Positions 1 to 64,000 of a stretch of DNA of 64,000 nucleotides are shown in pieces. Source of the stretch: Crassaminicella indica (GTDB taxonomy: Bacteria > Bacillota > Clostridia > Peptostreptococcales > Thermotaleaceae); NCBI RefSeq assembly GCF_019203185.1, contig NZ_CP078093.1, positions 868,001-932,000 on the forward strand, in the 5' to 3' direction. Position 1 is the stretch's first letter. Each line of letters starts with the position of its first letter. The translations under genes and the position numbers were made by a program. The notes beneath the pieces were generated by a model. The model was not told the origin of the DNA. It saw only the letters and a list, made by a program, of their open reading frames with translations, and did not search any database.

Positions 1-19
1 TCCTAAAGACTGAGTTATT

Positions 20-979
20 TTAAATATAAAAATCATGCAATTTAATGGTTTTATAGTATTTCCTATTACTCACAATCCAAAAATTCCTAGATTTTCGAGG
101 ATTTAAAAAATATAAACAATCCCCAATATTATTTTTCCCCTCCAAAGCAAGTCTTGCCGCTTTTATGCTTTCTAAAGAAGGTTGTTTGTAAATTCTTCCA
201 TTGGATACAGGTGTAAATTGAATACCATAATTATCATCAAATATGACAGCTTTGATTGTATTAGGAAATTCATCACTATATTTCCTATTAATAATCACAT
301 TGGCAACTGCCAGCTTTCCATCAAAAGGTTCATCCTCTGCTTCAGCATTCACTAATCTTGAAAGCCAGTATAAATCTTCTTCCGAGTAATTTTTAGTGCT
401 TTCATTTGTATAAATATCCACCGCATGTGTATAAGCATTCCACTTTACGCTGCAATTAAATGCTTCAGCAACAAATCTAACAGGTACAAAAGTTCTTCCT
501 TTGTATACATTTATAGGTGCATCTAATTCTATATTTTTTCCATTTATACTCGCATTCTTTGCCCCTACTGGTAAGTACACTGTATTTTCATTATGCTTCA
601 GAATCGCTGTTTGGGTATTAGAATCCCAACGAATCTCATCTACATCTAAAGCTTTTGCAATAGATCTAATAGGCACAAAGGTACGAGAATTTTCTAAATA
701 AGGTGATTCATCTGTAAAAATTTCTTTTCCATTTACTTTTATAGCAATATTTTTTCCCTCTGATACAGGTTTTATTCTTATTAAGTTTCCTGCATATAAG
801 GTTTTACCTATATCTTGATTCATTTTTTCTAGTTCATATACATCCTTATTATATTCTTGTGATACTTTGAAATAGGTATCTCCCGGCTGAACGGTATGCA
901 TAACGTAGGAATCTGCATAGACAGGAATGCTTGACAAGAGTAACGCAGAGGCAAGAAATATTGACAATTGTTTCTTCAT
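20..979 (-). CDS. LysM / copper-amine-oxidase-N / SleB-type cell wall hydrolase
   Basis: A secreted peptidoglycan-active protein of 319 aa. Residues 1-23 are a signal peptide ending near VYA-D. A LysM module follows (about 25-71, with HTVQPGDT and the GNLIRIKP end). Two copper-amine-oxidase-N-like repeats lie at about 75-190 (each with SRTFVPIR or GRTFVPVR), a wall-associated fold common in clostridial exoproteins. The C-terminal 115 residues are a Hydrolase_2 (SleB/CwlJ) domain, recognisable by WLSRLVNAEAEDEPFDGKLA and the AVANVIINR segment. By family it cleaves cortex or vegetative peptidoglycan; which one cannot be told from sequence. It is monocistronic and divergent from the glycosylase gene at 1161. 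The ATG follows a GGAGG-type site. Confidence 0.88.
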   Translation of the reverse strand: MKKQLSIFLASALLLSSIPVYADSYVMHTVQPGDTYFKVSQEYNKDVYELEKMNQDIGKTLYAGNLIRIKPVSEGKNIAIKVNGKEIFTDESPYLENSRTFVPIRSIAKALDVDEIRWDSNTQTAILKHNENTVYLPVGAKNASINGKNIELDAPINVYKGRTFVPVRFVAEAFNCSVKWNAYTHAVDIYTNESTKNYSEEDLYWLSRLVNAEAEDEPFDGKLAVANVIINRKYSDEFPNTIKAVIFDDNYGIQFTPVSNGRIYKQPSLESIKAARLALEGKNNIGDCLYFLNPRKSRNFWIVSNRKYYKTIKLHDFYI

Positions 980-1160
980 AGTATATTCCTCCTATCTTAC
1001 TCTACAAAATTATATCATTCCTTTTATTTTACAAACAATGTAAAAATAGTAGCAGATTCCCCTCAAATTAACTATATATGAAAAAAATTGCTTAGTTAAA
1101 CTTATAAACTGGTGTGATAAAATATACAGAGCTAATTAATTTAATAATTAAGAGGTGATA

Positions 1161-1754
1161 ATGGTGAAATTTGATAAAGCTTTCTATATGAGAGATGGCA
1201 TTACTCTAGCAAAAGACTTATTGGGAAAGCTATTAGTAAGAGAGGTTAATGGGAAACGAATCGTGTGCAGAATTATTGAAACAGAAGGATATATAGGGCC
1301 TGAGGATAAGGCTTGTCATGCATATAACAATCGAAGAACAAATAGAACAGAAGTTATGTTTTGGGAAGGTGGACATGCTTATGTATATCTGATTTATGGC
1401 ATGTACAACTGTTTAAATATTGTAGCTAATAAAAATAATAAGCCTGAGGCAGTATTAATCAGAGCTGTTGAGCCTTTAAATGAATTTGAGTTTTTAATGA
1501 AAAATAGAAATATAAAATCGAATAAATTAAAGGATCTGACAAATGGGCCAGGAAAACTATGCAAAGCTCTTAATATCACCAAAGAATTAAATGGATATGA
1601 TTTAGTGAACGGAAATGAGTTGTATATATTAGACTGTAAAAAAAAGTTTGAGATAATAAAAGCTAAAAGAATAAATATTGATTATGCAGAAGAGTATAAG
1701 GATAAGCTTTGGCGTTTTTATATAAAAAATAATCCATTCATCTCTAAAAAATAA
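1161..1754 (+). CDS. DNA-3-methyladenine glycosylase (Mpg/AAG family)
   Basis: Base-excision repair glycosylase that removes alkylated purines such as 3-methyladenine. About 197 aa, the usual length. Visible family signatures are LAKDLLGKLLVRE, the RIIETEGYIGPEDKACHA segment carrying the catalytic Glu, the NRRTNRTEVMFWEGGHAYVYLIYGMYNCLN DNA-contact stretch (written here only in outline), VLIRAVEPL and LTNGPGKLCKAL. A GTG at 1155 is in frame but sits on top of the AGAGG ribosome site (1151-1155). The ATG at 1161 has better spacing, and GTG 1164 is also possible. It stands alone upstream of a MocR regulator with no obvious functional link. Confidence 0.92.
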   Translation: MVKFDKAFYMRDGITLAKDLLGKLLVREVNGKRIVCRIIETEGYIGPEDKACHAYNNRRTNRTEVMFWEGGHAYVYLIYGMYNCLNIVANKNNKPEAVLIRAVEPLNEFEFLMKNRNIKSNKLKDLTNGPGKLCKALNITKELNGYDLVNGNELYILDCKKKFEIIKAKRINIDYAEEYKDKLWRFYIKNNPFISKK

Positions 1755-1801
1755 GATGTGGTTGTAAGAAATTTTAAAGATGTAAGGAATGATGTGTTGC
1801 T

Positions 1802-3253
1802 ATGATTCATATTGATTGGAAACCTAGTAGGGATATCTCAAAAACTTTATATATGCAGATTGTAGATTATTTTAAAGAAAAAATAAGCAGTGGAGATTGG
1901 CCTGTAGGATCTAGTATACCTACTCAAAGAGACTTGGCAAGAAAATTTGAGGTCAATAGAAGTACCATCGTTGCTGCTTTAGATGAATTAAAAGCCGAAG
2001 GAATATTGGAAGGTAATGGAAAAGGCGGAACAAGGATTATTAATAATAGTATACCTCTTTTAAGTAATATTCAGCCTAACTGGCAATCATATATTGAAGA
2101 AGGAATTCATATTCCAAATTTGAATACCATTAAGCGAATTAACGAACTAGAGTTTGAAAGTAGCTTTATACGATTAAGTACTGGAGAAGCATCTCCCGAT
2201 TTATTTCCTACAAAAAAAATGGAAATTATTTTAAAGGAAGTTTCCCAAAATATAAAGAATCTAGGATATGAAGAATCAAAGGGAATGTTATATTTAAGGG
2301 AACATATTAGTAAATATTTAAAAAAATATGGCATTCATGTATCTGCTTCTTCTATACTCATTGTATCTGGAGCATTACAGGCAATACAGCTTATTGCTAT
2401 GGGACTTTTGCAACCAGGATCTACGGTGTTTTTAGAAAAACCATCCTATTTGTATTCTCTTCAAATACTTCAATCTGTAGGTATGAGAAGGTGTGGTATT
2501 CCTATAGATGAGGAAGGGATTCAAGGAAATTTGATTCCTAAATATACAAAAAAAAATAAATCTTCCATTCTTTATATTATACCTAATTTTCAAAATCCAA
2601 CAGGTACTGTCATGTCACAAAGGAGAAGAAAAGAACTTATAAAAATATGCCAAAAAGAAAAAATGCCTATTATTGAAGATGATGTATATAGAGAGCTGTG
2701 GATTGATACGCCACCACCTAGTCCATTAAAAAGCTTAGATACGAATGGACTTGTTTTATATGTAGGGAGCGTATCGAAAACTTTAAGCCCAGGTTTAAGA
2801 ATAGGATGGATTGCAGGACCAGAACCTGTTATTGACCGACTTGCCGATATAAAAATGCAAACAGATTATGGCTCTAGTTCTTTGGCTCAACTTACTGTTG
2901 GAAAATGGCTTGAAACAGGACTTTATGAAGAACATATTGAGTACTTGAGAAAACAATTACATATAAGAAGAGAAGTAACCATTGATGCTTTAGAGACGTA
3001 TTTTTCAGATATTGCTACCTGGAAGATTCCCAGTGGAGGTTATTATGTTTGGGTTACTTTAAAAGATTCTATAGCTATGTATAAGTTATTTGATGAAGCC
3101 TGCAAAATAGGAATTTTACTGTATCCTGGATACATCTATGATTTAAGTCACAATCAAAGCTTGAGAATATCTTATTCTTATGCATCTATAAAGGATCTGA
3201 AAGAAGGATTATATAGGTTATCAAAGCTCATTAGAAAATTAAAGAAAATATAA
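1802..3253 (+). CDS. MocR/PdxR-type regulator: GntR HTH fused to a PLP aminotransferase fold
   Basis: 483 aa. Residues 1-80 are a GntR winged helix (LYMQIVDYFKEKI, GSSIPTQRDLARKFEVNRST). The rest is a fold-type I aminotransferase domain with the PLP lysine in VGSVSKTLSPGLRIGW and the IPNFQNPTG and EDDVYREL motifs. Such proteins are usually transcription regulators that sense PLP or an amino acid rather than enzymes. The downstream neighbour, 200 bp away after a terminator, is a PLP-dependent racemase on the same strand, so that racemase is a reasonable but unproven target. ATG start with an AAGGA site upstream. Confidence 0.88.
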   Translation: MIHIDWKPSRDISKTLYMQIVDYFKEKISSGDWPVGSSIPTQRDLARKFEVNRSTIVAALDELKAEGILEGNGKGGTRIINNSIPLLSNIQPNWQSYIEEGIHIPNLNTIKRINELEFESSFIRLSTGEASPDLFPTKKMEIILKEVSQNIKNLGYEESKGMLYLREHISKYLKKYGIHVSASSILIVSGALQAIQLIAMGLLQPGSTVFLEKPSYLYSLQILQSVGMRRCGIPIDEEGIQGNLIPKYTKKNKSSILYIIPNFQNPTGTVMSQRRRKELIKICQKEKMPIIEDDVYRELWIDTPPPSPLKSLDTNGLVLYVGSVSKTLSPGLRIGWIAGPEPVIDRLADIKMQTDYGSSSLAQLTVGKWLETGLYEEHIEYLRKQLHIRREVTIDALETYFSDIATWKIPSGGYYVWVTLKDSIAMYKLFDEACKIGILLYPGYIYDLSHNQSLRISYSYASIKDLKEGLYRLSKLIRKLKKI

Positions 3254-3254
3254 A

Positions 3255-3285
3255 ACGACCATAAAATTTATGGTTGTTTTTTTTA
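3255..3285 (+). terminator. Rho-independent terminator after the MocR gene
   Basis: Inverted repeat ACGACCATA / TATGGTTGT followed by a run of eight T residues, starting a few bases after the MocR stop codon. Confidence 0.8.
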
Positions 3286-3452
3286 TATTTATGGTTGGGT
3301 AGTAAATGTTCAATATGGATGGAGATGTAATATTCCAAATTTTTTATAATATAATTAATGATAAGAAAATTTTGGGATATAAAACAAAAAATTCAAAGAA
3401 CACGAGACCTAATTTTATTTCATAAATAGATTTTTCTAAAGGGGGAATTAGT

Positions 3453-4550
3453 ATGATTAAACAAAAGCAAAAATATCCTGTGCTGCAAATTGATTTAAAC
3501 AAAATCTATGAGAATGTAAAATGCACCGTTGATTTATGTAATGAGAATGGGATTAGTATTGCTGGTGTAGTAAAGGGGTTTAATGGGTTATTTCCAGTTG
3601 TTGATCAATTTGTTAAAGCTGGATGTAAATATATTGCCAGTTCAAGAATGGATCAAATGATCAAGCTTAAAGAATCTGGAATAAATTTACCTATGATGCT
3701 CATTCGAATTCCTATGTTTAGTGAAATTGATGAATTAGTAGAATATATAGATATCAGCTTAAATTCTGAGCTTGAAATATTAAATCAAATTGAAAAAGTA
3801 TGTGAAGTTCAAGGAAAAAGACATGGTGTTGTTTTAATGTTTGACCTTGGAGATTTAAGAGAAGGTTTTGTTGATGAAGATGAGTTTGTTGATTTGGCTT
3901 TATATGTAGAAAATAACCTTCAAAATGTTGATTTACTTGGTGTAGGAACGAACCTAGGATGTTATGGTTCTATAAAGCCTACAGAAAAGAATCTTGGAAG
4001 ACTTTGTGATATAGCAGAAAAAATAGAAGAAAGAATAGGTAGGAAGCTTGATATTATATCTGGTGGAGCTACAAGCTCTCTTCCTCTTGTTATAGATGGG
4101 AAAATTCCAAAAAGAATCAATCATTTAAGAATTGGCGAAGGAATGCTTTTAGCAAAGGATTTAGATGATTTGTGGAAAATAGACATGAGTCATATGCATC
4201 AAGATATATTTGTTCTGAAGGCTGAAGTAGTAGAAGTAAAAGATAAACCTACCTATCCTATTGGAGAAATATTTATTGATGCTTTTGGGAAAAGACCTAT
4301 CTATGAGGATAAGGGTATACGAAAGAGAGCCCTATTGGCTGTTGGAAAGCAGGATTTTGGATTGCCTGATAAATTGATTCCTCAAAAACAAGGAGTTGAA
4401 ATTATTGGAAGTAGTAGTGATCATTTGATTATAGATATTCATGATTGTAATGAAGAAATAAAAATAGGAGACATTCTTGATTTTCATATGTATTATCCAC
4501 CAATGCTTTATTTAAGTGGTTCTCCATATGTAAAAAAAGTATATATTTAA
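3453..4550 (+). CDS. orr: Ornithine/alanine racemase family, PLP-dependent
   Basis: 365 aa, fold-type III (alanine racemase-like) barrel. The PLP lysine is in GVVKGFNG near residue 43. VLMFDLGDLREGF, GVGTNLGCYGSIKPT and ISGGATSSLPL are typical of the ornithine racemase (Orr)/YhfX-like group rather than of biosynthetic Alr, whose usual sequence is VVKADAYGHG. Orr converts L- to D-ornithine in the oxidative Stickland degradation of ornithine in clostridia. The rest of that pathway (OraSE, Ord, Ort) is not in the window, so alanine or another basic amino acid remains possible. GGGGG ribosome site seven bases before the ATG. A terminator follows directly. Confidence 0.75.
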   Translation: MIKQKQKYPVLQIDLNKIYENVKCTVDLCNENGISIAGVVKGFNGLFPVVDQFVKAGCKYIASSRMDQMIKLKESGINLPMMLIRIPMFSEIDELVEYIDISLNSELEILNQIEKVCEVQGKRHGVVLMFDLGDLREGFVDEDEFVDLALYVENNLQNVDLLGVGTNLGCYGSIKPTEKNLGRLCDIAEKIEERIGRKLDIISGGATSSLPLVIDGKIPKRINHLRIGEGMLLAKDLDDLWKIDMSHMHQDIFVLKAEVVEVKDKPTYPIGEIFIDAFGKRPIYEDKGIRKRALLAVGKQDFGLPDKLIPQKQGVEIIGSSSDHLIIDIHDCNEEIKIGDILDFHMYYPPMLYLSGSPYVKKVYI

Positions 4551-4551
4551 T

Positions 4552-4587
4552 AAAAAAATCATCTACGAAATGTAGATGATTTTTTTA
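4552..4587. terminator. Bidirectional terminator between orr and the AGCS carrier gene
   Basis: AATCATCTAC / GTAGATGATT hairpin with a 5-nt loop, flanked by an A run on the left and a T run on the right. It can end transcripts arriving from both sides. Confidence 0.88.
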
Positions 4588-4597
4588 TATTATTATT

Positions 4598-6028
4598 TTA
4601 TGCGTTTTCTCTTTTTTCCCAGCACTCAATATTTTTTAGTCCTGGAATGCTATCTGCATAAAATACTGGGTCTTTTCCTTGTTTCTTTTGTTCTACGTAA
4701 TCTGTTAAAGCAGCAAAAGCAACTTTTCCAAGCATTGCAATTGCGATCAAGTTTATTACAGCCATCATTCCCATGAATAAATCTGCCATATCCCAAACGA
4801 TTTGAATTTTTTGCACAGAACCCCATAAAACCATTAATGATACAGCTACTCTATAAGCAAATAGCCAGGTTTTGCTTCCACTCATAAACTCTATATTGGA
4901 TTCACCGTAATAGTAGTTTCCAACGATAGAACTAAATGCAAATAGCAATATACAGACAGCTATAAATGTATTTGCCCAAGCACCTACTTGAGTGCTTAAA
5001 GCTGTTTGTGTAAGTTGAATACCTTTTAAATCACCATTTGTATAAGCTCCTGATAATATAACAACAAAAGCAGTAGCACTACAGATTAATAAAGTATCAG
5101 TAAATACCCCTAGTGTTTGAATCAAACCTTGTTTTACAGGATGTGTTACTTCAGCTGTTGCAGCAGCATTTGGAGCACTACCCATACCTGCTTCATTTGA
5201 GAATAAACCTCTTTTAATTCCCTGCATAAGGGCTTGTTTAATAGCTACACCAGCAGCTCCTCCAACAGCAGCTTTTAATCCGAAAGCACTACTGAAAATT
5301 AATGCAAATAAAGATGGAATTTGAGAAGCATTTTTAATAAGAACAAATGCAGCAACTAATACATATGCAATTGCCATAACTGGTACGATAGCTTCAGCAA
5401 CCTTTGCAATTCTTTTTACACCACCGAATATAATAATAGCTGTTAAGATCATTAGAGTTAAACCTACTATCCATCTTTGAATACCAAATGCCTGTTCAAA
5501 TGCAAGGGAAATTGTATTTGCTTGTACAGAGTTAAATACTAAACCAAAGCATAAAGTTATTAAAACAGAGAATAATAATCCCATCCATCTCTTGTTTAGT
5601 GCTTTTTCCATGTAGTATGCAGGACCGCCTCTATAACCATGCTCGTCTTTTACCTTATAAATTTGAGCTAGTGTACTTTCAACAAAACTTGAACCAGCAC
5701 CAATTAAAGCGATCAACCACATCCAAAATACTGCTCCGGGACCACCAATTGAGATAGCGATAGCTACCCCTGCTAGGTTCCCTGTACCAACACGAGATGC
5801 AGTACTAATACAGAATGCTTGAAATGATGAAACGCCTTGTTTTTCTTTGTTTGTAACAGATTTGCTGGCACCTTCTGTAAGAAGCTTGAACATTTCTCCG
5901 AACAATCTAAATTGTACGAATTTTGTTCTTATAGTAAAATAAAGGCCGAGACCAATCAACATATAAATTAGAAGATAAGACCACAATATCGTATTTCCAG
6001 TACCAACTATTGCATTTAAAAAATCCAT
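4598..6028 (-). CDS. Sodium:alanine/glycine(/glutamine) symporter, AGCS family
   Basis: 476 aa integral membrane carrier, the standard AGCS length. It has about ten hydrophobic helices. Family motifs are ASRVGTGNLAGVAIAISIGGPGAVFWMW and GLFSNEAGMGSAPNAAATAEVTHPVKQG in outline, including the invariant Asn-Glu-Ala-Gly-Met-Gly. Members import alanine, glycine or glutamine with Na+. It lies 27 bp downstream of a glutaminase gene on the same strand, so glutamine is the likely substrate, as in the B. subtilis glsA-glnT pair. Starts at ATG with an AGGAG site in the short spacer. Confidence 0.92.
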   Translation of the reverse strand: MDFLNAIVGTGNTILWSYLLIYMLIGLGLYFTIRTKFVQFRLFGEMFKLLTEGASKSVTNKEKQGVSSFQAFCISTASRVGTGNLAGVAIAISIGGPGAVFWMWLIALIGAGSSFVESTLAQIYKVKDEHGYRGGPAYYMEKALNKRWMGLLFSVLITLCFGLVFNSVQANTISLAFEQAFGIQRWIVGLTLMILTAIIIFGGVKRIAKVAEAIVPVMAIAYVLVAAFVLIKNASQIPSLFALIFSSAFGLKAAVGGAAGVAIKQALMQGIKRGLFSNEAGMGSAPNAAATAEVTHPVKQGLIQTLGVFTDTLLICSATAFVVILSGAYTNGDLKGIQLTQTALSTQVGAWANTFIAVCILLFAFSSIVGNYYYGESNIEFMSGSKTWLFAYRVAVSLMVLWGSVQKIQIVWDMADLFMGMMAVINLIAIAMLGKVAFAALTDYVEQKKQGKDPVFYADSIPGLKNIECWEKRENA

Positions 6029-6055
6029 GTAAACACGCTCCTTTAAATTTTTTAC

Positions 6056-6973
6056 TTAAAATATGCTTAAATTTAATTTTTCTGAAAGCTCTTCTAAAAC
6101 TTTCTTTCCTCCAATACTGTTTCCACTTTCATCAAGAGCTGGTCCCACTACAGCAATACCCATTTTCTTTGGAACAACAGACATGATACATCCACCAACA
6201 CCACTTTTTGAAGGAACTCCAATTTTCACAGCAAATTCACCTGATGCATCGTATAGTCCACAAGTCATCATAATAGCTTGTACAATTTGATTTACTTCTT
6301 TAGGAACAATCCTTTCATTAGACCACGGAGTAATTCCTCCATTGGCAATAACTGCTGCGATTGTAGCAACATCCTTTACAGTAACTTCAATAGAACACAA
6401 TTTAAAGTAGGCATCTAGTACATCTTCTACATCTCGTTCAATAATATTTGCTCCCTTTAAATAATAAGCAATAGCTCTGTTTGTATTACCTGTAAGCTTT
6501 TCTGATTGGTATACGTTGAAATTTACTTGAATATTAGGATTGTTTGCCATTTTTTTAACCATCTCAATAACACGTTCAAATTTTTCAATACCATTATCAC
6601 CAGAAACCAAAGATGTACAAGCAATTGCTCCAGCATTAATAAAAGGATTTAATGGTTTATGAGAATTTCTTGTTTCTAACTTTATAATAGAATTAAATGG
6701 ATCAGCAGAAGGTTCTGTTCCAACCTTTGAAAATACAGCTTCTTTCCCTTTATCTATCAATGCACAAATAAGGGTAATTACCTTCGAAACACTTTGAATA
6801 GTGAAGGCTGTCTCATAATCTCCAGCGTAAAATTCATTACATTCTAAATCAAAGATATGAATACCCAAAGCATCTGGATTCGCTTTTGCAAGTTCTGGAA
6901 TATATGATGCCACTTTGCCATGCTTTGTCCAAATTCTATTATTATCTATTATTGTTTTTAGCAATTCTTCCAT
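6056..6973 (-). CDS. glsA: Glutaminase A
   Basis: 305 aa, the normal length for the beta-lactamase-fold glutaminases that hydrolyse L-glutamine to glutamate and ammonia. The catalytic Ser-x-x-Lys is in FTIQSVSKV near residue 63. Also visible are NPFINAGAI, the EVTVKDVATIAAVIANGG segment and KSGVGGCIMSVVPKKMGIAVVGPALD near the end. It is the first gene of a probable two-gene operon with the AGCS carrier (27 bp gap), coupling glutamine uptake to deamidation. A GGGGG ribosome site precedes the ATG. Confidence 0.95.
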   Translation of the reverse strand: MEELLKTIIDNNRIWTKHGKVASYIPELAKANPDALGIHIFDLECNEFYAGDYETAFTIQSVSKVITLICALIDKGKEAVFSKVGTEPSADPFNSIIKLETRNSHKPLNPFINAGAIACTSLVSGDNGIEKFERVIEMVKKMANNPNIQVNFNVYQSEKLTGNTNRAIAYYLKGANIIERDVEDVLDAYFKLCSIEVTVKDVATIAAVIANGGITPWSNERIVPKEVNQIVQAIMMTCGLYDASGEFAVKIGVPSKSGVGGCIMSVVPKKMGIAVVGPALDESGNSIGGKKVLEELSEKLNLSIF

Positions 6974-7659
6974 GCATCGTCACCCCCTTGTTATAAACAT
7001 ATAGTTGCTAAAGTTTTTTACAGCTATCTAACAATATTTACGATAATGAAATATTTAAATAATGAATATGCAATAGCTTTGAAATTCTAGTTTTGTAGTT
7101 TTGTGAAAATTCATGAAAGCATACTACCTTTAAATTTGTGGTGCGATGGTAGTTATATTATAGCATAATTGTCGACCCAAAGCACTATTTATCCTATGCA
7201 TAAATGTGCAAGTTATATGTTTATTTATTATATCATCAATATATATATGGATCCAACTTCAAAATGAAATATAAAAGATAGTTCATTCCAGATAACTTTT
7301 GAAAAAACAAAACTTCATTCCATGAAAAAATACTAAACCTTCAAAACTCACTTCGTTCAAACAATGAAGGTTCTTAACGTATTTTTCATGAAATTTCAGT
7401 AAGTTTTTTTACAAAAGTTATCGAAGTCATTCACTTATCTTTATATATTTCTTTTTTTATGTTGATGTTGTTTGCCTATATATAGATAAAAAAGAAACGA
7501 AATATAAAAAAATAGTTCATAACGGATATAAAGATGTAATTATGTTGTAACGGTTTTGTAACATTTTACCATGATAACTATAGTAATATATATATGGTAG
7601 TAAAAAATAAGCTTTTCATCAATATAGCAATCATAAAGAGGCATAAAGGGGAGATAACA
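6974..7659. other. Long intergenic region between glsA and the lipoprotein gene
   Basis: A divergent spacer of nearly 700 bp with no credible gene. The main structure is the imperfect palindromic repeat at about 7255-7453 described separately. The rest is AT-rich and must hold the glsA promoter and the promoter of the lipoprotein gene; I could not identify a convincing -35/-10 pair for glsA. ORFs reading through the spacer (for example an upstream extension of the lipoprotein from 7594) lack a ribosome site. Confidence 0.6.
7255..7453. repeat. Imperfect long palindrome, MITE-like; a half copy lies at 53813
   Basis: The left arm (about 7267-7333, from GAAATATAAAAGATAG to GAAAAAATAC) is matched in inverted orientation by the right arm (about 7379-7452, from GTATTTTTCATG to CTTTATATATTTC). 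The central hairpin is CCTTCAAAACTC...AATGAAGG. The left arm recurs at 53813-53877, identical in 63 of 65 positions by eye. Size, palindromic form and dispersal suggest a non-autonomous element or an imperfectly folded repeat family. Confidence 0.7.
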
Positions 7660-8676
7660 ATGAAAAAATATTTGATACTTATTTTAGCAGTTTTTATTGT
7701 ATTAGGAGGGTGTACAGAAAAGACTAAAAATGTATCTGATGAAGTATATAAAAATAAAGAAGTCAATAAAGATGTAGAAAAACCTATACAAAAAGACAAA
7801 AATGATCAGGATGAGAAAAAATTATCAGAGGAAGATGAAGAAAAAATTATGATGCATTATAATGAAATACTTGCAAACAAAAAGCCGTATGAGGTACTTG
7901 CATTTATCGATAAAAATATATATGTATTATCTGAAAAAAATGCAGATGAACTCCTTATAGGATTAGAAAAAGTACAAAACAAATATAAATCTGAATATAC
8001 TGATAGCTTATTAGAAGATGATTTTATAAAACAAAATAAATTGCACAAAATTTTCGGATATAAATTCAATAAGCGAAAGATAGAAGCAATAGAAGATGAA
8101 GATTTAAAAGCGCTTGTAGTAGAAATGGTTAAGGGTGGATATAAGCTCGTTACATTAGAAGGTTCTTTTTATCCAATAATAGATTATGGATATTTGAAAA
8201 AATACATGCCTTATGTATCTGATGAAATGAAAGGGTTTATAAATATTGTATCTAGGGAATCAAATCATCTTACATGGAATGGAGATAAGGTGAGTATCTC
8301 TTGGGATGAATTAAGCAATAGAGCATTAAAAGCAGAAGAATATTTGAAAAAATATAAAGAAAGTCAAATGAGAAAAGAAGTAGCCAATTTATATATGATG
8401 TATATTAATACTTTAATGAATGGATCACAAAACATGCCATTATTAGACGTTAAAACAAATAAGGTTAATAATAAAATTTTAAACAGTTATCAGAAATTGC
8501 TTACTGAAAATGCAACAACAACTACTGCAAAGATTATAAAAGAGTATATTGAAGCTATTGAAAAGAATGAAGCAAAAATAGATGATACAATCATTGAAGT
8601 ATCAGATAAGCTTCGTCAGAAGGTTATTGAAGATTTAAATTTAGGAAAAGGACTTACAGACTATACTGCACAATAA
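7660..8676 (+). CDS. Hypothetical lipoprotein
   Basis: 338 aa from the ATG at 7660, which has a GGGGAG ribosome site at proper spacing. An upstream in-frame start at 7594 would bury the signal peptide and is rejected. The N-terminus (MKKYLILILAVFIVLGGC) is a lipoprotein signal with the lipobox Cys at residue 18, so the protein should be anchored outside the membrane. A charged, low-complexity linker (Lys/Asp/Glu-rich, about 25-65) is followed by a helical region to the end. I recognise no domain. It is monocistronic, ending in a repeat and a terminator. Confidence 0.75.
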   Translation: MKKYLILILAVFIVLGGCTEKTKNVSDEVYKNKEVNKDVEKPIQKDKNDQDEKKLSEEDEEKIMMHYNEILANKKPYEVLAFIDKNIYVLSEKNADELLIGLEKVQNKYKSEYTDSLLEDDFIKQNKLHKIFGYKFNKRKIEAIEDEDLKALVVEMVKGGYKLVTLEGSFYPIIDYGYLKKYMPYVSDEMKGFINIVSRESNHLTWNGDKVSISWDELSNRALKAEEYLKKYKESQMRKEVANLYMMYINTLMNGSQNMPLLDVKTNKVNNKILNSYQKLLTENATTTTAKIIKEYIEAIEKNEAKIDDTIIEVSDKLRQKVIEDLNLGKGLTDYTAQ

Positions 8677-8696
8677 ATAAAAACCACTCAAAACTT

Positions 8697-8792
8697 CCTG
8701 TTTTTCTATTGATGGTGGTTTAGATTAAATCATTAAACTTAATACCTGTTTTTCTATTGATGGTGGTTTAGATTAAATCATTAAACTTAATA
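8697..8792. repeat. Perfect 48-bp tandem duplication
   Basis: Two identical 48-bp units abut head to tail (8697-8744 and 8745-8792), each starting CCTGTTTTTCTATTGATGG. They lie directly after the lipoprotein stop codon and before the terminator at 8801. Confidence 0.95.
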
Positions 8793-8800
8793 ATGGATTA

Positions 8801-8845
8801 TAAAAAGCAGAAAACATCTTCTTTGAGAATGAATTCTGCTTTTTA
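8801..8845 (+). terminator. Terminator downstream of the lipoprotein gene
   Basis: AAAAAGCAGAA / TTCTGCTTTTT inverted repeat with a 21-nt loop; the 3' arm itself supplies the T run. Confidence 0.65.
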
Positions 8846-9330
8846 GTTTGCACTAAATAATATGTGTTATACTCCAGTATTCTATAACTATTATCAATAA
8901 ACAACAAGTAATAAAAATAATTAGTTTTATTATTCCTAAAGTTGCATCAATGCAATAATTAGCAGTTCCTTTAAAAAATTTCAATTTATCAGTATAAAAT
9001 ACAACACATTTAAAAAATTCATATATGTTACCAAAAAAAAATGTTACATAAATATCTATATATAGGGAAATTTAGTATGAATAGAAAAAATAATATATTT
9101 TTTTTCATAAATACTCCCTTCAATTTAAAAAATGACTTAATATGCTCTAACCATTAGTTTAACATATATTATCCTATTCTATTATATCACAATCCTATTC
9201 CATTTTTTATCATTTTAAACACAGCTAAATATCGTTATATCTATAATGATATAGTTGAAGTTTATTGATTATTTTTTATAAGTTATCCACATATATCCAC
9301 AAGTATTTGTGGATATGTAAAGCTTGTCCA
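8846..9330. other. AT-rich intergenic region with DnaA-box-like cluster at its right end
   Basis: No ORF of note and no RNA gene seen. The only structured part is at 9283-9316: a consensus TTATCCACA (9283-9291) followed by a perfect inverted repeat ATATCCACAA-GTAT-TTGTGGATAT (9293-9316), giving three DnaA-box-like nonamers, the last two with one mismatch. It could instead act as a weak hairpin behind the minus-strand gene at 9331. Confidence 0.5.
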
Positions 9331-10470
9331 CTATATCTTGTCCTCATATTGATTCAAATTTAAGAAATAATCTAAAGTTCCTCTATATAAACCTCTCTCA
9401 AAACGATTATTGCTTGTTAAAGTAATATTATGTCCTTTCTTTAAAAGAACATCCACAAAAGGCATTAGCTTTTCTTCATAAATCTTCATAGATTCTTTTG
9501 GAAGAACTCCAGGCCAACCACTACAGCTAAGCGTTACTCTTCGATGTTTTGTACTAACCTGAGATGGAATATCATTATAAGCAATATCATCCTTTTCAAA
9601 TATATATTTTTTTACATCTCCATGAGGAATTCCTTCAATAGCTTTTACCTGAATAGGTGATACAGATGCATCGTAAGGATCAGCTGTCAAATCTAATATA
9701 ATACTATCTTCTTTTAAAAACTTGATATATTCATTTGGAACAATATATTTAGAAAAATCTATTCTCCTCGTTGCATCTATCAATAAATCCGTATCAGAAA
9801 AAATATCTGGTAATAAATTTTTATGCTTTGTAATATGTCTTCCAATATATTGCACCATAACACCCGGCAAATCCTGTTCTATTATCTTATCTAATAGTGC
9901 TTCATCTCCAAAAGACATACATATTCTTCCTGCTCTTACTCCTAACTGACCCATTCCAATAATCGTTACCTTTATAGGTCCTCTATTCCTTGAAAAGAAA
10001 TCTTTTTTTCTTTTTTTCATTTCCTGAAAAGCAGCTCTTATACCACCTAAAGCTGTTAATTCATATGTTACTACCATTCGATTATGTTCATCATCAACAA
10101 TAGAATCCATAGAATAGGAAATAATTTCTTTTTCTTTTAATTTTTCAACAATCTTTGGTCTTGAATCATAATGGAGCATAGAAATTAAGCTGCTCTTTTT
10201 TGGCATCATTTCTAATTCTTGAATCTTTGGAGCCTTTAGTACAATTACTAAATCCTTTTTATAAATTTCTTCATGCGGTACAAATTTCACTTTATTATTA
10301 GCTTTTAAATAATCTTCCTTGTGAAAACCCATTTCAACTCCATAATTTTCTTCCAAAAAAATATCTATATCATATGAACACAGCTTTTCAATAAAGCTTG
10401 GAAGAAAAGCTCTAATCTCACCGTTAATACCGTATATTTTAGGCAATCCTATTGAAGTAATCTTTTGCAC
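9331..10470 (-). CDS. Alanine dehydrogenase / PNT-family-like oxidoreductase
   Basis: 379 aa. The N-terminal half resembles the AlaDH/PNT substrate domain (KITSIGLPKIYGINGEIRAF, a FLEENYG segment, LVIVLKAPK). The second half has a Rossmann fold with the nucleotide loop IGMGQLGVRAG around residue 175, then LLIDATRR and ILDLTADPYD. The family includes alanine dehydrogenase, saccharopine dehydrogenase and carboxyethylornithine-synthase-like enzymes. The sequence is divergent from classical Ald, so the substrate is open. Monocistronic, ATG start. Confidence 0.6.
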   Translation of the reverse strand: MQKITSIGLPKIYGINGEIRAFLPSFIEKLCSYDIDIFLEENYGVEMGFHKEDYLKANNKVKFVPHEEIYKKDLVIVLKAPKIQELEMMPKKSSLISMLHYDSRPKIVEKLKEKEIISYSMDSIVDDEHNRMVVTYELTALGGIRAAFQEMKKRKKDFFSRNRGPIKVTIIGMGQLGVRAGRICMSFGDEALLDKIIEQDLPGVMVQYIGRHITKHKNLLPDIFSDTDLLIDATRRIDFSKYIVPNEYIKFLKEDSIILDLTADPYDASVSPIQVKAIEGIPHGDVKKYIFEKDDIAYNDIPSQVSTKHRRVTLSCSGWPGVLPKESMKIYEEKLMPFVDVLLKKGHNITLTSNNRFERGLYRGTLDYFLNLNQYEDKI

Positions 10471-10583
10471 ATAGCTTCACCCTTTCATTTCCTATACTAT
10501 ATCTACTATTTTATGAATTATTTTAATATTTATAATACATTTTTTCAACCCCTAAAAAAATAGAGAGACATCAAATAGTCTCT

Positions 10584-10817
10584 CTACTTACTTAACATTT
10601 CCTTTACTTCATCCTTCGAAACCACTCTTCCAGAAGCTTTCACAGCTCCATCTACTACTATAGCTGGAGTTTTCATTACTCCAAAGGATAAAATCTCCTT
10701 CATTTCTGTTACCTTTTCAAACTCTGCATCAATTCCTAGTTCTTTCGCTGCCTGTACTGCATTTTCATAAAGTGCTGTACAGTTTTTACATCCTCCACCT
10801 AAAATCTTAATATTCAT
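10584..10817 (-). CDS. Small thioredoxin-like redox protein (MTH895/TM0996 type)
   Basis: 77 aa with the N-terminal MNIKILGGGCKNCTAL, giving a redox-active C-K-N-C, and the cis-Pro region VMKTPAIVVDG. These small single-domain thioredoxins commonly sit beside ArsP/YraQ-type permeases and ArsR regulators. Here it is the last gene of an arsR - permease - thioredoxin operon, 11 bp after the permease. It probably reduces the permease or a metal(loid) substrate. ATG preceded by GGAGGG. Confidence 0.85.
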   Translation of the reverse strand: MNIKILGGGCKNCTALYENAVQAAKELGIDAEFEKVTEMKEILSFGVMKTPAIVVDGAVKASGRVVSKDEVKEMLSK

Positions 10818-10828
10818 AAATAACCCTC

Positions 10829-11776
10829 CTATAAAATAATATTAAATAAATACCCTACAAATATAATAGATATTCCTGTAATAGTAATAAATATCCCAAT
10901 AAGCTTTGGTTTCATCACCTGCTTTAAAAGAATCATTTCAGGCAATGATAAAGCTACTACACTCATCATGAACGAAAGAGCTGTTCCTACTCCTACCCCT
11001 TTATTAATCAAAGCCTCTACAATAGGCACTGTTCCTACTGCATTTGAATAAAGAGGAATTCCTAATACAACTGCTACAAATACTGCCAATGGATTATTAG
11101 GTCCTGCATATTTTACTAAAAAATCCTCTGGAGCATAACCGTGAATCCATGCCCCTATACCAATTCCTAATATTACATAAATCCATACTCTCTTTACAAT
11201 ATCTTTTACTGCATTAAAAGCAAATTTTACTCTTTTTTTATGATTCATCTCTTCGATGACTGCTTCACCCATATGCATCTGATAAACATATTCTTCTACT
11301 AAATGCGTTAAATTAAGCTTTTCAATAACAATTCCTGCAACAATTCCTATCACCATTCCTGCTGCCGTATAAAGAAATGCTATCTTAAATCCAAAGCTTA
11401 TGAATAAAAATCCTAATGCAATTTCATTAACAATAGGTGATGTAACTAAAAATGTAAATGTAACCCCAAGTGGAATACCCGATTCCACAAAGCCTATGAA
11501 TATAGGCACTGTCGAGCATGATCAGAAAGGAGATAATACTCCTAATATAGCTGCTGCTACATGTGCCCAAATACCACCAAACTTTGAAAGCATTCCTTTT
11601 ACTTTTTCTGGTGGAAAATAGCTTCTCACATAAGAAATAGTGAAAATCATAAAGCTAAGAAGTAAAATGATTTTTAGTGTATCATATATGAAAAAATTTA
11701 CACTATCTCCTAATCTAGAATGTAAATCTAGCCCTAATAACTTTTCTACAAACCAATCGGCAAATCCTTTTAACAT
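10829..11776 (-). CDS. ArsP/YraQ-type permease with an in-frame UGA (probable selenocysteine)
   Basis: Two same-frame halves, 11776-11525 and 11521-10829, are separated only by one TGA at 11522-11524. Read through, they give a 315-aa membrane permease (DUF318/ArsP type). Residue 85 lies in GVLSPF-U-SCSTVPIFIGF; in this family the motif is PFCSCS, so the UGA replaces a conserved Cys. Everything around it is intact, which favours selenocysteine over decay. Start chosen at 11776 (MLKGFADWF), eight bases after GGGAGG; an upstream extension to 11809 lacks a site. The family exports organoarsenicals or other metal(loid)s. The second gene of the operon after arsR. Confidence 0.75.
11470..11524 (-). 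promoter_or_regulatory. Candidate bacterial SECIS region
   Basis: Directly after the UGA, the mRNA can form two hairpins. H1 is GCCUAU-AUUC-AUAGGC (11507-11492), whose loop starts 20 nt after the UGA. H2 is GUGGAAU-CGGGU-AUUCCAC (11488-11470), with a G-rich loop 40 nt after the UGA. Known bacterial SECIS elements place a G-containing apical loop roughly 16-37 nt downstream. H1 has the right distance but a poor loop; H2 has the better loop but is slightly far. Confidence 0.4.
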
Positions 11777-11819
11777 TAAAAATTCCTCCCTTCTTAATTT
11801 TCTCCACAATATACATAAA

Positions 11820-12146
11820 TTATTTTTTCTTCATTTCTAATTGTTCATGTGCCTCTTTTAATTTTTTTGCTAAAATATCCTGTACTACCTCTAAAACCGT
11901 ATATATTTCTCTATATCTTACACTATATAAAACCTGTAGTCCTTCCTTTCTGCTTGAAAGTATACCCTGATCCTTTAAAATCTTAAGATGCTGAGATACA
12001 TTTGATTGCTCTAATTCTAAATCTTCATATATGTGACATACACAAAGCGCTTCTTCATCTTTCAACCTCTCAAGAATTTGTATTCTAGTTGGATGAGCTA
12101 ATGCTTTTAATAGTGATGAAGATAATTCATAATACATTGCATTCAT
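11820..12146 (-). CDS. ArsR/SmtB-family metal(loid)-responsive repressor
   Basis: 108 aa winged-helix repressor. LLKALAHPTRIQILERL, then EEALCVCHIYEDLELEQSNVSQHLKILKDQG. The LCVC pair matches the Cys-Val-Cys of arsenite-type (alpha-3) sensors. It opens the operon arsR - UGA permease - thioredoxin, so it most likely represses it and releases on As(III) or a related thiophilic ion. A perfect palindrome ATATAATTATAT at 12179-12190, upstream of its start, is a possible operator. GGAG site seven bases before the ATG. Confidence 0.88.
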   Translation of the reverse strand: MNAMYYELSSSLLKALAHPTRIQILERLKDEEALCVCHIYEDLELEQSNVSQHLKILKDQGILSSRKEGLQVLYSVRYREIYTVLEVVQDILAKKLKEAHEQLEMKKK

Positions 12147-12236
12147 TTTATCTCTCCTTACTATATTAGAATATTATAATATAATTATATGTTAAGAAAT
12201 ATATCAATGCAACTATTTTTTTCATCTTTCCTTTCC

Positions 12237-12264
12237 TTGTTTTTTTCTTCTATTATGGTATACT
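12237..12264 (+). promoter_or_regulatory. Sigma-A-type promoter of the S1-domain gene
   Basis: TTGTTT (12237-12242), 16 bp, TATACT (12259-12264), about 35 bp before the ATG at 12299. Confidence 0.6.
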
Positions 12265-12298
12265 AGATAAGGAAAATAAGATAATTAGGAGTGTGCTT

Positions 12299-12691
12299 AT
12301 GTCAAACAATATTGAAGTTGGAAACATTATAGTAGGAAAAGTAACTGCTATCAAGCCTTTCGGTGCTTTCGTAGCATTAGAAGAAGGAAAAGAAGGATTA
12401 GTTCATATTTCACAAATCGCTCACGGTTTCGTAAAAAATATTAACGAACATCTTTCTATTGGGGATGAAGTAAAAGTAAAAATATTATCAGTAGATGAAG
12501 AATCTGGCAGAATTTCACTTTCTATTCGTGAAACATTACCAGCTCCTGAAGCTACTGAAGGAAAATCAGAACGTCCTCGCCGTCCAAGACAAAAAAAGAG
12601 TGGAATGAACTATCAAGACCCAAAAAATAGAGAAAGCTTTAACTCTCTTGGAGAGCACTTAAAAGCTTGGTTAGAACAATCAAAAAAATAA
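12299..12691 (+). CDS. S1 RNA-binding domain protein (YugI/GSP13 type)
   Basis: About 130 aa. Residues 1-72 are one S1 OB-fold (VGNIIVGKVTAIKPFGAFVAL, GLVHISQIA, VKVKILSVDEESGRISLSIR). A basic tail rich in Arg/Pro/Lys follows. Such proteins bind RNA and associate with the ribosome. ATG 12299 is chosen over the in-frame GTG 12293 because AGGAG (12287-12291) is seven bases before it. Monocistronic with its own promoter and terminator. Confidence 0.88.
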   Translation: MSNNIEVGNIIVGKVTAIKPFGAFVALEEGKEGLVHISQIAHGFVKNINEHLSIGDEVKVKILSVDEESGRISLSIRETLPAPEATEGKSERPRRPRQKKSGMNYQDPKNRESFNSLGEHLKAWLEQSKK

Positions 12692-12695
12692 TCAA

Positions 12696-12729
12696 AAGAA
12701 CCCACTGCTTTATAACAGGGGTTCTTTTT
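12696..12729. terminator. Terminator shared by the S1 gene and the AEC transporter gene
   Basis: AAGAACCC / GGGTTCTT hairpin followed by T5; the left flank is A-rich, so it may work in both directions. Confidence 0.8.
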
Positions 12730-12731
12730 CA

Positions 12732-13676
12732 TTATAAACTTAATAACGCTGTATAAAAAGGAATAAAAATTAAACTTGCAATAGTAGTCACACTAACCAT
12801 CACTGTTGCATACTTATAATCTGCTTCATATGCCTGCGCCACGATTGCACTTTGAGTCATTACTGGCATAGCAGCTTCTATAACAAATACCTTTTTCATT
12901 AATAGAGGTACATCAAAATAATAGCAAGCTGAAAAAACGATCAATGGGCAAAATATAAACCTTCCAATCAAAAGCATAATCATATTTTTATCAAATCGAA
13001 TATCCTTTATATTGATTTCATGAATAATTATTCCTATAAAAAACATAGAAAGTGCTGTAGTAAGATTTCCTATAGACCTACAGCTGTTTATAATAAACTT
13101 CGGCAACATTATTTTTAATAATATAAAAATAAGTGCTACTAAAAAACCCATCAGTGGTGGAGAAAAAATTCGCTTAACTGTATTTAGTGTAAAAATCCCT
13201 TCTTGATCATTTCTTCCACTATCCTTTCGAATATTATACACACCAATAGTCCAAAATGTAGTAGTGTTTGCAATATAATAAAGCAGTACCATTGGAACAC
13301 TTTTTTCACCAAACAATGATAAATTTACAGGAAGTCCTATGAAAATCGTATTTGATAAAGCAAACATAGATTGAAATAATCCTCTCCTATTTGGAGGAAT
13401 TTTCAAAAGCCTTGCTATGAGGATACTCACTCCATAAGCTAAAAACATGGTAAAAAAAGCTATCCCTATTCCAAGCTTTGATTCCATCAGCATGTCCTTA
13501 TTAAAATTCTTCATTAAATTTGAAAACATCAATGCCGGTAGTGATACACTTACTACTAGCTTAGAAAATAATTTAGAAGCTTTATCATCTAACCATCCTT
13601 TATGCGCTAAAAAATATCCTACACCAATCATAATCACTATACTCAACACACTTTGTACAGCATCTGCTATTATCAA
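12732..13676 (-). CDS. AEC-family transporter (auxin efflux carrier/malonate permease type)
   Basis: 314 aa with about ten membrane helices in two halves. IGVGYFLAHKGWLDDKASKLFSKLV at the N-terminus, LPALMFSNLMKN, then IFIGLPVNLSLFG and the C-terminal APVMTQS-like EAAMPVMTQSAIVAQAYEAD carry the family pattern. Bacterial members move malonate, malate or other small organic acids; substrate not predictable here. Monocistronic. Its upstream spacer is where the IS110 element begins. Confidence 0.85.
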   Translation of the reverse strand: MIIADAVQSVLSIVIMIGVGYFLAHKGWLDDKASKLFSKLVVSVSLPALMFSNLMKNFNKDMLMESKLGIGIAFFTMFLAYGVSILIARLLKIPPNRRGLFQSMFALSNTIFIGLPVNLSLFGEKSVPMVLLYYIANTTTFWTIGVYNIRKDSGRNDQEGIFTLNTVKRIFSPPLMGFLVALIFILLKIMLPKFIINSCRSIGNLTTALSMFFIGIIIHEINIKDIRFDKNMIMLLIGRFIFCPLIVFSACYYFDVPLLMKKVFVIEAAMPVMTQSAIVAQAYEADYKYATVMVSVTTIASLIFIPFYTALLSL

Positions 13677-13784
13677 TTTACTATCTCCTCGTATAATAAG
13701 TTTAAGTAATAAATTATTATCTATTGACTTGGATATTGAGCCCTATTCCTAGATAATAGAAGTATGGAATAAGGATCTATCTGG

Positions 13785-14015
13785 AAAAAGGCTGATGTCT
13801 CCTGCAGCAAGACTGCATTGAAAGACTGTCTCCCAGCCAACAGTTGTACTGCAAACTCACAAGCTGTATCTCTTGCCTGTCATACCGAATGTTAGCAGCT
13901 TCGGAGCAGCTTATGATTGGCAAGTATTGAATACTCATAAGCGAGGTTGTTGCCACCCTGTTGGTAACTAGGGATAGGTTTCAGTATCCAAGCCGTTCCA
14001 AATTCATAGAAAGGA
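13785..14015 (+). ncRNA. Probable IS110 bridge RNA region
   Basis: Sequence between the left end and the transposase start is rich in nested pairings: CTTGCC..TCATA with TATGA..GGCAAG (internal loop between) enclosing a large loop with AGCAGCTTCGGAGCAGCT, and GTTGCCA with TTGGTAAC. IS110-group elements encode a bridge (seek) RNA in this position whose loops pair with target and donor DNA. Exact RNA ends and guide loops are not determinable here. Confidence 0.55.
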
Positions 14016-14025
14016 GGTCCTATCC

Positions 14026-15252
14026 ATGAAATTGTTTATTGGTATTGATGTTAGTTCTGAAAAACTTGACATTTGTTTTCTTGATAGTGAAGATCAAATT
14101 CTGCTTGAGATTTCACTACCAAATAATATCATTGGTGCTAGTAAAATCAAAGAGCATATTATAAGATTTACTGAGCATATCCAATATAAGCGCATCATTG
14201 TTGGTATGGAAGCCACTTCTGTTTACAGTTTTCATCCTTCAGCTTTCCTAGCAGAAGATGCTGAATTAAAGTCCTTAGGAATCGAAGTTGTTGTCATGAA
14301 TCCAAAGACCATTCATCGCTTTAAAGGACTCTTTGAAGAAGACAAAACCGATAAAATAGATGCTTACCGTATTGCAGACTTTCTTCGTTTTGATCGTTTC
14401 AATATTTCTTTGATTAAAGAAGAACAATATATGGCTTTGCAAAGATTAACTAGATCACGTTACCAGCTCATTGGTCAACTGACTGAAATGAAGCAACATT
14501 TTTTAGAAAATCTTTATTACAAATGTAATACCCTCACTAAAGAAATCGATACATCTGTCTTTGGTTCAACTATGATGGACTTACTAACAGACTCTATGTC
14601 TCTTGAAGACATTGCCAATATGTCTTTGGAAGATTTGGCAACTGTTTTACAACAAAAAGGTCGCGGTCGCTTTAGCAATCCTCAAAAGCTTGCAAAGTCA
14701 CTTTCCAAAGCCATTAGAGACTCTTATCGACTAGGAAAAGTCATGAAGAATTCAGTCGATGTTGTCTTAGCTTCATACGCTATGATGATCAAAACTATAA
14801 AAAAGCAAATCAAAGAACTTGATAAAGCTATTCAGGCACTGTTTGAAGTTCTGCCCGAATCTAAATCATTGCTCAGTATTCCTGGTATTGGACCAGTTTA
14901 TGCTGCTGGTATCATCGCCGAAATCGGTCAAATTGAACGATTTGAAAATGAAGCGAAGATTGCCAAGTATGCAGGTCTTTACTGGAAACGAAAACAATCC
15001 GGCAATTTTGAAGCTGAAAGAACGACTATGACCAAAACGGGGAATCATTACCTTCGTTATTACTTGATTGAAGCTGCCAATTCAGTTATGCGAAATGAAC
15101 CCGTTTATAGAGAATACTATCTCAAAAAGTATCATGAAGTTCCCAAACATCAACATAAAAGAGCCCTCGTCCTTACCGCAAGAAAATTTGTGCGCATGGT
15201 GGATGTGCTGCTACGCAATCACCAACTTTATGCACCTGAAAGGAGTGTATAA
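14026..15252 (+). CDS. IS110-family transposase (DEDD recombinase)
   Basis: 408 aa. The N-terminal RuvC-like DEDD domain starts FIGIDVSSEKLDI with the first Asp; EATSVY and DKTDKIDAYRIADFL carry further acidic residues. The C-terminal Transposase_20 domain has LLSIPGIGPVYAAGIIAEIG, FAKYAGL-like IAKYAGLYWKRKQSG and the TKTGNHYLRYYLIEAAN stretch with the family's conserved basic and serine region. Full length and apparently intact. AAAGGAGG ribosome site close before the ATG. Works with the upstream structured RNA as an RNA-guided recombinase by analogy with IS621. Confidence 0.92.
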   Translation: MKLFIGIDVSSEKLDICFLDSEDQILLEISLPNNIIGASKIKEHIIRFTEHIQYKRIIVGMEATSVYSFHPSAFLAEDAELKSLGIEVVVMNPKTIHRFKGLFEEDKTDKIDAYRIADFLRFDRFNISLIKEEQYMALQRLTRSRYQLIGQLTEMKQHFLENLYYKCNTLTKEIDTSVFGSTMMDLLTDSMSLEDIANMSLEDLATVLQQKGRGRFSNPQKLAKSLSKAIRDSYRLGKVMKNSVDVVLASYAMMIKTIKKQIKELDKAIQALFEVLPESKSLLSIPGIGPVYAAGIIAEIGQIERFENEAKIAKYAGLYWKRKQSGNFEAERTTMTKTGNHYLRYYLIEAANSVMRNEPVYREYYLKKYHEVPKHQHKRALVLTARKFVRMVDVLLRNHQLYAPERSV

Positions 15253-15445
15253 TATCGAATAATATTCGATGCGTAATCCTTTCGTTTTATGCCTAATTTT
15301 CCTTAGGTTTATTAAGTGATGCCTTTTTTAAGAAATATTTTCATAAATTTAGTAAAAAATTATCTGTTTTCATCTTGACTTATTACCACAAGTCTTTTTT
15401 CTTTTTCTCTAAATTTATCTTATTATGCAAAATCTGTCAACTACA

Positions 15446-15482
15446 TAAAAATCACTTGCTATTTATGAAAACAGCAAGCGAT
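15446..15482 (-). terminator. Terminator overlapping the end of the ABC operon
   Basis: On the minus strand ATCGCTTGCT / AGCAAGTGAT (10 bp with one G-U) followed by T5. The stop codon of the ATPase gene lies in the loop. Confidence 0.85.
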
Positions 15483-16266
15483 CACTCAATAAATCCTCTG
15501 ATTGTGTCTTTTCAAAACAAGCTAAAAGCTTTTCTATTGTTAAATTTTTCTTTTCTTTTCCTCTAATATCTAATACTGCTTTTCCTTTGTGCATCATAAT
15601 AAGCCGATTACCTAGTTTTATGGCTTGATTTAAGTTATGTGTTACCATAAGTGTTGTCATTTTTCTTTCACTTATAATATTTTCTGTCAAATTGATAATC
15701 CTCTCAGAGGTTTTTGGATCTAACGCTGCTGTATGTTCATCTAAAAGGAGAATATGAGGCTTGGATAGAGTAGCCATAAGGAGAGATAATGCTTGCCTTT
15801 GACCTCCTGATAATAATCCTACCTTTGTATTTAACTGGTTTTCAAGTCCTAATGAAAGCTTAGATAAAAGTTCTTTAAAAAATGGAATATCTTTTTTGGA
15901 AACGCCCATTGATAAATTAAATTTCTTCCCTTTATTCAATGCCATAGACAAATTTTCTATGATATTCATTGAAGGCGATGTTCCCATAGTAGGATCTTGA
16001 AACACTCTTCCTATCATTCTTGTACGTTTAAATTCCGGCTCATATACTATCTCATTGTTCTTTAATAGAATAGAACCTTCATCTGCTTGAATAGAACCAG
16101 CTATCATATTTAAAAGTGTTGATTTTCCAGCCCCATTACTTCCAATAATAGTAATAAAATCTCCTTCTTCTACATCCAATGAAAATCTATCAAAAACAAC
16201 TTTTTCATTAACCGTATTTTTATTAAATGTTTTACACAGATTTCGGATTAGTAGCAACAGCTTCAC
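15463..16266 (-). CDS. ABC transporter ATPase of a TrpXYZ-type (DUF534) system
   Basis: 267 aa. Walker A GSNGAGKST near residue 42, signature LSGGQRQALSL, Walker B HILLLDEHTAALDP, and the switch His in MVTHNLNQA. The DEHTAALDP form is typical of the ATPases paired with DUF534 binding proteins. Its start overlaps the permease end by about 35 bp, indicating translational coupling. Last gene of the operon binding protein - permease - ATPase. It powers import of an unidentified small molecule; relatives import tryptophan or other aromatic compounds. Confidence 0.9.
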   Translation of the reverse strand: MKLLLLIRNLCKTFNKNTVNEKVVFDRFSLDVEEGDFITIIGSNGAGKSTLLNMIAGSIQADEGSILLKNNEIVYEPEFKRTRMIGRVFQDPTMGTSPSMNIIENLSMALNKGKKFNLSMGVSKKDIPFFKELLSKLSLGLENQLNTKVGLLSGGQRQALSLLMATLSKPHILLLDEHTAALDPKTSERIINLTENIISERKMTTLMVTHNLNQAIKLGNRLIMMHKGKAVLDIRGKEKKNLTIEKLLACFEKTQSEDLLSDRLLFS

Positions 16267-17125
16267 CCCCTATTGAAAATAATTTCTTCCCTTTGAAAGG
16301 ATTTTTTCCCTGATTGACTGCTAATGCTATAACAACAATAATAGCTGTAATCAATTTTAAATCAGTTGGTGGAAATCCAAGCTTTAATGCAAAAGCTGTA
16401 CTGGTTTTATATAAGATAGATCCTAACAGAGCCATTGTAGTAGGAACAATCAAAGGAACTCTTTTAAAAATAGCTTCCCCAAAGATAATAGAAGCAAGAC
16501 CCATAACAATAATTCCTGTCCCCATGCCAACATCTGAAAATCTTTGATATTGAGCAACAAGTGAACCTGATAATGCTACTAGTCCATTTGAAAGCATAAG
16601 AGCAATTATCTTAATCCTACCTATATCAATGCCTAGAGATGTAACCAGCTGAGGATTATCCCCTGTAGCTTTTACAACAAACCCAAATTTTGTTTTTAAA
16701 AAGAAATCTAATAAAAGCTTCAATAAAATGGCAAATATAAAAATAATCCAAATAGATTCTAAGCTACTGCTAAATATAGTTTGTTTATTAAATAAGGGAA
16801 CATTTGCTTTTCCCATTATCCTTAGATTAACTGAATATAACCCAATCATCACTAATATACCTGATAATAGATTAGTAATTTTAAATTTTACATGAAGGTA
16901 TCCTGTAACACCTCCTGCAATCATACCTGCTATAAATGAAGCAGCTGTTGCTGCAAATGGATTAATATCAATAACCAAAAGGGCAGCTGTAACAGCCGCT
17001 CCCAATGGAAAACTGCCATCTACTGAAAGGTCTGGAAAATCTAATATCTTATAAGTAATATATACACCAAGAACCATTACCCCAAATAGTAGTCCTTGTT
17101 CTAAAATATTTAACCAAAAGCTCAT
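16232..17125 (-). CDS. ABC transporter permease (TrpY-like, BPD_transp_2 type)
   Basis: 297 aa, about eight to nine hydrophobic segments. GVMVLGVYITYKILDFPDLSVDGSFPLGAAV at the N-terminus and the VVKATGDNPQLVTSLGID motif are characteristic of the permeases partnered with DUF534 binding proteins. Start ATG overlaps the last base of the binding-protein stop codon region (17125). Forms the membrane channel with the ATPase encoded downstream. Confidence 0.9.
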   Translation of the reverse strand: MSFWLNILEQGLLFGVMVLGVYITYKILDFPDLSVDGSFPLGAAVTAALLVIDINPFAATAASFIAGMIAGGVTGYLHVKFKITNLLSGILVMIGLYSVNLRIMGKANVPLFNKQTIFSSSLESIWIIFIFAILLKLLLDFFLKTKFGFVVKATGDNPQLVTSLGIDIGRIKIIALMLSNGLVALSGSLVAQYQRFSDVGMGTGIIVMGLASIIFGEAIFKRVPLIVPTTMALLGSILYKTSTAFALKLGFPPTDLKLITAIIVVIALAVNQGKNPFKGKKLFSIGGEAVATNPKSV

Positions 17126-18138
17126 TATTGATCGCCTCCTAATAATTTTGCTTTATTCTTCAATTCCTGAGGCAGTTTTATCCCTAATGCTTTTAAAGTA
17201 TCTAAATTGATTACTAGCTCAGTTTCCTTTAAAGTCTCTATAGACATATCCTTTGGAGCTTTTCCTTTGATTACTTCTACTGCTAAAAGTCCTGTCTGAA
17301 ATCCTAATTGATAGTAATCAATTCCTTCTGTAGCCAACGCTCCATTTTCTACATGCGCCTTTTCTGCTCCAATGATTGGAATTTGATTTTTTATACATTC
17401 TGCTGATACTAAAGGCATAGCTGAAGCAACAAGATTATCAGTAGGAGTATATAAAACATCTATTTTATCAATTAGTTCATTTAACGCTTGTGGTACTTCA
17501 TTCACACTTGTAATCCCTGCTGTAATTATTTCTAACCCAAACTCAGGTGCTACTTTTTTTGCATGATTGATTTGTATTTCAGAATTTGTTTCACTTGTAT
17601 TATATAAAATCCCAACTTTTTTCCCTTCAGGCACTAATTTTTTTATTAACTCAAACTGTTTTTTAATAGGTGCCATATCACTTGTTCCTGCAACATTTGT
17701 TCCTGACTTTTCCCAAGATGAAACAAGTCCTGCTTCTTTAGGATCTGTTACAGCTGTGATGATAATAGGAATATCCTTTGTAGCATTAAAAGCTGCTTGA
17801 GCTGTTGGTGTTGCAATAGCCAATATCATATCCTTTTTTTGAGCTACAAAGTTTTGTGCAATTGTTTGTGCTGTTGGCATATCCCCTTGTGCATTTTGAA
17901 AATCAATTTCTACATTTTCTCCATCTTTAAATCCTCTTTCTTTTAGAGCATCAATAAAGCCATTTCTTGCTGCATCTAAGGCTGGATGCTCTACAATTTG
18001 AGTAATCCCTATTTTTATGGTGCTTTCTTTGCTATCTTCCTTTGAGGTTGTTGAAGCTTTCTTATTTGTGCATCCTGCCAATAATAACAAGCCTAACAAT
18101 AATAATAAAATTCTCTTTGAAAAAATTTTTCCTACCAT
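17125..18138 (-). CDS. ABC transporter substrate-binding lipoprotein (TrpX/DUF534 family)
   Basis: 337 aa. Lipoprotein signal LLLLLGLLLLAGC with the lipid-modified Cys at residue 23. The mature part is a periplasmic-binding-protein fold with the family features TIKIGITQIVEHPALDAARNGF, TAQTIAQNFV, ILAIATPTAQAA, PIIITAVTDPKEAGLV and VGILYNTSETNS. Ligands in this family include tryptophan, tyrosine and other aromatics; the ligand here is unknown. First gene of the operon, preceded by an attenuator-like leader with UAG clusters and by hutP. Confidence 0.9.
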   Translation of the reverse strand: MVGKIFSKRILLLLLGLLLLAGCTNKKASTTSKEDSKESTIKIGITQIVEHPALDAARNGFIDALKERGFKDGENVEIDFQNAQGDMPTAQTIAQNFVAQKKDMILAIATPTAQAAFNATKDIPIIITAVTDPKEAGLVSSWEKSGTNVAGTSDMAPIKKQFELIKKLVPEGKKVGILYNTSETNSEIQINHAKKVAPEFGLEIITAGITSVNEVPQALNELIDKIDVLYTPTDNLVASAMPLVSAECIKNQIPIIGAEKAHVENGALATEGIDYYQLGFQTGLLAVEVIKGKAPKDMSIETLKETELVINLDTLKALGIKLPQELKNKAKLLGGDQ

Positions 18139-18149
18139 GCTACCATCCT

Positions 18150-18316
18150 CCTAAATATTTATTTTTTAAAATAAAAAAACTCCCACAAGGAGAGTATTTT
18201 TGTACACTAAAACAAGCCCTTTTAAAAAGGGTGATTTACCTTATTTCCTACAAAACTACCCACCTACATATTTCAATAACATTTATGAAACAAGCTCTAC
18301 CAACCTACTAAATTAA
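18150..18316 (-). promoter_or_regulatory. Attenuator-type leader with UAG clusters before the ABC operon
   Basis: Untranslated leader of about 170 nt. Cluster 1 has UAG at 18310-18308, 18307-18305 and 18299-18297; cluster 2 has UAG at 18266-18264, 18258-18256 and 18250-18248. Within both clusters successive triplets are separated by exactly 5 nt (apart from the adjacent first pair). Downstream come a CCCUUUUUAAAAGGG hairpin and a terminator ACUCUCC-UUGU-GGGAGU followed by U7 (about 18193-18171). The layout resembles the HutP-controlled hut leader of B. subtilis, and a HutP homologue is encoded immediately upstream. Confidence 0.55.
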
Positions 18317-18321
18317 ATCTG

Positions 18322-18350
18322 ATTATACAGAAAATTCATATATATGTCAA
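18322..18350 (-). promoter_or_regulatory. Consensus sigma-A promoter of the ABC operon
   Basis: On the minus strand TTGACA (18350-18345), 17 bp, TATAAT (18327-18322): a perfect consensus promoter 22 bp after the hutP stop codon. Confidence 0.9.
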
Positions 18351-18372
18351 TACCAAATATAAAATTTAAAAA

Positions 18373-18795
18373 TTATTTTATATCAGGAATAGATCTGTGC
18401 GCTAATCCGATTACAACTTCATTCAAATGAAGTAATCCTATGCTCATAAAAATACATACACTTAAGTGTTCTCCATATCTTGCAATGCCTATTTTCCCGC
18501 CAACATTAAGTCCATTTGCTTTTGCTGCTACCTGCATTATGGCTTCTCTAGCTGCTCCTGCAACAGCCCCGTCATGAACATGAGACTCTACAATCACACC
18601 TGTTCTCCTTGCTGAAATAATCGCTCTTTCTATAATTTTTGGAATGGAATCAATTAAATTTCCACCTATATCAACAGCTACCGTTTTAATTCCTATATTT
18701 TTAAACTTTTTTATCATCTCCTCTTCTCCACTTCTTGAAGAAGAAATAGCTATTTTAACTGCTGCTCTAGCAACATCAATACTGTCATATTTCAT
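18373..18795 (-). CDS. hutP: HutP-family RNA-binding antiterminator homologue
   Basis: 140 aa, close to B. subtilis HutP (about 150 aa). Start ATG 18795 is chosen because GAGGAGG lies seven bases upstream; the TTG-initiated extension runs through that site. Family features are AVDIGGNLIDSIPKIIERAI, VESHVHDGAVAGAAREAI with clustered His residues, GLNVGGKIGIARYGEHLSV, and SIGLLHLNEVVIGLAHRSIP. HutP binds L-histidine and Mg2+ and then UAG-repeat RNA to disrupt a terminator. No hut catabolic gene is nearby; the adjacent leader with UAG clusters suggests a new target. Confidence 0.85.
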   Translation of the reverse strand: MKYDSIDVARAAVKIAISSSRSGEEEMIKKFKNIGIKTVAVDIGGNLIDSIPKIIERAIISARRTGVIVESHVHDGAVAGAAREAIMQVAAKANGLNVGGKIGIARYGEHLSVCIFMSIGLLHLNEVVIGLAHRSIPDIK

Positions 18796-18968
18796 GATTT
18801 TCCTCCTCTTTATTCCTTCCAATATTTTATTTGATTTATTTGTTATCTTTAGAGTACCTAACTTATAGCTTATTAATGGTTAACAATACTCTTTGATTTT
18901 CCATTTATACATACTAATCTTATCATATCAAAATATATTGTCCAAATATTCTAGGAGGGTAAAAAATA

Positions 18969-19760
18969 TTAACATCCATAAAATTTTAGATATTTTTCAA
19001 TATTTGATTGTATATATTCAGCACTATGATTACCATGAAATACATGATTTTGAGAATTTATGCCTTTTTCTTTCAATATTTTATGTAAAATTGAACAACC
19101 TTCGTAAAATCTACCTTCATCCTTATCTCCAGCATCAAGATAGACATCAATATCAGAAGAAATATTATTGTTTCTTGCAATATATATTGGATCATATTTT
19201 TTCCATACATCCATGTCTTTATAATATGGCTTGTCTTCATCTGCAAGTTCCAGTTCTAAAGCAGGCATATGCCCTCCTACTTTTGAAAACATATGCTGAT
19301 GTCGAAATGTATTGTGAAGAGCTACATAACCCCCAGCAGATATCCCTCCTAGATATCTTCCTTTTCTATCTTTTATAGTATTGAACGTTTTATCTATTAA
19401 AGGTACTATTTCTTTCATAAAGTAATCTTCATACATTCCTAAATTTATGATTCTATTATTATCTCCAGGATCAGGTACCTCTTTACAGATTAAGGATGAA
19501 TTCACTCCTCTGCTGTTTTCAATTCTTGGACATACAATTATCATAGGCTTAATTTCCCCGTTCTTTATCATTCGATCAACTTTAGTATTTATATCTATTT
19601 CAAGCATTAAGTTTTCACTCCCACTTCTTCCATGTAGAAAATATAATACAGGTAGAGGAGTTAAACTATTATAACATTCAGGTAAATACACCAACATTGA
19701 CATTTCTTTACCAAGCACATCACTATAAAAATTTACTTTTTCTACTTTTGATTTACTCAT
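18969..19760 (-). CDS. Esterase, alpha/beta hydrolase (Esterase D / Fes type)
   Basis: 263 aa without a signal peptide. LPVLYFLHGRSGSEN forms the oxyanion strand, GGISAGGYVAL carries the nucleophile Ser, VYLDAGDKDEGRFYEG the acid, and HVFHGNHSAEYIQ the His. The YSDVLGKEMSMLVYLPECY N-terminus is typical of the putative-esterase family (feruloyl, tributyrin or S-formylglutathione-type substrates). Substrate unknown. Monocistronic. Confidence 0.85.
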   Translation of the reverse strand: MSKSKVEKVNFYSDVLGKEMSMLVYLPECYNSLTPLPVLYFLHGRSGSENLMLEIDINTKVDRMIKNGEIKPMIIVCPRIENSRGVNSSLICKEVPDPGDNNRIINLGMYEDYFMKEIVPLIDKTFNTIKDRKGRYLGGISAGGYVALHNTFRHQHMFSKVGGHMPALELELADEDKPYYKDMDVWKKYDPIYIARNNNISSDIDVYLDAGDKDEGRFYEGCSILHKILKEKGINSQNHVFHGNHSAEYIQSNIEKYLKFYGC

Positions 19761-19943
19761 TTTTATACCACCTTTTGAACTTAAATTGTTATGTTTCTAA
19801 TACCACCATTAACCATATTTTTCATTTCGAAAGCTCGGCTTCAATAAAATTAATCCATCATATTTTACAATCACTAATTAACTTATACTTAATAGTATAC
19901 CACTATATGTCATATATTGTTATTATATAAGGTGAAAAATTAG

Positions 19944-20258
19944 CATCATTTAAATAAAACATTTGATTTTAATATAAACAATTTCCATAGTTATTTATTA
20001 ACTTTATGTCATTATTCAAATGAAGGTAGAAAAATTACTGATAGAGATATACAAGCTTTAAAAAAAATTATAGAATTAGAAAATGAATTAATACCAAAGA
20101 ACTGTGATTTGTCTTTATTTAGTAAAAATTCTTATTATAATAGTCTTGTCCCATTATATAATAATTGTACTGACCTGCGCTATGCATCACAACGCCTTAG
20201 GAATATATTTAAAGAAATAGATAAAATAAGCATTAAAGCAACATCTCTAATACATTAG
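19944..20258 (+). pseudogene. Start-less 104-codon coding remnant
   Basis: An open frame with protein-like composition runs from 19944 (just after a TAG) to the TAG at 20256-20258 but has no ATG, GTG or TTG start near its beginning. It includes NEGRKITDRDIQALKKIIEL and YASQRLRNIFKEIDK. The family is not recognised. Around it (19761-20530) I see only AT-rich sequence and shorter coding-like scraps, so it is probably the 3' part of a degraded gene. Confidence 0.4.
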
Positions 20259-20539
20259 GAACAAGACTCAATATCAAGAGTAGATCATAAATAGATGATA
20301 TATATTGATATAATGAAAAAACTGTAGAAATAAAAGAAGAATGGATCTCAATAATAACTTATTCCGATAACAATATCTTATAGAGAATGATAATAATAAA
20401 ACATATACGTACTAAAACAAAATTTGCATGGAAAAACAAGGTGAAGTTTACAAATAATTGAATCGTGTAATAATTTTACATATATTCAAAATAATATTAT
20501 AATAGTTTTAGGCTTTAAAGAAAAGAAAGGATGATAATA

Positions 20540-21997
20540 ATGAGTAACGTTTTAGCAAATTTAAAACCAACCTCTGTTTTTAAGTATTTTGAAGAAATAT
20601 CAAATATCCCTAGAGGCTCTGGCAACGAAAAAGAAATAAGCGACTATTTAGTTAATTTTGCGAAAAAACATAAACTAGAAGTTATACAAGATGAAGCTCT
20701 TAATGTGATCATTAAGAAAAAAGGAACAGCTGGCTACGAGAATGCACCTACTGTTATTCTTCAAGGTCATATGGATATGGTATGTGAAAAAAATAATGAT
20801 ACAATCCATGATTTTGAAAAAGACCCTATAAAATTAAGAATTGAAGGAGATATGATTTATGCTACGGATACTACACTTGGAGCTGATGATGGTATTGCTA
20901 TAGCTTATGGACTTGCAATTTTAGCATCTGATGATATTCCTCATCCTCCTTTGGAAGTACTTATTACAACATCAGAAGAAACTGGTATGGACGGTGCTAT
21001 CGCTTTAGATCCAAAAAATATTACAGGAAGATTTCTAATAAATATAGACTCTGAAGAAGAGGGTTTTCTTTTAGTAAGCTGTGCAGGTGGAATCACAGCA
21101 AGACAAATACTTCCAATTGTTTGGGAATCTCCAAATAAAAATGATATAGCTTATGAAATCAGCATAAGAGGACTTCATGGTGGTCACTCAGGATCAGACA
21201 TTGAAAAAGGAAGAGGAAATTCTAATAAATTAATGGGAAGATTTTTAAATGATTTATTAAATACCTTTGATTATACTATTCATAAAATCAGTGGTGGATC
21301 TAAAAACAATGCAATTCCAAGAGAAGCTGATACGATTATTTTAATCAATCCAAAGCATGCATCTAAATTGGAAGAAAAAATCAATGAATGGAATAATATT
21401 TTTAAAAATGAATTAAAAGCTTCTGATCCAGAAATATATATAGATTATAAAAAATTAGAAAATACCTTTGAAAAAGCATTCTCAAAAGAAACCGCTAAAA
21501 AAGCAGTGCAATCACTTGTTCTTATTCCAAATGGCATTCAAACTATGAGTATGGAAATTGAAGGTTTAGTAGAAAGCTCCACAAATTTAGGAGTTGTAAC
21601 AACAACTGATAATGAAGTAATATTTGAAAGTGCTGTTCGAAGCTCTATAAAAAGCTTAAAGCATAATATATTAGATCAATCAAAGCTTGTTGCTGATCTT
21701 TTAGGATGCAAATTTATAGCTAGTGATGACTATCCTGAATGGTCATATAATCCTGATTCAAAGCTTCGCCCAATATTTGTAGATGTATACAAAAAGCTAT
21801 ATGGAAAAGAACCTAAAGTAACAGCTATCCACGCAGGACTTGAATGTGGATTGTTTAAAGAAAAAATCAATGATTTAGATATGATTTCTATAGGTCCTGA
21901 TATGTTCGATGTACATACACCAAATGAACATTTAAGCATATCTTCTACAGAAAGAACTTGGAATTATCTTCTTGCTGTATTAAAGGAAATAAAATAA
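20540..21997 (+). CDS. pepD: Aminoacyl-histidine dipeptidase, M20 family (PepD)
   Basis: About 485 aa cytosolic zinc dipeptidase (beta-alanyl-histidine/Xaa-His dipeptidase). Metal and catalytic motifs: ILQGHMDMVCEK (His-x-Asp), TLGADDGIAIAYGLAI (bridging Asp), TSEETGMDGA (general-base Glu pair), INIDSEEEG, and GLHGGHSGSDIEKGRGN in the lid domain. ATG 20540 is preferred to ATG 20531 because AAAGG lies nine bases before it. Fits peptide and amino-acid utilisation. The terminator hairpin begins within the stop codon. Confidence 0.93.
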   Translation: MSNVLANLKPTSVFKYFEEISNIPRGSGNEKEISDYLVNFAKKHKLEVIQDEALNVIIKKKGTAGYENAPTVILQGHMDMVCEKNNDTIHDFEKDPIKLRIEGDMIYATDTTLGADDGIAIAYGLAILASDDIPHPPLEVLITTSEETGMDGAIALDPKNITGRFLINIDSEEEGFLLVSCAGGITARQILPIVWESPNKNDIAYEISIRGLHGGHSGSDIEKGRGNSNKLMGRFLNDLLNTFDYTIHKISGGSKNNAIPREADTIILINPKHASKLEEKINEWNNIFKNELKASDPEIYIDYKKLENTFEKAFSKETAKKAVQSLVLIPNGIQTMSMEIEGLVESSTNLGVVTTTDNEVIFESAVRSSIKSLKHNILDQSKLVADLLGCKFIASDDYPEWSYNPDSKLRPIFVDVYKKLYGKEPKVTAIHAGLECGLFKEKINDLDMISIGPDMFDVHTPNEHLSISSTERTWNYLLAVLKEIK

Positions 21998-22027
21998 GAC
22001 CAGGCTTTGCCTGATCTTATTTTTTTA
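21991..22027. terminator. Bidirectional terminator between pepD and the dehydrogenase gene
   Basis: AATAAGACCAGGC / GCCTGATCTTATT with one mismatch, A run before and T run after; it includes the stop codons of both convergent genes. Confidence 0.88.
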
Positions 22028-23087
22028 TAGCTTCACAAATCATATCTCCTACTTCACTAGTAGTACCATTCCCACCTAAATCAGGAGTAAGCTTTTTTCG
22101 ATCCTTTAATATTTCCTCAATAGCTCCCATTATTTTTTGTCCTAAATCTTCATGCTCTAAAAAATCAAGCATCATTTTTACTGTCCAGATCATAGCAATA
22201 GGATTTGCAATTCCTTTTCCTGCAATCTCTGGTGCTGAACCATGAACAGGCTCAAACATAGATGGATATTCTCTTTCAGGATTGATATTTGCACCAGCAG
22301 CAAACCCAAGCCCTCCTTGTAGCGTTGCTCCGAGGTCTGTAAGAATATCGCCAAAAAGATTAGAAGCTACCACTACATCAAAGCTTTCTGGACGCTGAAT
22401 CATATACATAGAAGTTGCATCTACATGAAAGGTTTCTGTTTTTATATCCTTATGCTGTTCTGCTTTTTCTTTAAATATTTTATCCCAAAAAACCATGCTA
22501 TAATTTAATGCATTAGATTTTGTTACACTAGTAACCTTGTTGAGTTTATTTCTACTCTTTGCCAATCTAAAAGCATACTCCATTACCTTTTCTGTATTTT
22601 TTCTAGTAAATACGCTAGTTTGAATAGCTAATTCTTCCTCTGTTCCTTCTCTTTGGATACCTCCAACCCCTGCATATTCACCTTCTGTATTTTCCCTTAC
22701 AAAAACCATATCAATATCTTTTACTCCTTTATTTTTTAAAGGACAGTCCTCTTCTGCTAAAAGCTTTATAGGTCTTAAATTTATATATTGATTAAATTCC
22801 TGTCTTATTTTTAGCAATAAGTCTCGAAGGGATATATGATCTGGCACTCCCGGAAATCCTACTGCACCAAGAAGGATAGCATCATAGCTTTTTAATTTTT
22901 CAATTCCATCATCATCCATCATTTTTCCAGTAGTTAAATAATATTCACAGCCCCAATCATACCAATCAAAAATAAACTTGATATCTTTATTTAATTTTTC
23001 TAATGTATTCAATACCTTTATCCCTTCCTGCATAACTTCTATACCAATCCCATCTCCAGGAATTACTGCTATCTTATAAGTTTTCAC
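22017..23087 (-). CDS. Isocitrate/isopropylmalate dehydrogenase family (tartrate/D-malate dehydrogenase-like)
   Basis: 356 aa NAD-dependent beta-decarboxylating dehydrogenase. IAVIPGDGIGIEVMQEG at the N-terminus, LLLKIRQEFNQYINLRPIK, VFVRENTEGEYAGVGG, the substrate Lys in SVTKSNALNYS, then MFEPVHGSAPEIAGKGIANP. The YDWGCEYYLTTGKMMDDDG region and R-x-x-L-x-x-x-R-x-x-F-x-x-Y pattern match the tartrate/D-malate dehydrogenase branch more than LeuB. No leucine genes are near. Converts tartrate, D-malate or a related 2-hydroxyacid. Confidence 0.85.
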   Translation of the reverse strand: MKTYKIAVIPGDGIGIEVMQEGIKVLNTLEKLNKDIKFIFDWYDWGCEYYLTTGKMMDDDGIEKLKSYDAILLGAVGFPGVPDHISLRDLLLKIRQEFNQYINLRPIKLLAEEDCPLKNKGVKDIDMVFVRENTEGEYAGVGGIQREGTEEELAIQTSVFTRKNTEKVMEYAFRLAKSRNKLNKVTSVTKSNALNYSMVFWDKIFKEKAEQHKDIKTETFHVDATSMYMIQRPESFDVVVASNLFGDILTDLGATLQGGLGFAAGANINPEREYPSMFEPVHGSAPEIAGKGIANPIAMIWTVKMMLDFLEHEDLGQKIMGAIEEILKDRKKLTPDLGGNGTTSEVGDMICEAIKK

Positions 23088-23294
23088 AATTCTTCCTCCT
23101 CCGTATATTTATACCTTTTAACGAAACTTTATCATTATCATACTATATTATCATTTATGGTTCAATACAACTATAAAGCGGTAACTTCGTTAGAGGTTTG
23201 TGGAGTAGGGGATATTACGGGTACAGTATCTTCTGAAACAATTCAAAAGGAAGAGGCTAGAACTAATGAAAGGAAATACAATTATAATTTACAA

Positions 23295-24215
23295 TCAGGA
23301 TGCTTCTTTTGTTTTCTTTTGTGAAAATAAAAAGCTTAGCTTCGTTTCTGCAATAATAATCGCACAAAAGATCAGTATACAACCTATAATCATCCGTTCA
23401 TTTAAAATGTCGCTCATAAAGATTACCCCAAAAATCGTTCCAAATACAGACTCTAATGATAAAATAATAGCTGCATGAGTAGACACAGTATATTTCTGTG
23501 CTACATTTTGAATTAAAAATGCACCCATAGTAGATACAAAAGTCATATAACTAAGGGAAATCATTAAATCAACTGCATTCCCCGAAAACTTTGGTACAGG
23601 CTCAAGGATTACTGCACCAATAATGCTTAGTATCGCTGTTGCTCCCATCTGTATAGTAGCAAGATTAATAGGGTCCATTCCCTCTGCAAAATATCCTACA
23701 GAAGTAATATGAGCTGCAAAAAACACTGCACAAGCAAGTGTAAGGCTATCTCCTATACCTATACTTAAACTTTCTTGTAATGTTAGAAGTCCTATTCCTA
23801 AAGCACATAAAAACGCTCCTATTAATGCATACCAATCAGGATGCTTTTTCGTTATTATCCAAACTAAAAATGGTACAATGACTACATTTGTTCCTGTTAA
23901 AAAAGCTGATTTGCTAACAGTTGTATATTGTAATCCTATCGTTTGGGTAATAAATGCAATCCACAAAAATATTCCTACAACAAATCCATATTTTAAATCC
24001 TTTTTAGTAATTTTTATTGTTCTTTTCCAAAATATAATGGCTAAGGTAATAGAAGCTATACTAAAACGCAAAGCATTCATATAAAAAGGCGTAAGAATAT
24101 CTAAAGTATCTTTCATTGCTATAAATCCTCCACCCCAAATCATTGCTACTAAAAGTAACGAAAGATCTGCATATAAGCTCGTTTTTTTCTTTTTTGCATT
24201 TGATAAACCCACCAT
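23295..24215 (-). CDS. DMT-superfamily transporter (EamA)
   Basis: 306 aa with ten hydrophobic segments as two EamA repeats (LLLVAMIWGGGFIAMKDTLD starts the first; AVFFAAHITSVGYFAEG starts the second). The family exports amino acids, nucleobases or other metabolites. Substrate not predictable. A short plus-strand ORF at about 23157-23324 overlaps its 3' end and is not annotated. Monocistronic. Confidence 0.88.
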   Translation of the reverse strand: MVGLSNAKKKKTSLYADLSLLLVAMIWGGGFIAMKDTLDILTPFYMNALRFSIASITLAIIFWKRTIKITKKDLKYGFVVGIFLWIAFITQTIGLQYTTVSKSAFLTGTNVVIVPFLVWIITKKHPDWYALIGAFLCALGIGLLTLQESLSIGIGDSLTLACAVFFAAHITSVGYFAEGMDPINLATIQMGATAILSIIGAVILEPVPKFSGNAVDLMISLSYMTFVSTMGAFLIQNVAQKYTVSTHAAIILSLESVFGTIFGVIFMSDILNERMIIGCILIFCAIIIAETKLSFLFSQKKTKEAS

Positions 24216-24239
24216 TTCTTCCCCGTTACAAAATACCTA

Positions 24240-24412
24240 CAAAAACTTATAAATAAACTAAAGATTTATAAGTTTAATGCTTTATTCCTTGTTCATAGAG
24301 TCCAATTTTGCCTAAGCTACTCCTGTTTGATATGACTCTCAAAAGGCGTAAATTCCCCACTAACGAATGGGTACATATCAGTAGTATCTTTTTAAGTGAT
24401 TAAGCTACTGAT
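24240..24412 (-). ncRNA. Probable omega RNA (reRNA) at the 3' end of tnpB
   Basis: The minus strand after the tnpB stop continues with a compact, non-coding stretch containing CCCATTCGTTAGTGGGG and AAACUUAUAAAUC...AGUUUAUUUAUAAGUUU pairings before the presumed right end near 24236. In IS605/IS607 elements the RNA guiding TnpB spans this position and takes its guide from DNA just beyond the element end. RNA boundaries are inferred. Confidence 0.5.
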
Positions 24413-25599
24413 TTATCATATTTAGGATAATCTCTAAGGTTAAGGCTTGCATTATAATCTCTATCAATTGCATTTCCACAATCACATTTGTATATTCTAT
24501 CAGACAACTTTAAATCCTCATTAATCTGACCACATTTACTACACAATTTGCTAGAAGGGAAATATCTATCTGCAATGATTAGCTCAACATTATACCAATT
24601 ACATTTATATTCAAGTTGCCTTCTGAATTCCCTTAAAGATTGTTTCTGTATAGCTTTTGATAGTTTTCTATTTTTAAGCATACCACTTACATTCAAATCT
24701 TCAATAACAATATACTTTGGCTTGGCTTTCACCAAAGATGTTGTTATATGATGAATGTAATTGTCCCTTAATCCTTTAATTTTCCTATAAAGCTTTCTTA
24801 GTTTATTTTCAGCTTTTATAATATTTTTAGTTTTGTGGTATTTGTAACGGTTTTCACCTCCTTCTATTTTTGTTTTATTCATTTCATATTTTCTTGAAAT
24901 TTGTCTTTGAAGTCTTTTATATTTCTTAATTAACTTCTTCATTTTTAGTGATTTGTTAATATTCTTATACTTATCACCACTACTAATTATTGCTAAATCT
25001 TTTACACCTAAGTCGATTCCTATAGGCTCTGTTTCTTTATCTTTTATTTCAATTTCTTCTTCAATGCCAACACTAATCCACCAGTTAAGACCATCAAAAG
25101 TTATCCTTGGATTAATATATTTAATGTTTTCACCTGTCGGTATCCTATCTTTTTCACCCAACTTAATCCAATTTAATTTTTGTCTATTTTTCTTTTTACT
25201 TGTAATTAACTTTTCTAGTTTAACATGAGTATCTGTAAATTTTATCTTCTCTATATCTTGATAAAAGCTAGGTTTAGTTCTTTTTTTAGACTTAAACTTT
25301 GGAAATTTACTATATCCATTGAAAAATCTTTTATAAGAGTTACAAGCATCTTTAATAGCTTGTTTTGTGATATTGTTAGAATACTCATTAAGCCATTTAT
25401 ATTCTTCTGTTTTCTTTAGCTGTGTTAGTTCTTTCCTTAAAACGCTATCATTTAAGAATTTACCACCATTTTTATAATTTTCTTTTTGTCTACCTAAAGT
25501 CCAATTATATGCCCATCTCGATACCCCTGCACACTCAAAGAGTTTAGTTCTTTGCTTGTTGTTAGGTTTTAACATTACTTTATATGTCCTAATCATCAT
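24400..25599 (-). CDS. tnpB: TnpB RNA-guided endonuclease of an IS607-type element
   Basis: 399 aa. N-terminal OrfB helix-turn-helix region (TYKVMLKPNNKQRTKLFECAG, WAYNWTLGRQ). The split RuvC site is intact: Asp in GIDLGVKDLAI, Glu in VIEDLNVSGM, Asp in DRDYNASLNL. The zinc ribbon has Cys pairs in SKLCSKCGQ and YKCDCGN. By family it is an omega-RNA-guided nuclease that helps retain the element. Its start overlaps the recombinase end by 11 bp. Apparently full length and active-site complete. Confidence 0.93.
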   Translation of the reverse strand: MMIRTYKVMLKPNNKQRTKLFECAGVSRWAYNWTLGRQKENYKNGGKFLNDSVLRKELTQLKKTEEYKWLNEYSNNITKQAIKDACNSYKRFFNGYSKFPKFKSKKRTKPSFYQDIEKIKFTDTHVKLEKLITSKKKNRQKLNWIKLGEKDRIPTGENIKYINPRITFDGLNWWISVGIEEEIEIKDKETEPIGIDLGVKDLAIISSGDKYKNINKSLKMKKLIKKYKRLQRQISRKYEMNKTKIEGGENRYKYHKTKNIIKAENKLRKLYRKIKGLRDNYIHHITTSLVKAKPKYIVIEDLNVSGMLKNRKLSKAIQKQSLREFRRQLEYKCNWYNVELIIADRYFPSSKLCSKCGQINEDLKLSDRIYKCDCGNAIDRDYNASLNLRDYPKYDKSVA

Positions 25600-26200
25600 T
25601 TCTCAACTCTCTTATCATTTTCTTAGCTTTGTTAGCTATTTTACCTTGCAGTTTAGCACTAAATACTGTTACAATTTGTATCATATCTTCAACTAACTCT
25701 TGCTCATCAGTTTCAGGGGTATTATCTATAATTTCTATTGTAGTACCATATTTTTTACATAGATTTTCAATGAGTTCAAATCCAAATCTAACTAATCTAT
25801 CTTTGTATAAAACTACTATCTTATCTACTTCTCTATTAGTTATCATGTCTATTAATTTATTTAAGCCTTTTTTATCGTAGTTTATTCCACTACCAATATC
25901 AGTTATTATCTCAAACTGATAGCCTTTTGCTATCATATACTCTTTTACATATTTAACTTGTCTTTCTAAATCATCTTTTTGCTTATTGCTACTAACTCTG
26001 CAATATCCTATAGTTATCTTGTTTTTAGGATTTATCCCTAACATAGTATTTAATTGTTCTTTACTGTACATTCTATGTCCACCATCAGTAACATAAGCAG
26101 GTTTTAATTTACCACTATTATCCCAGTTTCTCAGTGTTTGCTGAGTTTTTCCAATTAATTTAGCAAACTCGCCTATGCTATAATATTTCATATTAACCAC
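25589..26200 (-). CDS. tnpA: IS607-family serine recombinase (TnpA)
   Basis: 203 aa. N-terminal MerR-like helix-turn-helix (YYSIGEFAKLIGKTQQTLRNW, GGHRMYSKEQL), then a resolvase catalytic domain with TIGYCRVSSNKQKDDLERQ (catalytic Ser), DIGSGINYDKKGL and VVLYKDRLVRFGFELIE. This HTH-first order is the IS607 hallmark. Catalyses excision and insertion. ATG start with a GGTGG-type site. Confidence 0.93.
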   Translation of the reverse strand: MVNMKYYSIGEFAKLIGKTQQTLRNWDNSGKLKPAYVTDGGHRMYSKEQLNTMLGINPKNKITIGYCRVSSNKQKDDLERQVKYVKEYMIAKGYQFEIITDIGSGINYDKKGLNKLIDMITNREVDKIVVLYKDRLVRFGFELIENLCKKYGTTIEIIDNTPETDEQELVEDMIQIVTVFSAKLQGKIANKAKKMIRELRNDD

Positions 26201-26373
26201 CTCATAATTAATTATAGTATAAAACTATAAAAAATTACAAGATTTTTATAAAAATTTATAAATATCTTTTGGCTGTTAATTTACCTCCTTATTTTGTAAT
26301 AATATGTAATACGAAACAATTTCTGTATTTAGCGTCTCACGAATTAATTTTTCCGTCAAGCTATATTTGATTA

Positions 26374-26408
26374 TAAAAAAATAAGAGCACCTAATTTTAG
26401 ATACTCTT
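26374..26408 (-). terminator. Terminator after the HD-GYP gene
   Basis: Minus strand AAGAGTATCTAA / TTAGGTGCTCTT hairpin followed by ATTTTTTT; the stem begins at the stop codon. Confidence 0.8.
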
Positions 26409-27514
26409 TATACTTCATAACATATTCCTTTTATAACTATATTACTTTCTCTTTTTAAATCACACATAAAAGGTTCCACAATCCTACCATCCTGCTTAAT
26501 AACCCTAACAATAGGTCTTAATATATATTCACTATTTATTTCTTCTACTACAGCTATGCTATTATTACTCAAATATACAATAGTTCCGATTGGATAAGGA
26601 TTTACATTTTTTACAAAAGCTTTTACCATATCCATATTAAAGTGTCTTCCACCTGAACCCATAATATATTCTACTGCTTCATTAGGAGGTAATGGATCTC
26701 TATAAGGTCTTCCTGATGTAAGTGCATCATATACTTCTGCAACAGCTGCTATTTTTGACAATTTATAAATTTGTACATCCTTTAAGCCATAAGGATACCC
26801 ACTGCCATCTACCTTTTCATGATGCTGTAGTGAAATGATTCGTACCTTTGTACTCATATTTGTATTTTCTCTTAAATAGTTAAAGCCTCTTGTTACATGT
26901 TCTTTTACTATTTTAAATTCATTATCATCTAATTTTCCTTGTTTGTTGAGAATCTCTTGGGGTATGAACATTTTTCCAATATCATGAACCATCACCCCCA
27001 TTGTCAAATCATAAAGCTCATTTCTATTTAATCCATAACCAATACCTAAGACTAGTGCCATAATTGCTGAATTTACACTATGATTATATGTATAATTATC
27101 TGAACTTTTAATATCCACGAGATTTATCATAATATCTCTTTGGGTAAAAATATCATCAACAATTAATTTTGCCAATTGCTGAATTTGATCTAACTCCTGC
27201 TGTGACCGTTTCTCTATTTTTTTTCTTTCAAATTTATTTAATTTATCATCCTCTAGATTTACACAGGTATTAAGGGTAGCTCTAACAGTAGCAATAGCCT
27301 TTTGTCTTATTTGAGGCTTTATAATATCATCTAACTCACCTTGACTATACTCATCAATAATATAAATACAATAAAAACCATGCTCTTTTATTCTATTTAA
27401 TAGACTATTCGTAAGCTTTACACCCTTTGCCAATAAAATACGACCTTTATCATCATATATAGTTTGAGCCAAAAATGTGCTCTCTTTTGCTGCATTTATT
27501 GGAACTAATCGCAT
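26408..27514 (-). CDS. HD-GYP domain protein, probable c-di-GMP phosphodiesterase
   Basis: 368 aa. The first 120 residues form an uncharacterised region (LVPINAAKESTFLAQTIYDDKG). The HD-GYP domain has YNHSVNSA, the metal-binding HDIGK in MVHDIGKMFIPQEIL, LQHHEKVDGSGYPYGL (HHE and GYP) and AAVAEVYDALTSGRPYR. Such proteins hydrolyse cyclic di-GMP and influence motility, sporulation or biofilm. No receiver or transmembrane segment is visible, so input signals are unknown. Monocistronic. Confidence 0.92.
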   Translation of the reverse strand: MRLVPINAAKESTFLAQTIYDDKGRILLAKGVKLTNSLLNRIKEHGFYCIYIIDEYSQGELDDIIKPQIRQKAIATVRATLNTCVNLEDDKLNKFERKKIEKRSQQELDQIQQLAKLIVDDIFTQRDIMINLVDIKSSDNYTYNHSVNSAIMALVLGIGYGLNRNELYDLTMGVMVHDIGKMFIPQEILNKQGKLDDNEFKIVKEHVTRGFNYLRENTNMSTKVRIISLQHHEKVDGSGYPYGLKDVQIYKLSKIAAVAEVYDALTSGRPYRDPLPPNEAVEYIMGSGGRHFNMDMVKAFVKNVNPYPIGTIVYLSNNSIAVVEEINSEYILRPIVRVIKQDGRIVEPFMCDLKRESNIVIKGICYEV

Positions 27515-27621
27515 ATAGGCTCCCCCTCAGTTGGGTATTTCATTATTTATAATTAATTTATCAAAATATATCTAGAAAATCAAATGGCTAATTTCCCTAT
27601 AAAACGACATTTATATATTTT

Positions 27622-27649
27622 TTAAAAAAGAGGCTCTATCTGAGCCTCT
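27622..27649 (-). terminator. Terminator after serS
   Basis: Minus strand AGAGGCTC-AGATA-GAGCCTCT followed by TTTTT; a perfect 8-bp stem. Confidence 0.9.
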
Positions 27650-27655
27650 AAAAGC

Positions 27656-29165
<1,510 letters not shown>

Positions 29166-29339
29166 TTATTTACTAATTCCCTTCATTGTCTTTCCTATTT
29201 TTTAGGATATTTTAACATATTACATATAGCTTTTCAATGTTTTTATGATTTTATTCATTATTTTTTATCTATTTTCACATTTATAACATTTTCTTGTATA
29301 CCCAAAAAGCTTAAATATCCACTGGTAACAGCTATCGTC
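29166..29339. other. AT-rich spacer upstream of the serS leader
   Basis: Contains the presumed serS promoter. No gene seen. Confidence 0.4.
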
Positions 29340-29636
29340 CTACAATACAAGATTACCAATATTTATTTCCTCTAATATAGATGATTGTATCTTTCTACGA
29401 AATATAGCATTTATTTTCGCAAAAAGAATCCCCATACTAAAAGGCTTTGTAATATAATCGTCTGCTCCAAGTTCAATTCCTCTTATTTGTTCACTTTCCT
29501 CACTTCTTGCAGATAAAATTATAATTGGAAGATTATATTTTTTTCTAATCAATCTTAGGTAGTAAATACCATCAAATTTAGGAAGATGGATATCCAAAAT
29601 AATTAAGTCCGGCTCTATACGTTTCATACTCCCCAC
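29340..29636 (-). pseudogene. Truncated response regulator (receiver fragment)
   Basis: About 98 codons. The frame contains DLIILDIHLPKFDGIYYLR with the phospho-acceptor Asp, IIILSARSEE (switch Ser/Thr position) and [15 protein letters not shown] with the Lys, then a linker ending INIGNLVL-stop. The first ~45 residues with the acidic pair are missing (a stop codon lies just upstream), and the OmpR winged helix after the linker is gone. It lies just outside the left boundary of the rlmH-site island. Confidence 0.85.
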
Positions 29637-29848
29637 TACATCATTAAAATCTATTTCTTTCTAGTGCTATTTTTAATACTATCTATGATACCACACACAA
29701 TTTAACATTATTACATAAAATATATTTAAGTCATTCATTTAATTACTCAACTTTCGCATTACAAAAACACCTAACTACTTTTTCCTAAACCTCATTCGTT
29801 TTTTATCCTCATATGGTGGAGGTTGCGTAATGATACGGCATATTTGCT

Positions 29849-29869
29849 TATTTATGATACGGTTCACCC
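29849..29869 (-). repeat. Attachment-site copy 3: RlmH C-terminal codons (left island boundary)
   Basis: Minus strand GGTGAACCGTATCATAAATA, encoding GEPYHK-stop, identical over 21 bp to the end of the functional rlmH. It is not attached to an rlmH gene here; it is preceded on the minus strand by AATAAG. A weaker ATGATACGG at 29830-29838 may be a further decayed copy. Confidence 0.7.
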
Positions 29870-29938
29870 TTATTAACTAAATACATTACTTTCTCTTTCG
29901 TTATTTATATTATATACATAATGTAGTATTGTTTAAAT

Positions 29939-29988
29939 AAAAAAAAACTAATATTGTGCTTAGTATAACAACCAAGGGCAATATTAGT
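29939..29988 (-). terminator. Terminator-like hairpin at the edge of island segment A
   Basis: Minus strand ACTAATATTG ... CAATATTAGT, a perfect 10-bp stem with a 22-nt loop, followed by T7. Confidence 0.65.
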
Positions 29989-30109
29989 TATTCCAATGCT
30001 TATCTGTCGAGTAAATACCCGAGACTTCAGCATTAACTATTCAGTTTGAGATTTACTTATTGAGTAAATACCCAAGACGTAAATATCTTATGGTGTTAGT
30101 ATAGTTTTA
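29989..30109. other. Spacer between island edge and IS3 element
   Basis: No gene. Contains an imperfect direct repeat GAGTAAATACCC(G/A)AGAC at 30009 and 30062. Confidence 0.5.
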
Positions 30110-30162
30110 TGGACACAAATTGGTTAAATATATAAAATAATAACTGAGAGGATGTGTCCATA

Positions 30163-30429
30163 ATGAACAATAAAAAATTCAATCAAGATTTTAAAAAGAC
30201 AATTGTAGATCTTTATTATTCTGATCGTTCTGTAAAAGAATTAAGCAGCGAATATGGTGTTTCAGATGTCACTATATATAAATGGATTAAAAGATTTTCT
30301 CCTATATCTACATCAGATGGAAAAACTACTACATTAAATGATGTAGCAGAATTAAAAAAACAAATTGCACGCCTTCAGGAGGAGAATACTATCTTAAAAA
30401 AGGCTATCACCATATTCGCCAAAGCATAA
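30163..30429 (+). CDS. IS3 transposase OrfA (helix-turn-helix)
   Basis: About 88 aa. NQDFKKTIVDLYYSDRSVKEL and YGVSDVTIYKWIKRFS form the HTH; a leucine-zipper-like AELKKQIARLQEENTILKKA ends it. ATG 30163 is preferred to GTG 30154, which abuts the GAGAGG site. The slippery A6G (30396-30402) near its 3' end, preceded by AGGAGGAG, directs a -1 shift into orfB, giving the OrfAB transposase. Confidence 0.9.
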   Translation: MNNKKFNQDFKKTIVDLYYSDRSVKELSSEYGVSDVTIYKWIKRFSPISTSDGKTTTLNDVAELKKQIARLQEENTILKKAITIFAKA

Positions 30430-31304
30430 ATGACGATCAATTATTTAAAGTTATTACAGAGCAGTCTGATAAACATTCTATACAAGCTATGTGCAAAATA
30501 CTAGAAGTTTCTCGTAGCTCTTATTATAATGCACTTTGTCATACACCTTCTAATCGAGAACTTGAAAATAAAGAACTAAAAGAAACAATTTATAACATCT
30601 ATACTCAATCTAAAAGAAGATATGGTGCTCCTAAAATATATCATATGCTTTTAAAAAAAGGATACACAGTTAGCATAAAAAGAGTACAGAGAATAATGCG
30701 AAAGCTTGGTATTTATGCTATTACAGTCAAAAAGTATAGACCTTATTCAACAAAACAGAAAGTCATAGAATATCCTAATCTACTTAATCGTGATTTTCAA
30801 ACCACTGCACTTAATCAAAAATGGGTAACGGATATCACTTATATACATACGATAAAAGATGGATGGTGCTATCTTGCATCTGTTATGGATCTTCATTCTC
30901 GTAAAATAATAGGGTATTCATTTGATACTGCTATGACTGTAAATGTAGCCTTACAGGCTGTAAAGAATGCTTATATTTCACAAAACCCTACAGATACACT
31001 TGTATTGCATTCCGATTTAGGCTCGCAATATACAAGCATGGAATTTGGGAGGTACCTTAAATCTAAGGGGATACAGCATTCCTTTAGTCGTAAAGGGTGT
31101 CCTTATGACAATGCTACTATTGAATCATTCCATTCTGTATTAAAAAAAGAAGAAATTCATCATGTAAAATATATAGATTTTTATACCGCTAAATTAGCTA
31201 TATTTGAATACATTGAAAGTTGGTACAATAGAAGTCGTATTCATGGATCATTAAAATATAAAACCCCTCAACAAGTAGAAGATGAGGCTAAAATTGTATG
31301 TTAA
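30402..31304 (+). CDS. IS3 transposase OrfB (DDE integrase core), made by -1 frameshifting
   Basis: In the -1 frame after A6G the sequence continues GYHHIRQSINDDQLF into the orfB frame, whose first ATG is at 30489. Integrase core with Asp in WVTDITYIHT, Asp in LHSDLGSQYTS and Glu in NATIESFHSVLKKEEI; RRYGAPKIYHML is the HTH_21 part. Domains intact, so the element could be active. Confidence 0.88.
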   Translation, partial: GYHHIRQSINDDQLFKVITEQSDKHSIQAMCKILEVSRSSYYNALCHTPSNRELENKELKETIYNIYTQSKRRYGAPKIYHMLLKKGYTVSIKRVQRIMRKLGIYAITVKKYRPYSTKQKVIEYPNLLNRDFQTTALNQKWVTDITYIHTIKDGWCYLASVMDLHSRKIIGYSFDTAMTVNVALQAVKNAYISQNPTDTLVLHSDLGSQYTSMEFGRYLKSKGIQHSFSRKGCPYDNATIESFHSVLKKEEIHHVKYIDFYTAKLAIFEYIESWYNRSRIHGSLKYKTPQQVEDEAKIVC

Positions 31305-31497
31305 AAACTAACTTTTTGTTGTCCAAAATATTGACATAGATCCACATAATGAAAAATAGTTTAAATCTTTCCCTGTTGCTGTCGGTAAACCAACTGAGTT
31401 GATACCCACGTAAAAAAGCTACCTCTTTAATTGAGATAGCTTTCATCTTATCTGCTTTAAAAATTAATCCTTAAAATAGTATTTCCTATATATATCT

Positions 31498-31671
31498 TTA
31501 TTTCCCTGTCTCTTTAACAGATTCAAATTTCATATCAAAACCATTTACATAATTCCCATTCAAAGAAATATCTATGATTTTATTTCTACCTGTTTTTTCA
31601 TCTTTTCCATATATAAATTCGTATTCTCCTAAACTATTACTTTCTACGAACTTGATGGCTTGGATACGTCT
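31498..31671 (-). pseudogene. C-terminal remnant of an unknown protein
   Basis: About 57 open codons without a start, ending ...FDMKFESVKETGK-stop and containing EYEFIYGKDEKTGRNKIIDI. Protein-like composition but no recognised family. Lies next to an IS66 fragment between the IS3 element and the 31848 gene, in a degraded stretch. Confidence 0.45.
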
Positions 31672-31686
31672 TCTTTATTTTTACGG

Positions 31687-31779
31687 CTAATCTTTTAAAT
31701 GTATTAATTTCACAATCCATCGTAATTCTTCTTTGCTTACTTTAAGAGCTTCTTCCTTTGATATAGGCCATTTAAATTT
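31687..31779 (-). pseudogene. IS66 OrfB (TnpB) C-terminal fragment
   Basis: Thirty codons KFKWPISKEEALKVSKEELRW... ending in a stop; closely similar to, but not identical with, the KFKWPMSKEEALKITVEELRW of the intact IS66 orfB at 38542. Relic of an older IS66-type insertion. Confidence 0.8.
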
Positions 31780-31785
31780 GCAACA

Positions 31786-31826
31786 ATCAAAAGTGCCTGA
31801 TGTCCAAAGCTCCAGGCACTTTTAAA
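31786..31826 (-). terminator. Terminator downstream of the 31848 gene
   Basis: AAAAGTGCCTG / CAGGCACTTTT perfect 11-bp stem with a 13-nt loop; T run on the minus strand side. Confidence 0.8.
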
Positions 31827-31847
31827 ATTATAGAATTTGATTATTTA

Positions 31848-32261
31848 CTATTTGTGATTCACTTCTGCGATATAAATCTTTGAATTCATTCTGCCTGCAA
31901 TATCTATTGCTTCTCCGGCATCATCCACTGATAAAATAAACCTTCTAGATACCACATCCTTACCAATATGCAGCTCCACATTTGGTCTGGATTTGATTGA
32001 ATCTGTATGAATTGTGTTTATTTCGGTCCAGTCCCACATATTATGAAACTGGACTCCACAGACAGTGTACAGAATATCCACTCCTTCTTGTGAAATCACA
32101 TGTTTTCTGTCAGAAAAAGTGGCAAGAATCATGATAATTCCAAATGGTAGGTAAAACCAGTTATGATTTACAGCTGCGTTATAAACAACATAAGCTCCAA
32201 AGATGATAACTGCCACCTTTACCCACAGTTTTCGTTCCGGAATGATTCCGTAATATTCCAT
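31848..32261 (-). CDS. Hypothetical membrane protein with PH-like C-terminal part
   Basis: 137 aa. Two close hydrophobic helices (about 12-45: VKVAVIIFGAYVVYNAAV and WFYLPFGIIMILATF), then a soluble half with alternating beta pattern (VISQEGVDILYTVCGVQFHNMWDWTEINTI) resembling bacterial PH-like membrane proteins. No functional name possible. It follows the NhaC antiporter gene by 35 bp and shares its GC-richer codon use, so the two are probably cotranscribed. Confidence 0.65.
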   Translation of the reverse strand: MEYYGIIPERKLWVKVAVIIFGAYVVYNAAVNHNWFYLPFGIIMILATFSDRKHVISQEGVDILYTVCGVQFHNMWDWTEINTIHTDSIKSRPNVELHIGKDVVSRRFILSVDDAGEAIDIAGRMNSKIYIAEVNHK

Positions 32262-32295
32262 AGTATCTCCTCTCTTATATTAGCTATATTTGTTT

Positions 32296-33816
32296 CTATA
32301 CGTTCTTACATAATCCAGCAGTTCTTCTTTCTGCAAGAGCCTTCATCGCCTTTTTATGTGCTTCTTCAGGTGCACCAGCAGGTCCATGACCCTTTTTTAG
32401 CTTACCAAACATATTAGTTCTTGATCCATCAGCATATAAAATATTTCCACCCCAACTTGCAGTAACAATAGCATAAATAGGGTTGATAATATTCATGAAG
32501 CAAAATGGCAAGTATGACAGTGTTGGAACTCCAAGTACTGCTGAGTGGTATGCACCGCAAGATGACCAAGGGATAAGTGGTGACCATAAAGTACCACCGT
32601 CTTCAAGTGTTCTTGACAGCATGTTCCTACCAAGACCCATTTCGTCAAAGTTATTCTTATACATTGATGAAGGAATGATTAATCCTAAGTACTGGTCGCA
32701 CATAGTTGTGATACAGAACATTGAAGTCGTAATGGTAACAACAACTAACTGGAATGGAGTCTTAACCTTCTTGATAAGTCCACCAAGAAGTGATTCTACT
32801 GAACCAATCTTCTGAAGTATACCACCAAAAGCAACCGCAACTATTACAAGATTGTTAGTCCAAAGCATACTATCCATACCACCTCTATTTACAAGCTTTG
32901 TAAACAGTGCGTTTTCTGATTCAGCTGCATATCCATAGTGTAACATTTCGATGCAGTCAGAGATTCCGGCACCCTGGAAAATTAAAGCAAATACACATCC
33001 TATCAAGGAAAGAAGTACAACTGAAGGAATAGCTGGCATCTTTATTACTGCTACTACTATAATCAGTAAAATAGGAATAAGAAGAATTGGACTCATATAT
33101 GTATAGTGGTGAATGATTGAAGCTGATAACTCATTTGCAAGAGTAGGGTCATAGTTCTGAACCTCTGAAAGTGAGAAAAATGCATATATACATGTTGCAA
33201 TAACTACACTTGGGAAAGTTGTAGTTACCATAGCTGCTACATGATCAAAAAGTCCAGTTTGTGCAGAACCAGCAGCCAGATTTGTTGAGTCTGAAAGTGG
33301 TGAGAATTTATCGCCACAACATGCGCCTGAAAGAATAGCACCTGCAATAAGTGCTGGATTTAGTCCCATTGTTGTACCTATAGCCATAAATGCAATACCA
33401 AGAGTTGCTGTGACTGTCCATGCTGATCCAAGTGCAACACCTACAACTGCACAAAGAACTGTTACAAATGGAAGGAATACATCCGGTGTAAATAGCTTCA
33501 ACCCATAATAGACTACCGCCGGGATAGTTCCACATGCAGTAAATGAACCAATCAGGCATCCCACAAGAAGAATGATAATTATTGCTTCAAGGGACTGATT
33601 AACAGCTTCCAGACCTGCAGCAAGCATTTCTTTGTAGTTATAGCCGCACAGTTTTCCAATAATCATGGCAACTGCACATGCAAGAGTTACAGGAATATGA
33701 GGATCCATTCCCCAGCCAAGTGCATAATTTGTGATCATTACTATCAGAAGAAAAAGAATTGGAATAAGAGCTTCCACTTTGTTAGGCAATCTGACTATCT
33801 TGTTTTTTTCACTCAT
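32296..33816 (-). CDS. NhaC-family Na+/H+ antiporter
   Basis: About 506 aa from ATG 33816, which has GGAGGTG correctly spaced; an upstream in-frame start at 33849 has none. Twelve or so hydrophobic segments; the NhaC signatures ALGSAWTVTATLGIAFMAIG, GAILSGACCGDKFSPLSDSTNLAAG and TMCDQYLGLIIPSSMYK are clear. Exchanges sodium for protons, or in some relatives an organic anion or amino acid. Codons use more G and C in third positions than the flanking core genes, suggesting transfer. Encoded downstream of a two-component system on the same strand. Confidence 0.9.
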   Translation of the reverse strand: MSEKNKIVRLPNKVEALIPILFLLIVMITNYALGWGMDPHIPVTLACAVAMIIGKLCGYNYKEMLAAGLEAVNQSLEAIIIILLVGCLIGSFTACGTIPAVVYYGLKLFTPDVFLPFVTVLCAVVGVALGSAWTVTATLGIAFMAIGTTMGLNPALIAGAILSGACCGDKFSPLSDSTNLAAGSAQTGLFDHVAAMVTTTFPSVVIATCIYAFFSLSEVQNYDPTLANELSASIIHHYTYMSPILLIPILLIIVVAVIKMPAIPSVVLLSLIGCVFALIFQGAGISDCIEMLHYGYAAESENALFTKLVNRGGMDSMLWTNNLVIVAVAFGGILQKIGSVESLLGGLIKKVKTPFQLVVVTITTSMFCITTMCDQYLGLIIPSSMYKNNFDEMGLGRNMLSRTLEDGGTLWSPLIPWSSCGAYHSAVLGVPTLSYLPFCFMNIINPIYAIVTASWGGNILYADGSRTNMFGKLKKGHGPAGAPEEAHKKAMKALAERRTAGLCKNV

Positions 33817-33925
33817 AAAAACACCTCCGAAAATATAATGATTTATCAAATTACAATTCCATCATAATATTCTCTGCGTCAAGGAAGTGTCAATAAATAT
33901 GAATATTAGTCAATTTTTTTAATAT

Positions 33926-34741
33926 TTATTTTTCATATTTCTCCCTTTCGATGAAAGCATTAATCTCTTCAGCCCAAGAATACTGAGCCATATATTCGCC
34001 ATGATAAAGCTTTCTGCCCTCTACACTGTTTTCTACCCATTTAAAGTAGTCGCACTGGATACATTCTAAGTTTGACAGTCCAATCTGGCCTCTTGCACTA
34101 TATATTATTTTTCCACATCCAAGCTGGTTCATCACATCCTGCAAATCTTTTTTCAGCATCCTGTAGTACGAATCATGACCATCTTCCTCCCATAGAGTTG
34201 CAATTACTTCCTTTGAAGTACATCTTGTGCCCTTTCTGTGAACAAGATATGCCAGAAGCTCCTTTGTCTTTTCAAATTTAAATTTTACAGGTTTTCCATC
34301 TATACGTATCTCAAAATTTCCAAAGCAGGTTATCTGTATCCTCCGTTCCTCTTCCCCTACTGGATTCTCCTGAGATGAATATCTAAGATTTTCAAGTGCA
34401 TGACGTATCTGCTCCACATTTGCTGGCTTCATGATATAATCACTGGCATCCAATTTAAATGCCTCTCCCATATGATCCGAATAACCAGTCACAAATATGA
34501 AATTGGTCTTAGGGTACAATTTTTTAAGCTTGTTGGCAAACTCTATCCCATTTAATCCCGGCATTTGTATATCAATGAAGCACACATGAAACTGCTGCTG
34601 CTTGGCAAGCTCCAGTGACTGAACAGGATTATTTGCCATTACAATTTCTGCTTTTTCATCAACTTCACATATTAATGCTACAAGATACTCTGCTGCAATT
34701 ATCTCATCGTCCAATACTAAGTATTTCACGTCGTTCACCAC
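33926..34741 (-). CDS. Response regulator with CheY receiver and SARP-like winged helix
   Basis: 271 aa. Receiver domain about 1-120 (YLVLDDEIIAAEYL acidic pair, FIDIQMPGLNG phospho-Asp, FVTGYSDH, DYIMKPAN). The C-terminal half ITCFGNFEIRIDGKPVKFKFEKTKELLAYL and KEVIATLWEEDG is a SARP/BTAD-type winged helix. The start overlaps the kinase gene; GTG at 34741 or 34729 are both possible. With the kinase it forms a two-component system likely to control the NhaC antiporter gene just downstream. Confidence 0.85.
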   Translation of the reverse strand: MVNDVKYLVLDDEIIAAEYLVALICEVDEKAEIVMANNPVQSLELAKQQQFHVCFIDIQMPGLNGIEFANKLKKLYPKTNFIFVTGYSDHMGEAFKLDASDYIMKPANVEQIRHALENLRYSSQENPVGEEERRIQITCFGNFEIRIDGKPVKFKFEKTKELLAYLVHRKGTRCTSKEVIATLWEEDGHDSYYRMLKKDLQDVMNQLGCGKIIYSARGQIGLSNLECIQCDYFKWVENSVEGRKLYHGEYMAQYSWAEEINAFIEREKYEK

Positions 34742-36008
34742 TCTCCAGTCTTACATTTTTTCTTTCTCCCGGAATAATAATTTTTACAGTTGTTCCAATT
34801 CCTATAAGACTTGTAATTTCCATTTTTGCTTTAACCATACTTTTTAGCCGTTCATTTACATTATGTATGCCAACATGAGGCTTTCCATCATTTAATGCCT
34901 TGTCTATTTCAAAGCCTATTCCATTATCTTCAATTATTATGATGTGATCCCTTCCCTGCTTTTCTGTAGAAATCTTTATTGTTCCTCCCTCAAGCTTTTT
35001 GCATATTCCGTGCTTGACTGCATTTTCCACAATTGGCTGCAACGTCAGTCTTGGCATATTAAAATCATCTGATTTTATATCATATTCTACCTTTACCCGA
35101 TCCCCAAATCTCAGTTTTTCTATATCAAGATAAATATTTGTATACTCCAGCTCCTGAGAAAAAGGATGTGTGTCATTTTCGCCCATGCTATACATATTTT
35201 CCCTAAGATATCTGGAAAATTTTATAGTAGTTTCCTCTGCAAGCTTCGGATTTGCTCGGCAAAGTGCAGTGATAGTATTTAATGTATTGTATAAGAAGTG
35301 AGGCTGTATCTGTGAAAGCATCAATGATACTCTTTGTTCCCTCAGCTTTATTTCCTTTTCCTCATTTACCTGCTGTGATATATATACATGTATTACAAGG
35401 TAATAAAACAAAAATGCTACAGCATAAGTTTCGTTCAATATTCCCGCTCGTACCCCTATTGATTCCATAATATTTGCAGTCATCAGCCAAGCTATACAGA
35501 AGAAGACTCCAAGAGGATTTACATCTGTTTTTTTATAAAATTCCATATTCAATATAAGAAGGAATATAACCCAATATACCCAGTCCGTAACAATAAAGGT
35601 ATATCCCACAAGTCCAAGTTCAAGGCTTCCATCGGATCCAAAATAAAATACATTATTTTTAAAAAATGCACCACAGTAAAAAAGGAAATTCACTATGGCG
35701 GGAACATAGATTAATTTATTTTTTGGTTTCACCATATTTATGATTGTAGCCATAACCAAAGGTTTTAGAGAGTAATAGGTTATACCTGTTATGATGAGCG
35801 GCAATCCCACCATAGCTTGCTCCTTAAGATAATTCATATAGAACTCCGCTATAGACAGAATCAAAAGCAGTGTCATATTTATAACCATTCGTTTTTTTAT
35901 AAATATATCTACTGCGGATTTCATGAAAACAACAAAATATATCCCCACTACCATTGCAATAAGTATATAGTTTTCAACAAGATAATTTTGCAAATATGTC
36001 TCTTTCAC
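34704..36008 (-). CDS. LytS/YpdA-type sensor histidine kinase
   Basis: About 434 aa. The N-terminal 200 residues hold roughly seven membrane helices (7TM-type sensor). A His_kinase domain with QIQPHFLYNTLNTITALCRA (phospho-accepting His) and a HATPase with LTLQPIVENAVKHGI and IIIEDNGIGFEID follow. GTG 36008 is preferred because GAGG lies eight bases upstream; GTG 36017 overlaps that site. Overlaps the regulator gene by about 38 bp. Part of the GC-richer block. Confidence 0.88.
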   Translation of the reverse strand: MKETYLQNYLVENYILIAMVVGIYFVVFMKSAVDIFIKKRMVINMTLLLILSIAEFYMNYLKEQAMVGLPLIITGITYYSLKPLVMATIINMVKPKNKLIYVPAIVNFLFYCGAFFKNNVFYFGSDGSLELGLVGYTFIVTDWVYWVIFLLILNMEFYKKTDVNPLGVFFCIAWLMTANIMESIGVRAGILNETYAVAFLFYYLVIHVYISQQVNEEKEIKLREQRVSLMLSQIQPHFLYNTLNTITALCRANPKLAEETTIKFSRYLRENMYSMGENDTHPFSQELEYTNIYLDIEKLRFGDRVKVEYDIKSDDFNMPRLTLQPIVENAVKHGICKKLEGGTIKISTEKQGRDHIIIIEDNGIGFEIDKALNDGKPHVGIHNVNERLKSMVKAKMEITSLIGIGTTVKIIIPGERKNVRLESGERREILSIGR

Positions 36009-36179
36009 GTACTTCACCTCATACTATTTAAAAACACTTTAAACTGCCTAGCCTCATTTCAAATCAAGTGAGCTTTAGCGACTTTTCGCAAAATGGATAT
36101 GTCATTTTTTCACTTCCATATAAGCATACAATAACTAACACTAAGAATTTTATTTTTACTTGAGGAAATTGCATAATTA

Positions 36180-37600
36180 GCATTTTCAAAATAGAAATTG
36201 AAACAACATGATAGCAAAGGCTCGTTTTCGAGCTAATTTAAAATCCTATTCAAATTGTAATTTGCTAAGCAATATTTTCCTCCATAAATTCTATTATTAT
36301 GTTACCTTATTAGGCAACTTTCTTAATCTGATTTTTTATATTTAATGCAATTGTTCCTGAGATTAATACTATGCAATTTAATAATGCATGCATTTTTGCT
36401 TTTTTAATACCCTTAGATCTTATGTTATCAGTATTTAGATACTCCTTAAGCCTACTATTGCATCTTTCAACAGATGTTCTGCTATTATACTGTTTCTGCC
36501 ATTGTTTACTGGATCTTAATGGATATCCATTAAGTCTAGGATTTTCTTTGTAATTGAGTTTTAGTGTGTATCCATAATTTGAATTAGAACACCAAGTCAT
36601 TCCATGAGGGCAATTGCATCTGCCTACAGCATGAGGGCATCTAAATTTTATATAATCACTATCTTTTCTCCAATAAACTAGTTTATATCCTGCAGAGTAG
36701 ATAGGATCAAAATCTTCATCTAATCCTTCTGGTGGAGCGTAGCTTCCTCTAGGATTGTATGCAATGATTGGAATCCCTTGAAATTTATTAACTATATCGT
36801 TATAAATATAGTCATAATCATATCCAGAATCCATTGAATAATAAGTTGTATTAAAGTGGTTTTTGTAGTGATTCTTAAATTGTTTAATCAATGGTATTGC
36901 AACTGTTCCATCATGTACACTAGCTGGAGTAATTTTTATATCTAACGGTAACTCGCTTTTACAGTCACATAGAATATGCAATTTCCAGCCAAACCATCGT
37001 ATGTTATTACCGTTTGTATCTCGCTTCATACCCCAGTTAGGATGTGTTCCATCATCGATAATTTTTGATTTAGGAACCGCAGCTTCATAGCAATTTAGTT
37101 TAGTTGAATCAATAGATACATTATTTCCATCAATGATATCTTGTTCTTTAGCTTTAATAACTAAATCATGAAATAAGGTCTCTAATTCGTTTGATTCAGC
37201 TAATTTTTCTAAAAATCTACTGAAAGTTGATTCTGATGGTGTTTTTCCTAAAACTTCAAAGCCACAAGAATATCTTAAAATTGGATTTTCTTTAAGTTTT
37301 AGAACCAAATCTTTTATAGTTGGGATTCTTTCAACTTGCATTGCAAGCAAAGAGTATATTAAACATACAGGATCATAGCCTTTCGGACCTTTTTCAGAAC
37401 TTGATTTTCTAATGCTGCTAGCTAAAGTAGAAATATCTAATTGTGAGAAAATCATTTCTAATTTTGTTTCTTGTTGAAAACTAATAATTTCTTCAAAGGA
37501 AAATAAGGTTGTTTGTCGAATATACATTAAGTGGTTTCGCTCCCTTCGGGTATTAGGTTTGGTCACTTAGTATATTCGACACTGTGGGGTGAAACCCATT
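36180..37600 (-). mobile_element. Insertion sequence carrying the DDE transposase (ends not resolved)
   Basis: Single-gene element in the GC-richer region. A GCTCG-TTTT-CGAGC hairpin lies at its downstream side near 36213-36226. I could not find convincing terminal inverted repeats by eye. Confidence 0.5.
36310..37527 (-). CDS. DDE transposase (IS1182/IS5-like group)
   Basis: About 405 aa from ATG 37527 (GGGAG upstream). DUF772-type N-terminus (FSQLDISTLASSIRK, KGYDPVCLIYSLLAM), then the DDE core: SIDSTKLNCYE, KLHILCDCKSELPLDIKITPASVHDG, YYSMDSGYDYDYI, and R-T-S-V-E-R-C-N-S-R-L with the Glu. A Cys-rich CPHAVGRCNCPHG insert is present. Intact. The family label is by resemblance only. Confidence 0.85.
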   Translation of the reverse strand: MYIRQTTLFSFEEIISFQQETKLEMIFSQLDISTLASSIRKSSSEKGPKGYDPVCLIYSLLAMQVERIPTIKDLVLKLKENPILRYSCGFEVLGKTPSESTFSRFLEKLAESNELETLFHDLVIKAKEQDIIDGNNVSIDSTKLNCYEAAVPKSKIIDDGTHPNWGMKRDTNGNNIRWFGWKLHILCDCKSELPLDIKITPASVHDGTVAIPLIKQFKNHYKNHFNTTYYSMDSGYDYDYIYNDIVNKFQGIPIIAYNPRGSYAPPEGLDEDFDPIYSAGYKLVYWRKDSDYIKFRCPHAVGRCNCPHGMTWCSNSNYGYTLKLNYKENPRLNGYPLRSSKQWQKQYNSRTSVERCNSRLKEYLNTDNIRSKGIKKAKMHALLNCIVLISGTIALNIKNQIKKVA

Positions 37601-37619
37601 TTTGTATTCAAAAATATTT

Positions 37620-37829
37620 AGTAAAATCAACACTTAGAAATTATGAAATTTGCTCATTTATAATATTACTATATCATTTTTACTTAATTAATCAATATGC
37701 ACATGTGGAGTCTGTATCTGATGTTACTTTCAAACTTCTTAAATAGCATTTTCATACTTCCGATTATGTTGAGCGTAATCTTTTTCTCCATCTATCTGCC
37801 ACATTTACAACAACTAATTTCGAGTAGTT
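37620..37829. other. Non-coding, degraded sequence
   Basis: Between the transposase and the recombinase remnant. Short ORFs on the plus strand (for example 37697-37939) lack ribosome sites and run antisense to recognisable remnants. Confidence 0.4.
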
Positions 37830-37940
37830 ATTGGACTTTAACTTGTCGTGCAGTCTTATATTTTTCGTTCTGCAATATCTTCTTCACAGTTTCTGATCTC
37901 CACTTTAGACTAGAGCTGCTATCAAAAGATAAAAAATAAG
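37830..37940 (-). pseudogene. Serine recombinase fragment
   Basis: The frame reads SSSSLKWRSETVKKILQNEKYK and then is soon broken by a stop. The W-x-S-E-T-V-x-x-I-L-x-N-E-K-Y-K pattern is typical of the Recombinase domain of large serine recombinases, including Ccr-type and ICE integrases. Only this small piece is recognisable. It sits about 140 bp from an rlmH-end attachment copy. Confidence 0.5.
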
Positions 37941-38003
37941 ACTTCCAGCAGTCGGTGATTGTTAGCGAAAGTCTGGAAAGCTCTGATTTAAGACTTTCTA
38001 GAC

Positions 38004-38071
38004 CTATTTATCTTTGCGTGACATCAAGACAACTGTCTCCACGTGTGTCATATGTGGAAACATATTATAAA
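38004..38071 (-). pseudogene. C-terminal tail of a RumA/RlmCD-type 23S rRNA methyltransferase
   Basis: The frame ends MFPHMTHVETVVLMSRKDK-stop, matching the invariant tail (DMFP-T-HVETVVLLSR) of 23S rRNA uracil-5 methyltransferases. The rest of the gene is absent. The 3' end of rum genes is a known integration site for some streptococcal ICEs, so this may be a carried-over attachment end. Confidence 0.75.
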
Positions 38072-38082
38072 AAGACCGCCGT

Positions 38083-38103
38083 TACTTGTGGTACGGTTCA
38101 CCC
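38083..38103 (-). repeat. Attachment-site copy 2: RlmH C-terminal codons with different codon usage
   Basis: Minus strand GGTGAACCGTACCACAAGTAA encodes GEPYHK-stop like the native rlmH end but with TAC CAC AAG instead of TAT CAT AAA. It continues on the high-coordinate side into CCTTATTAAATAAATACATT, the same terminal sequence that follows copy 3 (one mismatch). Suggests a junction formed in another host. Confidence 0.65.
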
Positions 38104-38221
38104 TTATTAAATAAATACATTGTTTTTAGTAACCGTCAAAGATTTTCTGCCTAGTAGTTTGTACCTTACTTTGCTAGAATAACAGATAACAAAATCTATT
38201 GTATAGGAGGAGTTACCTGTT

Positions 38222-38548
38222 ATGAAGGAAGAATCACCAGCTATTGACTAGGAAGATATTTTGAATAGATTTTCTTTACATAAAGGAACTATTAGATCTT
38301 TTTGCAAAGAAAATAACATTAGCATCCATCAACTATATTACAGAAGAAAAAATATCAAAAAGAAAGATCATCAAGTATTTCATGCTATCAACATTAAAGA
38401 AAAAACTTCTAAAAACGTATCTACTACATCTACATCGTATCCAGCAAATAGTATTAAAATTGAGATAGGAAAAGCCAAAATATATATTCAAAATAATGAC
38501 AAGGCTTCTCTATCATCCGTTTTGGAAGCGATTATGAAGACATGTTAA
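38222..38548 (+). pseudogene. IS66 OrfA (TnpA) with a nonsense mutation
   Basis: Identical frame to the intact copy at 41128-41454 except that codon 10 is TAG (38249-38251) where the other has TGG. Downstream, SFCKENNISIHQLYYRRKNI is the helix-turn-helix-like accessory protein. Translation could restart internally, but the normal start is blocked. Confidence 0.85.
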
Positions 38549-38892
38549 ATATAGATAAAATAGATACAGTATACTTAGCCTGTGGGGCTACTGATCTTAG
38601 GAAAAGTATTGATGGATTAAGTATCATTGTTCAAACCCAGTTTCAGCTAGATCCTTTTGAAAAGGCATTATTTGTTTTTTGTAATAGACAGATGAATAAG
38701 CTTAAAATACTACATTTTGATGATGGATTTTGGTTATACTACCATCGCTTAGAAAGAAATAAGTTTAAATGGCCTATGTCAAAAGAAGAAGCCCTTAAAA
38801 TTACAGTAGAAGAATTAAGATGGTTGCTTAAAGGATACGAAGTAAGAACTGTTTCAAAATTTAAACCAATCAAAGGGAAAAATCATTTCTAA
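38542..38892 (+). CDS. IS66 OrfB (TnpB) accessory protein
   Basis: 116 aa. DTVYLACGATDLRKSIDGL, ALFVFCNRQMNKLKILHFD and KFKWPMSKEEALKIT are the IS66 OrfB signatures. Overlaps orfA by 7 bp (coupled). An identical copy is at 40784-41134. Required with OrfA and TnpC for IS66 transposition; role unknown. Confidence 0.92.
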   Translation: MLNIDKIDTVYLACGATDLRKSIDGLSIIVQTQFQLDPFEKALFVFCNRQMNKLKILHFDDGFWLYYHRLERNKFKWPMSKEEALKITVEELRWLLKGYEVRTVSKFKPIKGKNHF

Positions 38893-38981
38893 AAGATACC
38901 ACAAAATCAAATTGGAGCTTAAAAATTCAATGATTTTGTGGTATAATTACCTGAATTTTAATAAAAAATGAGGGTAAAAAT

Positions 38982-40580
38982 ATGAGTGATTTGTTCAACA
39001 AAAATCAGTTAGATAAAAAAACTAAAGAACTGATTTCAAAAATGGAAAAAGAAATTGCATCTAAGGATAAAGAAATTACTAATCTAAAAAATGAGTTATT
39101 CTACCTTAAAAATCAAATTTTAAATAAAAATAGAAAAATATTCGGCTCTTCTAGTGAGCAAACAAACTCAATGCAAATATCCATCTTTGATGAAGCTGAA
39201 AAATTCAGCAATTTAAAAATAGAAGAACCAACAATAGAAGAAATCACTTACAAGAGAAATAAGCCCTCTAAAAATATAGGTAAAAAAGATAATTTAGCGA
39301 ATTTAGAAAAAGTAGTGATTGAACATAAATTAGATGAAAATGAACAAGTCTGCGAAAAATGCTCATCAGATTTAGTAGTTATAGGGAAGAAATCAAAAGA
39401 GATTCTGAAAATAATTCCAGCAAAATTATATGTAGAAGAGCATATAATCTATAGCTATGCCTGTAAATCCTGTGAAAAAAGAGATGATCAGGCAAATATT
39501 ATAACAACAAAAGCTCCTAGTACCTTACTATATAAAAGTATGGCATCAAATGAGATACTTAGTCATGTGATCAATTTAAAGTATCAGTATGCGATGCCTT
39601 TATACAGGCAAGAATCATACTTTAAAATGATGGGAGCAAAGCTTTCAAGACAAACCTTATCAAATTGGATCATAAAATCGGCAAATGCACTCATACCTAT
39701 TTATGACCTTATGAAAGAAGAGCTTGTAAAAAGAGACTATATTCAAGCTGATGAAACCACCCTTCGGGTAATAGATGATAAGGGAAAAGATTCAAAGAAA
39801 AAGAAATATATGTGGCTTTATAAATCTCCAAGCAAAAAAGCCCCAATAGTCCTTTATGACTATCAAAAGACAAGGTCAGGTTCTTGCCCTAAGAACTTTC
39901 TAAAAGATTTTGCTGGGGTTATTCAAACAGATGGTTATACAGGTTATAATCAGATTGAAAATGTAAAAAGGATATATTGTCTAGCTCACATAAGAAGAAA
40001 ATTTCATGAAATTATAGTAAATCTAAATGAAGAAGCCCTAAAAGAATCAAGAGCATTAATAGGGTTTAATTATTGTGCCAAGCTTTATAAAATCGAAAAA
40101 AAGCTTAGAGAAGAGCATAGTGAAAAAGAAGATTACTATAATATACGTTATAAAACAAGACTTGAAAAATCTAAGCCAATAATAGAAGAATTTATGAATT
40201 ATGTAGATAGAGAAATAAAAGATGCAGTGCTTAGAAGTCCACTAGGAAAAGTGCTAGAATACACAAAGAAACTTTTACCAAATTTCTTTATCTTTTTAGA
40301 AAATGGAACACTTGAAATAGATAATAATGGAGCTGAAAGATCCATAAAGCCATTTGTAATAGGTCGTAAAAACTGGCTCTTTTCAGCATCATCAAAAGGA
40401 GCAGATTCAAGTGCACTGCTTTATAGTATTATAGAAACAGCAAAGCTTAATCACCTAGCAGTAGAAAAATATCTACTATACTTAATGGATGAATTATCAA
40501 AGCTTCAAAACAAAGATAAATCATCTTTATCAAAACTTCTTCCTTGGGCCAGTGAAATCCCAAAAGAACTAAAAATTTAA
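38982..40580 (+). CDS. IS66 transposase TnpC
   Basis: 532 aa. N-terminal coiled coil (about 10-55), Cys motif CEKCSSDLVVIGKKSKE (zinc-finger-like), then DDE_Tnp_IS66: YIQADETTLRVID (Asp), FAGVIQTDGYTGYNQI (Asp), IDNNGAERSIKPFVIGRKNWLFS (Glu). C-terminal IS66 tail LPWASEIPKEL. Intact. Confidence 0.93.
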   Translation: MSDLFNKNQLDKKTKELISKMEKEIASKDKEITNLKNELFYLKNQILNKNRKIFGSSSEQTNSMQISIFDEAEKFSNLKIEEPTIEEITYKRNKPSKNIGKKDNLANLEKVVIEHKLDENEQVCEKCSSDLVVIGKKSKEILKIIPAKLYVEEHIIYSYACKSCEKRDDQANIITTKAPSTLLYKSMASNEILSHVINLKYQYAMPLYRQESYFKMMGAKLSRQTLSNWIIKSANALIPIYDLMKEELVKRDYIQADETTLRVIDDKGKDSKKKKYMWLYKSPSKKAPIVLYDYQKTRSGSCPKNFLKDFAGVIQTDGYTGYNQIENVKRIYCLAHIRRKFHEIIVNLNEEALKESRALIGFNYCAKLYKIEKKLREEHSEKEDYYNIRYKTRLEKSKPIIEEFMNYVDREIKDAVLRSPLGKVLEYTKKLLPNFFIFLENGTLEIDNNGAERSIKPFVIGRKNWLFSASSKGADSSALLYSIIETAKLNHLAVEKYLLYLMDELSKLQNKDKSSLSKLLPWASEIPKELKI

Positions 40581-40783
40581 CTTAAAAAAGATTAATCCAG
40601 TAAGAGATAATTCTGCTACTGGATTAAATTTTATCAGGTATTAAATTTATTTTCTATGCATCTATTTTTTGACGGATACGAACAAATCACTCATGTTTTT
40701 ACCCTCATTTTTTATTAAAATTCAGGTAATTATACCACAAAATCATTGAATTTTTAAGCTCCAATTTGATTTTGTGGTATCTT

Positions 40784-41134
40784 TTAGAAATGATTTTTCC
40801 CTTTGATTGGTTTAAATTTTGAAACAGTTCTTACTTCGTATCCTTTAAGCAACCATCTTAATTCTTCTACTGTAATTTTAAGGGCTTCTTCTTTTGACAT
40901 AGGCCATTTAAACTTATTTCTTTCTAAGCGATGGTAGTATAACCAAAATCCATCATCAAAATGTAGTATTTTAAGCTTATTCATCTGTCTATTACAAAAA
41001 ACAAATAATGCCTTTTCAAAAGGATCTAGCTGAAACTGGGTTTGAACAATGATACTTAATCCATCAATACTTTTCCTAAGATCAGTAGCCCCACAGGCTA
41101 AGTATACTGTATCTATTTTATCTATATTTAACAT
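40784..41134 (-). CDS. IS66 OrfB, second copy
   Basis: 116 aa, same sequence as the protein encoded at 38542-38892. It belongs to the truncated element and lacks its own tnpC, but could act in trans with the complete copy. Confidence 0.9.
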   Translation of the reverse strand: MLNIDKIDTVYLACGATDLRKSIDGLSIIVQTQFQLDPFEKALFVFCNRQMNKLKILHFDDGFWLYYHRLERNKFKWPMSKEEALKITVEELRWLLKGYEVRTVSKFKPIKGKNHF

Positions 41135-41454
41135 GTCTTCATAATCGCTTCCAAAACGGATGATAGAGAAGCCTTGTCATTATTTTGAATATATATTTTG
41201 GCTTTTCCTATCTCAATTTTAATACTATTTGCTGGATACGATGTAGATGTAGTAGATACGTTTTTAGAAGTTTTTTCTTTAATGTTGATAGCATGAAATA
41301 CTTGATGATCTTTCTTTTTGATATTTTTTCTTCTGTAATATAGTTGATGGATGCTAATGTTATTTTCTTTGCAAAAAGATCTAATAGTTCCTTTATGTAA
41401 AGAAAATCTATTCAAAATATCTTCCCAGTCAATAGCTGGTGATTCTTCCTTCAT
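41128..41454 (-). CDS. IS66 OrfA, second copy, intact
   Basis: 108 aa starting MKEESPAIDWEDILNRF. Here codon 10 is TGG, so it can replace the OrfA lost by nonsense mutation in the complete element. Overlaps orfB by 7 bp. AGGAGG-type site before the ATG. Confidence 0.9.
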   Translation of the reverse strand: MKEESPAIDWEDILNRFSLHKGTIRSFCKENNISIHQLYYRRKNIKKKDHQVFHAINIKEKTSKNVSTTSTSYPANSIKIEIGKAKIYIQNNDKASLSSVLEAIMKTC

Positions 41455-41555
41455 AACAGGTAACTCCTCCTATACAATAGATTTTGTTATCTGTTATTCT
41501 AGCAAAGTAAGGTACAAACTACTAGGCAGAAAATCTTTGACGGTTACATAAATAT

Positions 41556-41690
41556 AGCTGAAATATTAGTTTTTAACTAATGTTTCAGCTGTAAATTTTA
41601 ACCCTCATATTTTTGTATTTTACCTATTATTTTAATTTTTAAGCATAAAAAAACATTTATTCTTCTATTATTAAAAAAATAAATGCTTTT
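41556..41690. other. Two hairpins in the IS66-defence spacer
   Basis: AGCTGAAATATTAGTT / AACTAATGTTTCAGCT (41556-41590), a near-perfect 16-bp stem without a T tract, and CATTTATT / AATAAATG with flanking A/T runs (about 41645-41690), a plausible bidirectional terminator. Confidence 0.5.
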
Positions 41691-41769
41691 CTTAATTACA
41701 TCTTTTTCTTTATTTTTCATTTAATACCACATGTATTTGAGAATTGAAAATTCCAATTTTCACTGAACA

Positions 41770-41931
41770 TAAACAATTTTGCTATTACAGATAGCGTTCT
41801 CGAAGTTCGCGATCGCGCCTTACTCATACTCCACTTATAACTCCATAGCCATCATACATCCGTACTTGCGCAACACCTAGTCCTAAGATTGGCATGTCGC
41901 TAACTCGCGTATTAGATGAAAGATTAAATGA
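41770..41931. other. GC-richer non-coding stretch at the end of the defence-like block
   Basis: Unlike its AT-rich surroundings, this contains GTTCGCGATCGCGCC and similar sequence. The minus strand has a short open piece MPILGLGVAQVRMYDGYG that soon stops. Probably a fragment from a different source. Confidence 0.4.
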
Positions 41932-43218
41932 TTATGCTCTATTAATAATGCTGTACAGTTCACAGATTTTTTCATCAATTATCTTGTCAATTTTTTTCTT
42001 ATTCTCGTTGAATCTCATCACACGTTCTTTTTTATTATTTGGATCTTGAAAAATATCCAAAACCGTTGAACAACCCTTTTTATTGAAAAAATCAATACTT
42101 GAACTATTTGTATAAGGAACAATTGAAGATTCCTTTTTGTTTATAACTACACCTTTTGCCTTAAACTTGCCTAATACTTTGCGTAAGTTTTCATCGAAAG
42201 TTAAGAAAACAGGTATAGAGAATTCTGCTTTATCATTATCTATAATAAACCTTTCCATCACTCTAGTAGCCTGAAAATCCCATGCTATATTACTTATTTC
42301 CTTCTTCAATTGAGGATGACTTTTACCTCTCTGTATATATTTAAATATCTGATAATGACCTTTATTTTCAAAATAATCAAATGCAATCCTACTTTCTCGT
42401 TCATAAAAAATACCAATTTCGTCATAACAATATTTTATAAAATCAGGCATTTTGTTTTTTGCAGATTTTTTACTCTTCATGCCAACAATTAACATGCCTA
42501 TTATCATTACCATCAATATTTTTTTCTGGACTATCGTTGATTCTAATACTTCCTTTCCTCTATGTGAATTATAGAATCCATTTATAATCTCATCAGCAAA
42601 TATATACGCTTCACTCTCACTTATTGTAAATTCTATTTTTCCTGTTGATTTATAAATATTTTTATCAATACTTTTAAACAATTCTAAATTAACAAGATTT
42701 TTATAGAACTTTCCTATATCATCTTCTCTTGTCTTCTTATCCTTGCCTTTCGCCAAATATACATTTTCATAGTTTTCTAATAAGTAGAAGTAATAATCAT
42801 AGTTAATATCTTCTTTGAGCAAAATATCAATTGTATTGTAAAACCTATAATCTGTAGTCACTTTAGAAGAATCATTTAAAAAATCATTTATATATCTAGT
42901 AAAATTCGAATCAAATGATACTGAGTGATCAATAGTAAAAGTATAACTTCCTAAACCTGCATTTTTCATTTCTTCAAAAACACTTTTACTTAGAAAATAA
43001 AAATTGCTAGATTGAAAATATGGTTCAAAATATGTTGCTTCTCTATTTAATATTTTTTGTAACTTGTCATTTAAAAGAATATTGGTACCTTCATCTAAAC
43101 ACGTTTGAATTGAATACTCACTATAATCTCCTAAAATGCTTGTCCATCCACTATACACATCAGATGGTGTTTTTGAATAAATTAATTCATATAAAGCATA
43201 CAAGATTTTTTCGCTCAT
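41932..43218 (-). CDS. Unknown 428-aa protein of the island
   Basis: No family recognised. Mostly soluble, with one hydrophobic stretch (ILMVMIIGMLIVGMK, about 233-247). Near the C-terminus the pattern IAWDFQATRVMERF followed by IPVFLTFDENLRKVL, and the early IDHSVSFDSNF, place acidic residues in a way reminiscent of PIN-like nucleases; this is only an impression. Last gene of the minus-strand block, 174 bp after the DUF4365-TPR gene. AT-rich like its neighbours. Confidence 0.55.
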   Translation of the reverse strand: MSEKILYALYELIYSKTPSDVYSGWTSILGDYSEYSIQTCLDEGTNILLNDKLQKILNREATYFEPYFQSSNFYFLSKSVFEEMKNAGLGSYTFTIDHSVSFDSNFTRYINDFLNDSSKVTTDYRFYNTIDILLKEDINYDYYFYLLENYENVYLAKGKDKKTREDDIGKFYKNLVNLELFKSIDKNIYKSTGKIEFTISESEAYIFADEIINGFYNSHRGKEVLESTIVQKKILMVMIIGMLIVGMKSKKSAKNKMPDFIKYCYDEIGIFYERESRIAFDYFENKGHYQIFKYIQRGKSHPQLKKEISNIAWDFQATRVMERFIIDNDKAEFSIPVFLTFDENLRKVLGKFKAKGVVINKKESSIVPYTNSSSIDFFNKKGCSTVLDIFQDPNNKKERVMRFNENKKKIDKIIDEKICELYSIINRA

Positions 43219-43392
43219 ACAATCCCTCCATTTAATCTCTCGTCTAACGTTTCTAGAATGTTACAAACAGTCCACATGCTTTTTGCGGACTGTTTGCAAA
43301 TGCTATATTATATGATGTTTAGAACCAATCCTCTGTAACAATCACTTATTCAATATTATACAATTTACTTTCAAAGAAATCTTCGTTCTCTA

Positions 43393-45447
43393 TTATATCT
43401 CAAACTCAATATTGTAAATATCTTTTATAGTAATATTCTCAATAATACCATCAACAAAGGATGTAAAAGTTAAACTTACTGGCAAATTGTATTCTCTAGT
43501 ATTTCTAACCCCTTGTAATGTTTTAATATTATCAGTATTCATAATTCCACTAAGAGTATATGTTCCTAAAAATACATGAAAACTTATCTCTCCTGTTAAC
43601 CTTTTGAAAATTTTAATAGAAACTATTCCTGATTCATCACGGAATGTACTAAAACTTCCATTATATGATTTGTCTTCATATTCAATATTTAATTTTTCAA
43701 TGTCTGAATGTTTATATTCTATCTTCAACTGTCTTATGACTTCTCTTTTTATTTTTTTGAAATAGTCTTGATCCTCAATACTATAGGCAACAAGTCTACA
43801 TAATGAAATCCCTAGTTCTTCAGAGTCAGAACTAACAAAAAACCACATCCCTCTTGTATTGTTTTTCGTTTTTTGTTTATTATTTTTATTCCTAATAAAA
43901 ATGCTACTCTCATTAGTATTTTTTAGATTCTCTAAAGAATTTTTTAAAATTACATCTCTCTCAATGTCTTCTTGATCTAAATCTTTTCCAATAGCTCTTA
44001 AGCTTGGTATTCTATTAAACAACGCGAATTCTGAAATACTAGTTATTTTTATATCATTGTTATTTAGATTTAGTGTAATTATATATGCACATTCATAACC
44101 AATATCAGTAATATTAATTTCATGATTCTGAGCGTCAAATTGGTTTATAGATAGTGAAAAATGCTTCAATGCATTGGTCTTATCCCCCAATCTACAATAT
44201 AATAAAGCAATATTGCTATGGCATATTTTGCACTCAGTATCGTTAATAAGTGCATTCTGAAAGTAATTCATGGAGTCTTCGTTCTCATTTAAATCTTTTA
44301 ACAATGTAGCTAGATTAATAAAAGCTTCATTTCTTTTTTGTGAGATTGCAATGGCATTTACATAACATTCCTTAGCTTCTTCTATTCTAAATAGTGAAGC
44401 TAGTAGGATTCCTTTATTGATATATGCATCATAGAACTTATTGTTTATATGTATTGCTTTATCATAGAATTCCAAAGCTAATTCTACTTCATTAGCAGAA
44501 ACATAGCATATTGCTATATTAAAATATATTTTAGCATTTTCTTGAATCTCAATAGACCTTTCAAATGCTTTAATTGATTTTTGATGTCTTTTCATACAGT
44601 AATATAGTAATCCCAAACTATTCCATATATGAGAACACTTACTATTTAATGATATTGCTTTGTTGAGAAATTCCTCAGCTCCTCTGTAATTTCCGATACT
44701 AGCAAGATAATTCCCAAACAACTCATAAGTTTCAGCCCTATTTGGATGTTCAATGTATAATTTATTAACAATTTCAGAAACTGTATCAATCTCACAAATA
44801 TTTAATGCACAGACCCCAGCATTATACTTCAACCAAAAATTACTCTGAAATGTTTCTGTTAAACTCATAAATATGTCATAAGCATTTTCATATTCATTTT
44901 TTTTAACAGATTCATAAGCTTTGTTGATTTTATTTTCCATTTCACCTGTAATCTCACTATCTAAATCTGTAAACCCAATCTCACTTAAAGTATCTGAAAA
45001 ACTTGCGATATTCGTTGACAATCGGTGGTAATACCTAGACAAAATTATTGCTAAATCAGCTAATGCACTCTCATTAAACAGTGATTTTGTACTAACCTGT
45101 ATTAAAGTATCTTCTGCGTTATCAACCCTTGTCCAATATAGTGACTTATTAGCATCATCATATACTACTAAGATTACTGGACGTCCACTACTTGCCCAAT
45201 GATCTAAATTTTCTTGTGTTACAGTAATAGAGGTAGTATTTTTTTTAGTAATATAAGGTTTTGTTCGAGATTTTAACTGTACACTAATTCTTTTCTTAGG
45301 TACATTGACATGTGCCAACTCAATATCACCATCAATACCCTTATCATGATCTTTCTCATTCCTAAACAATATTCCGAGTTCACTACAAACATATGTAAAA
45401 TACCCTGTTCCTCGTTGATCCACTAATCTGTTATTTTCTTTTGTCAT
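43393..45447 (-). CDS. DUF4365 domain plus TPR-repeat protein
   Basis: 684 aa. The N-terminus (about 10-130) is DUF4365: GTGYFTYVCSELGILFR, DKGIDGDIELAHV, ISVQLKSRTKPY and PVILVVYDD. The D-x-D/E...Q-x-K arrangement suggests a PD-(D/E)XK nuclease-like fold. Residues about 175-400 are tetratricopeptide repeats (NSLGLLYYCMKRHQKSIKAF, NIAICYVSANEVELALEFY). The C-terminal 200 residues are unassigned. DUF4365 proteins occur in defence islands; the combination suggests a nuclease effector with a TPR sensing or scaffold part. Confidence 0.75.
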   Translation of the reverse strand: MTKENNRLVDQRGTGYFTYVCSELGILFRNEKDHDKGIDGDIELAHVNVPKKRISVQLKSRTKPYITKKNTTSITVTQENLDHWASSGRPVILVVYDDANKSLYWTRVDNAEDTLIQVSTKSLFNESALADLAIILSRYYHRLSTNIASFSDTLSEIGFTDLDSEITGEMENKINKAYESVKKNEYENAYDIFMSLTETFQSNFWLKYNAGVCALNICEIDTVSEIVNKLYIEHPNRAETYELFGNYLASIGNYRGAEEFLNKAISLNSKCSHIWNSLGLLYYCMKRHQKSIKAFERSIEIQENAKIYFNIAICYVSANEVELALEFYDKAIHINNKFYDAYINKGILLASLFRIEEAKECYVNAIAISQKRNEAFINLATLLKDLNENEDSMNYFQNALINDTECKICHSNIALLYCRLGDKTNALKHFSLSINQFDAQNHEINITDIGYECAYIITLNLNNNDIKITSISEFALFNRIPSLRAIGKDLDQEDIERDVILKNSLENLKNTNESSIFIRNKNNKQKTKNNTRGMWFFVSSDSEELGISLCRLVAYSIEDQDYFKKIKREVIRQLKIEYKHSDIEKLNIEYEDKSYNGSFSTFRDESGIVSIKIFKRLTGEISFHVFLGTYTLSGIMNTDNIKTLQGVRNTREYNLPVSLTFTSFVDGIIENITIKDIYNIEFEI

Positions 45448-45884
45448 ACTCCACCGCTCTTCATCTAATACAAAAAATTACAGGAAGAGATATATCAAAA
45501 TGTCCTCACTGTAGCTCTATCAACCTTAATAGGTTTATTTGTTGCAAATCTCCTCCTATCACTGTAAAAACTTCATAACATTAAAAATATGCCCTATTAT
45601 GATGAGAGGGAAATGCTGTCCATATTTCTTTGTTTTATCTTATTTTTGTATATTCGCTATTATATTTTTTAACTAAACATTTAATTTATTTGAAAAATTA
45701 TCCAATAAAAAACCATTCTTTCCCTATAGTAACTACCTATATTCCCGCAGTTTCGCGCTATCTTAATTATCCAAAGTTAGGCGAGGTAAATTTAATTTCA
45801 AACTCAAGTCCTTATTTTAGGGGTTGAGCTTTTTTACACCTACCTTCGTATAATTTGCTATGGATAATGGGAAGCTACTTTATT
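45448..45884. other. Spacer with a possible zinc-ribbon scrap
   Basis: On the plus strand about 45480-45570, a short start-less frame includes SKCPHCSSINLNRFICC, like the N-terminal zinc ribbon of some transposases, then stops. Otherwise nothing. Must contain the promoter of the 45447 gene. Confidence 0.35.
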
Positions 45885-46178
45885 TTATATTCTTTTTAAC
45901 CTACCCTTTTCCAAATATGCCAACATAAGTACCGAAGTATCAACATTCTCTCTAGCCGCCAATACATTTAGCTCAACAATTATCAGTGGGACATCATTTT
46001 CAAGTTTATGATGCCTTAAGAATTTAGACATTAGATCATATAAATATTTTCTCTTGGGTTTTGTCATTTCTTTATACATTTTTATTGTATATTCCGGTTT
46101 CATAATACTACCAGTAAACATTTTGGTAACAGTTAATATATCATACATTTTCTGTACATAACCCATAAATTTACTCAT
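45885..46178 (-). CDS. Small unknown protein coupled to the SIR2/AbiH-like gene
   Basis: About 97 aa starting at ATG 46178, where ATGAGTAA overlaps the stop codon of the upstream gene and AAGGAG is close by, implying translational coupling. Basic and helical (MTKPKRKYLYDLMSKFLRHH). No family recognised. Tight coupling suggests it works with the product of 46171-47301. Confidence 0.65.
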   Translation of the reverse strand: MSKFMGYVQKMYDILTVTKMFTGSIMKPEYTIKMYKEMTKPKRKYLYDLMSKFLRHHKLENDVPLIIVELNVLAARENVDTSVLMLAYLEKGRLKRI

Positions 46179-47301
46179 ACTCCTTCCACAATTTTTGAAC
46201 TTCTTCAAATTCTAGTATATCTTTATGATGTGTAATAAGTTTTTTAACATCTTCTATTTGACTTTTTTCATAATAGTAGAATATAATTTTTTTGATTTTT
46301 TGATTATTATCAATCATCTCAAATATATGAATATCATTATTTGGAGATAAACCAACTATAGTTAATGTACCTTTGATAGCTTCAAACTCTTTTATCGGAT
46401 AATTCTCATCAAATTTCATATCTGGATTATTAATTTTTATTTTAATTGTCTCATACAGATTCTTTACTAAAATATTTTCATCATTTTTCCACATATCAAC
46501 ATCTTGTTGAATCTCTGGCTTTTCTATATATCCTTTTGCAAATTTATCCATTCCTTCATTTGCTAAAATCGCCTGCTTAATAATAAATAGTTTTGAGTTT
46601 CCACTATAAGAAGTCAACGCATTTGAATATAAGTAAAAATGCTCATCATCTATTACACAGTTATTTATTGGCCTATCAGACAAACTATTCCTTAAAGAAT
46701 TCGGTTTATATATATCTTTTTTTATATAAAATGAGCCATGTAAATAGTTTATTTTCTGACCACTAAATATTTCAACATTTTTATCGTAGTTTGTTGTAAA
46801 TATATCTTGAAACTGTCCAAAAAACTCCTTGAGACCATTTGGATAATTGTAATATATCTTTTCAACTTTTCCATGATTATATATAGAATAGAGAAAAAAG
46901 CATTTTAATGCCTCTCTAATATAAAATTTATCTGGATTATATATCTTATTTTTATAGCAAAAAAGATCATATATTAAATAATAATCTTCAAACCCAACAT
47001 CCACTAAATTAATACTGTCCCATTTTTCATAGCGTTCAATAAAATCATTCAAACTGTTCTTTTCATCCGTTGTAAAAGCATATTGATCATACTTATGATC
47101 TAGTATATCACCTATTTGAGCATATAAATATCCCAAAAGTTGCAGTATAAGAACAGGTTCATCTACTATGATGTGTCTTGGATAATCTTGCTGTTTAGTT
47201 TCATTTATTGCACGTAAAATTATTTCTCTATTTGAATTCTCTTTATCGCCAAATTGAATGTTTATTCCATTCCCGAATAACAGTGTATTTTTTGTATCCA
47301 T
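46171..47301 (-). CDS. SIR2-like / AbiH-like protein
   Basis: About 376 aa from ATG 47301 (GGGGGG site before it). NTLLFGNGINIQFGD matches the N-terminal nucleotide-binding strand-loop of AbiH/SIR2-like proteins. IFTTNYDKNVEIFSGQ followed by INYLHGSF is the hallmark TTNYD...HG of SIR2-like and DUF4917 families. Near the end, LTIVGLSPNNDIHIFEMI matches the G-L-S-x-x-D segment. Such proteins act in phage defence, often by NAD+ depletion. A catalytic Asn/His pair cannot be confirmed without alignment. Confidence 0.7.
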   Translation of the reverse strand: MDTKNTLLFGNGINIQFGDKENSNREIILRAINETKQQDYPRHIIVDEPVLILQLLGYLYAQIGDILDHKYDQYAFTTDEKNSLNDFIERYEKWDSINLVDVGFEDYYLIYDLFCYKNKIYNPDKFYIREALKCFFLYSIYNHGKVEKIYYNYPNGLKEFFGQFQDIFTTNYDKNVEIFSGQKINYLHGSFYIKKDIYKPNSLRNSLSDRPINNCVIDDEHFYLYSNALTSYSGNSKLFIIKQAILANEGMDKFAKGYIEKPEIQQDVDMWKNDENILVKNLYETIKIKINNPDMKFDENYPIKEFEAIKGTLTIVGLSPNNDIHIFEMIDNNQKIKKIIFYYYEKSQIEDVKKLITHHKDILEFEEVQKLWKEYE

Positions 47302-47473
47302 GTAATCCCCCCGATTATATTTGCAGCAAAACACATTAAATTTTCAGCTTTCCATTATTAGCCTAATAGATATATAGATAATTGTATCCAAGCATATCTT
47401 ACAAATATTGTAATTACACTTTTTTAAAAAATAATTATCTAATTTCATATCCACAGCTATATTTATTTATGCT

Positions 47474-48280
47474 TCATTGAGGAATTTTCGTCTTTACAAA
47501 TTCTATAAATTTTTCTACGTTGTTACTAAGTTCTATTGCAGTCGGTATATTGGTAATGGCCACTTTTAATCCCATTATACAAGTCTTAATAAGTCCTTTC
47601 TTGGGTATATCTTTTTTCAATTCTTCTTGTATGGTTTCTATATTTTCCTCAATCATTTCTTTTTCATCTTTTGGAACATTGTCATCCAATAATTCTTTAA
47701 TACTATCTACTAATTTTATTAATCCATCTGAATTAGTTCCATTATTTTGTATTGCATTAATTGTTGACTGATCTTTTGCAATATTAACTTGTTGACCATT
47801 AACTGTAATCATATATTTCACATCCTCATCATAACCCATTTCAATTCCTATTCTAGTTAAATAAGCTTCAATATGATTTATTAATACCAAAGTTACTCTA
47901 TTGTTAAAATCTTTAACCATATCTTGATATGCTCTTGCGTCAGAATAACTCCTTGCTATTCCCACAATGTCTCCTTCAGTTTCTGAAATATATTTCAATA
48001 TAGTATATACAGTATAAATTTCTTCTTCAATTGTATTCCCTAAATCAAATATTGCTCGTCCATAACTAGAGCTAACTTCCTGTACTTCTTGAGTAACATC
48101 AAAGTCTTTTCTTGTACATGCTCTAACATAATCATTAATTATTGATGTATTTTCAATATATCCTATAAACATTTTGAGTACAGAATAAATTTCTATATAA
48201 GAAACTCTAAGCAACCTATTTGCCATACAATTAAAGTTATAACTAATTATTTTTAATTCCTTTTTATTCAAATTCATCAT
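47474..48280 (-). CDS. Unknown 268-aa protein coupled to a zinc-ribbon protein
   Basis: The start ATG lies 17 bp inside the zinc-ribbon gene, so the two are translated together. Helical. The middle has VNGQQVNIAKDQSTINAIQN followed by IKLVDSIKELLDDNVPKDEKEMIEENIETIQ, and the end FIEFVKTKIPQ. This layout (variable helical N-terminus, Asn/Gln-rich beta segment, helical C-terminal module) is one I associate with effector or sensor tails in defence loci, but I cannot name the family. Confidence 0.6.
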   Translation of the reverse strand: MMNLNKKELKIISYNFNCMANRLLRVSYIEIYSVLKMFIGYIENTSIINDYVRACTRKDFDVTQEVQEVSSSYGRAIFDLGNTIEEEIYTVYTILKYISETEGDIVGIARSYSDARAYQDMVKDFNNRVTLVLINHIEAYLTRIGIEMGYDEDVKYMITVNGQQVNIAKDQSTINAIQNNGTNSDGLIKLVDSIKELLDDNVPKDEKEMIEENIETIQEELKKDIPKKGLIKTCIMGLKVAITNIPTAIELSNNVEKFIEFVKTKIPQ

Positions 48281-48722
48281 ACATCACCCCACAATACGGG
48301 CAGTAACTGCCACACATTTTTATTAAAGGTTTTATTTTGGCTTCTTTTTTGCAACATTTATATTTCTGCATCTCCAAAGCTTCAATACCTGATACAATAG
48401 GTGTTTCTATTTCTTTTGGTGGTCTCTTTCCAGCATTAAATGAAACTCCACACCCTTTAAACTGTTTTTCCCACTTTTTCATTTCGTCAAATATCCTATC
48501 CATTGCAATATTAGTCCCCATTTTCATTGCAAGTTCTATTACATCTTCTGTAAAGTAATTTTCACTTCTTAATCCACAGCATGGACACCAAATTTCTATA
48601 ACGTTATCTTCTTCCATATCCCTTGGCTTCAATTTAAAAAACTCTCCACATAGTGGACACTGCAATAACACAAAACCATCATTATCCGCTGGAATAGATA
48701 TTTCCATTTGTATATCAGTCAT
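48264..48722 (-). CDS. Zinc-ribbon protein of unknown function
   Basis: 152 aa with several Cys pairs: LLQCPLCGEFFKLK, IEIWCPCCGLRSENYF, YKCCKK and MCGSYCPYCGVMYDEFE. These could form two zinc ribbons. GGGGGCGAG site before the ATG. The open frame 48715-49005 ends inside its first codons. Confidence 0.65.
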   Translation of the reverse strand: MTDIQMEISIPADNDGFVLLQCPLCGEFFKLKPRDMEEDNVIEIWCPCCGLRSENYFTEDVIELAMKMGTNIAMDRIFDEMKKWEKQFKGCGVSFNAGKRPPKEIETPIVSGIEALEMQKYKCCKKEAKIKPLIKMCGSYCPYCGVMYDEFE

Positions 48723-49005
48723 ATGCTCGCCCCCTTCTATATTCTAATTTTCTATTACAGGTCTTTTTAATAACTGTACCTTTTCTATCTATTCTCCACT
48801 TAACTTCCCTTAAACAAATTAAAACTTTTAACTGTTCACAATTTGAGCTTAATACCCCTGTCAAAAGATTCAATTCTATTATTTTAATAAATTCATGTCG
48901 CTTGGCTATTGTCCAAGTATCCCAGAATTCAGGACTTATTACAATATTCTCAGCATATAGTGGTAATAAATTATTAAGATACTTAAGTAAAAAATTTTTT
49001 GGGGA
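48715..49005 (-). pseudogene. Start-less 96-codon frame upstream of the zinc-ribbon gene
   Basis: Open from just after a TAG at 49006-49008 to the TGA at 48717-48715, with protein-like sequence (ISPEFWDTWTIAKRHEFIKI, QLKVLICLREVKWRIDRKG) but no ATG. The first TTG is a third of the way in. Its stop overlaps the ATG of the zinc-ribbon gene as in coupled genes. Probably the 3' end of a truncated upstream gene of the same operon. Confidence 0.5.
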
Positions 49006-49064
49006 CTAATTTAATTACTGTATAAATTTCCCATATAACTCGTCAGATATGCTAACACAGGGGA

Positions 49065-49910
49065 TCATTCCTCATACTTATTTTTCAATCTATAATATGC
49101 AATTATTACACTAGTATAATATTGCATCATCCAATCATACCAAATTTCTTTACTATAATCTTCCTTTTGATCTGCTCGATTATGTCTAATACTAAATCCA
49201 TTTACAATACTGAAAATCAACTTATCATGCTCGTTTTTATTTATTTTGTATTCATCGTTTAAGATATTTTTAACACCTTCACGTTCACCCTCTAAAATAT
49301 CAGCTAAGATATTAATAGCTTTTTTCTTCATTTCCATATTTGAATCAAATCTATAATACATTTCTGTTGCTGTAGATAATTTAGTATAAACTGCATTCGT
49401 CATTTCATCACCCTTATAAGATAATTGCTGTTTTAATGCTTCATTGGGCAATTTCATAATAAATCCATTTTGTGGCTCAAGATAATATCCATCGCAATAC
49501 ATTTTTAAGATATTATTAATGTACTCTGCAAACTCTTTTTGTGGTTCTTCTTTCTTTAATTCGGAATTAATATAATCGTACACAGCAATATGGTCATACA
49601 ATATTTCAATTACTGTGAATAATATCTCTTCAGTATAGTCTTCGGAATATTGCAATATTGGCCATATTTCAGAAGACTGTAATTGATTTGCAAAAAAGAT
49701 TTCAGGAGACGGTGCAAGAGTTGGAGCTATAATTTGTTCTTCATCATTTGTATATGGTATCTTTCGCCATATACCATTTTGAGCACAATCAAAATACTCT
49801 TTATTACTAAAATATCTATATATCTGTTCAAAAAAAGTAATTAATTCATCAAGGCATATATTTAAATTCTTCTTTATTAAACCATTTCTCTCTACATAAT
49901 ATTTCTTCAT
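49065..49910 (-). CDS. Unknown 281-aa protein
   Basis: No family named. Helix-rich, acidic. The C-terminus has SIVNGFSIRHNRADQKEDY followed by WYDWMMQYYTSVIIAYYRL, a pattern (R-H-N/H-x-x-Q and W-x-x-W) I have seen in small abortive-infection or HEPN-like proteins; not certain. Monocistronic in the defence-like block. Confidence 0.55.
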   Translation of the reverse strand: MKKYYVERNGLIKKNLNICLDELITFFEQIYRYFSNKEYFDCAQNGIWRKIPYTNDEEQIIAPTLAPSPEIFFANQLQSSEIWPILQYSEDYTEEILFTVIEILYDHIAVYDYINSELKKEEPQKEFAEYINNILKMYCDGYYLEPQNGFIMKLPNEALKQQLSYKGDEMTNAVYTKLSTATEMYYRFDSNMEMKKKAINILADILEGEREGVKNILNDEYKINKNEHDKLIFSIVNGFSIRHNRADQKEDYSKEIWYDWMMQYYTSVIIAYYRLKNKYEE

Positions 49911-50252
49911 AAAAATCTCCTTTACTTATTTTTTTATAAAACTTAGTTGATTCTGCTATCTAACGGTTGTGAGCTTTGCAACGTAAATATTGAATTACTC
50001 TATATTGACAAATACCTATTATAAACACAATCTATAATCAATCTAATATTTCAAATGACTCTAAAATTTTAACTAGGTATATTTTACCATATATGTAGGC
50101 TTATTGTTTATTTTCTTGTATAATTTTGTAAATGTAAAAAATAAAAAACAGCATCTTTTTCAGATACTGTCACAATACTCGTTTATATAATATATTTAAT
50201 ATCTCCTAATTTGCTAGATCCACTTACTATGGATAATGTGTAATTGATTAAG
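49911..50252. other. Spacer without genes
   Basis: AT-rich. A partial repeat CTATGGATAATGTG near 50231 resembles sequences at 45859 and 51336 in other spacers of this block. Confidence 0.35.
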
Positions 50253-51239
50253 CTATATGTTTATTGGTTTTCTGTTTAGTTGGTATTGATGAGAGTCAAC
50301 CTCCATCTTATATATGCTTTTTTCTAGGTGTGCTAATTGTTTGTTTCTTTTAACGAGCATTTGTACCTTTTTATAATTACATTTACATCCACAGTAAATG
50401 CCACTTATTGCCTTTGGATTTATTCTAAACAAATGTATACTGGAAGAATTAAAAGAAGATGTATGCATATATATTTCTGCTTTTATACTTTCATCCCCCA
50501 TGTTTTCATGCATCTCATACTCATTTGGATAAGTTATTTGAATTTTGCCATCAGCAAGATCCTCTGTTCTAATTTCAGGACATTTTGACAGAACATCTAT
50601 AAGATGATTATCTTTTGTACAAATAATTCTATCTGCATCGCGTAACTGAACAATAGAACGTAATTCCTTTTCATATATCCAATCGTTAGACTTTGTAAAA
50701 AATAAAGAATAAAGGAACTTAATCCAATGATACTCTCCATCTGAATTAGGTTGTAATTGTTCAGGTCTATCAAAACTTGGCATTTCTCTTCGATACATAA
50801 CTTTTTCTGGGAATTCATATATGTGTCCTAAATAGGGCTTACCAAATCTGGATTTTCGATTCCCTAAAAACTTTATAGAATCTTGAAATAGCGGTTTTTC
50901 AGAATCAAATTCTAATACTATTCCTTTATACTGGTCCGCGTAGTGTGCCCACATTAACGGATTCGTATAATCTTCTGTGAAGGACAAAACACCTACATCA
51001 TCAAAATCACTTTGTAATGTACCCATTATCCCATCCAATTCATAGTCTTCCAATTTATCCACAATATTTCCCTGTTTAGTGAAATAAGCATTCAAACTAT
51101 TATTTGCATCTTTAAATTGTTTTTCATTAAAAATTCCTTCAAACGGATCGTTAAGAGCCTTAAATGGTGTAGCTCGAAGCATGAAATCCCTGAAAAAATC
51201 TTCTCGCAAACGTGTATATTTGTAAAAAAATTTGACCAT
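50253..51239 (-). CDS. DUF2971-family protein
   Basis: 328 aa. FYKYTRLREDFFRDFMLRATPFKALNDPFEG (outline), MWAHYADQYKGIVLEFDSEKP and the WIYEKELRSIVQL segment are the DUF2971 signature: the N-D-P-F-E, the W-A-H-Y-A-x-x-x-x-G and the E-K-E-x-R motifs. Function unknown in general; members are frequent in mobile elements and defence islands. Confidence 0.85.
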   Translation of the reverse strand: MVKFFYKYTRLREDFFRDFMLRATPFKALNDPFEGIFNEKQFKDANNSLNAYFTKQGNIVDKLEDYELDGIMGTLQSDFDDVGVLSFTEDYTNPLMWAHYADQYKGIVLEFDSEKPLFQDSIKFLGNRKSRFGKPYLGHIYEFPEKVMYRREMPSFDRPEQLQPNSDGEYHWIKFLYSLFFTKSNDWIYEKELRSIVQLRDADRIICTKDNHLIDVLSKCPEIRTEDLADGKIQITYPNEYEMHENMGDESIKAEIYMHTSSFNSSSIHLFRINPKAISGIYCGCKCNYKKVQMLVKRNKQLAHLEKSIYKMEVDSHQYQLNRKPINI

Positions 51240-51559
51240 ATGTACACTTTCTCCTTATCTGATTTTATAAATATACATTCTTCACATTATTGCTAAAACA
51301 TTCAGTATATGAACTCCAGATTATTAGCCTAATGTGTGATTACTATGGATAATCTAAAGTTATATCATTGAGTTACGAATGCACTGCGCATTCTAAGTTG
51401 TATAAATAATGTTCACCCTATTATTCCACTCTAATATATGGAATTTTGAATACCTTCAGTCTCTCAAAAAATGATTGAGATCATCATACAGATATTGCTG
51501 ATATCCCGCATGGAAATTATATCTACAATCACCCAAATAATTGCGTGATTGTGCAGCAG
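51240..51559. other. Spacer without genes
   Basis: No coding signal. Contains ATTATTAGCCTAAT at 51320-51333, also found at 47354-47367, followed by CTATGGATAAT; possibly a shared promoter or operator of the island genes. Confidence 0.35.
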
Positions 51560-52554
51560 CTAATTGCAAGAGATAATTATATTCATAGTTTTCTCTTTCT
51601 TTCTGTATTTTTTTCGTGTTTCCCAAAAAGCTCCGATTACGCCTATTCCAATCCCTAATACTCCTAGATGTTTAAGGGTAGTTTCAGGCATATCAGCAAA
51701 TAATTGCATTACTGGAAGTAGAGCAGGCACCATTAAACTTCTAACTCCCATCCACCCCAAAACATTAGTATCACGCATACTTTTTTTATACTCTCTTTCA
51801 GATTCTTCAATTTCTTGTAGGTAATCTTCAATAATATCTTCAATGATTTTCTCATCTTCACATGCTGATATCCTAACACTCAATTCTTTAATACTGTTGA
51901 AAAAGCGTTGTCTTTCATTTTTTCGTTTTTCTCTTAATTTAATTAACTCTCTTGGCTGAATATCCATTATATTAATTGGTATAAAATCACTAATAGTTAT
52001 GCAAGCTAATTGAGTTTGTGATTCTTCTTCATAATCCGAAATATTTCCATCATGTTGAAAAAAATTCGAACCACACCAACACACCAAGCTTCTGTATAAT
52101 CTGTGGATAAAGATATATCATTGCTTTTTGCAATGTAGTTCGCTAAGAACAACATGTATATTGAAGCCATATCGTGTGGTACATTAAGCCAATTATTGTC
52201 TTTTGTATCTTGTGCGAGTATCATTTCACGTAATCTCACATCAGCTTTGTCTTTATGCAGTTTTACATAATTTTTACGCGTATATTTTGAGTTATCTAGT
52301 GCTGCTGCCCACCAAGTTTCCTTTTTACAACCTTCTATAAACGCTTCGCCTGCTTTTAATGAATATTTACTTGGATCAATATTCGATATAAAGTCGCTAT
52401 TTGATATGAGCTCCTTAATATTTCTGCTATCTTTTGGTTGATAATCGGTTGGAACAATTCTATATATTCTATCCCATAATAGAGCAGCAGACCATAACCA
52501 TTCTGAATTACTAAATTCAATAGTTGGATAATATAAAGTATAATTCTTTGGCAT
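51560..52554 (-). pseudogene. DUF6236-like gene split by a frameshift (or using -1 frameshifting)
   Basis: Two overlapping frames form one protein of about 330 aa. The first (52554-52006) starts LYYPTIEFSNSEWLWSAALLWDRIYRIVP and runs to TDYTEAWCVG. The second continues FQHDGNISDYEEESQ, FIPINIMDIQPRELIKLREKR and ends with two hydrophobic stretches. This order and the WLWSAALLWDRIYRIVP start match DUF6236-type proteins. The frames join at T7 (about 52064-52070), read U UUU UUC in the first frame. Restoring the reading needs one extra T or a -1 slip. Confidence 0.7.
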
Positions 52555-52599
52555 TCTAACCCCTCCTATTTTACTGCATTAATATGATTAGTTGAATTG

Positions 52600-53062
52600 T
52601 ACATTGCTTGCCACCTAATCTAAATGCTCTAGTAGATTCTCATTATAAACATATTGAGAATCTAATCTATAATAAGATAGTATTTCATTATAATGATAAA
52701 TATTTTTCAAGTACATACATATTATAGCATTCTTATGATTATATTTACATTAATTTCAATCTTTAGATGTCAATTTACATTTCCTAACTTAAATTTCAAG
52801 AAAAGAAAAATGCAGGATCTTTAATCCTGCATTAAATACAAATTTAATATCATTTTGATCTTGCTTGCTTCTACTTACACTCTATAAACCATAGATTGAT
52901 TAAATGTTATAGAATTTCATAAGCTAATAGGTATTATTCCTATTAAATTAAGCTTCTTTATAAAAGGTATATATAAACTATCCTTACTTTCTTTAACCTC
53001 TATCTCTTACTTGATTACTCTAATCAATGCAATAGATTTTTATAACTAAATTTGCTATTAGG
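52600..53062. other. Region between the island cargo and rlmH
   Basis: No gene seen. Holds the terminator at 52800-52833 and the right end of the island next to rlmH. Confidence 0.5.
52800..52833 (-). terminator. Terminator downstream of rlmH
   Basis: AATGCAGGAT / ATCCTGCATT perfect 10-bp stem with a 5-nt loop; on the minus strand followed by TTTCTTTTC. It is 230 bp past the rlmH stop, so island sequence now separates rlmH from it. Confidence 0.8.
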
Positions 53063-53542
53063 CTATTTATGATACGGTTCACCCCTCATAATCCTAAACC
53101 CTCTATAAACTTGCTCAAGTAATATTACTCTCATTAACTGATGAGGAAAAGTCATTGCAGAAAAAGAAAGCTTATAGTCTGCTCTTTTTAATATTTTCTT
53201 AGATAAGCCAAGAGAACCTCCAATAACAAAGGCTATGCTGCTATTTCCTCCAACCCCTAGCTTTTCTAATTTATCTGAGAGTTCTTCTGATGAGAGCATT
53301 TTTCCTTTTATATCTAATGCTATTACATACATTCCATCTTTTATGTGCTTTAATATTTTCTCTCCTTCTGCATCTTTGATCTGTTCCATTTCCTTATCAC
53401 TTAAATTTTCTGGTGCTTTTTCATCTATCACTTCAATCATATGTAGTTTACAATATCTAGAAAGCCTTTTTTTATATTCATTAATTGCACTCACTAAATA
53501 TTTTTCTTTTATCTTTCCTACTCCAATAATAGTTATATTCAT
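53063..53542 (-). CDS. rlmH: 23S rRNA pseudouridine-1915 N3-methyltransferase
   Basis: 159 aa SPOUT methyltransferase, normal length. [21 protein letters not shown] at the N-terminus; the SAM-binding knot [32 protein letters not shown]; and the invariant C-terminus [10 protein letters not shown]. Last gene of the conserved wal region. Its last codons are the presumed integration core of the island and still encode the normal tail, so the gene stays functional. Confidence 0.97.
53064..53084 (-). repeat. Attachment-site copy 1: 3' end of the functional rlmH
   Basis: Minus strand GGTGAACCGTATCATAAATA, last codons of rlmH. Shares 21 bp with 29849-29869 and the encoded GEPYHK-stop with 38083-38103. 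In staphylococci the equivalent sequence at the end of orfX/rlmH is the SCC attachment site. Confidence 0.7.
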
Positions 53543-53560
53543 AAAATCTCTCCCCTCATA

Positions 53561-53585
53561 AAAACAGACGAGGCTACCCTCGTCT
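53561..53585 (-). terminator. Terminator between the CxxH/CxxC gene and rlmH
   Basis: Minus strand AGACGAGG-GTAG-CCTCGTCT followed by GTTTTT; overlaps the stop codon of the small gene. Confidence 0.85.
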
Positions 53586-53751
53586 ATACAACTAAATATT
53601 TAGGTGGTAATTCACAAAAATCACAGGTATGGGGACTAGTCCAATCTGTAAATGAAACTTTGTCTAATTCATAAATATCTGGTGGTTGCTCATAGACTTC
53701 TACAAATTCATCAATTGCTTCAGGAAGATGCTCAGAACACACTACATACAT
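53584..53751 (-). CDS. CxxH/CxxC small protein (YyzF type)
   Basis: 55 aa, below common ORF cut-offs. [20 protein letters not shown] at the start has C-x-x-H, and [13 protein letters not shown] at the end has C-x-x-C; together a zinc-binding pair, with the conserved VSFTDWT between. Such proteins are encoded next to rlmH across Firmicutes (B. subtilis YyzF). Start ATG 53751 with GGAG eight bases upstream; GTG 53760 in frame is less likely. Function unknown. Confidence 0.88.
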
Positions 53752-53812
53752 ATTTTTCACTCCAAACCAGTTTTATAGTATTTCTTTTCATTATAAATCT
53801 TATCAGATAAAC

Positions 53813-53877
53813 AACTTCAAAATAAAACATAAAAGATAGTTCATTCCAGATAACTTTTGAAAAAACAAAACTTCATT
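53813..53877. repeat. Half copy of the 7255-7453 palindromic repeat
   Basis: 65 bp differing at two positions from 7255-7319, from AACTTCAAAAT to AAAACTTCATT. Only the left arm is present; the central hairpin and right arm are missing. Lies between yycJ and the CxxH/CxxC gene. Confidence 0.85.
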
Positions 53878-53924
53878 TCCTGGTCTGTATTTATACTTGT
53901 ATTTTCTCTATATCTCTTATTATA

Positions 53925-54731
53925 TTATTTCTTTATATTATATACACTACTCACCTGATCTCGATAAGTCAAGTCTATATGAATATCTAATCCAATTTTT
54001 ATATCTTTAGATGCCAATATATTTTTAACTGTCTCAAATGCCAATTCTGGAAAATTATTTTCTTTACTCAAATGACCCAACAGAATATTTTTTACAGGCA
54101 TATTTAGCTCCATCAATTCTGCTATAATCTCTCCTGCTGTCTCATTAGAAAGATGTCCCTGATCACTCATAACTCTTTTCTTTAAATACCAAGGATATCT
54201 TCCCATCTTCAACATCTCTACATCATGATTAGCTTCAAGCATCAAGAGATCTGAACCTTGTATCTCATTTTTTACTGTGTCTGGTACATATCCTGTATCT
54301 GTAACAATACTTACCTTTGCATCATCATGGTAAAAGGAAAATCCTACTGGATCTATCGCATCATGAGATATACTATAAGGTTTTATCTTTATGTCTTCTA
54401 TAAAAAAAGCTTCTCCCGTCTGAAAATATCTTATATTCTCTTCATCAATTTTACCTATTTTATTCTTCATCTCTTTCCAAGTATTATTATTTGCATATAT
54501 TGGAATATTAAACCGTCTTGATAAAATCCCTACTCCCTTGATATGATCATTGTGTTCATGAGTTATTAATATTCCCCGTATATTCTTCATATCTTTTCCT
54601 ATAGCTTCCATAGACTGATAAATCTTCTTTCCTGATAATCCTGCATCTATTAATAAGCCTGTATTTGCACTTTCAATATATTGGCAATTCCCACTACTTC
54701 CACTAGCTAATGAACAAAATGTAAATCCCAT
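53925..54731 (-). CDS. yycJ: YycJ/WalJ metallo-beta-lactamase-fold hydrolase
   Basis: 268 aa. FCSLASGSSGNCQYIES at the start, the metal site THEHNDHIKGVGIL (H-x-H-x-D-H), VTDTGYVPD, LEANHDVEML and GHLSNE / LGHLSKENN. Conserved partner of the WalRK operon; B. subtilis YycJ is a double-strand 5'-3' exonuclease-like enzyme with a role in mutation avoidance. Separated from murA by a terminator. Confidence 0.95.
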   Translation of the reverse strand: MGFTFCSLASGSSGNCQYIESANTGLLIDAGLSGKKIYQSMEAIGKDMKNIRGILITHEHNDHIKGVGILSRRFNIPIYANNNTWKEMKNKIGKIDEENIRYFQTGEAFFIEDIKIKPYSISHDAIDPVGFSFYHDDAKVSIVTDTGYVPDTVKNEIQGSDLLMLEANHDVEMLKMGRYPWYLKKRVMSDQGHLSNETAGEIIAELMELNMPVKNILLGHLSKENNFPELAFETVKNILASKDIKIGLDIHIDLTYRDQVSSVYNIKK

Positions 54732-54770
54732 AATATTCCTCCTATGTGATTTTGATGATGCTTAAAATGA

Positions 54771-54800
54771 AAAGACAGGCGCATGCACCTGCCTTTTTTT
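54771..54800 (-). terminator. Terminator after murA
   Basis: Minus strand AGGCAGG-TGCATGCG-CCTGTCT followed by TTT, with an A run on the other side. Confidence 0.7.
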
Positions 54801-56055
54801 ATTCCGCTCTTTTAATTTTTGCTCCTAAATTTAAAAGCTTTTTCTCTATAGCTTCATATCCTCTATCAATATAATGGATGTTGTCTATTTCTGTAATCCC
54901 TTCTGCCATCAATCCTGCAACTACTAAAGCTGCACCTGCTCTTAAATCTGTAGCAACAACTTTTGCAGCAGATAATCTTTCTACTCCTTGAATTATTGCC
55001 ACATTGCCTTCAACTTTAATCTTTGCACCCATTCTTTTTAATTCATCTACATGTTTAAATCTTCCCTCGTATATGGTTTCTGCAACAATGCTTGTCCCTC
55101 GTGCCTGAGTTAAAAGAGCTGACATAGGTTGTTGAAGATCTGTAGGGAATCCTGGATACACTAATGTTTTGATATTAACATTTTTTAATTTTTCTTTTCC
55201 TATAACTCTTAAAGATTCTCCATTTTCTTCCACTCGCAATCCCATTTCTCTCAGCTTTGCTGTAATAGGATCAAGGTGCTTTGGAATTATATTATCAACA
55301 ATCACATCTCCACCAGTAGCAGCTGCCATTATCATAAAGGTTCCTGCTTCTATTTGGTCAGGGATTACACTATAAGTACATCCCCTCATTTCATCTACCC
55401 CATTGATTCTAATCACATCTGTTCCTGCACCTCTTATATCTGCTCCCATTGCATTTAAAAAGTTTGCTACATCTACGATATGAGGTTCTTTAGCTGCATT
55501 CTCAATAATAGTTTTTCCTTTAGCTCTACAGGCTGCCATCATAATATTGATGGTAGCTCCTACACTAACAACATCTAAATATATTTCTGCACCTATTAAT
55601 TCTTCTGCTTCGGCATGAATAATACCATGCTCAATAGTTACCTTTGCCCCTAATGCTTCAAAGCCCTTAATATGCTGGTCGATAGGTCTTGACCCAATAT
55701 TGCATCCTCCTGGAAAAACAGCCTTTGCTTTTTTAAATCTTCCAAGAGAAGCCCCTAATAAGTAATAAGAAGCTCTTAGCTCTTTTGCTAATTCATATGG
55801 TACAAAACACTCTTCTATATTTGCTGTATCTGCACGCATAACCTTTTTTTCTTCATCAAATTCTACTTTAGCACCTAAGTCTCTTAATATTCTTTTCAAT
55901 ACATGTACATCTTCAATGTTTGGTAAATTTTCTATAGTACATAAATCTCCTGCTAAAATGGAAGCTGGAATAATAGCAACTGCAGCATTTTTAAATCCAC
56001 TTATATTTACCTTTCCTTTTAGCTTATGTCCGCCTTCTATCAAAAGTTTACTCAT
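54799..56055 (-). CDS. murA: UDP-N-acetylglucosamine 1-carboxyvinyltransferase
   Basis: 418 aa EPSP-synthase-fold enzyme that starts peptidoglycan precursor synthesis by adding enolpyruvate to UDP-GlcNAc. [27 protein letters not shown] (substrate loop), the catalytic Cys in [15 protein letters not shown] near residue 115, [16 protein letters not shown] and [16 protein letters not shown]. Transcribed on its own between the yycHI and yycJ parts. The 337-bp spacer upstream (56056-56392) shows no gene. Confidence 0.97.
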
Positions 56056-56339
56056 TTGGTATTTCCAACCCTTTCAATAATCTATGCATTATATTCTGTT
56101 TAGTTTCTTTCTTTGTCATTTATAGGTAAACAACATAAAAATCTAAACATGAAATATCAAAACATAAAAAAATCACATGAACATTTTTGATGATATTTCA
56201 TTTACAAGCTGTTAATCTATAAATGGAAACGATCTCTGATTATATGTAAATCTCATTACATTATATCATCAATATAATTATTTGATAAGTATTTAATGAT
56301 AAGAAAATAATAACATTTAAAAATGATTTTTCCACTAAA

Positions 56340-56380
56340 AAAGCAGAAGTCATTATAAAAAACTTCTACTTTTTAGTTTA
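56340..56380 (-). terminator. Terminator at the end of the walRK-yycHI operon
   Basis: Minus strand AAAAAGTAGAAG / CTTCTGCTTTTT (one G-U) with a 14-nt loop ending in T6. Confidence 0.75.
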
Positions 56381-56392
56381 TTCATTTATTTT

Positions 56393-57199
56393 CTAATAAT
56401 TTTCATAAGCTGGAACAAATATAGTCTGCCCATCAGCTAAGAGTATTCTCCACGCAGGCACTGCTGTTCCTGATTTTATATTTTCTGAATTGGTTAAGCT
56501 AATGTGAGATGGATCAAACCAATAGCCTAAAGCTATATTTTTTATTACAACTTCTCCTTGTAATGTTTCAATATCATTCATGCATTTGAGAAGTGCTTTT
56601 GTAGCAGGTATAATTTCTCTTTTATTAGCATCTGTATTTAACGGTTTTAACCACATTCTTTCGAATTTGTTGACACCAGATTTGCTTACAGTTACACGCA
56701 TATAGCTATTTTCTAAAAATCTTCCATTATATTTTTGCTTAAATAAAATATGATATTCTCCTCTATCATGCTTCGTTTCCCAATATACTGCATCACTTCT
56801 CTTAAAACCATACTTTTTTATAAAATTTTCTGCTTCACGAATAGCCTTTTTTTTATTTAAGTTCTTTATATGATATTTTTCGTCATAATTTTCATATTTA
56901 ATAACCTTGCCATTATCTTCTATGCAAAATTTTTCGTTTCTTTTCTTCTCATCATAAGTTTCGTATTCTACATTTAATAATGGTAATTCTAAAACTATTC
57001 GTGGTACTTCTGTTTCTACTTTTATGTTCTTTTCATTCAAAATAGCAACAACGTCCTGTATATTTTCCTCTTTTATTATAGAGGAAGCATGTTCCATAAA
57101 TATATCCTTTTCTATATTATAGATCAAGAAAATATTTGTAATAATTAAAGCAATAATCAAAATGTTTTTTGCTTTTCCCCAATCCACAAGCTTCACCAT
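56393..57199 (-). CDS. yycI: WalRK regulatory protein YycI
   Basis: 268 aa. VDWGKAKNILIIALIITNIFLIY is the N-terminal membrane anchor with the family's D-W-x-K-A-K-N start. The rest is an extracellular YycI/YycH-type domain (NLNKKKAIREAENFIKKYGF; C-terminal VPAWRILLADGQTIFVPAYEN). In bacilli, YycI with YycH controls the WalK kinase at the membrane. Starts 3 bp after yycH. GTG 57187 is an alternative start. Confidence 0.88.
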   Translation of the reverse strand: MVKLVDWGKAKNILIIALIITNIFLIYNIEKDIFMEHASSIIKEENIQDVVAILNEKNIKVETEVPRIVLELPLLNVEYETYDEKKRNEKFCIEDNGKVIKYENYDEKYHIKNLNKKKAIREAENFIKKYGFKRSDAVYWETKHDRGEYHILFKQKYNGRFLENSYMRVTVSKSGVNKFERMWLKPLNTDANKREIIPATKALLKCMNDIETLQGEVVIKNIALGYWFDPSHISLTNSENIKSGTAVPAWRILLADGQTIFVPAYENY

Positions 57200-57202
57200 C
57201 CG

Positions 57203-58669
57203 TTATATTTGGGTTCGACTAATCATTCTACCATTATATGCATCAAAATAATAAATCATTTTATCTGTTTTTATAATCCATACAGGCGTTAATTGATTTG
57301 GTTCTCTCTCAGGCTCATTATAATATCCTATATCTACTTGTTTAATAGTTGACAGCACTTTTTTTTGAATTTCTTCTTGATCCAAAACTACATCTTTCTG
57401 AATATTTCTCAGGAAATCTCCTTTTATGAAGCCAAAATTCATATCGAGTATTTGAGGTGCTGTTAAAATCGTCATATTTTCTTCATCTTCTAAGAACTTG
57501 ATAGAAATTTTTTCTCTTTTTAAAAATCTTTTGTAATATATTACCTGTTCCCCTAATACTTCTACTTGAACAGCTGCATCTGTCATATTTTTTGTATCTT
57601 CAGTTTTATAATAAACAGGCAAGCCATTTTTTCTATATCCAAAAGAAAAAATATATCTATTCTTTTCAGGTTCTTCTACATCTTTCAAATAAATATCTAT
57701 ATTCGCCCAACTACCATGATTATTAATAAACTGAAGAGCTATTTTTAACGCATCTTCAAAGGAAATATTCTTAGAAGCTTTTTCAGCATCTATCTTTTCT
57801 ATATACTGAAGTACACCTAAATCATCAATTTTCAACTCTTTTTGTCCATATCCATACATAAATATAACTGAGCCACTCGTTTCTCTTATTTTTCTAACAA
57901 AATCAAGATTTTCTCCAAAAAAAGTACCTGCAAAGGATTCTACCTGCCCTTCATTTGTTGGGTCAATTTCTTGAATAACTTTTACTTCATGTATATCTTT
58001 ATTTAATTCAATAGGCATAAGACTTTCATTTTCTACTGAATATATATCCTGCATAGCATAATAAGCATCATATCCGCTTTCTTCAATATTTTTTATAAGC
58101 TTCAAAATATTATTATTTTTCTTTAAACCCTTTATCATATAATAATTTCCTTTTGTATGATCAGCCATGTAGATACTATCATTATCCTTAGATGAAATCA
58201 AGATGCTATCAAAACCATCTAATGTATCAATCTTTTTTATATCATTAACTTTGACCAATTCACTTAATAGATTCACAGAAATATTATATCCAAAATTTAT
58301 TTCAATTGATCGAAAAGCTCTTGCTTTTTCCCACGATTCTTGATCAATTGACTCTACTTGAAGCTCTTCCTTAAAGGTCTCATCTTTAAAGCTTTGAAGA
58401 ACTCCTTCCCATATGCCATAAGCATCAGCATAAAAAACTGTATGAAGACCACCCCCAAAGTTAATACAAAAACTTTGGGGGCTTAGAATATCAGCAATAT
58501 TATCTATGTTCCCTTTGTTTTTTACCTCTATTGTTTCCGTCTGCCTTATAGACGGTATTATTTTAGTTAGTGAAATACGCTTCCACAACTGTTGATTAAG
58601 TGCTATGCTCAACATAAAAAGCATACATAACAGAACTGTTTTAAAATTTTCTTTGCCAAATTTCTTCAT
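57203..58669 (-). CDS. yycH: WalRK regulatory protein YycH
   Basis: About 488 aa; start ATG 58669. One N-terminal membrane helix (FKTVLLCMLFMLSIALNQQLW) followed by a large extracellular part with the YycH pattern (SPQSFCINFGGGLHTVFYAD; FSFGYRKNGLPVYY; PVWIIKTDKMIYYFDAYNGR). It modulates WalK together with YycI. Adjacent to yycI by 3 bp. Confidence 0.87.
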   Translation of the reverse strand: MKKFGKENFKTVLLCMLFMLSIALNQQLWKRISLTKIIPSIRQTETIEVKNKGNIDNIADILSPQSFCINFGGGLHTVFYADAYGIWEGVLQSFKDETFKEELQVESIDQESWEKARAFRSIEINFGYNISVNLLSELVKVNDIKKIDTLDGFDSILISSKDNDSIYMADHTKGNYYMIKGLKKNNNILKLIKNIEESGYDAYYAMQDIYSVENESLMPIELNKDIHEVKVIQEIDPTNEGQVESFAGTFFGENLDFVRKIRETSGSVIFMYGYGQKELKIDDLGVLQYIEKIDAEKASKNISFEDALKIALQFINNHGSWANIDIYLKDVEEPEKNRYIFSFGYRKNGLPVYYKTEDTKNMTDAAVQVEVLGEQVIYYKRFLKREKISIKFLEDEENMTILTAPQILDMNFGFIKGDFLRNIQKDVVLDQEEIQKKVLSTIKQVDIGYYNEPEREPNQLTPVWIIKTDKMIYYFDAYNGRMISRTQI

Positions 58670-58729
58670 AAACACACACCCTGATCTTCATATTGTTCTA
58701 GGATGTTACTAAGTACACGGATAAAAAAT

Positions 58730-59227
58730 CTACTCTTTTAAATTATCTAGTACATCTACAGCCTTTGTTTCTCTTATAAGCTCTAAAGTTTCATTAATTT
58801 CTTCCTCTTTATCTTTTACTGTAAATTTCTTAGTAATCGTATCCTGATGATTGCCATCTTGATCCTCAATTTCAAATACGATTTTGTATTTTCCTGGTGT
58901 TAAATCCTTTAGTTGCTTTGTATACATATTAAGAGCTTCTCCTGGCTCTACCTTTTCTTCATCTATGATAAGTTCTTCTTCTTGATCCTCTGTTCCCTCT
59001 TTGTAAACGCTCAATGAAACAGATACATCCTCTCGTACCTTCACAGAAATCAAAAGACTATCCTGTACAATAATCTCTTTCTTAGGACTAATTATTTCTA
59101 AAGCTTTCTCATTTTCATTAATAGAATATATATAGCTTGGGACTGGTCTATATGCAGCATAACCAGTACTAGCGGAAGCTCCTAATATTACTAGAATCAA
59201 CGCACTAGTAATGATACTTTTTTTCAT
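58730..59227 (-). CDS. Hypothetical exported protein in the wal operon
   Basis: 165 aa. Signal peptide MKKSIITSALILVILGASAS with cleavage near GYA-A. The mature part is a single beta-sandwich-like domain (IISPKKEIIVQDSLLISVKV, LKDLTPGKYKIVFEIEDQDG) followed by a charged helix. Located between walK and yycH, where bacilli have no such gene. Family not recognised. It may be an extracellular accessory of the sensor complex; that is inference from position. Confidence 0.75.
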   Translation of the reverse strand: MKKSIITSALILVILGASASTGYAAYRPVPSYIYSINENEKALEIISPKKEIIVQDSLLISVKVREDVSVSLSVYKEGTEDQEEELIIDEEKVEPGEALNMYTKQLKDLTPGKYKIVFEIEDQDGNHQDTITKKFTVKDKEEEINETLELIRETKAVDVLDNLKE

Positions 59228-59321
59228 TTTAATTCCTCCTAGTGTTTACACGTATCCTTTATAACACCCACATTATATCCTATTATTATTACAAACATAT
59301 TACATACATTTTAAAATAGAA

Positions 59322-61121
59322 TTACACGTACTGTCCTTTTAATGGTAATTTTATTATTACTTCTGTCCCTTCTCCTTCTTCGCTTTTTACATTAATATCT
59401 CCATGATGTGCTTTTATAATCTGATGAGCGATAGAAAGGCCTAATCCTGTCCCTCCCATCTCTCGAGATCTAGCTTTATCCACTCGATAAAATCTTTCAA
59501 AAAGTCTTGGAATATCTTTTTGTGGTATACCTATTCCATTATCAATAATACGAATAATCCCTTGATCATCTTCCTTCTCAAGAAACACTTCAATAGTTCC
59601 ATTTTCTGGAGTATATTTTATAGCGTTGCTGATGATATTTATAATCACCTGCTCCATTTTATCTTGATCTATCAACCCTATAACACTTTGTTCATGTGTC
59701 TTAAAAGATAATCTTTGCTGTTTATTTTTTGCATTAATGTCCATTTTTAAAACTATATTTTCAAGTAATTTTACCAAATCAATTTCACGTATATTCCATG
59801 TCTCTTTTTGATAGTCAATTCTAGAAAGCTGGAGTAAATCTCTAACCAATCTATTCATTCTATCAGCTTCACTATTTACTACATTTAAAAAATGTTCTGC
59901 AATCTCTCTATTATCTAAAGCACCATCTAGAAGAGTTTCTGTATAGCTCTTAATACTTGTAAGCGGCGTCTTCAGCTCATGAGAAACATTCGCAACAAAT
60001 TCCTTTCTCATATTATCAAGCTTCTGTCTTTCTGTAATATCTTGTATTACCATAACAATACCTTTTTTTTCACCTTTTTTATCTTTAAAAGGTGCATAAT
60101 TTACTTGAAATACAGAATCATTAAACTCTATTAACTCACTACCTACTCGCTCAGGATTATTTTCTTCAATATAAGAAATAGTAAGCTTTTCATTATATTC
60201 CTTTATAAGCTCATCATAATATCTATTTTCTATATTTTCTGATGTCAGATTAAGCATTTTCATAGCAGTAGGATTGGCATGAATAATTTTTCCTTCATCA
60301 TTAACAGCTATAAGCCCATCCGTCATGTAACTAAGAATAGTCTCAAGCTTACTTTTTTCACTTGATATCTCTGAAAGAGTAATATTCAATTTTTCTCTCA
60401 CATAATTAAACATTTCAGCTAACTGACCAATCTCATCATCAGATTTCACTTCAACAACTTGATTAAAATCTCCCTTTGCCATCCTTGCTGCCTTCACTGT
60501 AACATCTGTGATAGGCTCAGTAATACTTCGTGCAATCCAAAAGCCTAGCACAACAGTAATCAGTAATGCCAAAAGAGTAGCCTGCGTTAATATCATTTTT
60601 GATTTATCTAATGTTTTATAAATATCGGATAAATCTGCCCTTATATACAAAATCCCCTTAACAAATTCACCTTCATTTTGTATGGGAAAAGCCAAATTCT
60701 TTGTAATGATCTGACGTGTATTCGTATTGATGGTAATATCCTTTTCCCCTTCTTGTCCGTTTCTTGCATTCGTAAGTAGTGTATAATCTAATACTTCTAT
60801 GGCATTATCATTTGTACCACTATTTTTACTTCGAGCAATAATTTTAAAATCTCTATTTATAACAAATATTTCTTCTTTCAAACCTGTTGGCCATTGTTCT
60901 ATATTTTTTTGAATTTCTTCTTTACTATCATCTAGATTATCAAATTGTGCAATAGTATGAACAAGCCCTTCTCTATTTCCTAAATTTGTAAGATTTTCAC
61001 TAACCATATCTAAATGATATTTTTGAAACTCTTGAATAATAAATACGCCAACAATAAGCATGGCAATATAAACAGGCAAGAAGTATATGGTAATAAATTT
61101 CCACCTTATACTTTTAAACAT
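59322..61121 (-). CDS. walK: WalK sensor histidine kinase
   Basis: 599 aa. Two membrane helices (about 13-33 and 180-202) around an extracellular Cache-like loop, HAMP (ARSITEPITDVTVKAARMAKGDF), PAS (about 255-370), HisKA with the phospho-acceptor in VANVSHELKTPLTSIKSY, and HATPase (NIISNAIKYTPENGTIEV, GIGIPQKDIPRLFERFYRVD). Controls wall metabolism through WalR. Overlap or 1-bp spacing to walR indicates one operon. Confidence 0.95.
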   Translation of the reverse strand: MFKSIRWKFITIYFLPVYIAMLIVGVFIIQEFQKYHLDMVSENLTNLGNREGLVHTIAQFDNLDDSKEEIQKNIEQWPTGLKEEIFVINRDFKIIARSKNSGTNDNAIEVLDYTLLTNARNGQEGEKDITINTNTRQIITKNLAFPIQNEGEFVKGILYIRADLSDIYKTLDKSKMILTQATLLALLITVVLGFWIARSITEPITDVTVKAARMAKGDFNQVVEVKSDDEIGQLAEMFNYVREKLNITLSEISSEKSKLETILSYMTDGLIAVNDEGKIIHANPTAMKMLNLTSENIENRYYDELIKEYNEKLTISYIEENNPERVGSELIEFNDSVFQVNYAPFKDKKGEKKGIVMVIQDITERQKLDNMRKEFVANVSHELKTPLTSIKSYTETLLDGALDNREIAEHFLNVVNSEADRMNRLVRDLLQLSRIDYQKETWNIREIDLVKLLENIVLKMDINAKNKQQRLSFKTHEQSVIGLIDQDKMEQVIINIISNAIKYTPENGTIEVFLEKEDDQGIIRIIDNGIGIPQKDIPRLFERFYRVDKARSREMGGTGLGLSIAHQIIKAHHGDINVKSEEGEGTEVIIKLPLKGQYV

Positions 61122-61122
61122 A

Positions 61123-61812
61123 CTATGCCCTCCTGAAGTAGTATCCTACTCCTCTTTTCGTTAATATATATTTAGGGTTACTTGAGTGATCTTCTATTTT
61201 TTCTCTTAATCTTCTTACAGTCACATCTACCGTTCTGATGTCGCCATAATACTCATAGCCCCATACTTCCTCTAATAATTTTTCTCTTGTAAAAACTTGA
61301 TTTTCCTGTGTAGCTAAATACTTTAAAAGCTCGAATTCTCTTAAAGTAAGCTCTACAACTTCTCCTCTTTTTTTCACTTCATATTTGTTCAAATCTATAT
61401 TTAAGTCCCCTGAAACAAGTATATTGCTTTTTTCATTTGTTCCACTTGCTTCCATTCTTCTAATATTTGCTTTTACTCTTGCTAAAAGCTCCCTCATGCT
61501 GAAGGGCTTTGTAATATAATCATCAGCACCAAGCTCAAGTCCCAATACCTTGTCTACTTCTTCTTCCTTTGCTGTAAGCATCAAAATAGGCATATTGAAA
61601 TTTTCTCTTACCTTTTTACATACTTGAAAACCGTCCATTTTGGGTAGCATAACATCTAACAAGATAAGATCAGGTTCCACTTGGTAAGTTTTTTGTACAG
61701 CTTCTTCACCATCAGAAGCTACACTCACATCATACCCTTCTTTTTCCAAGTTAAACTTTAATATCTCCGAAATAGTTCTTTCATCATCTACTACTAATAT
61801 TTTTCTACCCAT
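61123..61812 (-). CDS. walR: WalR response regulator
   Basis: 229 aa OmpR/PhoB type. Receiver: [37 protein letters not shown] with the Asp at about 53, [21 protein letters not shown]. Winged helix: [15 protein letters not shown] and [24 protein letters not shown]. First gene of the walRK-(58730)-yycHI operon. GGTGA/GAGGTGAG site before the ATG. Confidence 0.96.
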
Positions 61813-61916
61813 TCTCTCACCTCATTGTTATCTTCATTCTTTTCTTGATATGTCTTATATGATTATATCATAAAAATATTTATACACAGAAAAAAATAAT
61901 TCTTATAAGTACATTT

Positions 61917-61945
61917 ACAGGAACTACTTTTAGCAGTTCCTGTAA
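61917..61945. other. Hairpin between the peptidase gene and walR
   Basis: ACAGGAACTGC / GTAGTTCCTGT stem (one G-U) with a 5-nt loop but no T tract in either direction; a weak terminator or a regulatory structure in the spacer. Confidence 0.5.
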
Positions 61946-61955
61946 ACTATTTGTA

Positions 61956-62747
61956 TTATTTTTTCATAAAAAGCTCTTCAAAACGCTTTCCATCTCCTAA
62001 ATCTTCTAAAAGCCTGTTTATATCATCAAAGCCTTTTCTTTCTGCTCTTTCTTTTATAAGCTCAAAAGACCTTTTATAAGCAAGCATTACATCAATTTCA
62101 TCGAAATCATTTGTCAATTCCTCTATTGTATAAGGTTTCCCTTCATATGCTAAATTTTCTCCCCATATATACCCTGTTTCCAAATACTCCTGATACAGAG
62201 CAACCCCTTCCGTAAACCATAAAGGATAATTCCCTTTTGCTAAATCATCTACTAATAAATGAGTAAATTCATGAACCATCGGTCCTTCATTCATAAAAAC
62301 ATCTTCTATTTTCTCAGTTTCAGGAATCCATAATCTAGGAGATAATATTTGAATAGTAGAAGCAAAATACACACCCATAGGTGGCTTTCCTTGCTTAAGA
62401 GACGCATTTTTCATAAGATCATCAGGATTATCATAAACAATAACAGTTGTTTTATTCTTAGGATAGTAGTTAAAGCGATCGCAAACCTCCATGTAATGCT
62501 TTTCAGAAGCCTTTGCAATAAGATCTATCATTTCTTCATCTTCCATACAATATCTTATGATAAAATGTTCTGTTTCTTTTACCTTGTAGTTCTTTGTTTT
62601 ATAAAGAATTAGTTCATGCTGAAGCTCCCTAAAAAAAGGATATGCGTGAACTTTTAAAATTTCATAATTAAATATCCCTGTCATCATTATCAAAACTAAT
62701 ACAAATAAAATTAATTTGCTGATTTTTCTATTTAATATTCTCTTCAT
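61956..62747 (-). CDS. Peptidase MA-like (gluzincin) exported protein
   Basis: 263 aa. N-terminal membrane anchor or signal (SKLILFVLVLIMMTGIFNY). Zinc site VHEFTHLLVDDL (H-E-x-x-H) with the third ligand Glu in WFTEGVALYQEY, typical of the peptidase MA-like family. A cell-surface metalloprotease of unknown target. Upstream of walR on the same strand with about 140 bp between. Confidence 0.85.
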   Translation of the reverse strand: MKRILNRKISKLILFVLVLIMMTGIFNYEILKVHAYPFFRELQHELILYKTKNYKVKETEHFIIRYCMEDEEMIDLIAKASEKHYMEVCDRFNYYPKNKTTVIVYDNPDDLMKNASLKQGKPPMGVYFASTIQILSPRLWIPETEKIEDVFMNEGPMVHEFTHLLVDDLAKGNYPLWFTEGVALYQEYLETGYIWGENLAYEGKPYTIEELTNDFDEIDVMLAYKRSFELIKERAERKGFDDINRLLEDLGDGKRFEELFMKK

Positions 62748-62908
62748 TGGTATCCCCTCCCTTTATCAGCATATGTAAACGAGGAGACACATTGCTATTA
62801 TAGCATAATATTATGTAAACTTCATTGGAAATAAAAGGAACCCTCTGATGAACACTTCATCTAGCTTTCGCATACATTAGTAATGAAAATAGATAATATG
62901 GAGTGAGC

Positions 62909-64000
62909 ATGATGAAAATGAATATCAATAAAATCAGAGCCCAATTCGTTCATCCTATAGTCGTAGCACGCATGTCTGCTGGAACAAAAGAAACAATCAA
63001 AACTATCGTTTATAGTCAAGGAACATGTGAACATATCCATGACTTAATATTAGATGCTGGTGGAAAAATAAAGTATAGTATACCTCTCATTAACGCTGTG
63101 GTAGCAGAGCTTCCAAGCAAAGCAATAGATCATGTCGCAGCACACCATATGATTCAATTTATAAACCATGATGCTAAGGTTTTTAAATGTATGGACAATG
63201 CAGCATTAGCTGTTGCTGGTCATTTAGTACACGATATAGGCTACACTGGAAAAGGAATAGGGATTGCAATCCTTGATACAGGCATATACCCTCATGATGA
63301 TTTGGTAAAACCAATAAATAGAATCATCGCATTTAAAGATATTGTCAATAATAAATCATATCCTTATGATGATGATGGACATGGAACTCACGTTGCAGGT
63401 ATTGCTGCTGGGAATGGATATGCTAATAAAAAATATAAAGGTATTGCACCCGAAGCAAATATTATAGGCGTGAAGGTTTTAGATGAAACAGGAAGTGGAT
63501 CTACATCTGATATATTAGCAGGACTCCAATGGGTTATTGATAACAAAGATAAATACAATATTAAAATTGTCAATATGTCTTTAGGTGCTGCAGCAGAAAA
63601 GTCTTATAGAGAAGATCCTCTAGCAAAAGGTGCTGCACAAGCTGCTCGTCAAGGTCTAACAGTTATCACTGCTGCCGGAAATAGCGGTCCAAATCCTCGT
63701 AGCATTACAAGCCCCGGAATTAGTCCAGCTGTTATTACTGTTGGTGCTGTAGATGATAACCGTACTACATCTTATGAAGATGATTTTGTAGCAAACTTTT
63801 CAAGTCGTGGACCTACTATTGGTGGCGTATCTAAGCCTAATATAGTAGCTCCTGGCGTAGATATTGTTTCTTTATCTAATAAAGGTCATTCTAGTTATGT
63901 AAGTCATTCTGGTACTTCTATGGCAACACCTATGGTTTCAGGAACAGCTGCACTAATTTATCAAAAATATCCAGATATCTCTTCGTCAGAAGTTCAAGCT
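62909..64000 (+). CDS. Subtilisin-like serine protease (S8), truncated by the window end
   Basis: At least 364 codons, open to the window end. The catalytic triad is visible: Asp about 123 in AILDTGIYPHDD, His 161 in DDGHGTHVAGIAAG, Ser 337 in SGTSMATPMVSG. Also IIGVKVLDETGSG and VITAAGNSGPNP with the oxyanion Asn. The N-terminus has no signal peptide but about 100 residues that resemble an I9-like or intracellular-type prodomain. GGAGTGAG precedes ATG 62909. Divergent from the peptidase gene. Confidence 0.92.
   Translation, partial: MMKMNINKIRAQFVHPIVVARMSAGTKETIKTIVYSQGTCEHIHDLILDAGGKIKYSIPLINAVVAELPSKAIDHVAAHHMIQFINHDAKVFKCMDNAALAVAGHLVHDIGYTGKGIGIAILDTGIYPHDDLVKPINRIIAFKDIVNNKSYPYDDDGHGTHVAGIAAGNGYANKKYKGIAPEANIIGVKVLDETGSGSTSDILAGLQWVIDNKDKYNIKIVNMSLGAAAEKSYREDPLAKGAAQAARQGLTVITAAGNSGPNPRSITSPGISPAVITVGAVDDNRTTSYEDDFVANFSSRGPTIGGVSKPNIVAPGVDIVSLSNKGHSSYVSHSGTSMATPMVSGTAALIYQKYPDISSSEVQA

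Follow-up and report, generated by a model that had tools for sequence, protein, structure and literature searches.

A predicted selenocysteine-containing ArsP-type permease and a conserved RNA hairpin behind its UGA codon

The window analysed here, a 64,000-nucleotide stretch of the Crassaminicella indica genome, contains a permease gene that almost certainly encodes a full-length selenoprotein, with the UGA at codon 85 decoded as selenocysteine (Sec). The original prediction of a selenoprotein is supported by three lines of evidence: the genome carries Sec machinery, relatives have UGA at the same column, and a conserved hairpin lies 3' of the UGA. Our high confidence applies to the selenoprotein claim and not to arsenic as the substrate.

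The gene, its operon and the decoding machinery

The permease ORF runs on the minus strand from an ATG at 11776, with an AGGGAGG ribosome-binding site close 5' of it, to a TAA at 10829, and comprises 315 codons. As had been predicted, two halves of one permease stand in the same frame, split by a single TGA: 84 codons are followed by the TGA, 230 further codons and the TAA, and there is no further damage. With the TGA translated as U, residue 85 sits in the context GVLSPF-U-SCSTVP, at the first Cys of the expected PFCSCS-type motif. The read-through protein matches PF03773 (ArsP_1) at 247 bits against a cut-off of 32.3, over model positions 5-293 of 294 and with U85-S-C87 present. Across an aligned set of 38 relatives, C85 and C87 do not vary. 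A search of the genome at E <= 1e-20 found no PF03773 copy besides the Sec permease. The operon had been described as intact, with an arsR encoding a C-V-C sensor, the permease and a C-x-x-C thioredoxin, and profile matches bear this out for the CVC and CKNC proteins (Table 1).

Table 1. Features of the permease operon and of the RNA behind the UGA, in window coordinates
Feature	Position	Strand	Basis or detail
ArsR/SmtB-family metal(loid)-sensing repressor, CVC motif, first gene of operon	11820..12146	minus	NF033788, 93.7 bits
ArsP_1 (PF03773) permease, predicted to contain Sec	10829..11776	minus	translation with TGA=U; Pfam, 247 bits
UGA codon, predicted Sec85, first residue of invariant C-x-C (PF-U-SCS)	11522..11524	minus	translation; homologue alignment
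Hairpin H1 of putative SECIS	11492..11507	minus	GCCUAU-AUUC-AUAGGC; loop 20 nt after UGA
Hairpin H2, possible second SECIS part	11470..11488	minus	GUGGAAU-CGGGU-AUUCCAC; G in loop position 2; loop 40 nt after UGA
Thioredoxin_3 / MTH895-ArsE-type small redox protein, CKNC, last gene of operon	10584..10817	minus	PF13192, 93 bits; TIGR00412, 104 bits

About 2 kb from the operon, an IS110-family RNA-guided transposase gene that looks intact occupies window positions 14026-15252 on the plus strand (NF033542, 270 bits).

The genome is a single complete contig of 2.76 Mb, and all four components of Sec decoding named in the original prediction are present in it: selB (402 bits), selA directly before selB, a tRNA-Sec with anticodon UCA, and selD. 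Here selA and selD were recognised by reading ORF sequences and not by profile search. The selD gene carries its own UGA, in MAVNKRLTEMSRASG-U-AAKIG (motif SG-U-AAK); because selD needs UGA read-through, there is at least one familiar example of UGA decoding as Sec in this organism. This gene lies at L017:2455-3495 of the same genome (near 2.357 Mb), and standard ORF finding places its start behind the UGA. A tRNA-Sec was found in 19 of the 20 genomes that have a UGA-containing permease, the exception (G605) being an assembly that is 80% complete. Co-occurrence with tRNA-Sec is by itself weak evidence, since most of the Cys carriers examined have this tRNA too. Two extra tRNA-like matches in the window's genome (L002 and L003; G000:C1:68893-68977 and 550214-550298) score 49 and 48 bits, just above the Rfam tRNA-Sec cut-off, which is therefore not safe evidence of Sec decoding when used alone.

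UGA and Cys at one column of the family

Searches at the family, order, class and phylum levels yielded a set of 111 distinct homologous sequences. At the column of residue 85, 21 of them have TGA and the other 90 have a Cys codon (58 TGT and 32 TGC). The TGA genes come from 20 Bacillota genomes in 9 family-level groups, and each has exactly one stop, which is always TGA, never TAA or TAG, and always the column-85 codon. No other stop occurs in the aligned region of any of the 111 homologues. A single TGA at one codon in 21 homologous genes excludes chance, and its recurrence at this column among Bacillota relatives argues that the residue was exchanged deliberately and that the gene is not broken. 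Two odd hits that might have had stops elsewhere were checked and do not count: in both G221 and G726 the motif has Cys and the aligned region has no stop, and G221 has no tRNA-Sec.

The remaining Sec copies, the window's own set aside, span 94% identity (same genus) to 49% (other Bacillota classes). On a protein tree built without column 85 there are at least nine changes between Sec and Cys, a count that is blind to gain versus loss. In several places a Sec copy and a Cys copy are neighbours (L068 with L070, L146 with L139, and L105 with L110). Outside Bacillota, where sampling consisted of 13 loci (L054-L066) and plasmid records, all 13 loci have Cys. At least nine switches at one residue of a membrane transporter amount to a natural test of the benefit of selenium in metal(loid) handling, and the two forms can be compared within one family or even within one genome, as each of three genomes (G001, G012 and G866) has one Sec and one Cys copy.

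The original prediction had named a simple nonsense mutation, TGT or TGC to TGA in a recent pseudogene, as the alternative. A TGA is one base away from either Cys codon, and a Cys homologue as close as 85% identity exists (L067). Nevertheless, we give this explanation a negligible probability on account of the recurrence at the column and the selection on the protein. Comparison of the five closest Sec genes gives dS of 0.2-0.9, with dN/dS of 0.02-0.13 before the UGA and 0.06-0.14 behind it; the low values behind the UGA imply that this part is translated and needed. The TGA thus persists over dS of up to about 0.9 with low dN/dS on both sides. It recurs at the same column in lineages only 49-59% identical, never as TAA or TAG and never elsewhere, and a conserved hairpin accompanies it. 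Of the findings that would have spoken for decay, none appeared: the Sec machinery exists, close relatives keep the TGA, and the homologues in the tree set contain no other stop.

We also considered that the UGA is a true stop, with an 84-residue fragment and a C-terminal part that has its own start as products, or that it is subject to generic read-through or is read as Trp. An in-frame GTG (11509) just after the TGA could start a second ORF, but an informal look noticed no ribosome-binding site before it. These readings are very improbable given the alignment, in which the UGA occupies the position of an invariant Cys rather than a Trp. Conserved residues flank it on both sides, a two-part product would halve the C-x-C motif in every lineage, and the downstream hairpin tracks the UGA.

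Hairpins downstream of the UGA

Decoding of the permease UGA as Sec would be expected to involve an RNA structure (SECIS), and a hairpin 3' of the UGA is indeed conserved and under selection at synonymous sites. This hairpin, H1, has 6 bp and is formed by codons 90-95 (V-P-I-F-I-G). All six pairs are present in 21 of 21 Sec genes versus 19 of 90 Cys genes, counts that ignore relatedness; synonymous recoding at each gene's own codon usage would produce it in 3.1 of the 21 Sec genes. Two of the pairs join third codon positions, which are free to vary, and they do so in a compensatory manner: one is found as G-C, A-U, C-G or G-U and the other as U-A or G-C. Pairing holds in 120 of 120 cells, compared with 84.5% in shuffles and 25-46% when the helix is slid. 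The folding energy right after the UGA, measured against synonymous recodings, has a mean z of -2.24 in Sec genes and -0.18 in Cys genes, again with relatedness ignored. In six independent Sec/Cys contrasts on supported branches, H1 follows Sec in 4.7 (mean) and the opposite is never seen; corrected for relatedness, this association is borderline when taken alone (median sign test p 0.06). In the window itself, plain dinucleotide-shuffle folding of the region is unremarkable (z -1.56), and the signal is visible only with the synonymous-recoding test. Scanning the SECIS region against Rfam produced no meaningful match. These comparisons show that selection acts on the RNA hairpin after the UGA.

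The match to a bacterial SECIS is partial. The published model has a G in the first two loop positions, a spacing of 16-37 nt and an upper stem of 4-16 bp (PMC13188914), and we judged the fit by a constraint scan written for this analysis, not by bSECISearch. H1 agrees with the model in stem and spacing in 21 of 21 genes. Its loop has the required G only in four genes with GUUC, and in L146 if the inner pairs open; in most Sec genes the loop is AUUU, AUUC or UUUU, and the window's AUUC is without the G.

A second hairpin, H2, shows the converse pattern, with the loop G in place and the spacing outside the model. It is found in 17 of the 21 Sec genes at 40-44 nt from the UGA, with an energy of -4 kcal/mol or lower and a G at loop position 1 or 2 (loops CGGGU, GGUC, GGCU, GGU and similar). 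Synonymous recoding would give 2.5 of 21 genes under this criterion, which was picked after the sequences were seen. The four genes that have no stable H2 (L147, L148, L149 and L153) are exactly those with the H1 loop GUUC, which fits the standard model. Since H2 stands in different registers across lineages, it is not one inherited helix, and part of the H1/H2 pattern may come from composition or shared descent. In the window gene, H1 can lengthen downward into bases that H2 would need, so the two may compete.

We tentatively propose an unusual two-hairpin SECIS, a reading we think somewhat less likely to be right than wrong, in which H1 would be a folded spacer and the loop G of H2 would be recognised by SelB. 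With the 16 nt of H1 folded out, H2 would have an effective spacing of about 24-28 nt instead of 40-44 nt, which the standard model allows. Such elements would form a distinct bacterial SECIS class that arose repeatedly within one transporter family as Cys gave way to Sec, and the pattern may define a SECIS type missed by present search models.

Related families, substrate and neighbouring genes

Among the 119 prokaryotic selenoprotein families of a 2026 review is an SO_0444 family Cu/Zn efflux transporter with a UxC motif, entered on GenBank annotation only (PMC13188914). This family (NF033936; WP_014809615.1) is a related transporter family with the same U-x-C motif. Compared through model NF033936, however, the window protein scores 92.5 bits and its Sec relatives 105-114, against a cut-off of 300. 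One copy alone passes that cut-off in 300 Bacillota genomes, and it has no stop. A sister PF03773 family is thus already listed as a selenoprotein while the window's subfamily is not, and Sec in this motif is therefore an existing idea. Apart from this table entry, the literature searched contained no Sec-containing ArsP/COG0701 protein. Relative to the papers searched, what is new is the window's subfamily as a Sec form, its breadth, the repeated Cys/Sec switching and the hairpin pattern.

The window permease shares its family, its motif and an ars-type operon with the organoarsenical permease ArsP (PF03773; cluster 2, PF before C(S/T)C), in which C(S/T)C is conserved in all proteins surveyed (PMC4435449). 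It differs in the predicted Sec that replaces the first Cys of the motif. The efflux transporter SaoE (NF040736) is another PF03773-type relative; the Sec forms score 112-133 bits against its model and the window permease 115.4, below the cut-off of 325 bits, and no other Sao gene was recognised beside the permease gene. The mercuric transport protein and E1-E2 cation ATPase selenoproteins (PMC13188914) are likewise metal transporters with predicted Sec, but belong to unrelated families.

In the predicted fold (mean pLDDT 76), residue 85 lies at a break between helices 69-81 and 86-98, and a weak internal repeat pairs this break with one at PLYSNA in the protein's second half (helices 231-239 and 246-258). 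Transporters of repeated design often hold their substrate at such helix breaks. Residue 85 is a probable substrate-site residue according to this model. No solved structure matches the permease by sequence. A Foldseek search of the PDB returned weak matches only, the best being elevator-type transporters (SiaQM, E 0.06, TM 0.39), and was not used as evidence.

Under the mechanism we propose, ArsR would turn the operon on in the presence of metal(loid), and SelB with tRNA-Sec would decode UGA85 as Sec, directed by one or two mRNA hairpins just downstream. In an internally repeated transporter core, Sec85-x-Cys87 would lie where the first half has its helix break. There its selenol and thiol would together bind a soft metal(loid) destined for export, with trivalent or organic arsenic the most likely candidate. 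The CxxC thioredoxin-like protein would keep this pair reduced or hand over the substrate.

Arsenical efflux is our best guess for the permease, with other soft metals possible, and we favour arsenic as the substrate by a modest degree. That the selenoprotein moves another soft metal, or a thiol or selenium compound, is the less probable reading, though far from a negligible one. NCBI-named PF03773-type families include SO_0444 (Cu/Zn) and SaoE, with the permease well below the cut-offs of both at 92 and 115 bits; many metals are sensed by ArsR/SmtB repressors, and PF03773 proteins handle other metals too. Pointing instead to arsenic are the CVC-type ArsR, the ArsE-like thioredoxin, the ACR3 or ArsC-like genes near several Sec copies, and the export of organoarsenicals by Campylobacter ArsP (PMC4435449).

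In most Sec loci an ArsR relative lies upstream of the permease on the same strand (immediately upstream in the window's clade), and a thioredoxin-like gene adjoins the permease. The window's clade and a Cys-type copy in Ilyobacter retain the gene order arsR-permease-thioredoxin, and in several other Sec lineages the thioredoxin-like gene stands between arsR and the permease. Around L155 (G1104) neither an ArsR nor a thioredoxin neighbour was found. Genes for ACR3 arsenite exporters adjoin the Sec permeases at L149 and L150 (by NCBIfam) and at L146 (by similarity), and L051 has an ArsC-like gene. The clustering of the Sec permease with ArsR and ACR3 at L146, L149 and L150 suggests that Sec-based and ordinary arsenic exporters coexist. 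Gene callers truncate or split the permease, so many anaerobic members of the Bacillota probably have a metal(loid)-resistance permease that is wrongly annotated.

In three loci, a second candidate selenoprotein is encoded immediately downstream of the Sec-permease operon (L159:5273-5512, plus strand; L161:3478-3708, minus; L051:4213-4443, plus). It is Thioredoxin_3-like, with an in-frame TGA in a C-U motif, as in MEIRLYEQVC-U-GPSK. The motifs listed for related PF13192 selenoproteins are CxU and UxC rather than CU (PMC13188914). A protein related to these candidates, at L149:872-1114 on the minus strand, has CC instead.

Follow-up and report, generated by a model that had tools for sequence, protein, structure and literature searches.

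SCC-type attachment sites and integron-like arrays of small cassettes at the rlmH tail and elsewhere in clostridial genomes

SCC elements are familiar chiefly as large staphylococcal islands with methicillin resistance. The window that we analyzed, the whole 64,000-nucleotide stretch of the Crassaminicella indica chromosome, contains three copies of the rlmH tail, and these sites are part of a system of small-cassette arrays that extends across the order and has more in common with integrons than a simple composite SCC would have. The window itself holds one cassette (element 2), one probable larger element (element 1) and the three sites. We consider it probable that the arrays represent a clostridial branch of SCC that has turned integron-like, in which the rlmH tail serves as the capture point for small cassettes, with the recombinase probably provided in trans. 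We also lean towards the broader proposal that the order runs a second, independent form of integron-like gene capture, with the rlmH tail as anchor, units of one or two genes, a Ccr that carries out both insertion and excision and is often encoded elsewhere or solely in other strains, and spread between genera and families.

The rlmH-tail repeats and elements of the window

The sequence-only reading had described codons for the RlmH tail three times in a single orientation, two of the copies having no rlmH gene and both being followed by the same terminal sequence, and these observations were confirmed. GGTGAACCGTAYCAYAA occurs with 0 mismatches on the minus strand at 53067-53083 (within rlmH), 38086-38102 and 29852-29868, compared with a mean of 0.16 matches per dinucleotide shuffle even when 3 mismatches were permitted. 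The degenerate codon pattern GGNGARCCNTAYCAYAA has only 3 matches in the whole 2.76 Mb genome, which are the three window copies, and its reversed-pattern control has 0. The window ORF check found no rlmH ORF attached to the 38086 or 29852 copy; at both, the tail is followed by CCCTTATTAA-N-TAAATACATT, in common with one mismatch, and the sequences diverge beyond. No tRNA genes were found in the window.

Site 1 lies in the last codons of rlmH (53063-53542, minus strand; 159 aa ending GEPYHK-stop, from the ORF list and the exact site match), with its core at 53067-53083 and the P' outer arm absent. Site 2 (38070-38123, minus strand; site model 36.3 bits, E 1e-8) comprises the left arm AATGTATTTATTTAATAAG, the core GGTGAACC and the canonical right arm GTACCACAAGTAACGGCGGTCTTTTT, and its outer arm is of the kind found in SCC attachment sites. 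Site 3 (29847-29879, minus strand; site model E 5e-5) has the same core between the left arm AAGTAATGTATTTAGTTAATAAG, which is similar to that of L075 (Maledivibacter, a non-rlmH location), and an rlmH-like right side GTATCATAAATAAGC.

Element 2 (29869-38085; 8.2 kb, counting two IS copies inserted later) is well supported as a cassette. Its cargo (31848-36017, minus strand; Pfam and NCBIfam) encodes a PH-domain protein (bPH_7), an NhaC-type Na+/H+ antiporter, a response regulator and a histidine kinase. The insertions are a DDE_Tnp_1 insertion sequence (36162-37658, minus strand; Pfam), which is missing from the copy in the congener G006 and seen there as an alignment gap, and an IS3-type insertion near the far end (30089-31382, plus strand; Pfam; 93-95% match to L050). 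The G006 copy (L046), at a non-rlmH locus, is 97% identical and has the same P' end, and homology between it and the window starts exactly inside the shared core GGTGAACC. A 77-bp near-perfect repeat lies on both flanks of element 2 in G006; this is not expected from simple conservative recombination and counts against our preferred explanation.

Element 1 (38103-53062; ~15 kb of accessory DNA bounded by sites 1 and 2) is probably a larger, defense-bearing element. It contains a two-gene candidate anti-phage pair, PDC-M14A/PDC-M14B (47474-48722, minus strand; PADLOC E 7e-57 and 1e-94), a DUF2971 protein that is the PDC-S31 candidate defense gene (50253-51239, minus strand; Pfam; PADLOC E 2e-24), a DUF4365 and TPR protein (43393-45447, minus strand; Pfam E 1e-18; PADLOC) and, near the far end, an IS66-type element with an inverted partial second copy (38124-41552; 873-bp perfect inverted repeat), which starts 22 bp past the site 2 core. 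None of the other 15 genomes of the family has the PDC-M14B protein, and among the 198 genomes of the order a single other one has a strong match (43% identity). Because the rlmH-side end has no canonical outer arm, entry of element 1 at rlmH by the SCC route is unproven. The earlier view of the region as an SCC-like composite island of related elements thus holds in part: SCC-type sites at the rlmH tail with accessory DNA between them are present, and element 2 is common to two genomes and ends at a site, but the island has no ccr gene and the rlmH-side arm of element 1 is missing.

Distribution of the sites and organization of the arrays

The site is a dyad of ~55 bp, and 30 sites share a common consensus. 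The site model matches 13 of the 16 genomes of the family and 62 of the 198 sampled from the order; in a phylum-wide scan with a tenfold stricter cut-off, it matches 19 of 399 genomes. The site class is present in both Clostridia and Bacilli. A GTDB-wide scan placed 64 of 122 P'-arm matches at rlmH ends. The staphylococcal SCC att site (pRM27, L212), extracted from the annotation of an S. aureus plasmid, fits the clostridial model with E 1.2e-5, and the site search gave no match in viral contigs and plasmids.

Many of the 62 carrier genomes have co-oriented arrays organized by the dyad site, with neighboring sites in the same orientation in 58 of 60 pairs. The 58 cassettes mapped in 15 genomes have a median length of 2.16 kb, and 36 of them contain one or two ORFs; their 145 cargo proteins include no large serine recombinase or remnant of one, and fragments of one IS3 only. 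Because most cassettes have one or two genes, are ~2 kb long and lack a recombinase, the arrays resemble those of integron cassettes in behavior. About 23% of the cassette genes point in the opposite direction, so the cassettes likely carry their own promoters. The array starts at rlmH in G092, G118, G072, G064, G017 and G102, other arrays are located away from rlmH, and some hold decayed sites of few bits.

Of 61 ends of inter-genome homology, 18 fall no more than 100 bp from a site, compared with 2.3 expected and a maximum of 9 in 2000 randomizations. Near-identical cassettes are found in different genera with breakpoints at sites. One cassette that follows a P arm in Alkaliphilus pronyensis lies directly after rlmH in A. 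serpentinus, with identity beginning in the core. A LysR/DJ-1 cassette is 92% identical across two genera and is bordered in each genome by a site at either end; by comparison, the rlmH genes of the two genomes are 68.5% identical. Judged from such sequence comparisons of sites, array order, inter-genus cassettes and core breakpoints, the cassettes appear to be mobile. In a comparison aimed at the predicted single-step join of the 53084 and 29849 flanks, the DNA 3' of rlmH in the relatives G006, G007, G009 and G012 proved unrelated to the window sequence beyond site 3. Neither an empty site nor a circular form was seen, which counts against our preferred explanation.

It is possible, if unlikely, that these are ordinary composite SCCs, in which the arrays are successive full-size elements with ccr deleted and the small cassettes are debris rather than transfer units. 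Composite and pseudo-SCC elements are known from staphylococci and Bacilli (PMC10061031), and the decayed sites would suit such a history; against it, units of one or two genes recur across genera with their ends at sites, and both the co-orientation of neighboring sites and a cargo free of large serine recombinases speak against it as well.

Ccr recombinases and the proposed mechanism

Thirteen loci reach 270 bits or more against CcrB, and 10 of them have a site within ~6.5 kb; the CcrB-like genes of G143, G006 and G008 are the 3 of 13 without a nearby site. In G088 the Ccr gene terminates tail-to-tail within the att site of rlmH; G028 and G082 have the att site inside the 3' end of the Ccr gene. 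Cultured array carriers with a Ccr gene include Anaerovirgula multivorans (L060:6708-8351) and Alkaliphilus pronyensis. The Ccr of G087 is 50.4% identical to staphylococcal CcrB across 375 residues, and eight clostridial rows of the tree, seven of them array-adjacent, cluster with CcrB at 93/90 support. Cch adjoins ccr in G087 and G077; a domain search of the window found no Cch-type helicase in its elements, and no ccr gene lies within the window island. The window genome encodes four large serine recombinases, which were weighed as the acting enzyme and left as candidates; their scores are 51-194 bits to CcrB versus 278-447 for the array-adjacent Ccr. A Ccr-grade recombinase was found neither in the window genome nor in the array-rich genomes G010, G005, G106 and G092, and a search of Geosporobacter ferrireducens, with 23 sites, gave no Ccr. 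The absence from the window genome and the array-rich genomes counts against our preferred explanation, as do the three Ccr homologues far from any site and the missing P' arm of site 1.

In the mechanism that we propose, the three repeats would be attachment sites of SCC-type cassette-chromosome recombination, with the rlmH 3' end as attB. A mobile cassette would have a single site of dyad symmetry, and because the right arm of this site codes for the same final residues (Y-H-K-stop), RlmH would remain intact after insertion. A Ccr-type large serine recombinase would swap strands inside the core GGTGAACC, so that rlmH would be joined to the P' arm of the cassette and the far end would offer a second target. 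Successive insertions would build a co-oriented array. The Ccr would probably be supplied in trans by rarer ccr-bearing elements, some with cch, and cassettes would presumably pass through a circular intermediate and have a route between cells.

The mover may instead be another large serine recombinase (for example the 470-550 aa enzymes common here) or a tyrosine recombinase, which we regard as rather improbable. Some array-rich genomes, G010 among them, lack a Ccr-grade gene but encode other large serine recombinases, as many as 15. However, these enzymes rarely adjoin arrays (two cases, L062 and L065, versus 10 of 13 CcrB-like genes), and the site architecture is that of the SCC att site used by Ccr. 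The recombinase scan covered serine enzymes, and those found adjoining arrays are CcrB-like.

Folding of the sites and insertion sequences

Many single sites fold strongly, and the arms AAAACCGC...GCGGTTTT are able to form a terminator-like stem, as would be the case if the sites were repeated bidirectional terminators with cassettes shuffled by homologous recombination between them. We judge this very unlikely, since the identical stretch common to the sites is short, conservation of the core and rlmH codons is one-sided, one cassette next to rlmH has rlmH coding sequence in place of its left arm, and RNAalifold found no consensus base pair or covariation in the 30 aligned sites. The same alignment led us to reject an attC-like hairpin model, and it suggests that the sites are double-stranded protein sites. 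Spread of the repeats by IS movement can practically be dismissed despite three IS elements in the window island and an IS66 end so near the site 2 core, as no IS end coincides with a site, the IS copies of element 2 are later insertions missing from the G006 copy, and many genomes have arrays without IS beside the sites.

Comparison with known systems

The clostridial system resembles SCC/SCCmec in its rlmH 3'-end target, its dyad att site (AAAACC...GCGGTTTT), whose right arm includes the rlmH tail, its CcrB-like recombinase, the Cch helicase of some elements and its tandem composites. It differs in its clostridial hosts, in its core GGTGAACC and a right arm longer by one base, in cassettes that are mostly of one or two genes, ~2 kb long and without ccr, in the many arrays off rlmH, and in a window genome that lacks ccr. 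The Enterococcus cassette chromosome (ECC) likewise has rlmH as target, CcrAB-like enzymes and ~50-bp att sites with inverted repeats, and several attR sites in some strains, but its elements have a mean of 42 ORFs and are recognized by ccrAB, and arrays of small cassettes are not described there (PMC6222049). The SCC-like rlmH islands of Bacillota with Pol-SSB primases share the insertion at rlmH, large serine recombinases and composites with extra rlmH-end copies; unlike the arrays, they are large and carry replication genes, and the named clostridial examples (C. difficile, C. perfringens) sit in ssrA (PMC10061031). We found no published description of clostridial cassette chromosomes or of such arrays in the open-access literature. 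That a clostridial form with cassettes of one or two genes is widespread and has nearly the same att site suggests that cassette chromosomes predate the staphylococci and reach beyond them, and a minimal mobile unit and the supply of a recombinase in trans become directly testable in environmental species.

The arrays would be a serine-recombinase counterpart of the integron. Like integron cassettes and CALINs (attC clusters without integrase), they have an anchor site and consist of small cassettes that lack a recombinase, share one orientation and have one site apiece, and both have Cass2-type cargo. In contrast to integrons, they indicate serine (Ccr) rather than tyrosine (IntI) recombination, their sites have no covarying hairpin and a sizeable share of their genes is reversed. 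The pdif modules of Acinetobacter are also recombinase-less mobile units with short bounding sites, and differ in the site, which is 28 bp and dif-like, and in their use of the host XerCD.

The RlmH tail as a repeated site

The RlmH tail sequence, GGTGAACCGTAYCAYAA, is present in the window as three exact copies, at 53067 (within rlmH, site 1), 38086 (site 2) and 29852 (site 3), all on the - strand, as the sequence-only reading had proposed; shuffled windows gave a mean of 0.16 matches with three mismatches permitted. A degenerate pattern of the tail codons found these three positions only in the complete 2.76 Mb genome, and its reversed-pattern control gave zero matches. The left flanks (in the rlmH reading direction) of the two free copies are alike for ~20 bp and divergent beyond, which bears out the claim that both carry the same terminal sequence.

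The tail was found in 13 of the 16 genomes of the family, many with several copies outside rlmH, and the reversed pattern gave zero in every one of the 16. The site flanks define a dyad of ~55 bp, AAAACCGCAGTTA...RTAC, core GGTGAACC, GTACCATAARTRACKGCGGTTTT, whose left arm and outer right arm we call P and P'. No consensus fold or covariation was detected among 30 aligned sites, a result more in keeping with a double-stranded protein site than with the hairpin of an integron attC. Searching with a sequence model of the site gave matches in 62 of the order's 198 sampled genomes, with 24 copies in G004, 23 in G010 (Geosporobacter ferrireducens) and 19 each in G001 and G005; phylum-wide, at a cut-off ten times stricter than in the order, 19 of 399 genomes matched. 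A GTDB-wide pattern scan found at least 115 stretches carrying the P'-arm pattern. The genera among the matches listed include Staphylococcus, Macrococcus, Enterococcus, Sporosarcina, Lysinibacillus, Alkaliphilus, Anaerovirgula, Geosporobacter, Clostridium and Mediterraneibacter, and 64 of the 122 arms among them lie at rlmH-like open frames. Two staphylococcal-type (27-bp) right arms lie just ~100 bp apart at each of L159:7543-7644 and L179:7237-7339.

Cassette arrays and their cargo

Adjacent sites in the retrieved loci are co-oriented in 58 of 60 pairs, and the array starts at rlmH in six genomes (G092, G118, G072, G064, G017 and G102). Fifteen genomes contributed 58 cassettes between sites; the median cassette is 2.16 kb long, and 36 contain one or two ORFs. 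Their cargo comprises TetR, AraC, MerR and PadR regulators, two-component systems, ABC transporters, DJ-1 and flavodoxin proteins, three Cass2 (integron-associated effector-binding) proteins and some defence genes, among which an Avs4 match was the strongest PADLOC match; its source is probably the 1556-aa protein of the cassette at L057:379-5049. Four DUF4489 proteins accompany the three Cass2 among the 145 cassette proteins. A check of these 145 with a recombinase panel and three transposases, tyrosine recombinases lying outside it, gave no large serine recombinase and, as sole transposase matches, fragments of one IS3. Cargo genes run along the site in 112 cases and against it in 33, so promoters are probably part of the cassettes themselves.

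Evidence of movement

G001 and G006 share a LysR/DJ-1 cassette at 92% identity, flanked by a site at either end in each of the two genomes, versus 68.5% identity for rlmH. A 576-bp stretch of a cassette with a 116-aa gene is 92% identical between G. ferrireducens and G118, which belong to different families. Alkaliphilus pronyensis (G082) and A. serpentinus (G072) share a 1.9-kb stretch at 97% identity, with the core preceded by the P arm in the former and by the rlmH gene in the latter. Among 61 ends of homologies of this kind, 18 fell within 100 bp of a site (2.3 expected; maximum 9 in 2000 randomisations).

The two elements of the window

Element 1 (38103-53062, 15 kb, between sites 1 and 2) carries candidate defence genes and, near its far end, an IS66-type element accompanied by part of a second copy in inverted orientation. 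The sequence-only reading took the DNA between tail copies as accessory, which holds for element 1 because its M14B protein is missing from all 15 other genomes of the family and has a strong match in just one other genome among the 198. The candidate defence cluster (41932-52554) consists of PDC-M14A/B, PDC-S31 and a DUF4365-TPR protein, together with several ORFs without family match, one of which (387 aa) has a weak PDC-S21 match and nothing else.

Element 2 (29869-38085, 8.2 kb, between sites 2 and 3) encodes a histidine kinase, a response regulator, an NhaC-type antiporter and a PH-domain protein, and holds two IS. Without the IS it is 97% identical to a segment at a non-rlmH locus of G006, a genome of the same genus. 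The homology starts inside the core GGTGAACC and takes in the outer arm and the terminal sequence, which both genomes have in common; beyond the core, on the side opposite element 2, the DNA of the two genomes is unrelated. In G006 a 77-bp near-perfect direct repeat beside the cores (L046:4713-4790 and 9519-9596) flanks the element and looks like a long target duplication. Between site 3 and serS, a 98-aa ORF (29340-29636) matches only the end of the response-regulator domain model and is likely debris. The window genome has a second, non-rlmH site pair (C1:1093110-1096492; L190:10110-13492) enclosing genes of 463 and 473 aa.

Recombinases and proposed mechanism

The retrieved cassettes of the window's family contain no large serine recombinase. 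Array-adjacent enzymes elsewhere in the order score 278-447 bits against the NCBIfam CcrB model; the four large serine recombinases of the window genome score at most 194, and three other enzymes tested at most 146. Scores of 270 bits or more were reached at 13 loci; 10 of these have a site within ~6.5 kb, those of G143, G006 and G008 having none in that range. The Ccr gene end meets the rlmH site tail-to-tail in G088, and the gene's 3' end contains the site in A. pronyensis and G028, where, in a complete genome, this Ccr is the one PF07508 enzyme. Recombination at such genes (L211:10811-12932, L055:9307-10980 and L057:5088-6755 are of these two types) would alter the enzyme's own C-terminus.

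Over 375 residues, the enzyme of G087 shares 50% identity with CcrB from an SCC region of S. aureus. A Cch homologue is present as well in G087 and in Anaerovirgula multivorans (G077). A tree of 22 enzymes groups S. aureus CcrB with eight clostridial enzymes, seven of them array-adjacent (support 93/90), and places those of G028, G082 and G088 in a second group. The att site of the S. aureus SCC record matches the clostridial site model (E 1.2e-5). The proposal of an SCC-like island at rlmH therefore stands in part: the att site and the array-adjacent recombinases are of SCC type, but neither ccr nor Cch was found in the window elements, which are thus better described as members of a cassette-chromosome system that lack a recombinase than as SCC elements. 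SCC relatives inserted at rlmH are known in enterococci (PMC6222049) and other Bacilli, the clostridial examples named with the latter being inserted in ssrA (PMC10061031). The att-site type, the recombinase type and rlmH insertion are already known; small-cassette arrays of the clostridial rlmH type are undescribed in the open-access papers searched.

Comparison of sequences establishes the sites, the arrays, cassette exchange with breakpoints in the core and the association of Ccr with sites. In the mechanism that we propose, Ccr would join the rlmH tail to a cassette site within GGTGAACC; the P' arm would re-encode Y-H-K-stop, so RlmH would be unharmed. Arrays may be built by insertion over and over, with the recombinase usually supplied in trans. 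The mechanism leaves unexplained the missing P' arm at site 1 and the 77-bp repeat in G006. Five PF07508 recombinases with 700-aa frames and near-equal scores in the single-contig genome G130 (C1 1102688, 1472096, 1676838, 3412488 and 4399736) are possibly copies of a serine-recombinase transposon.
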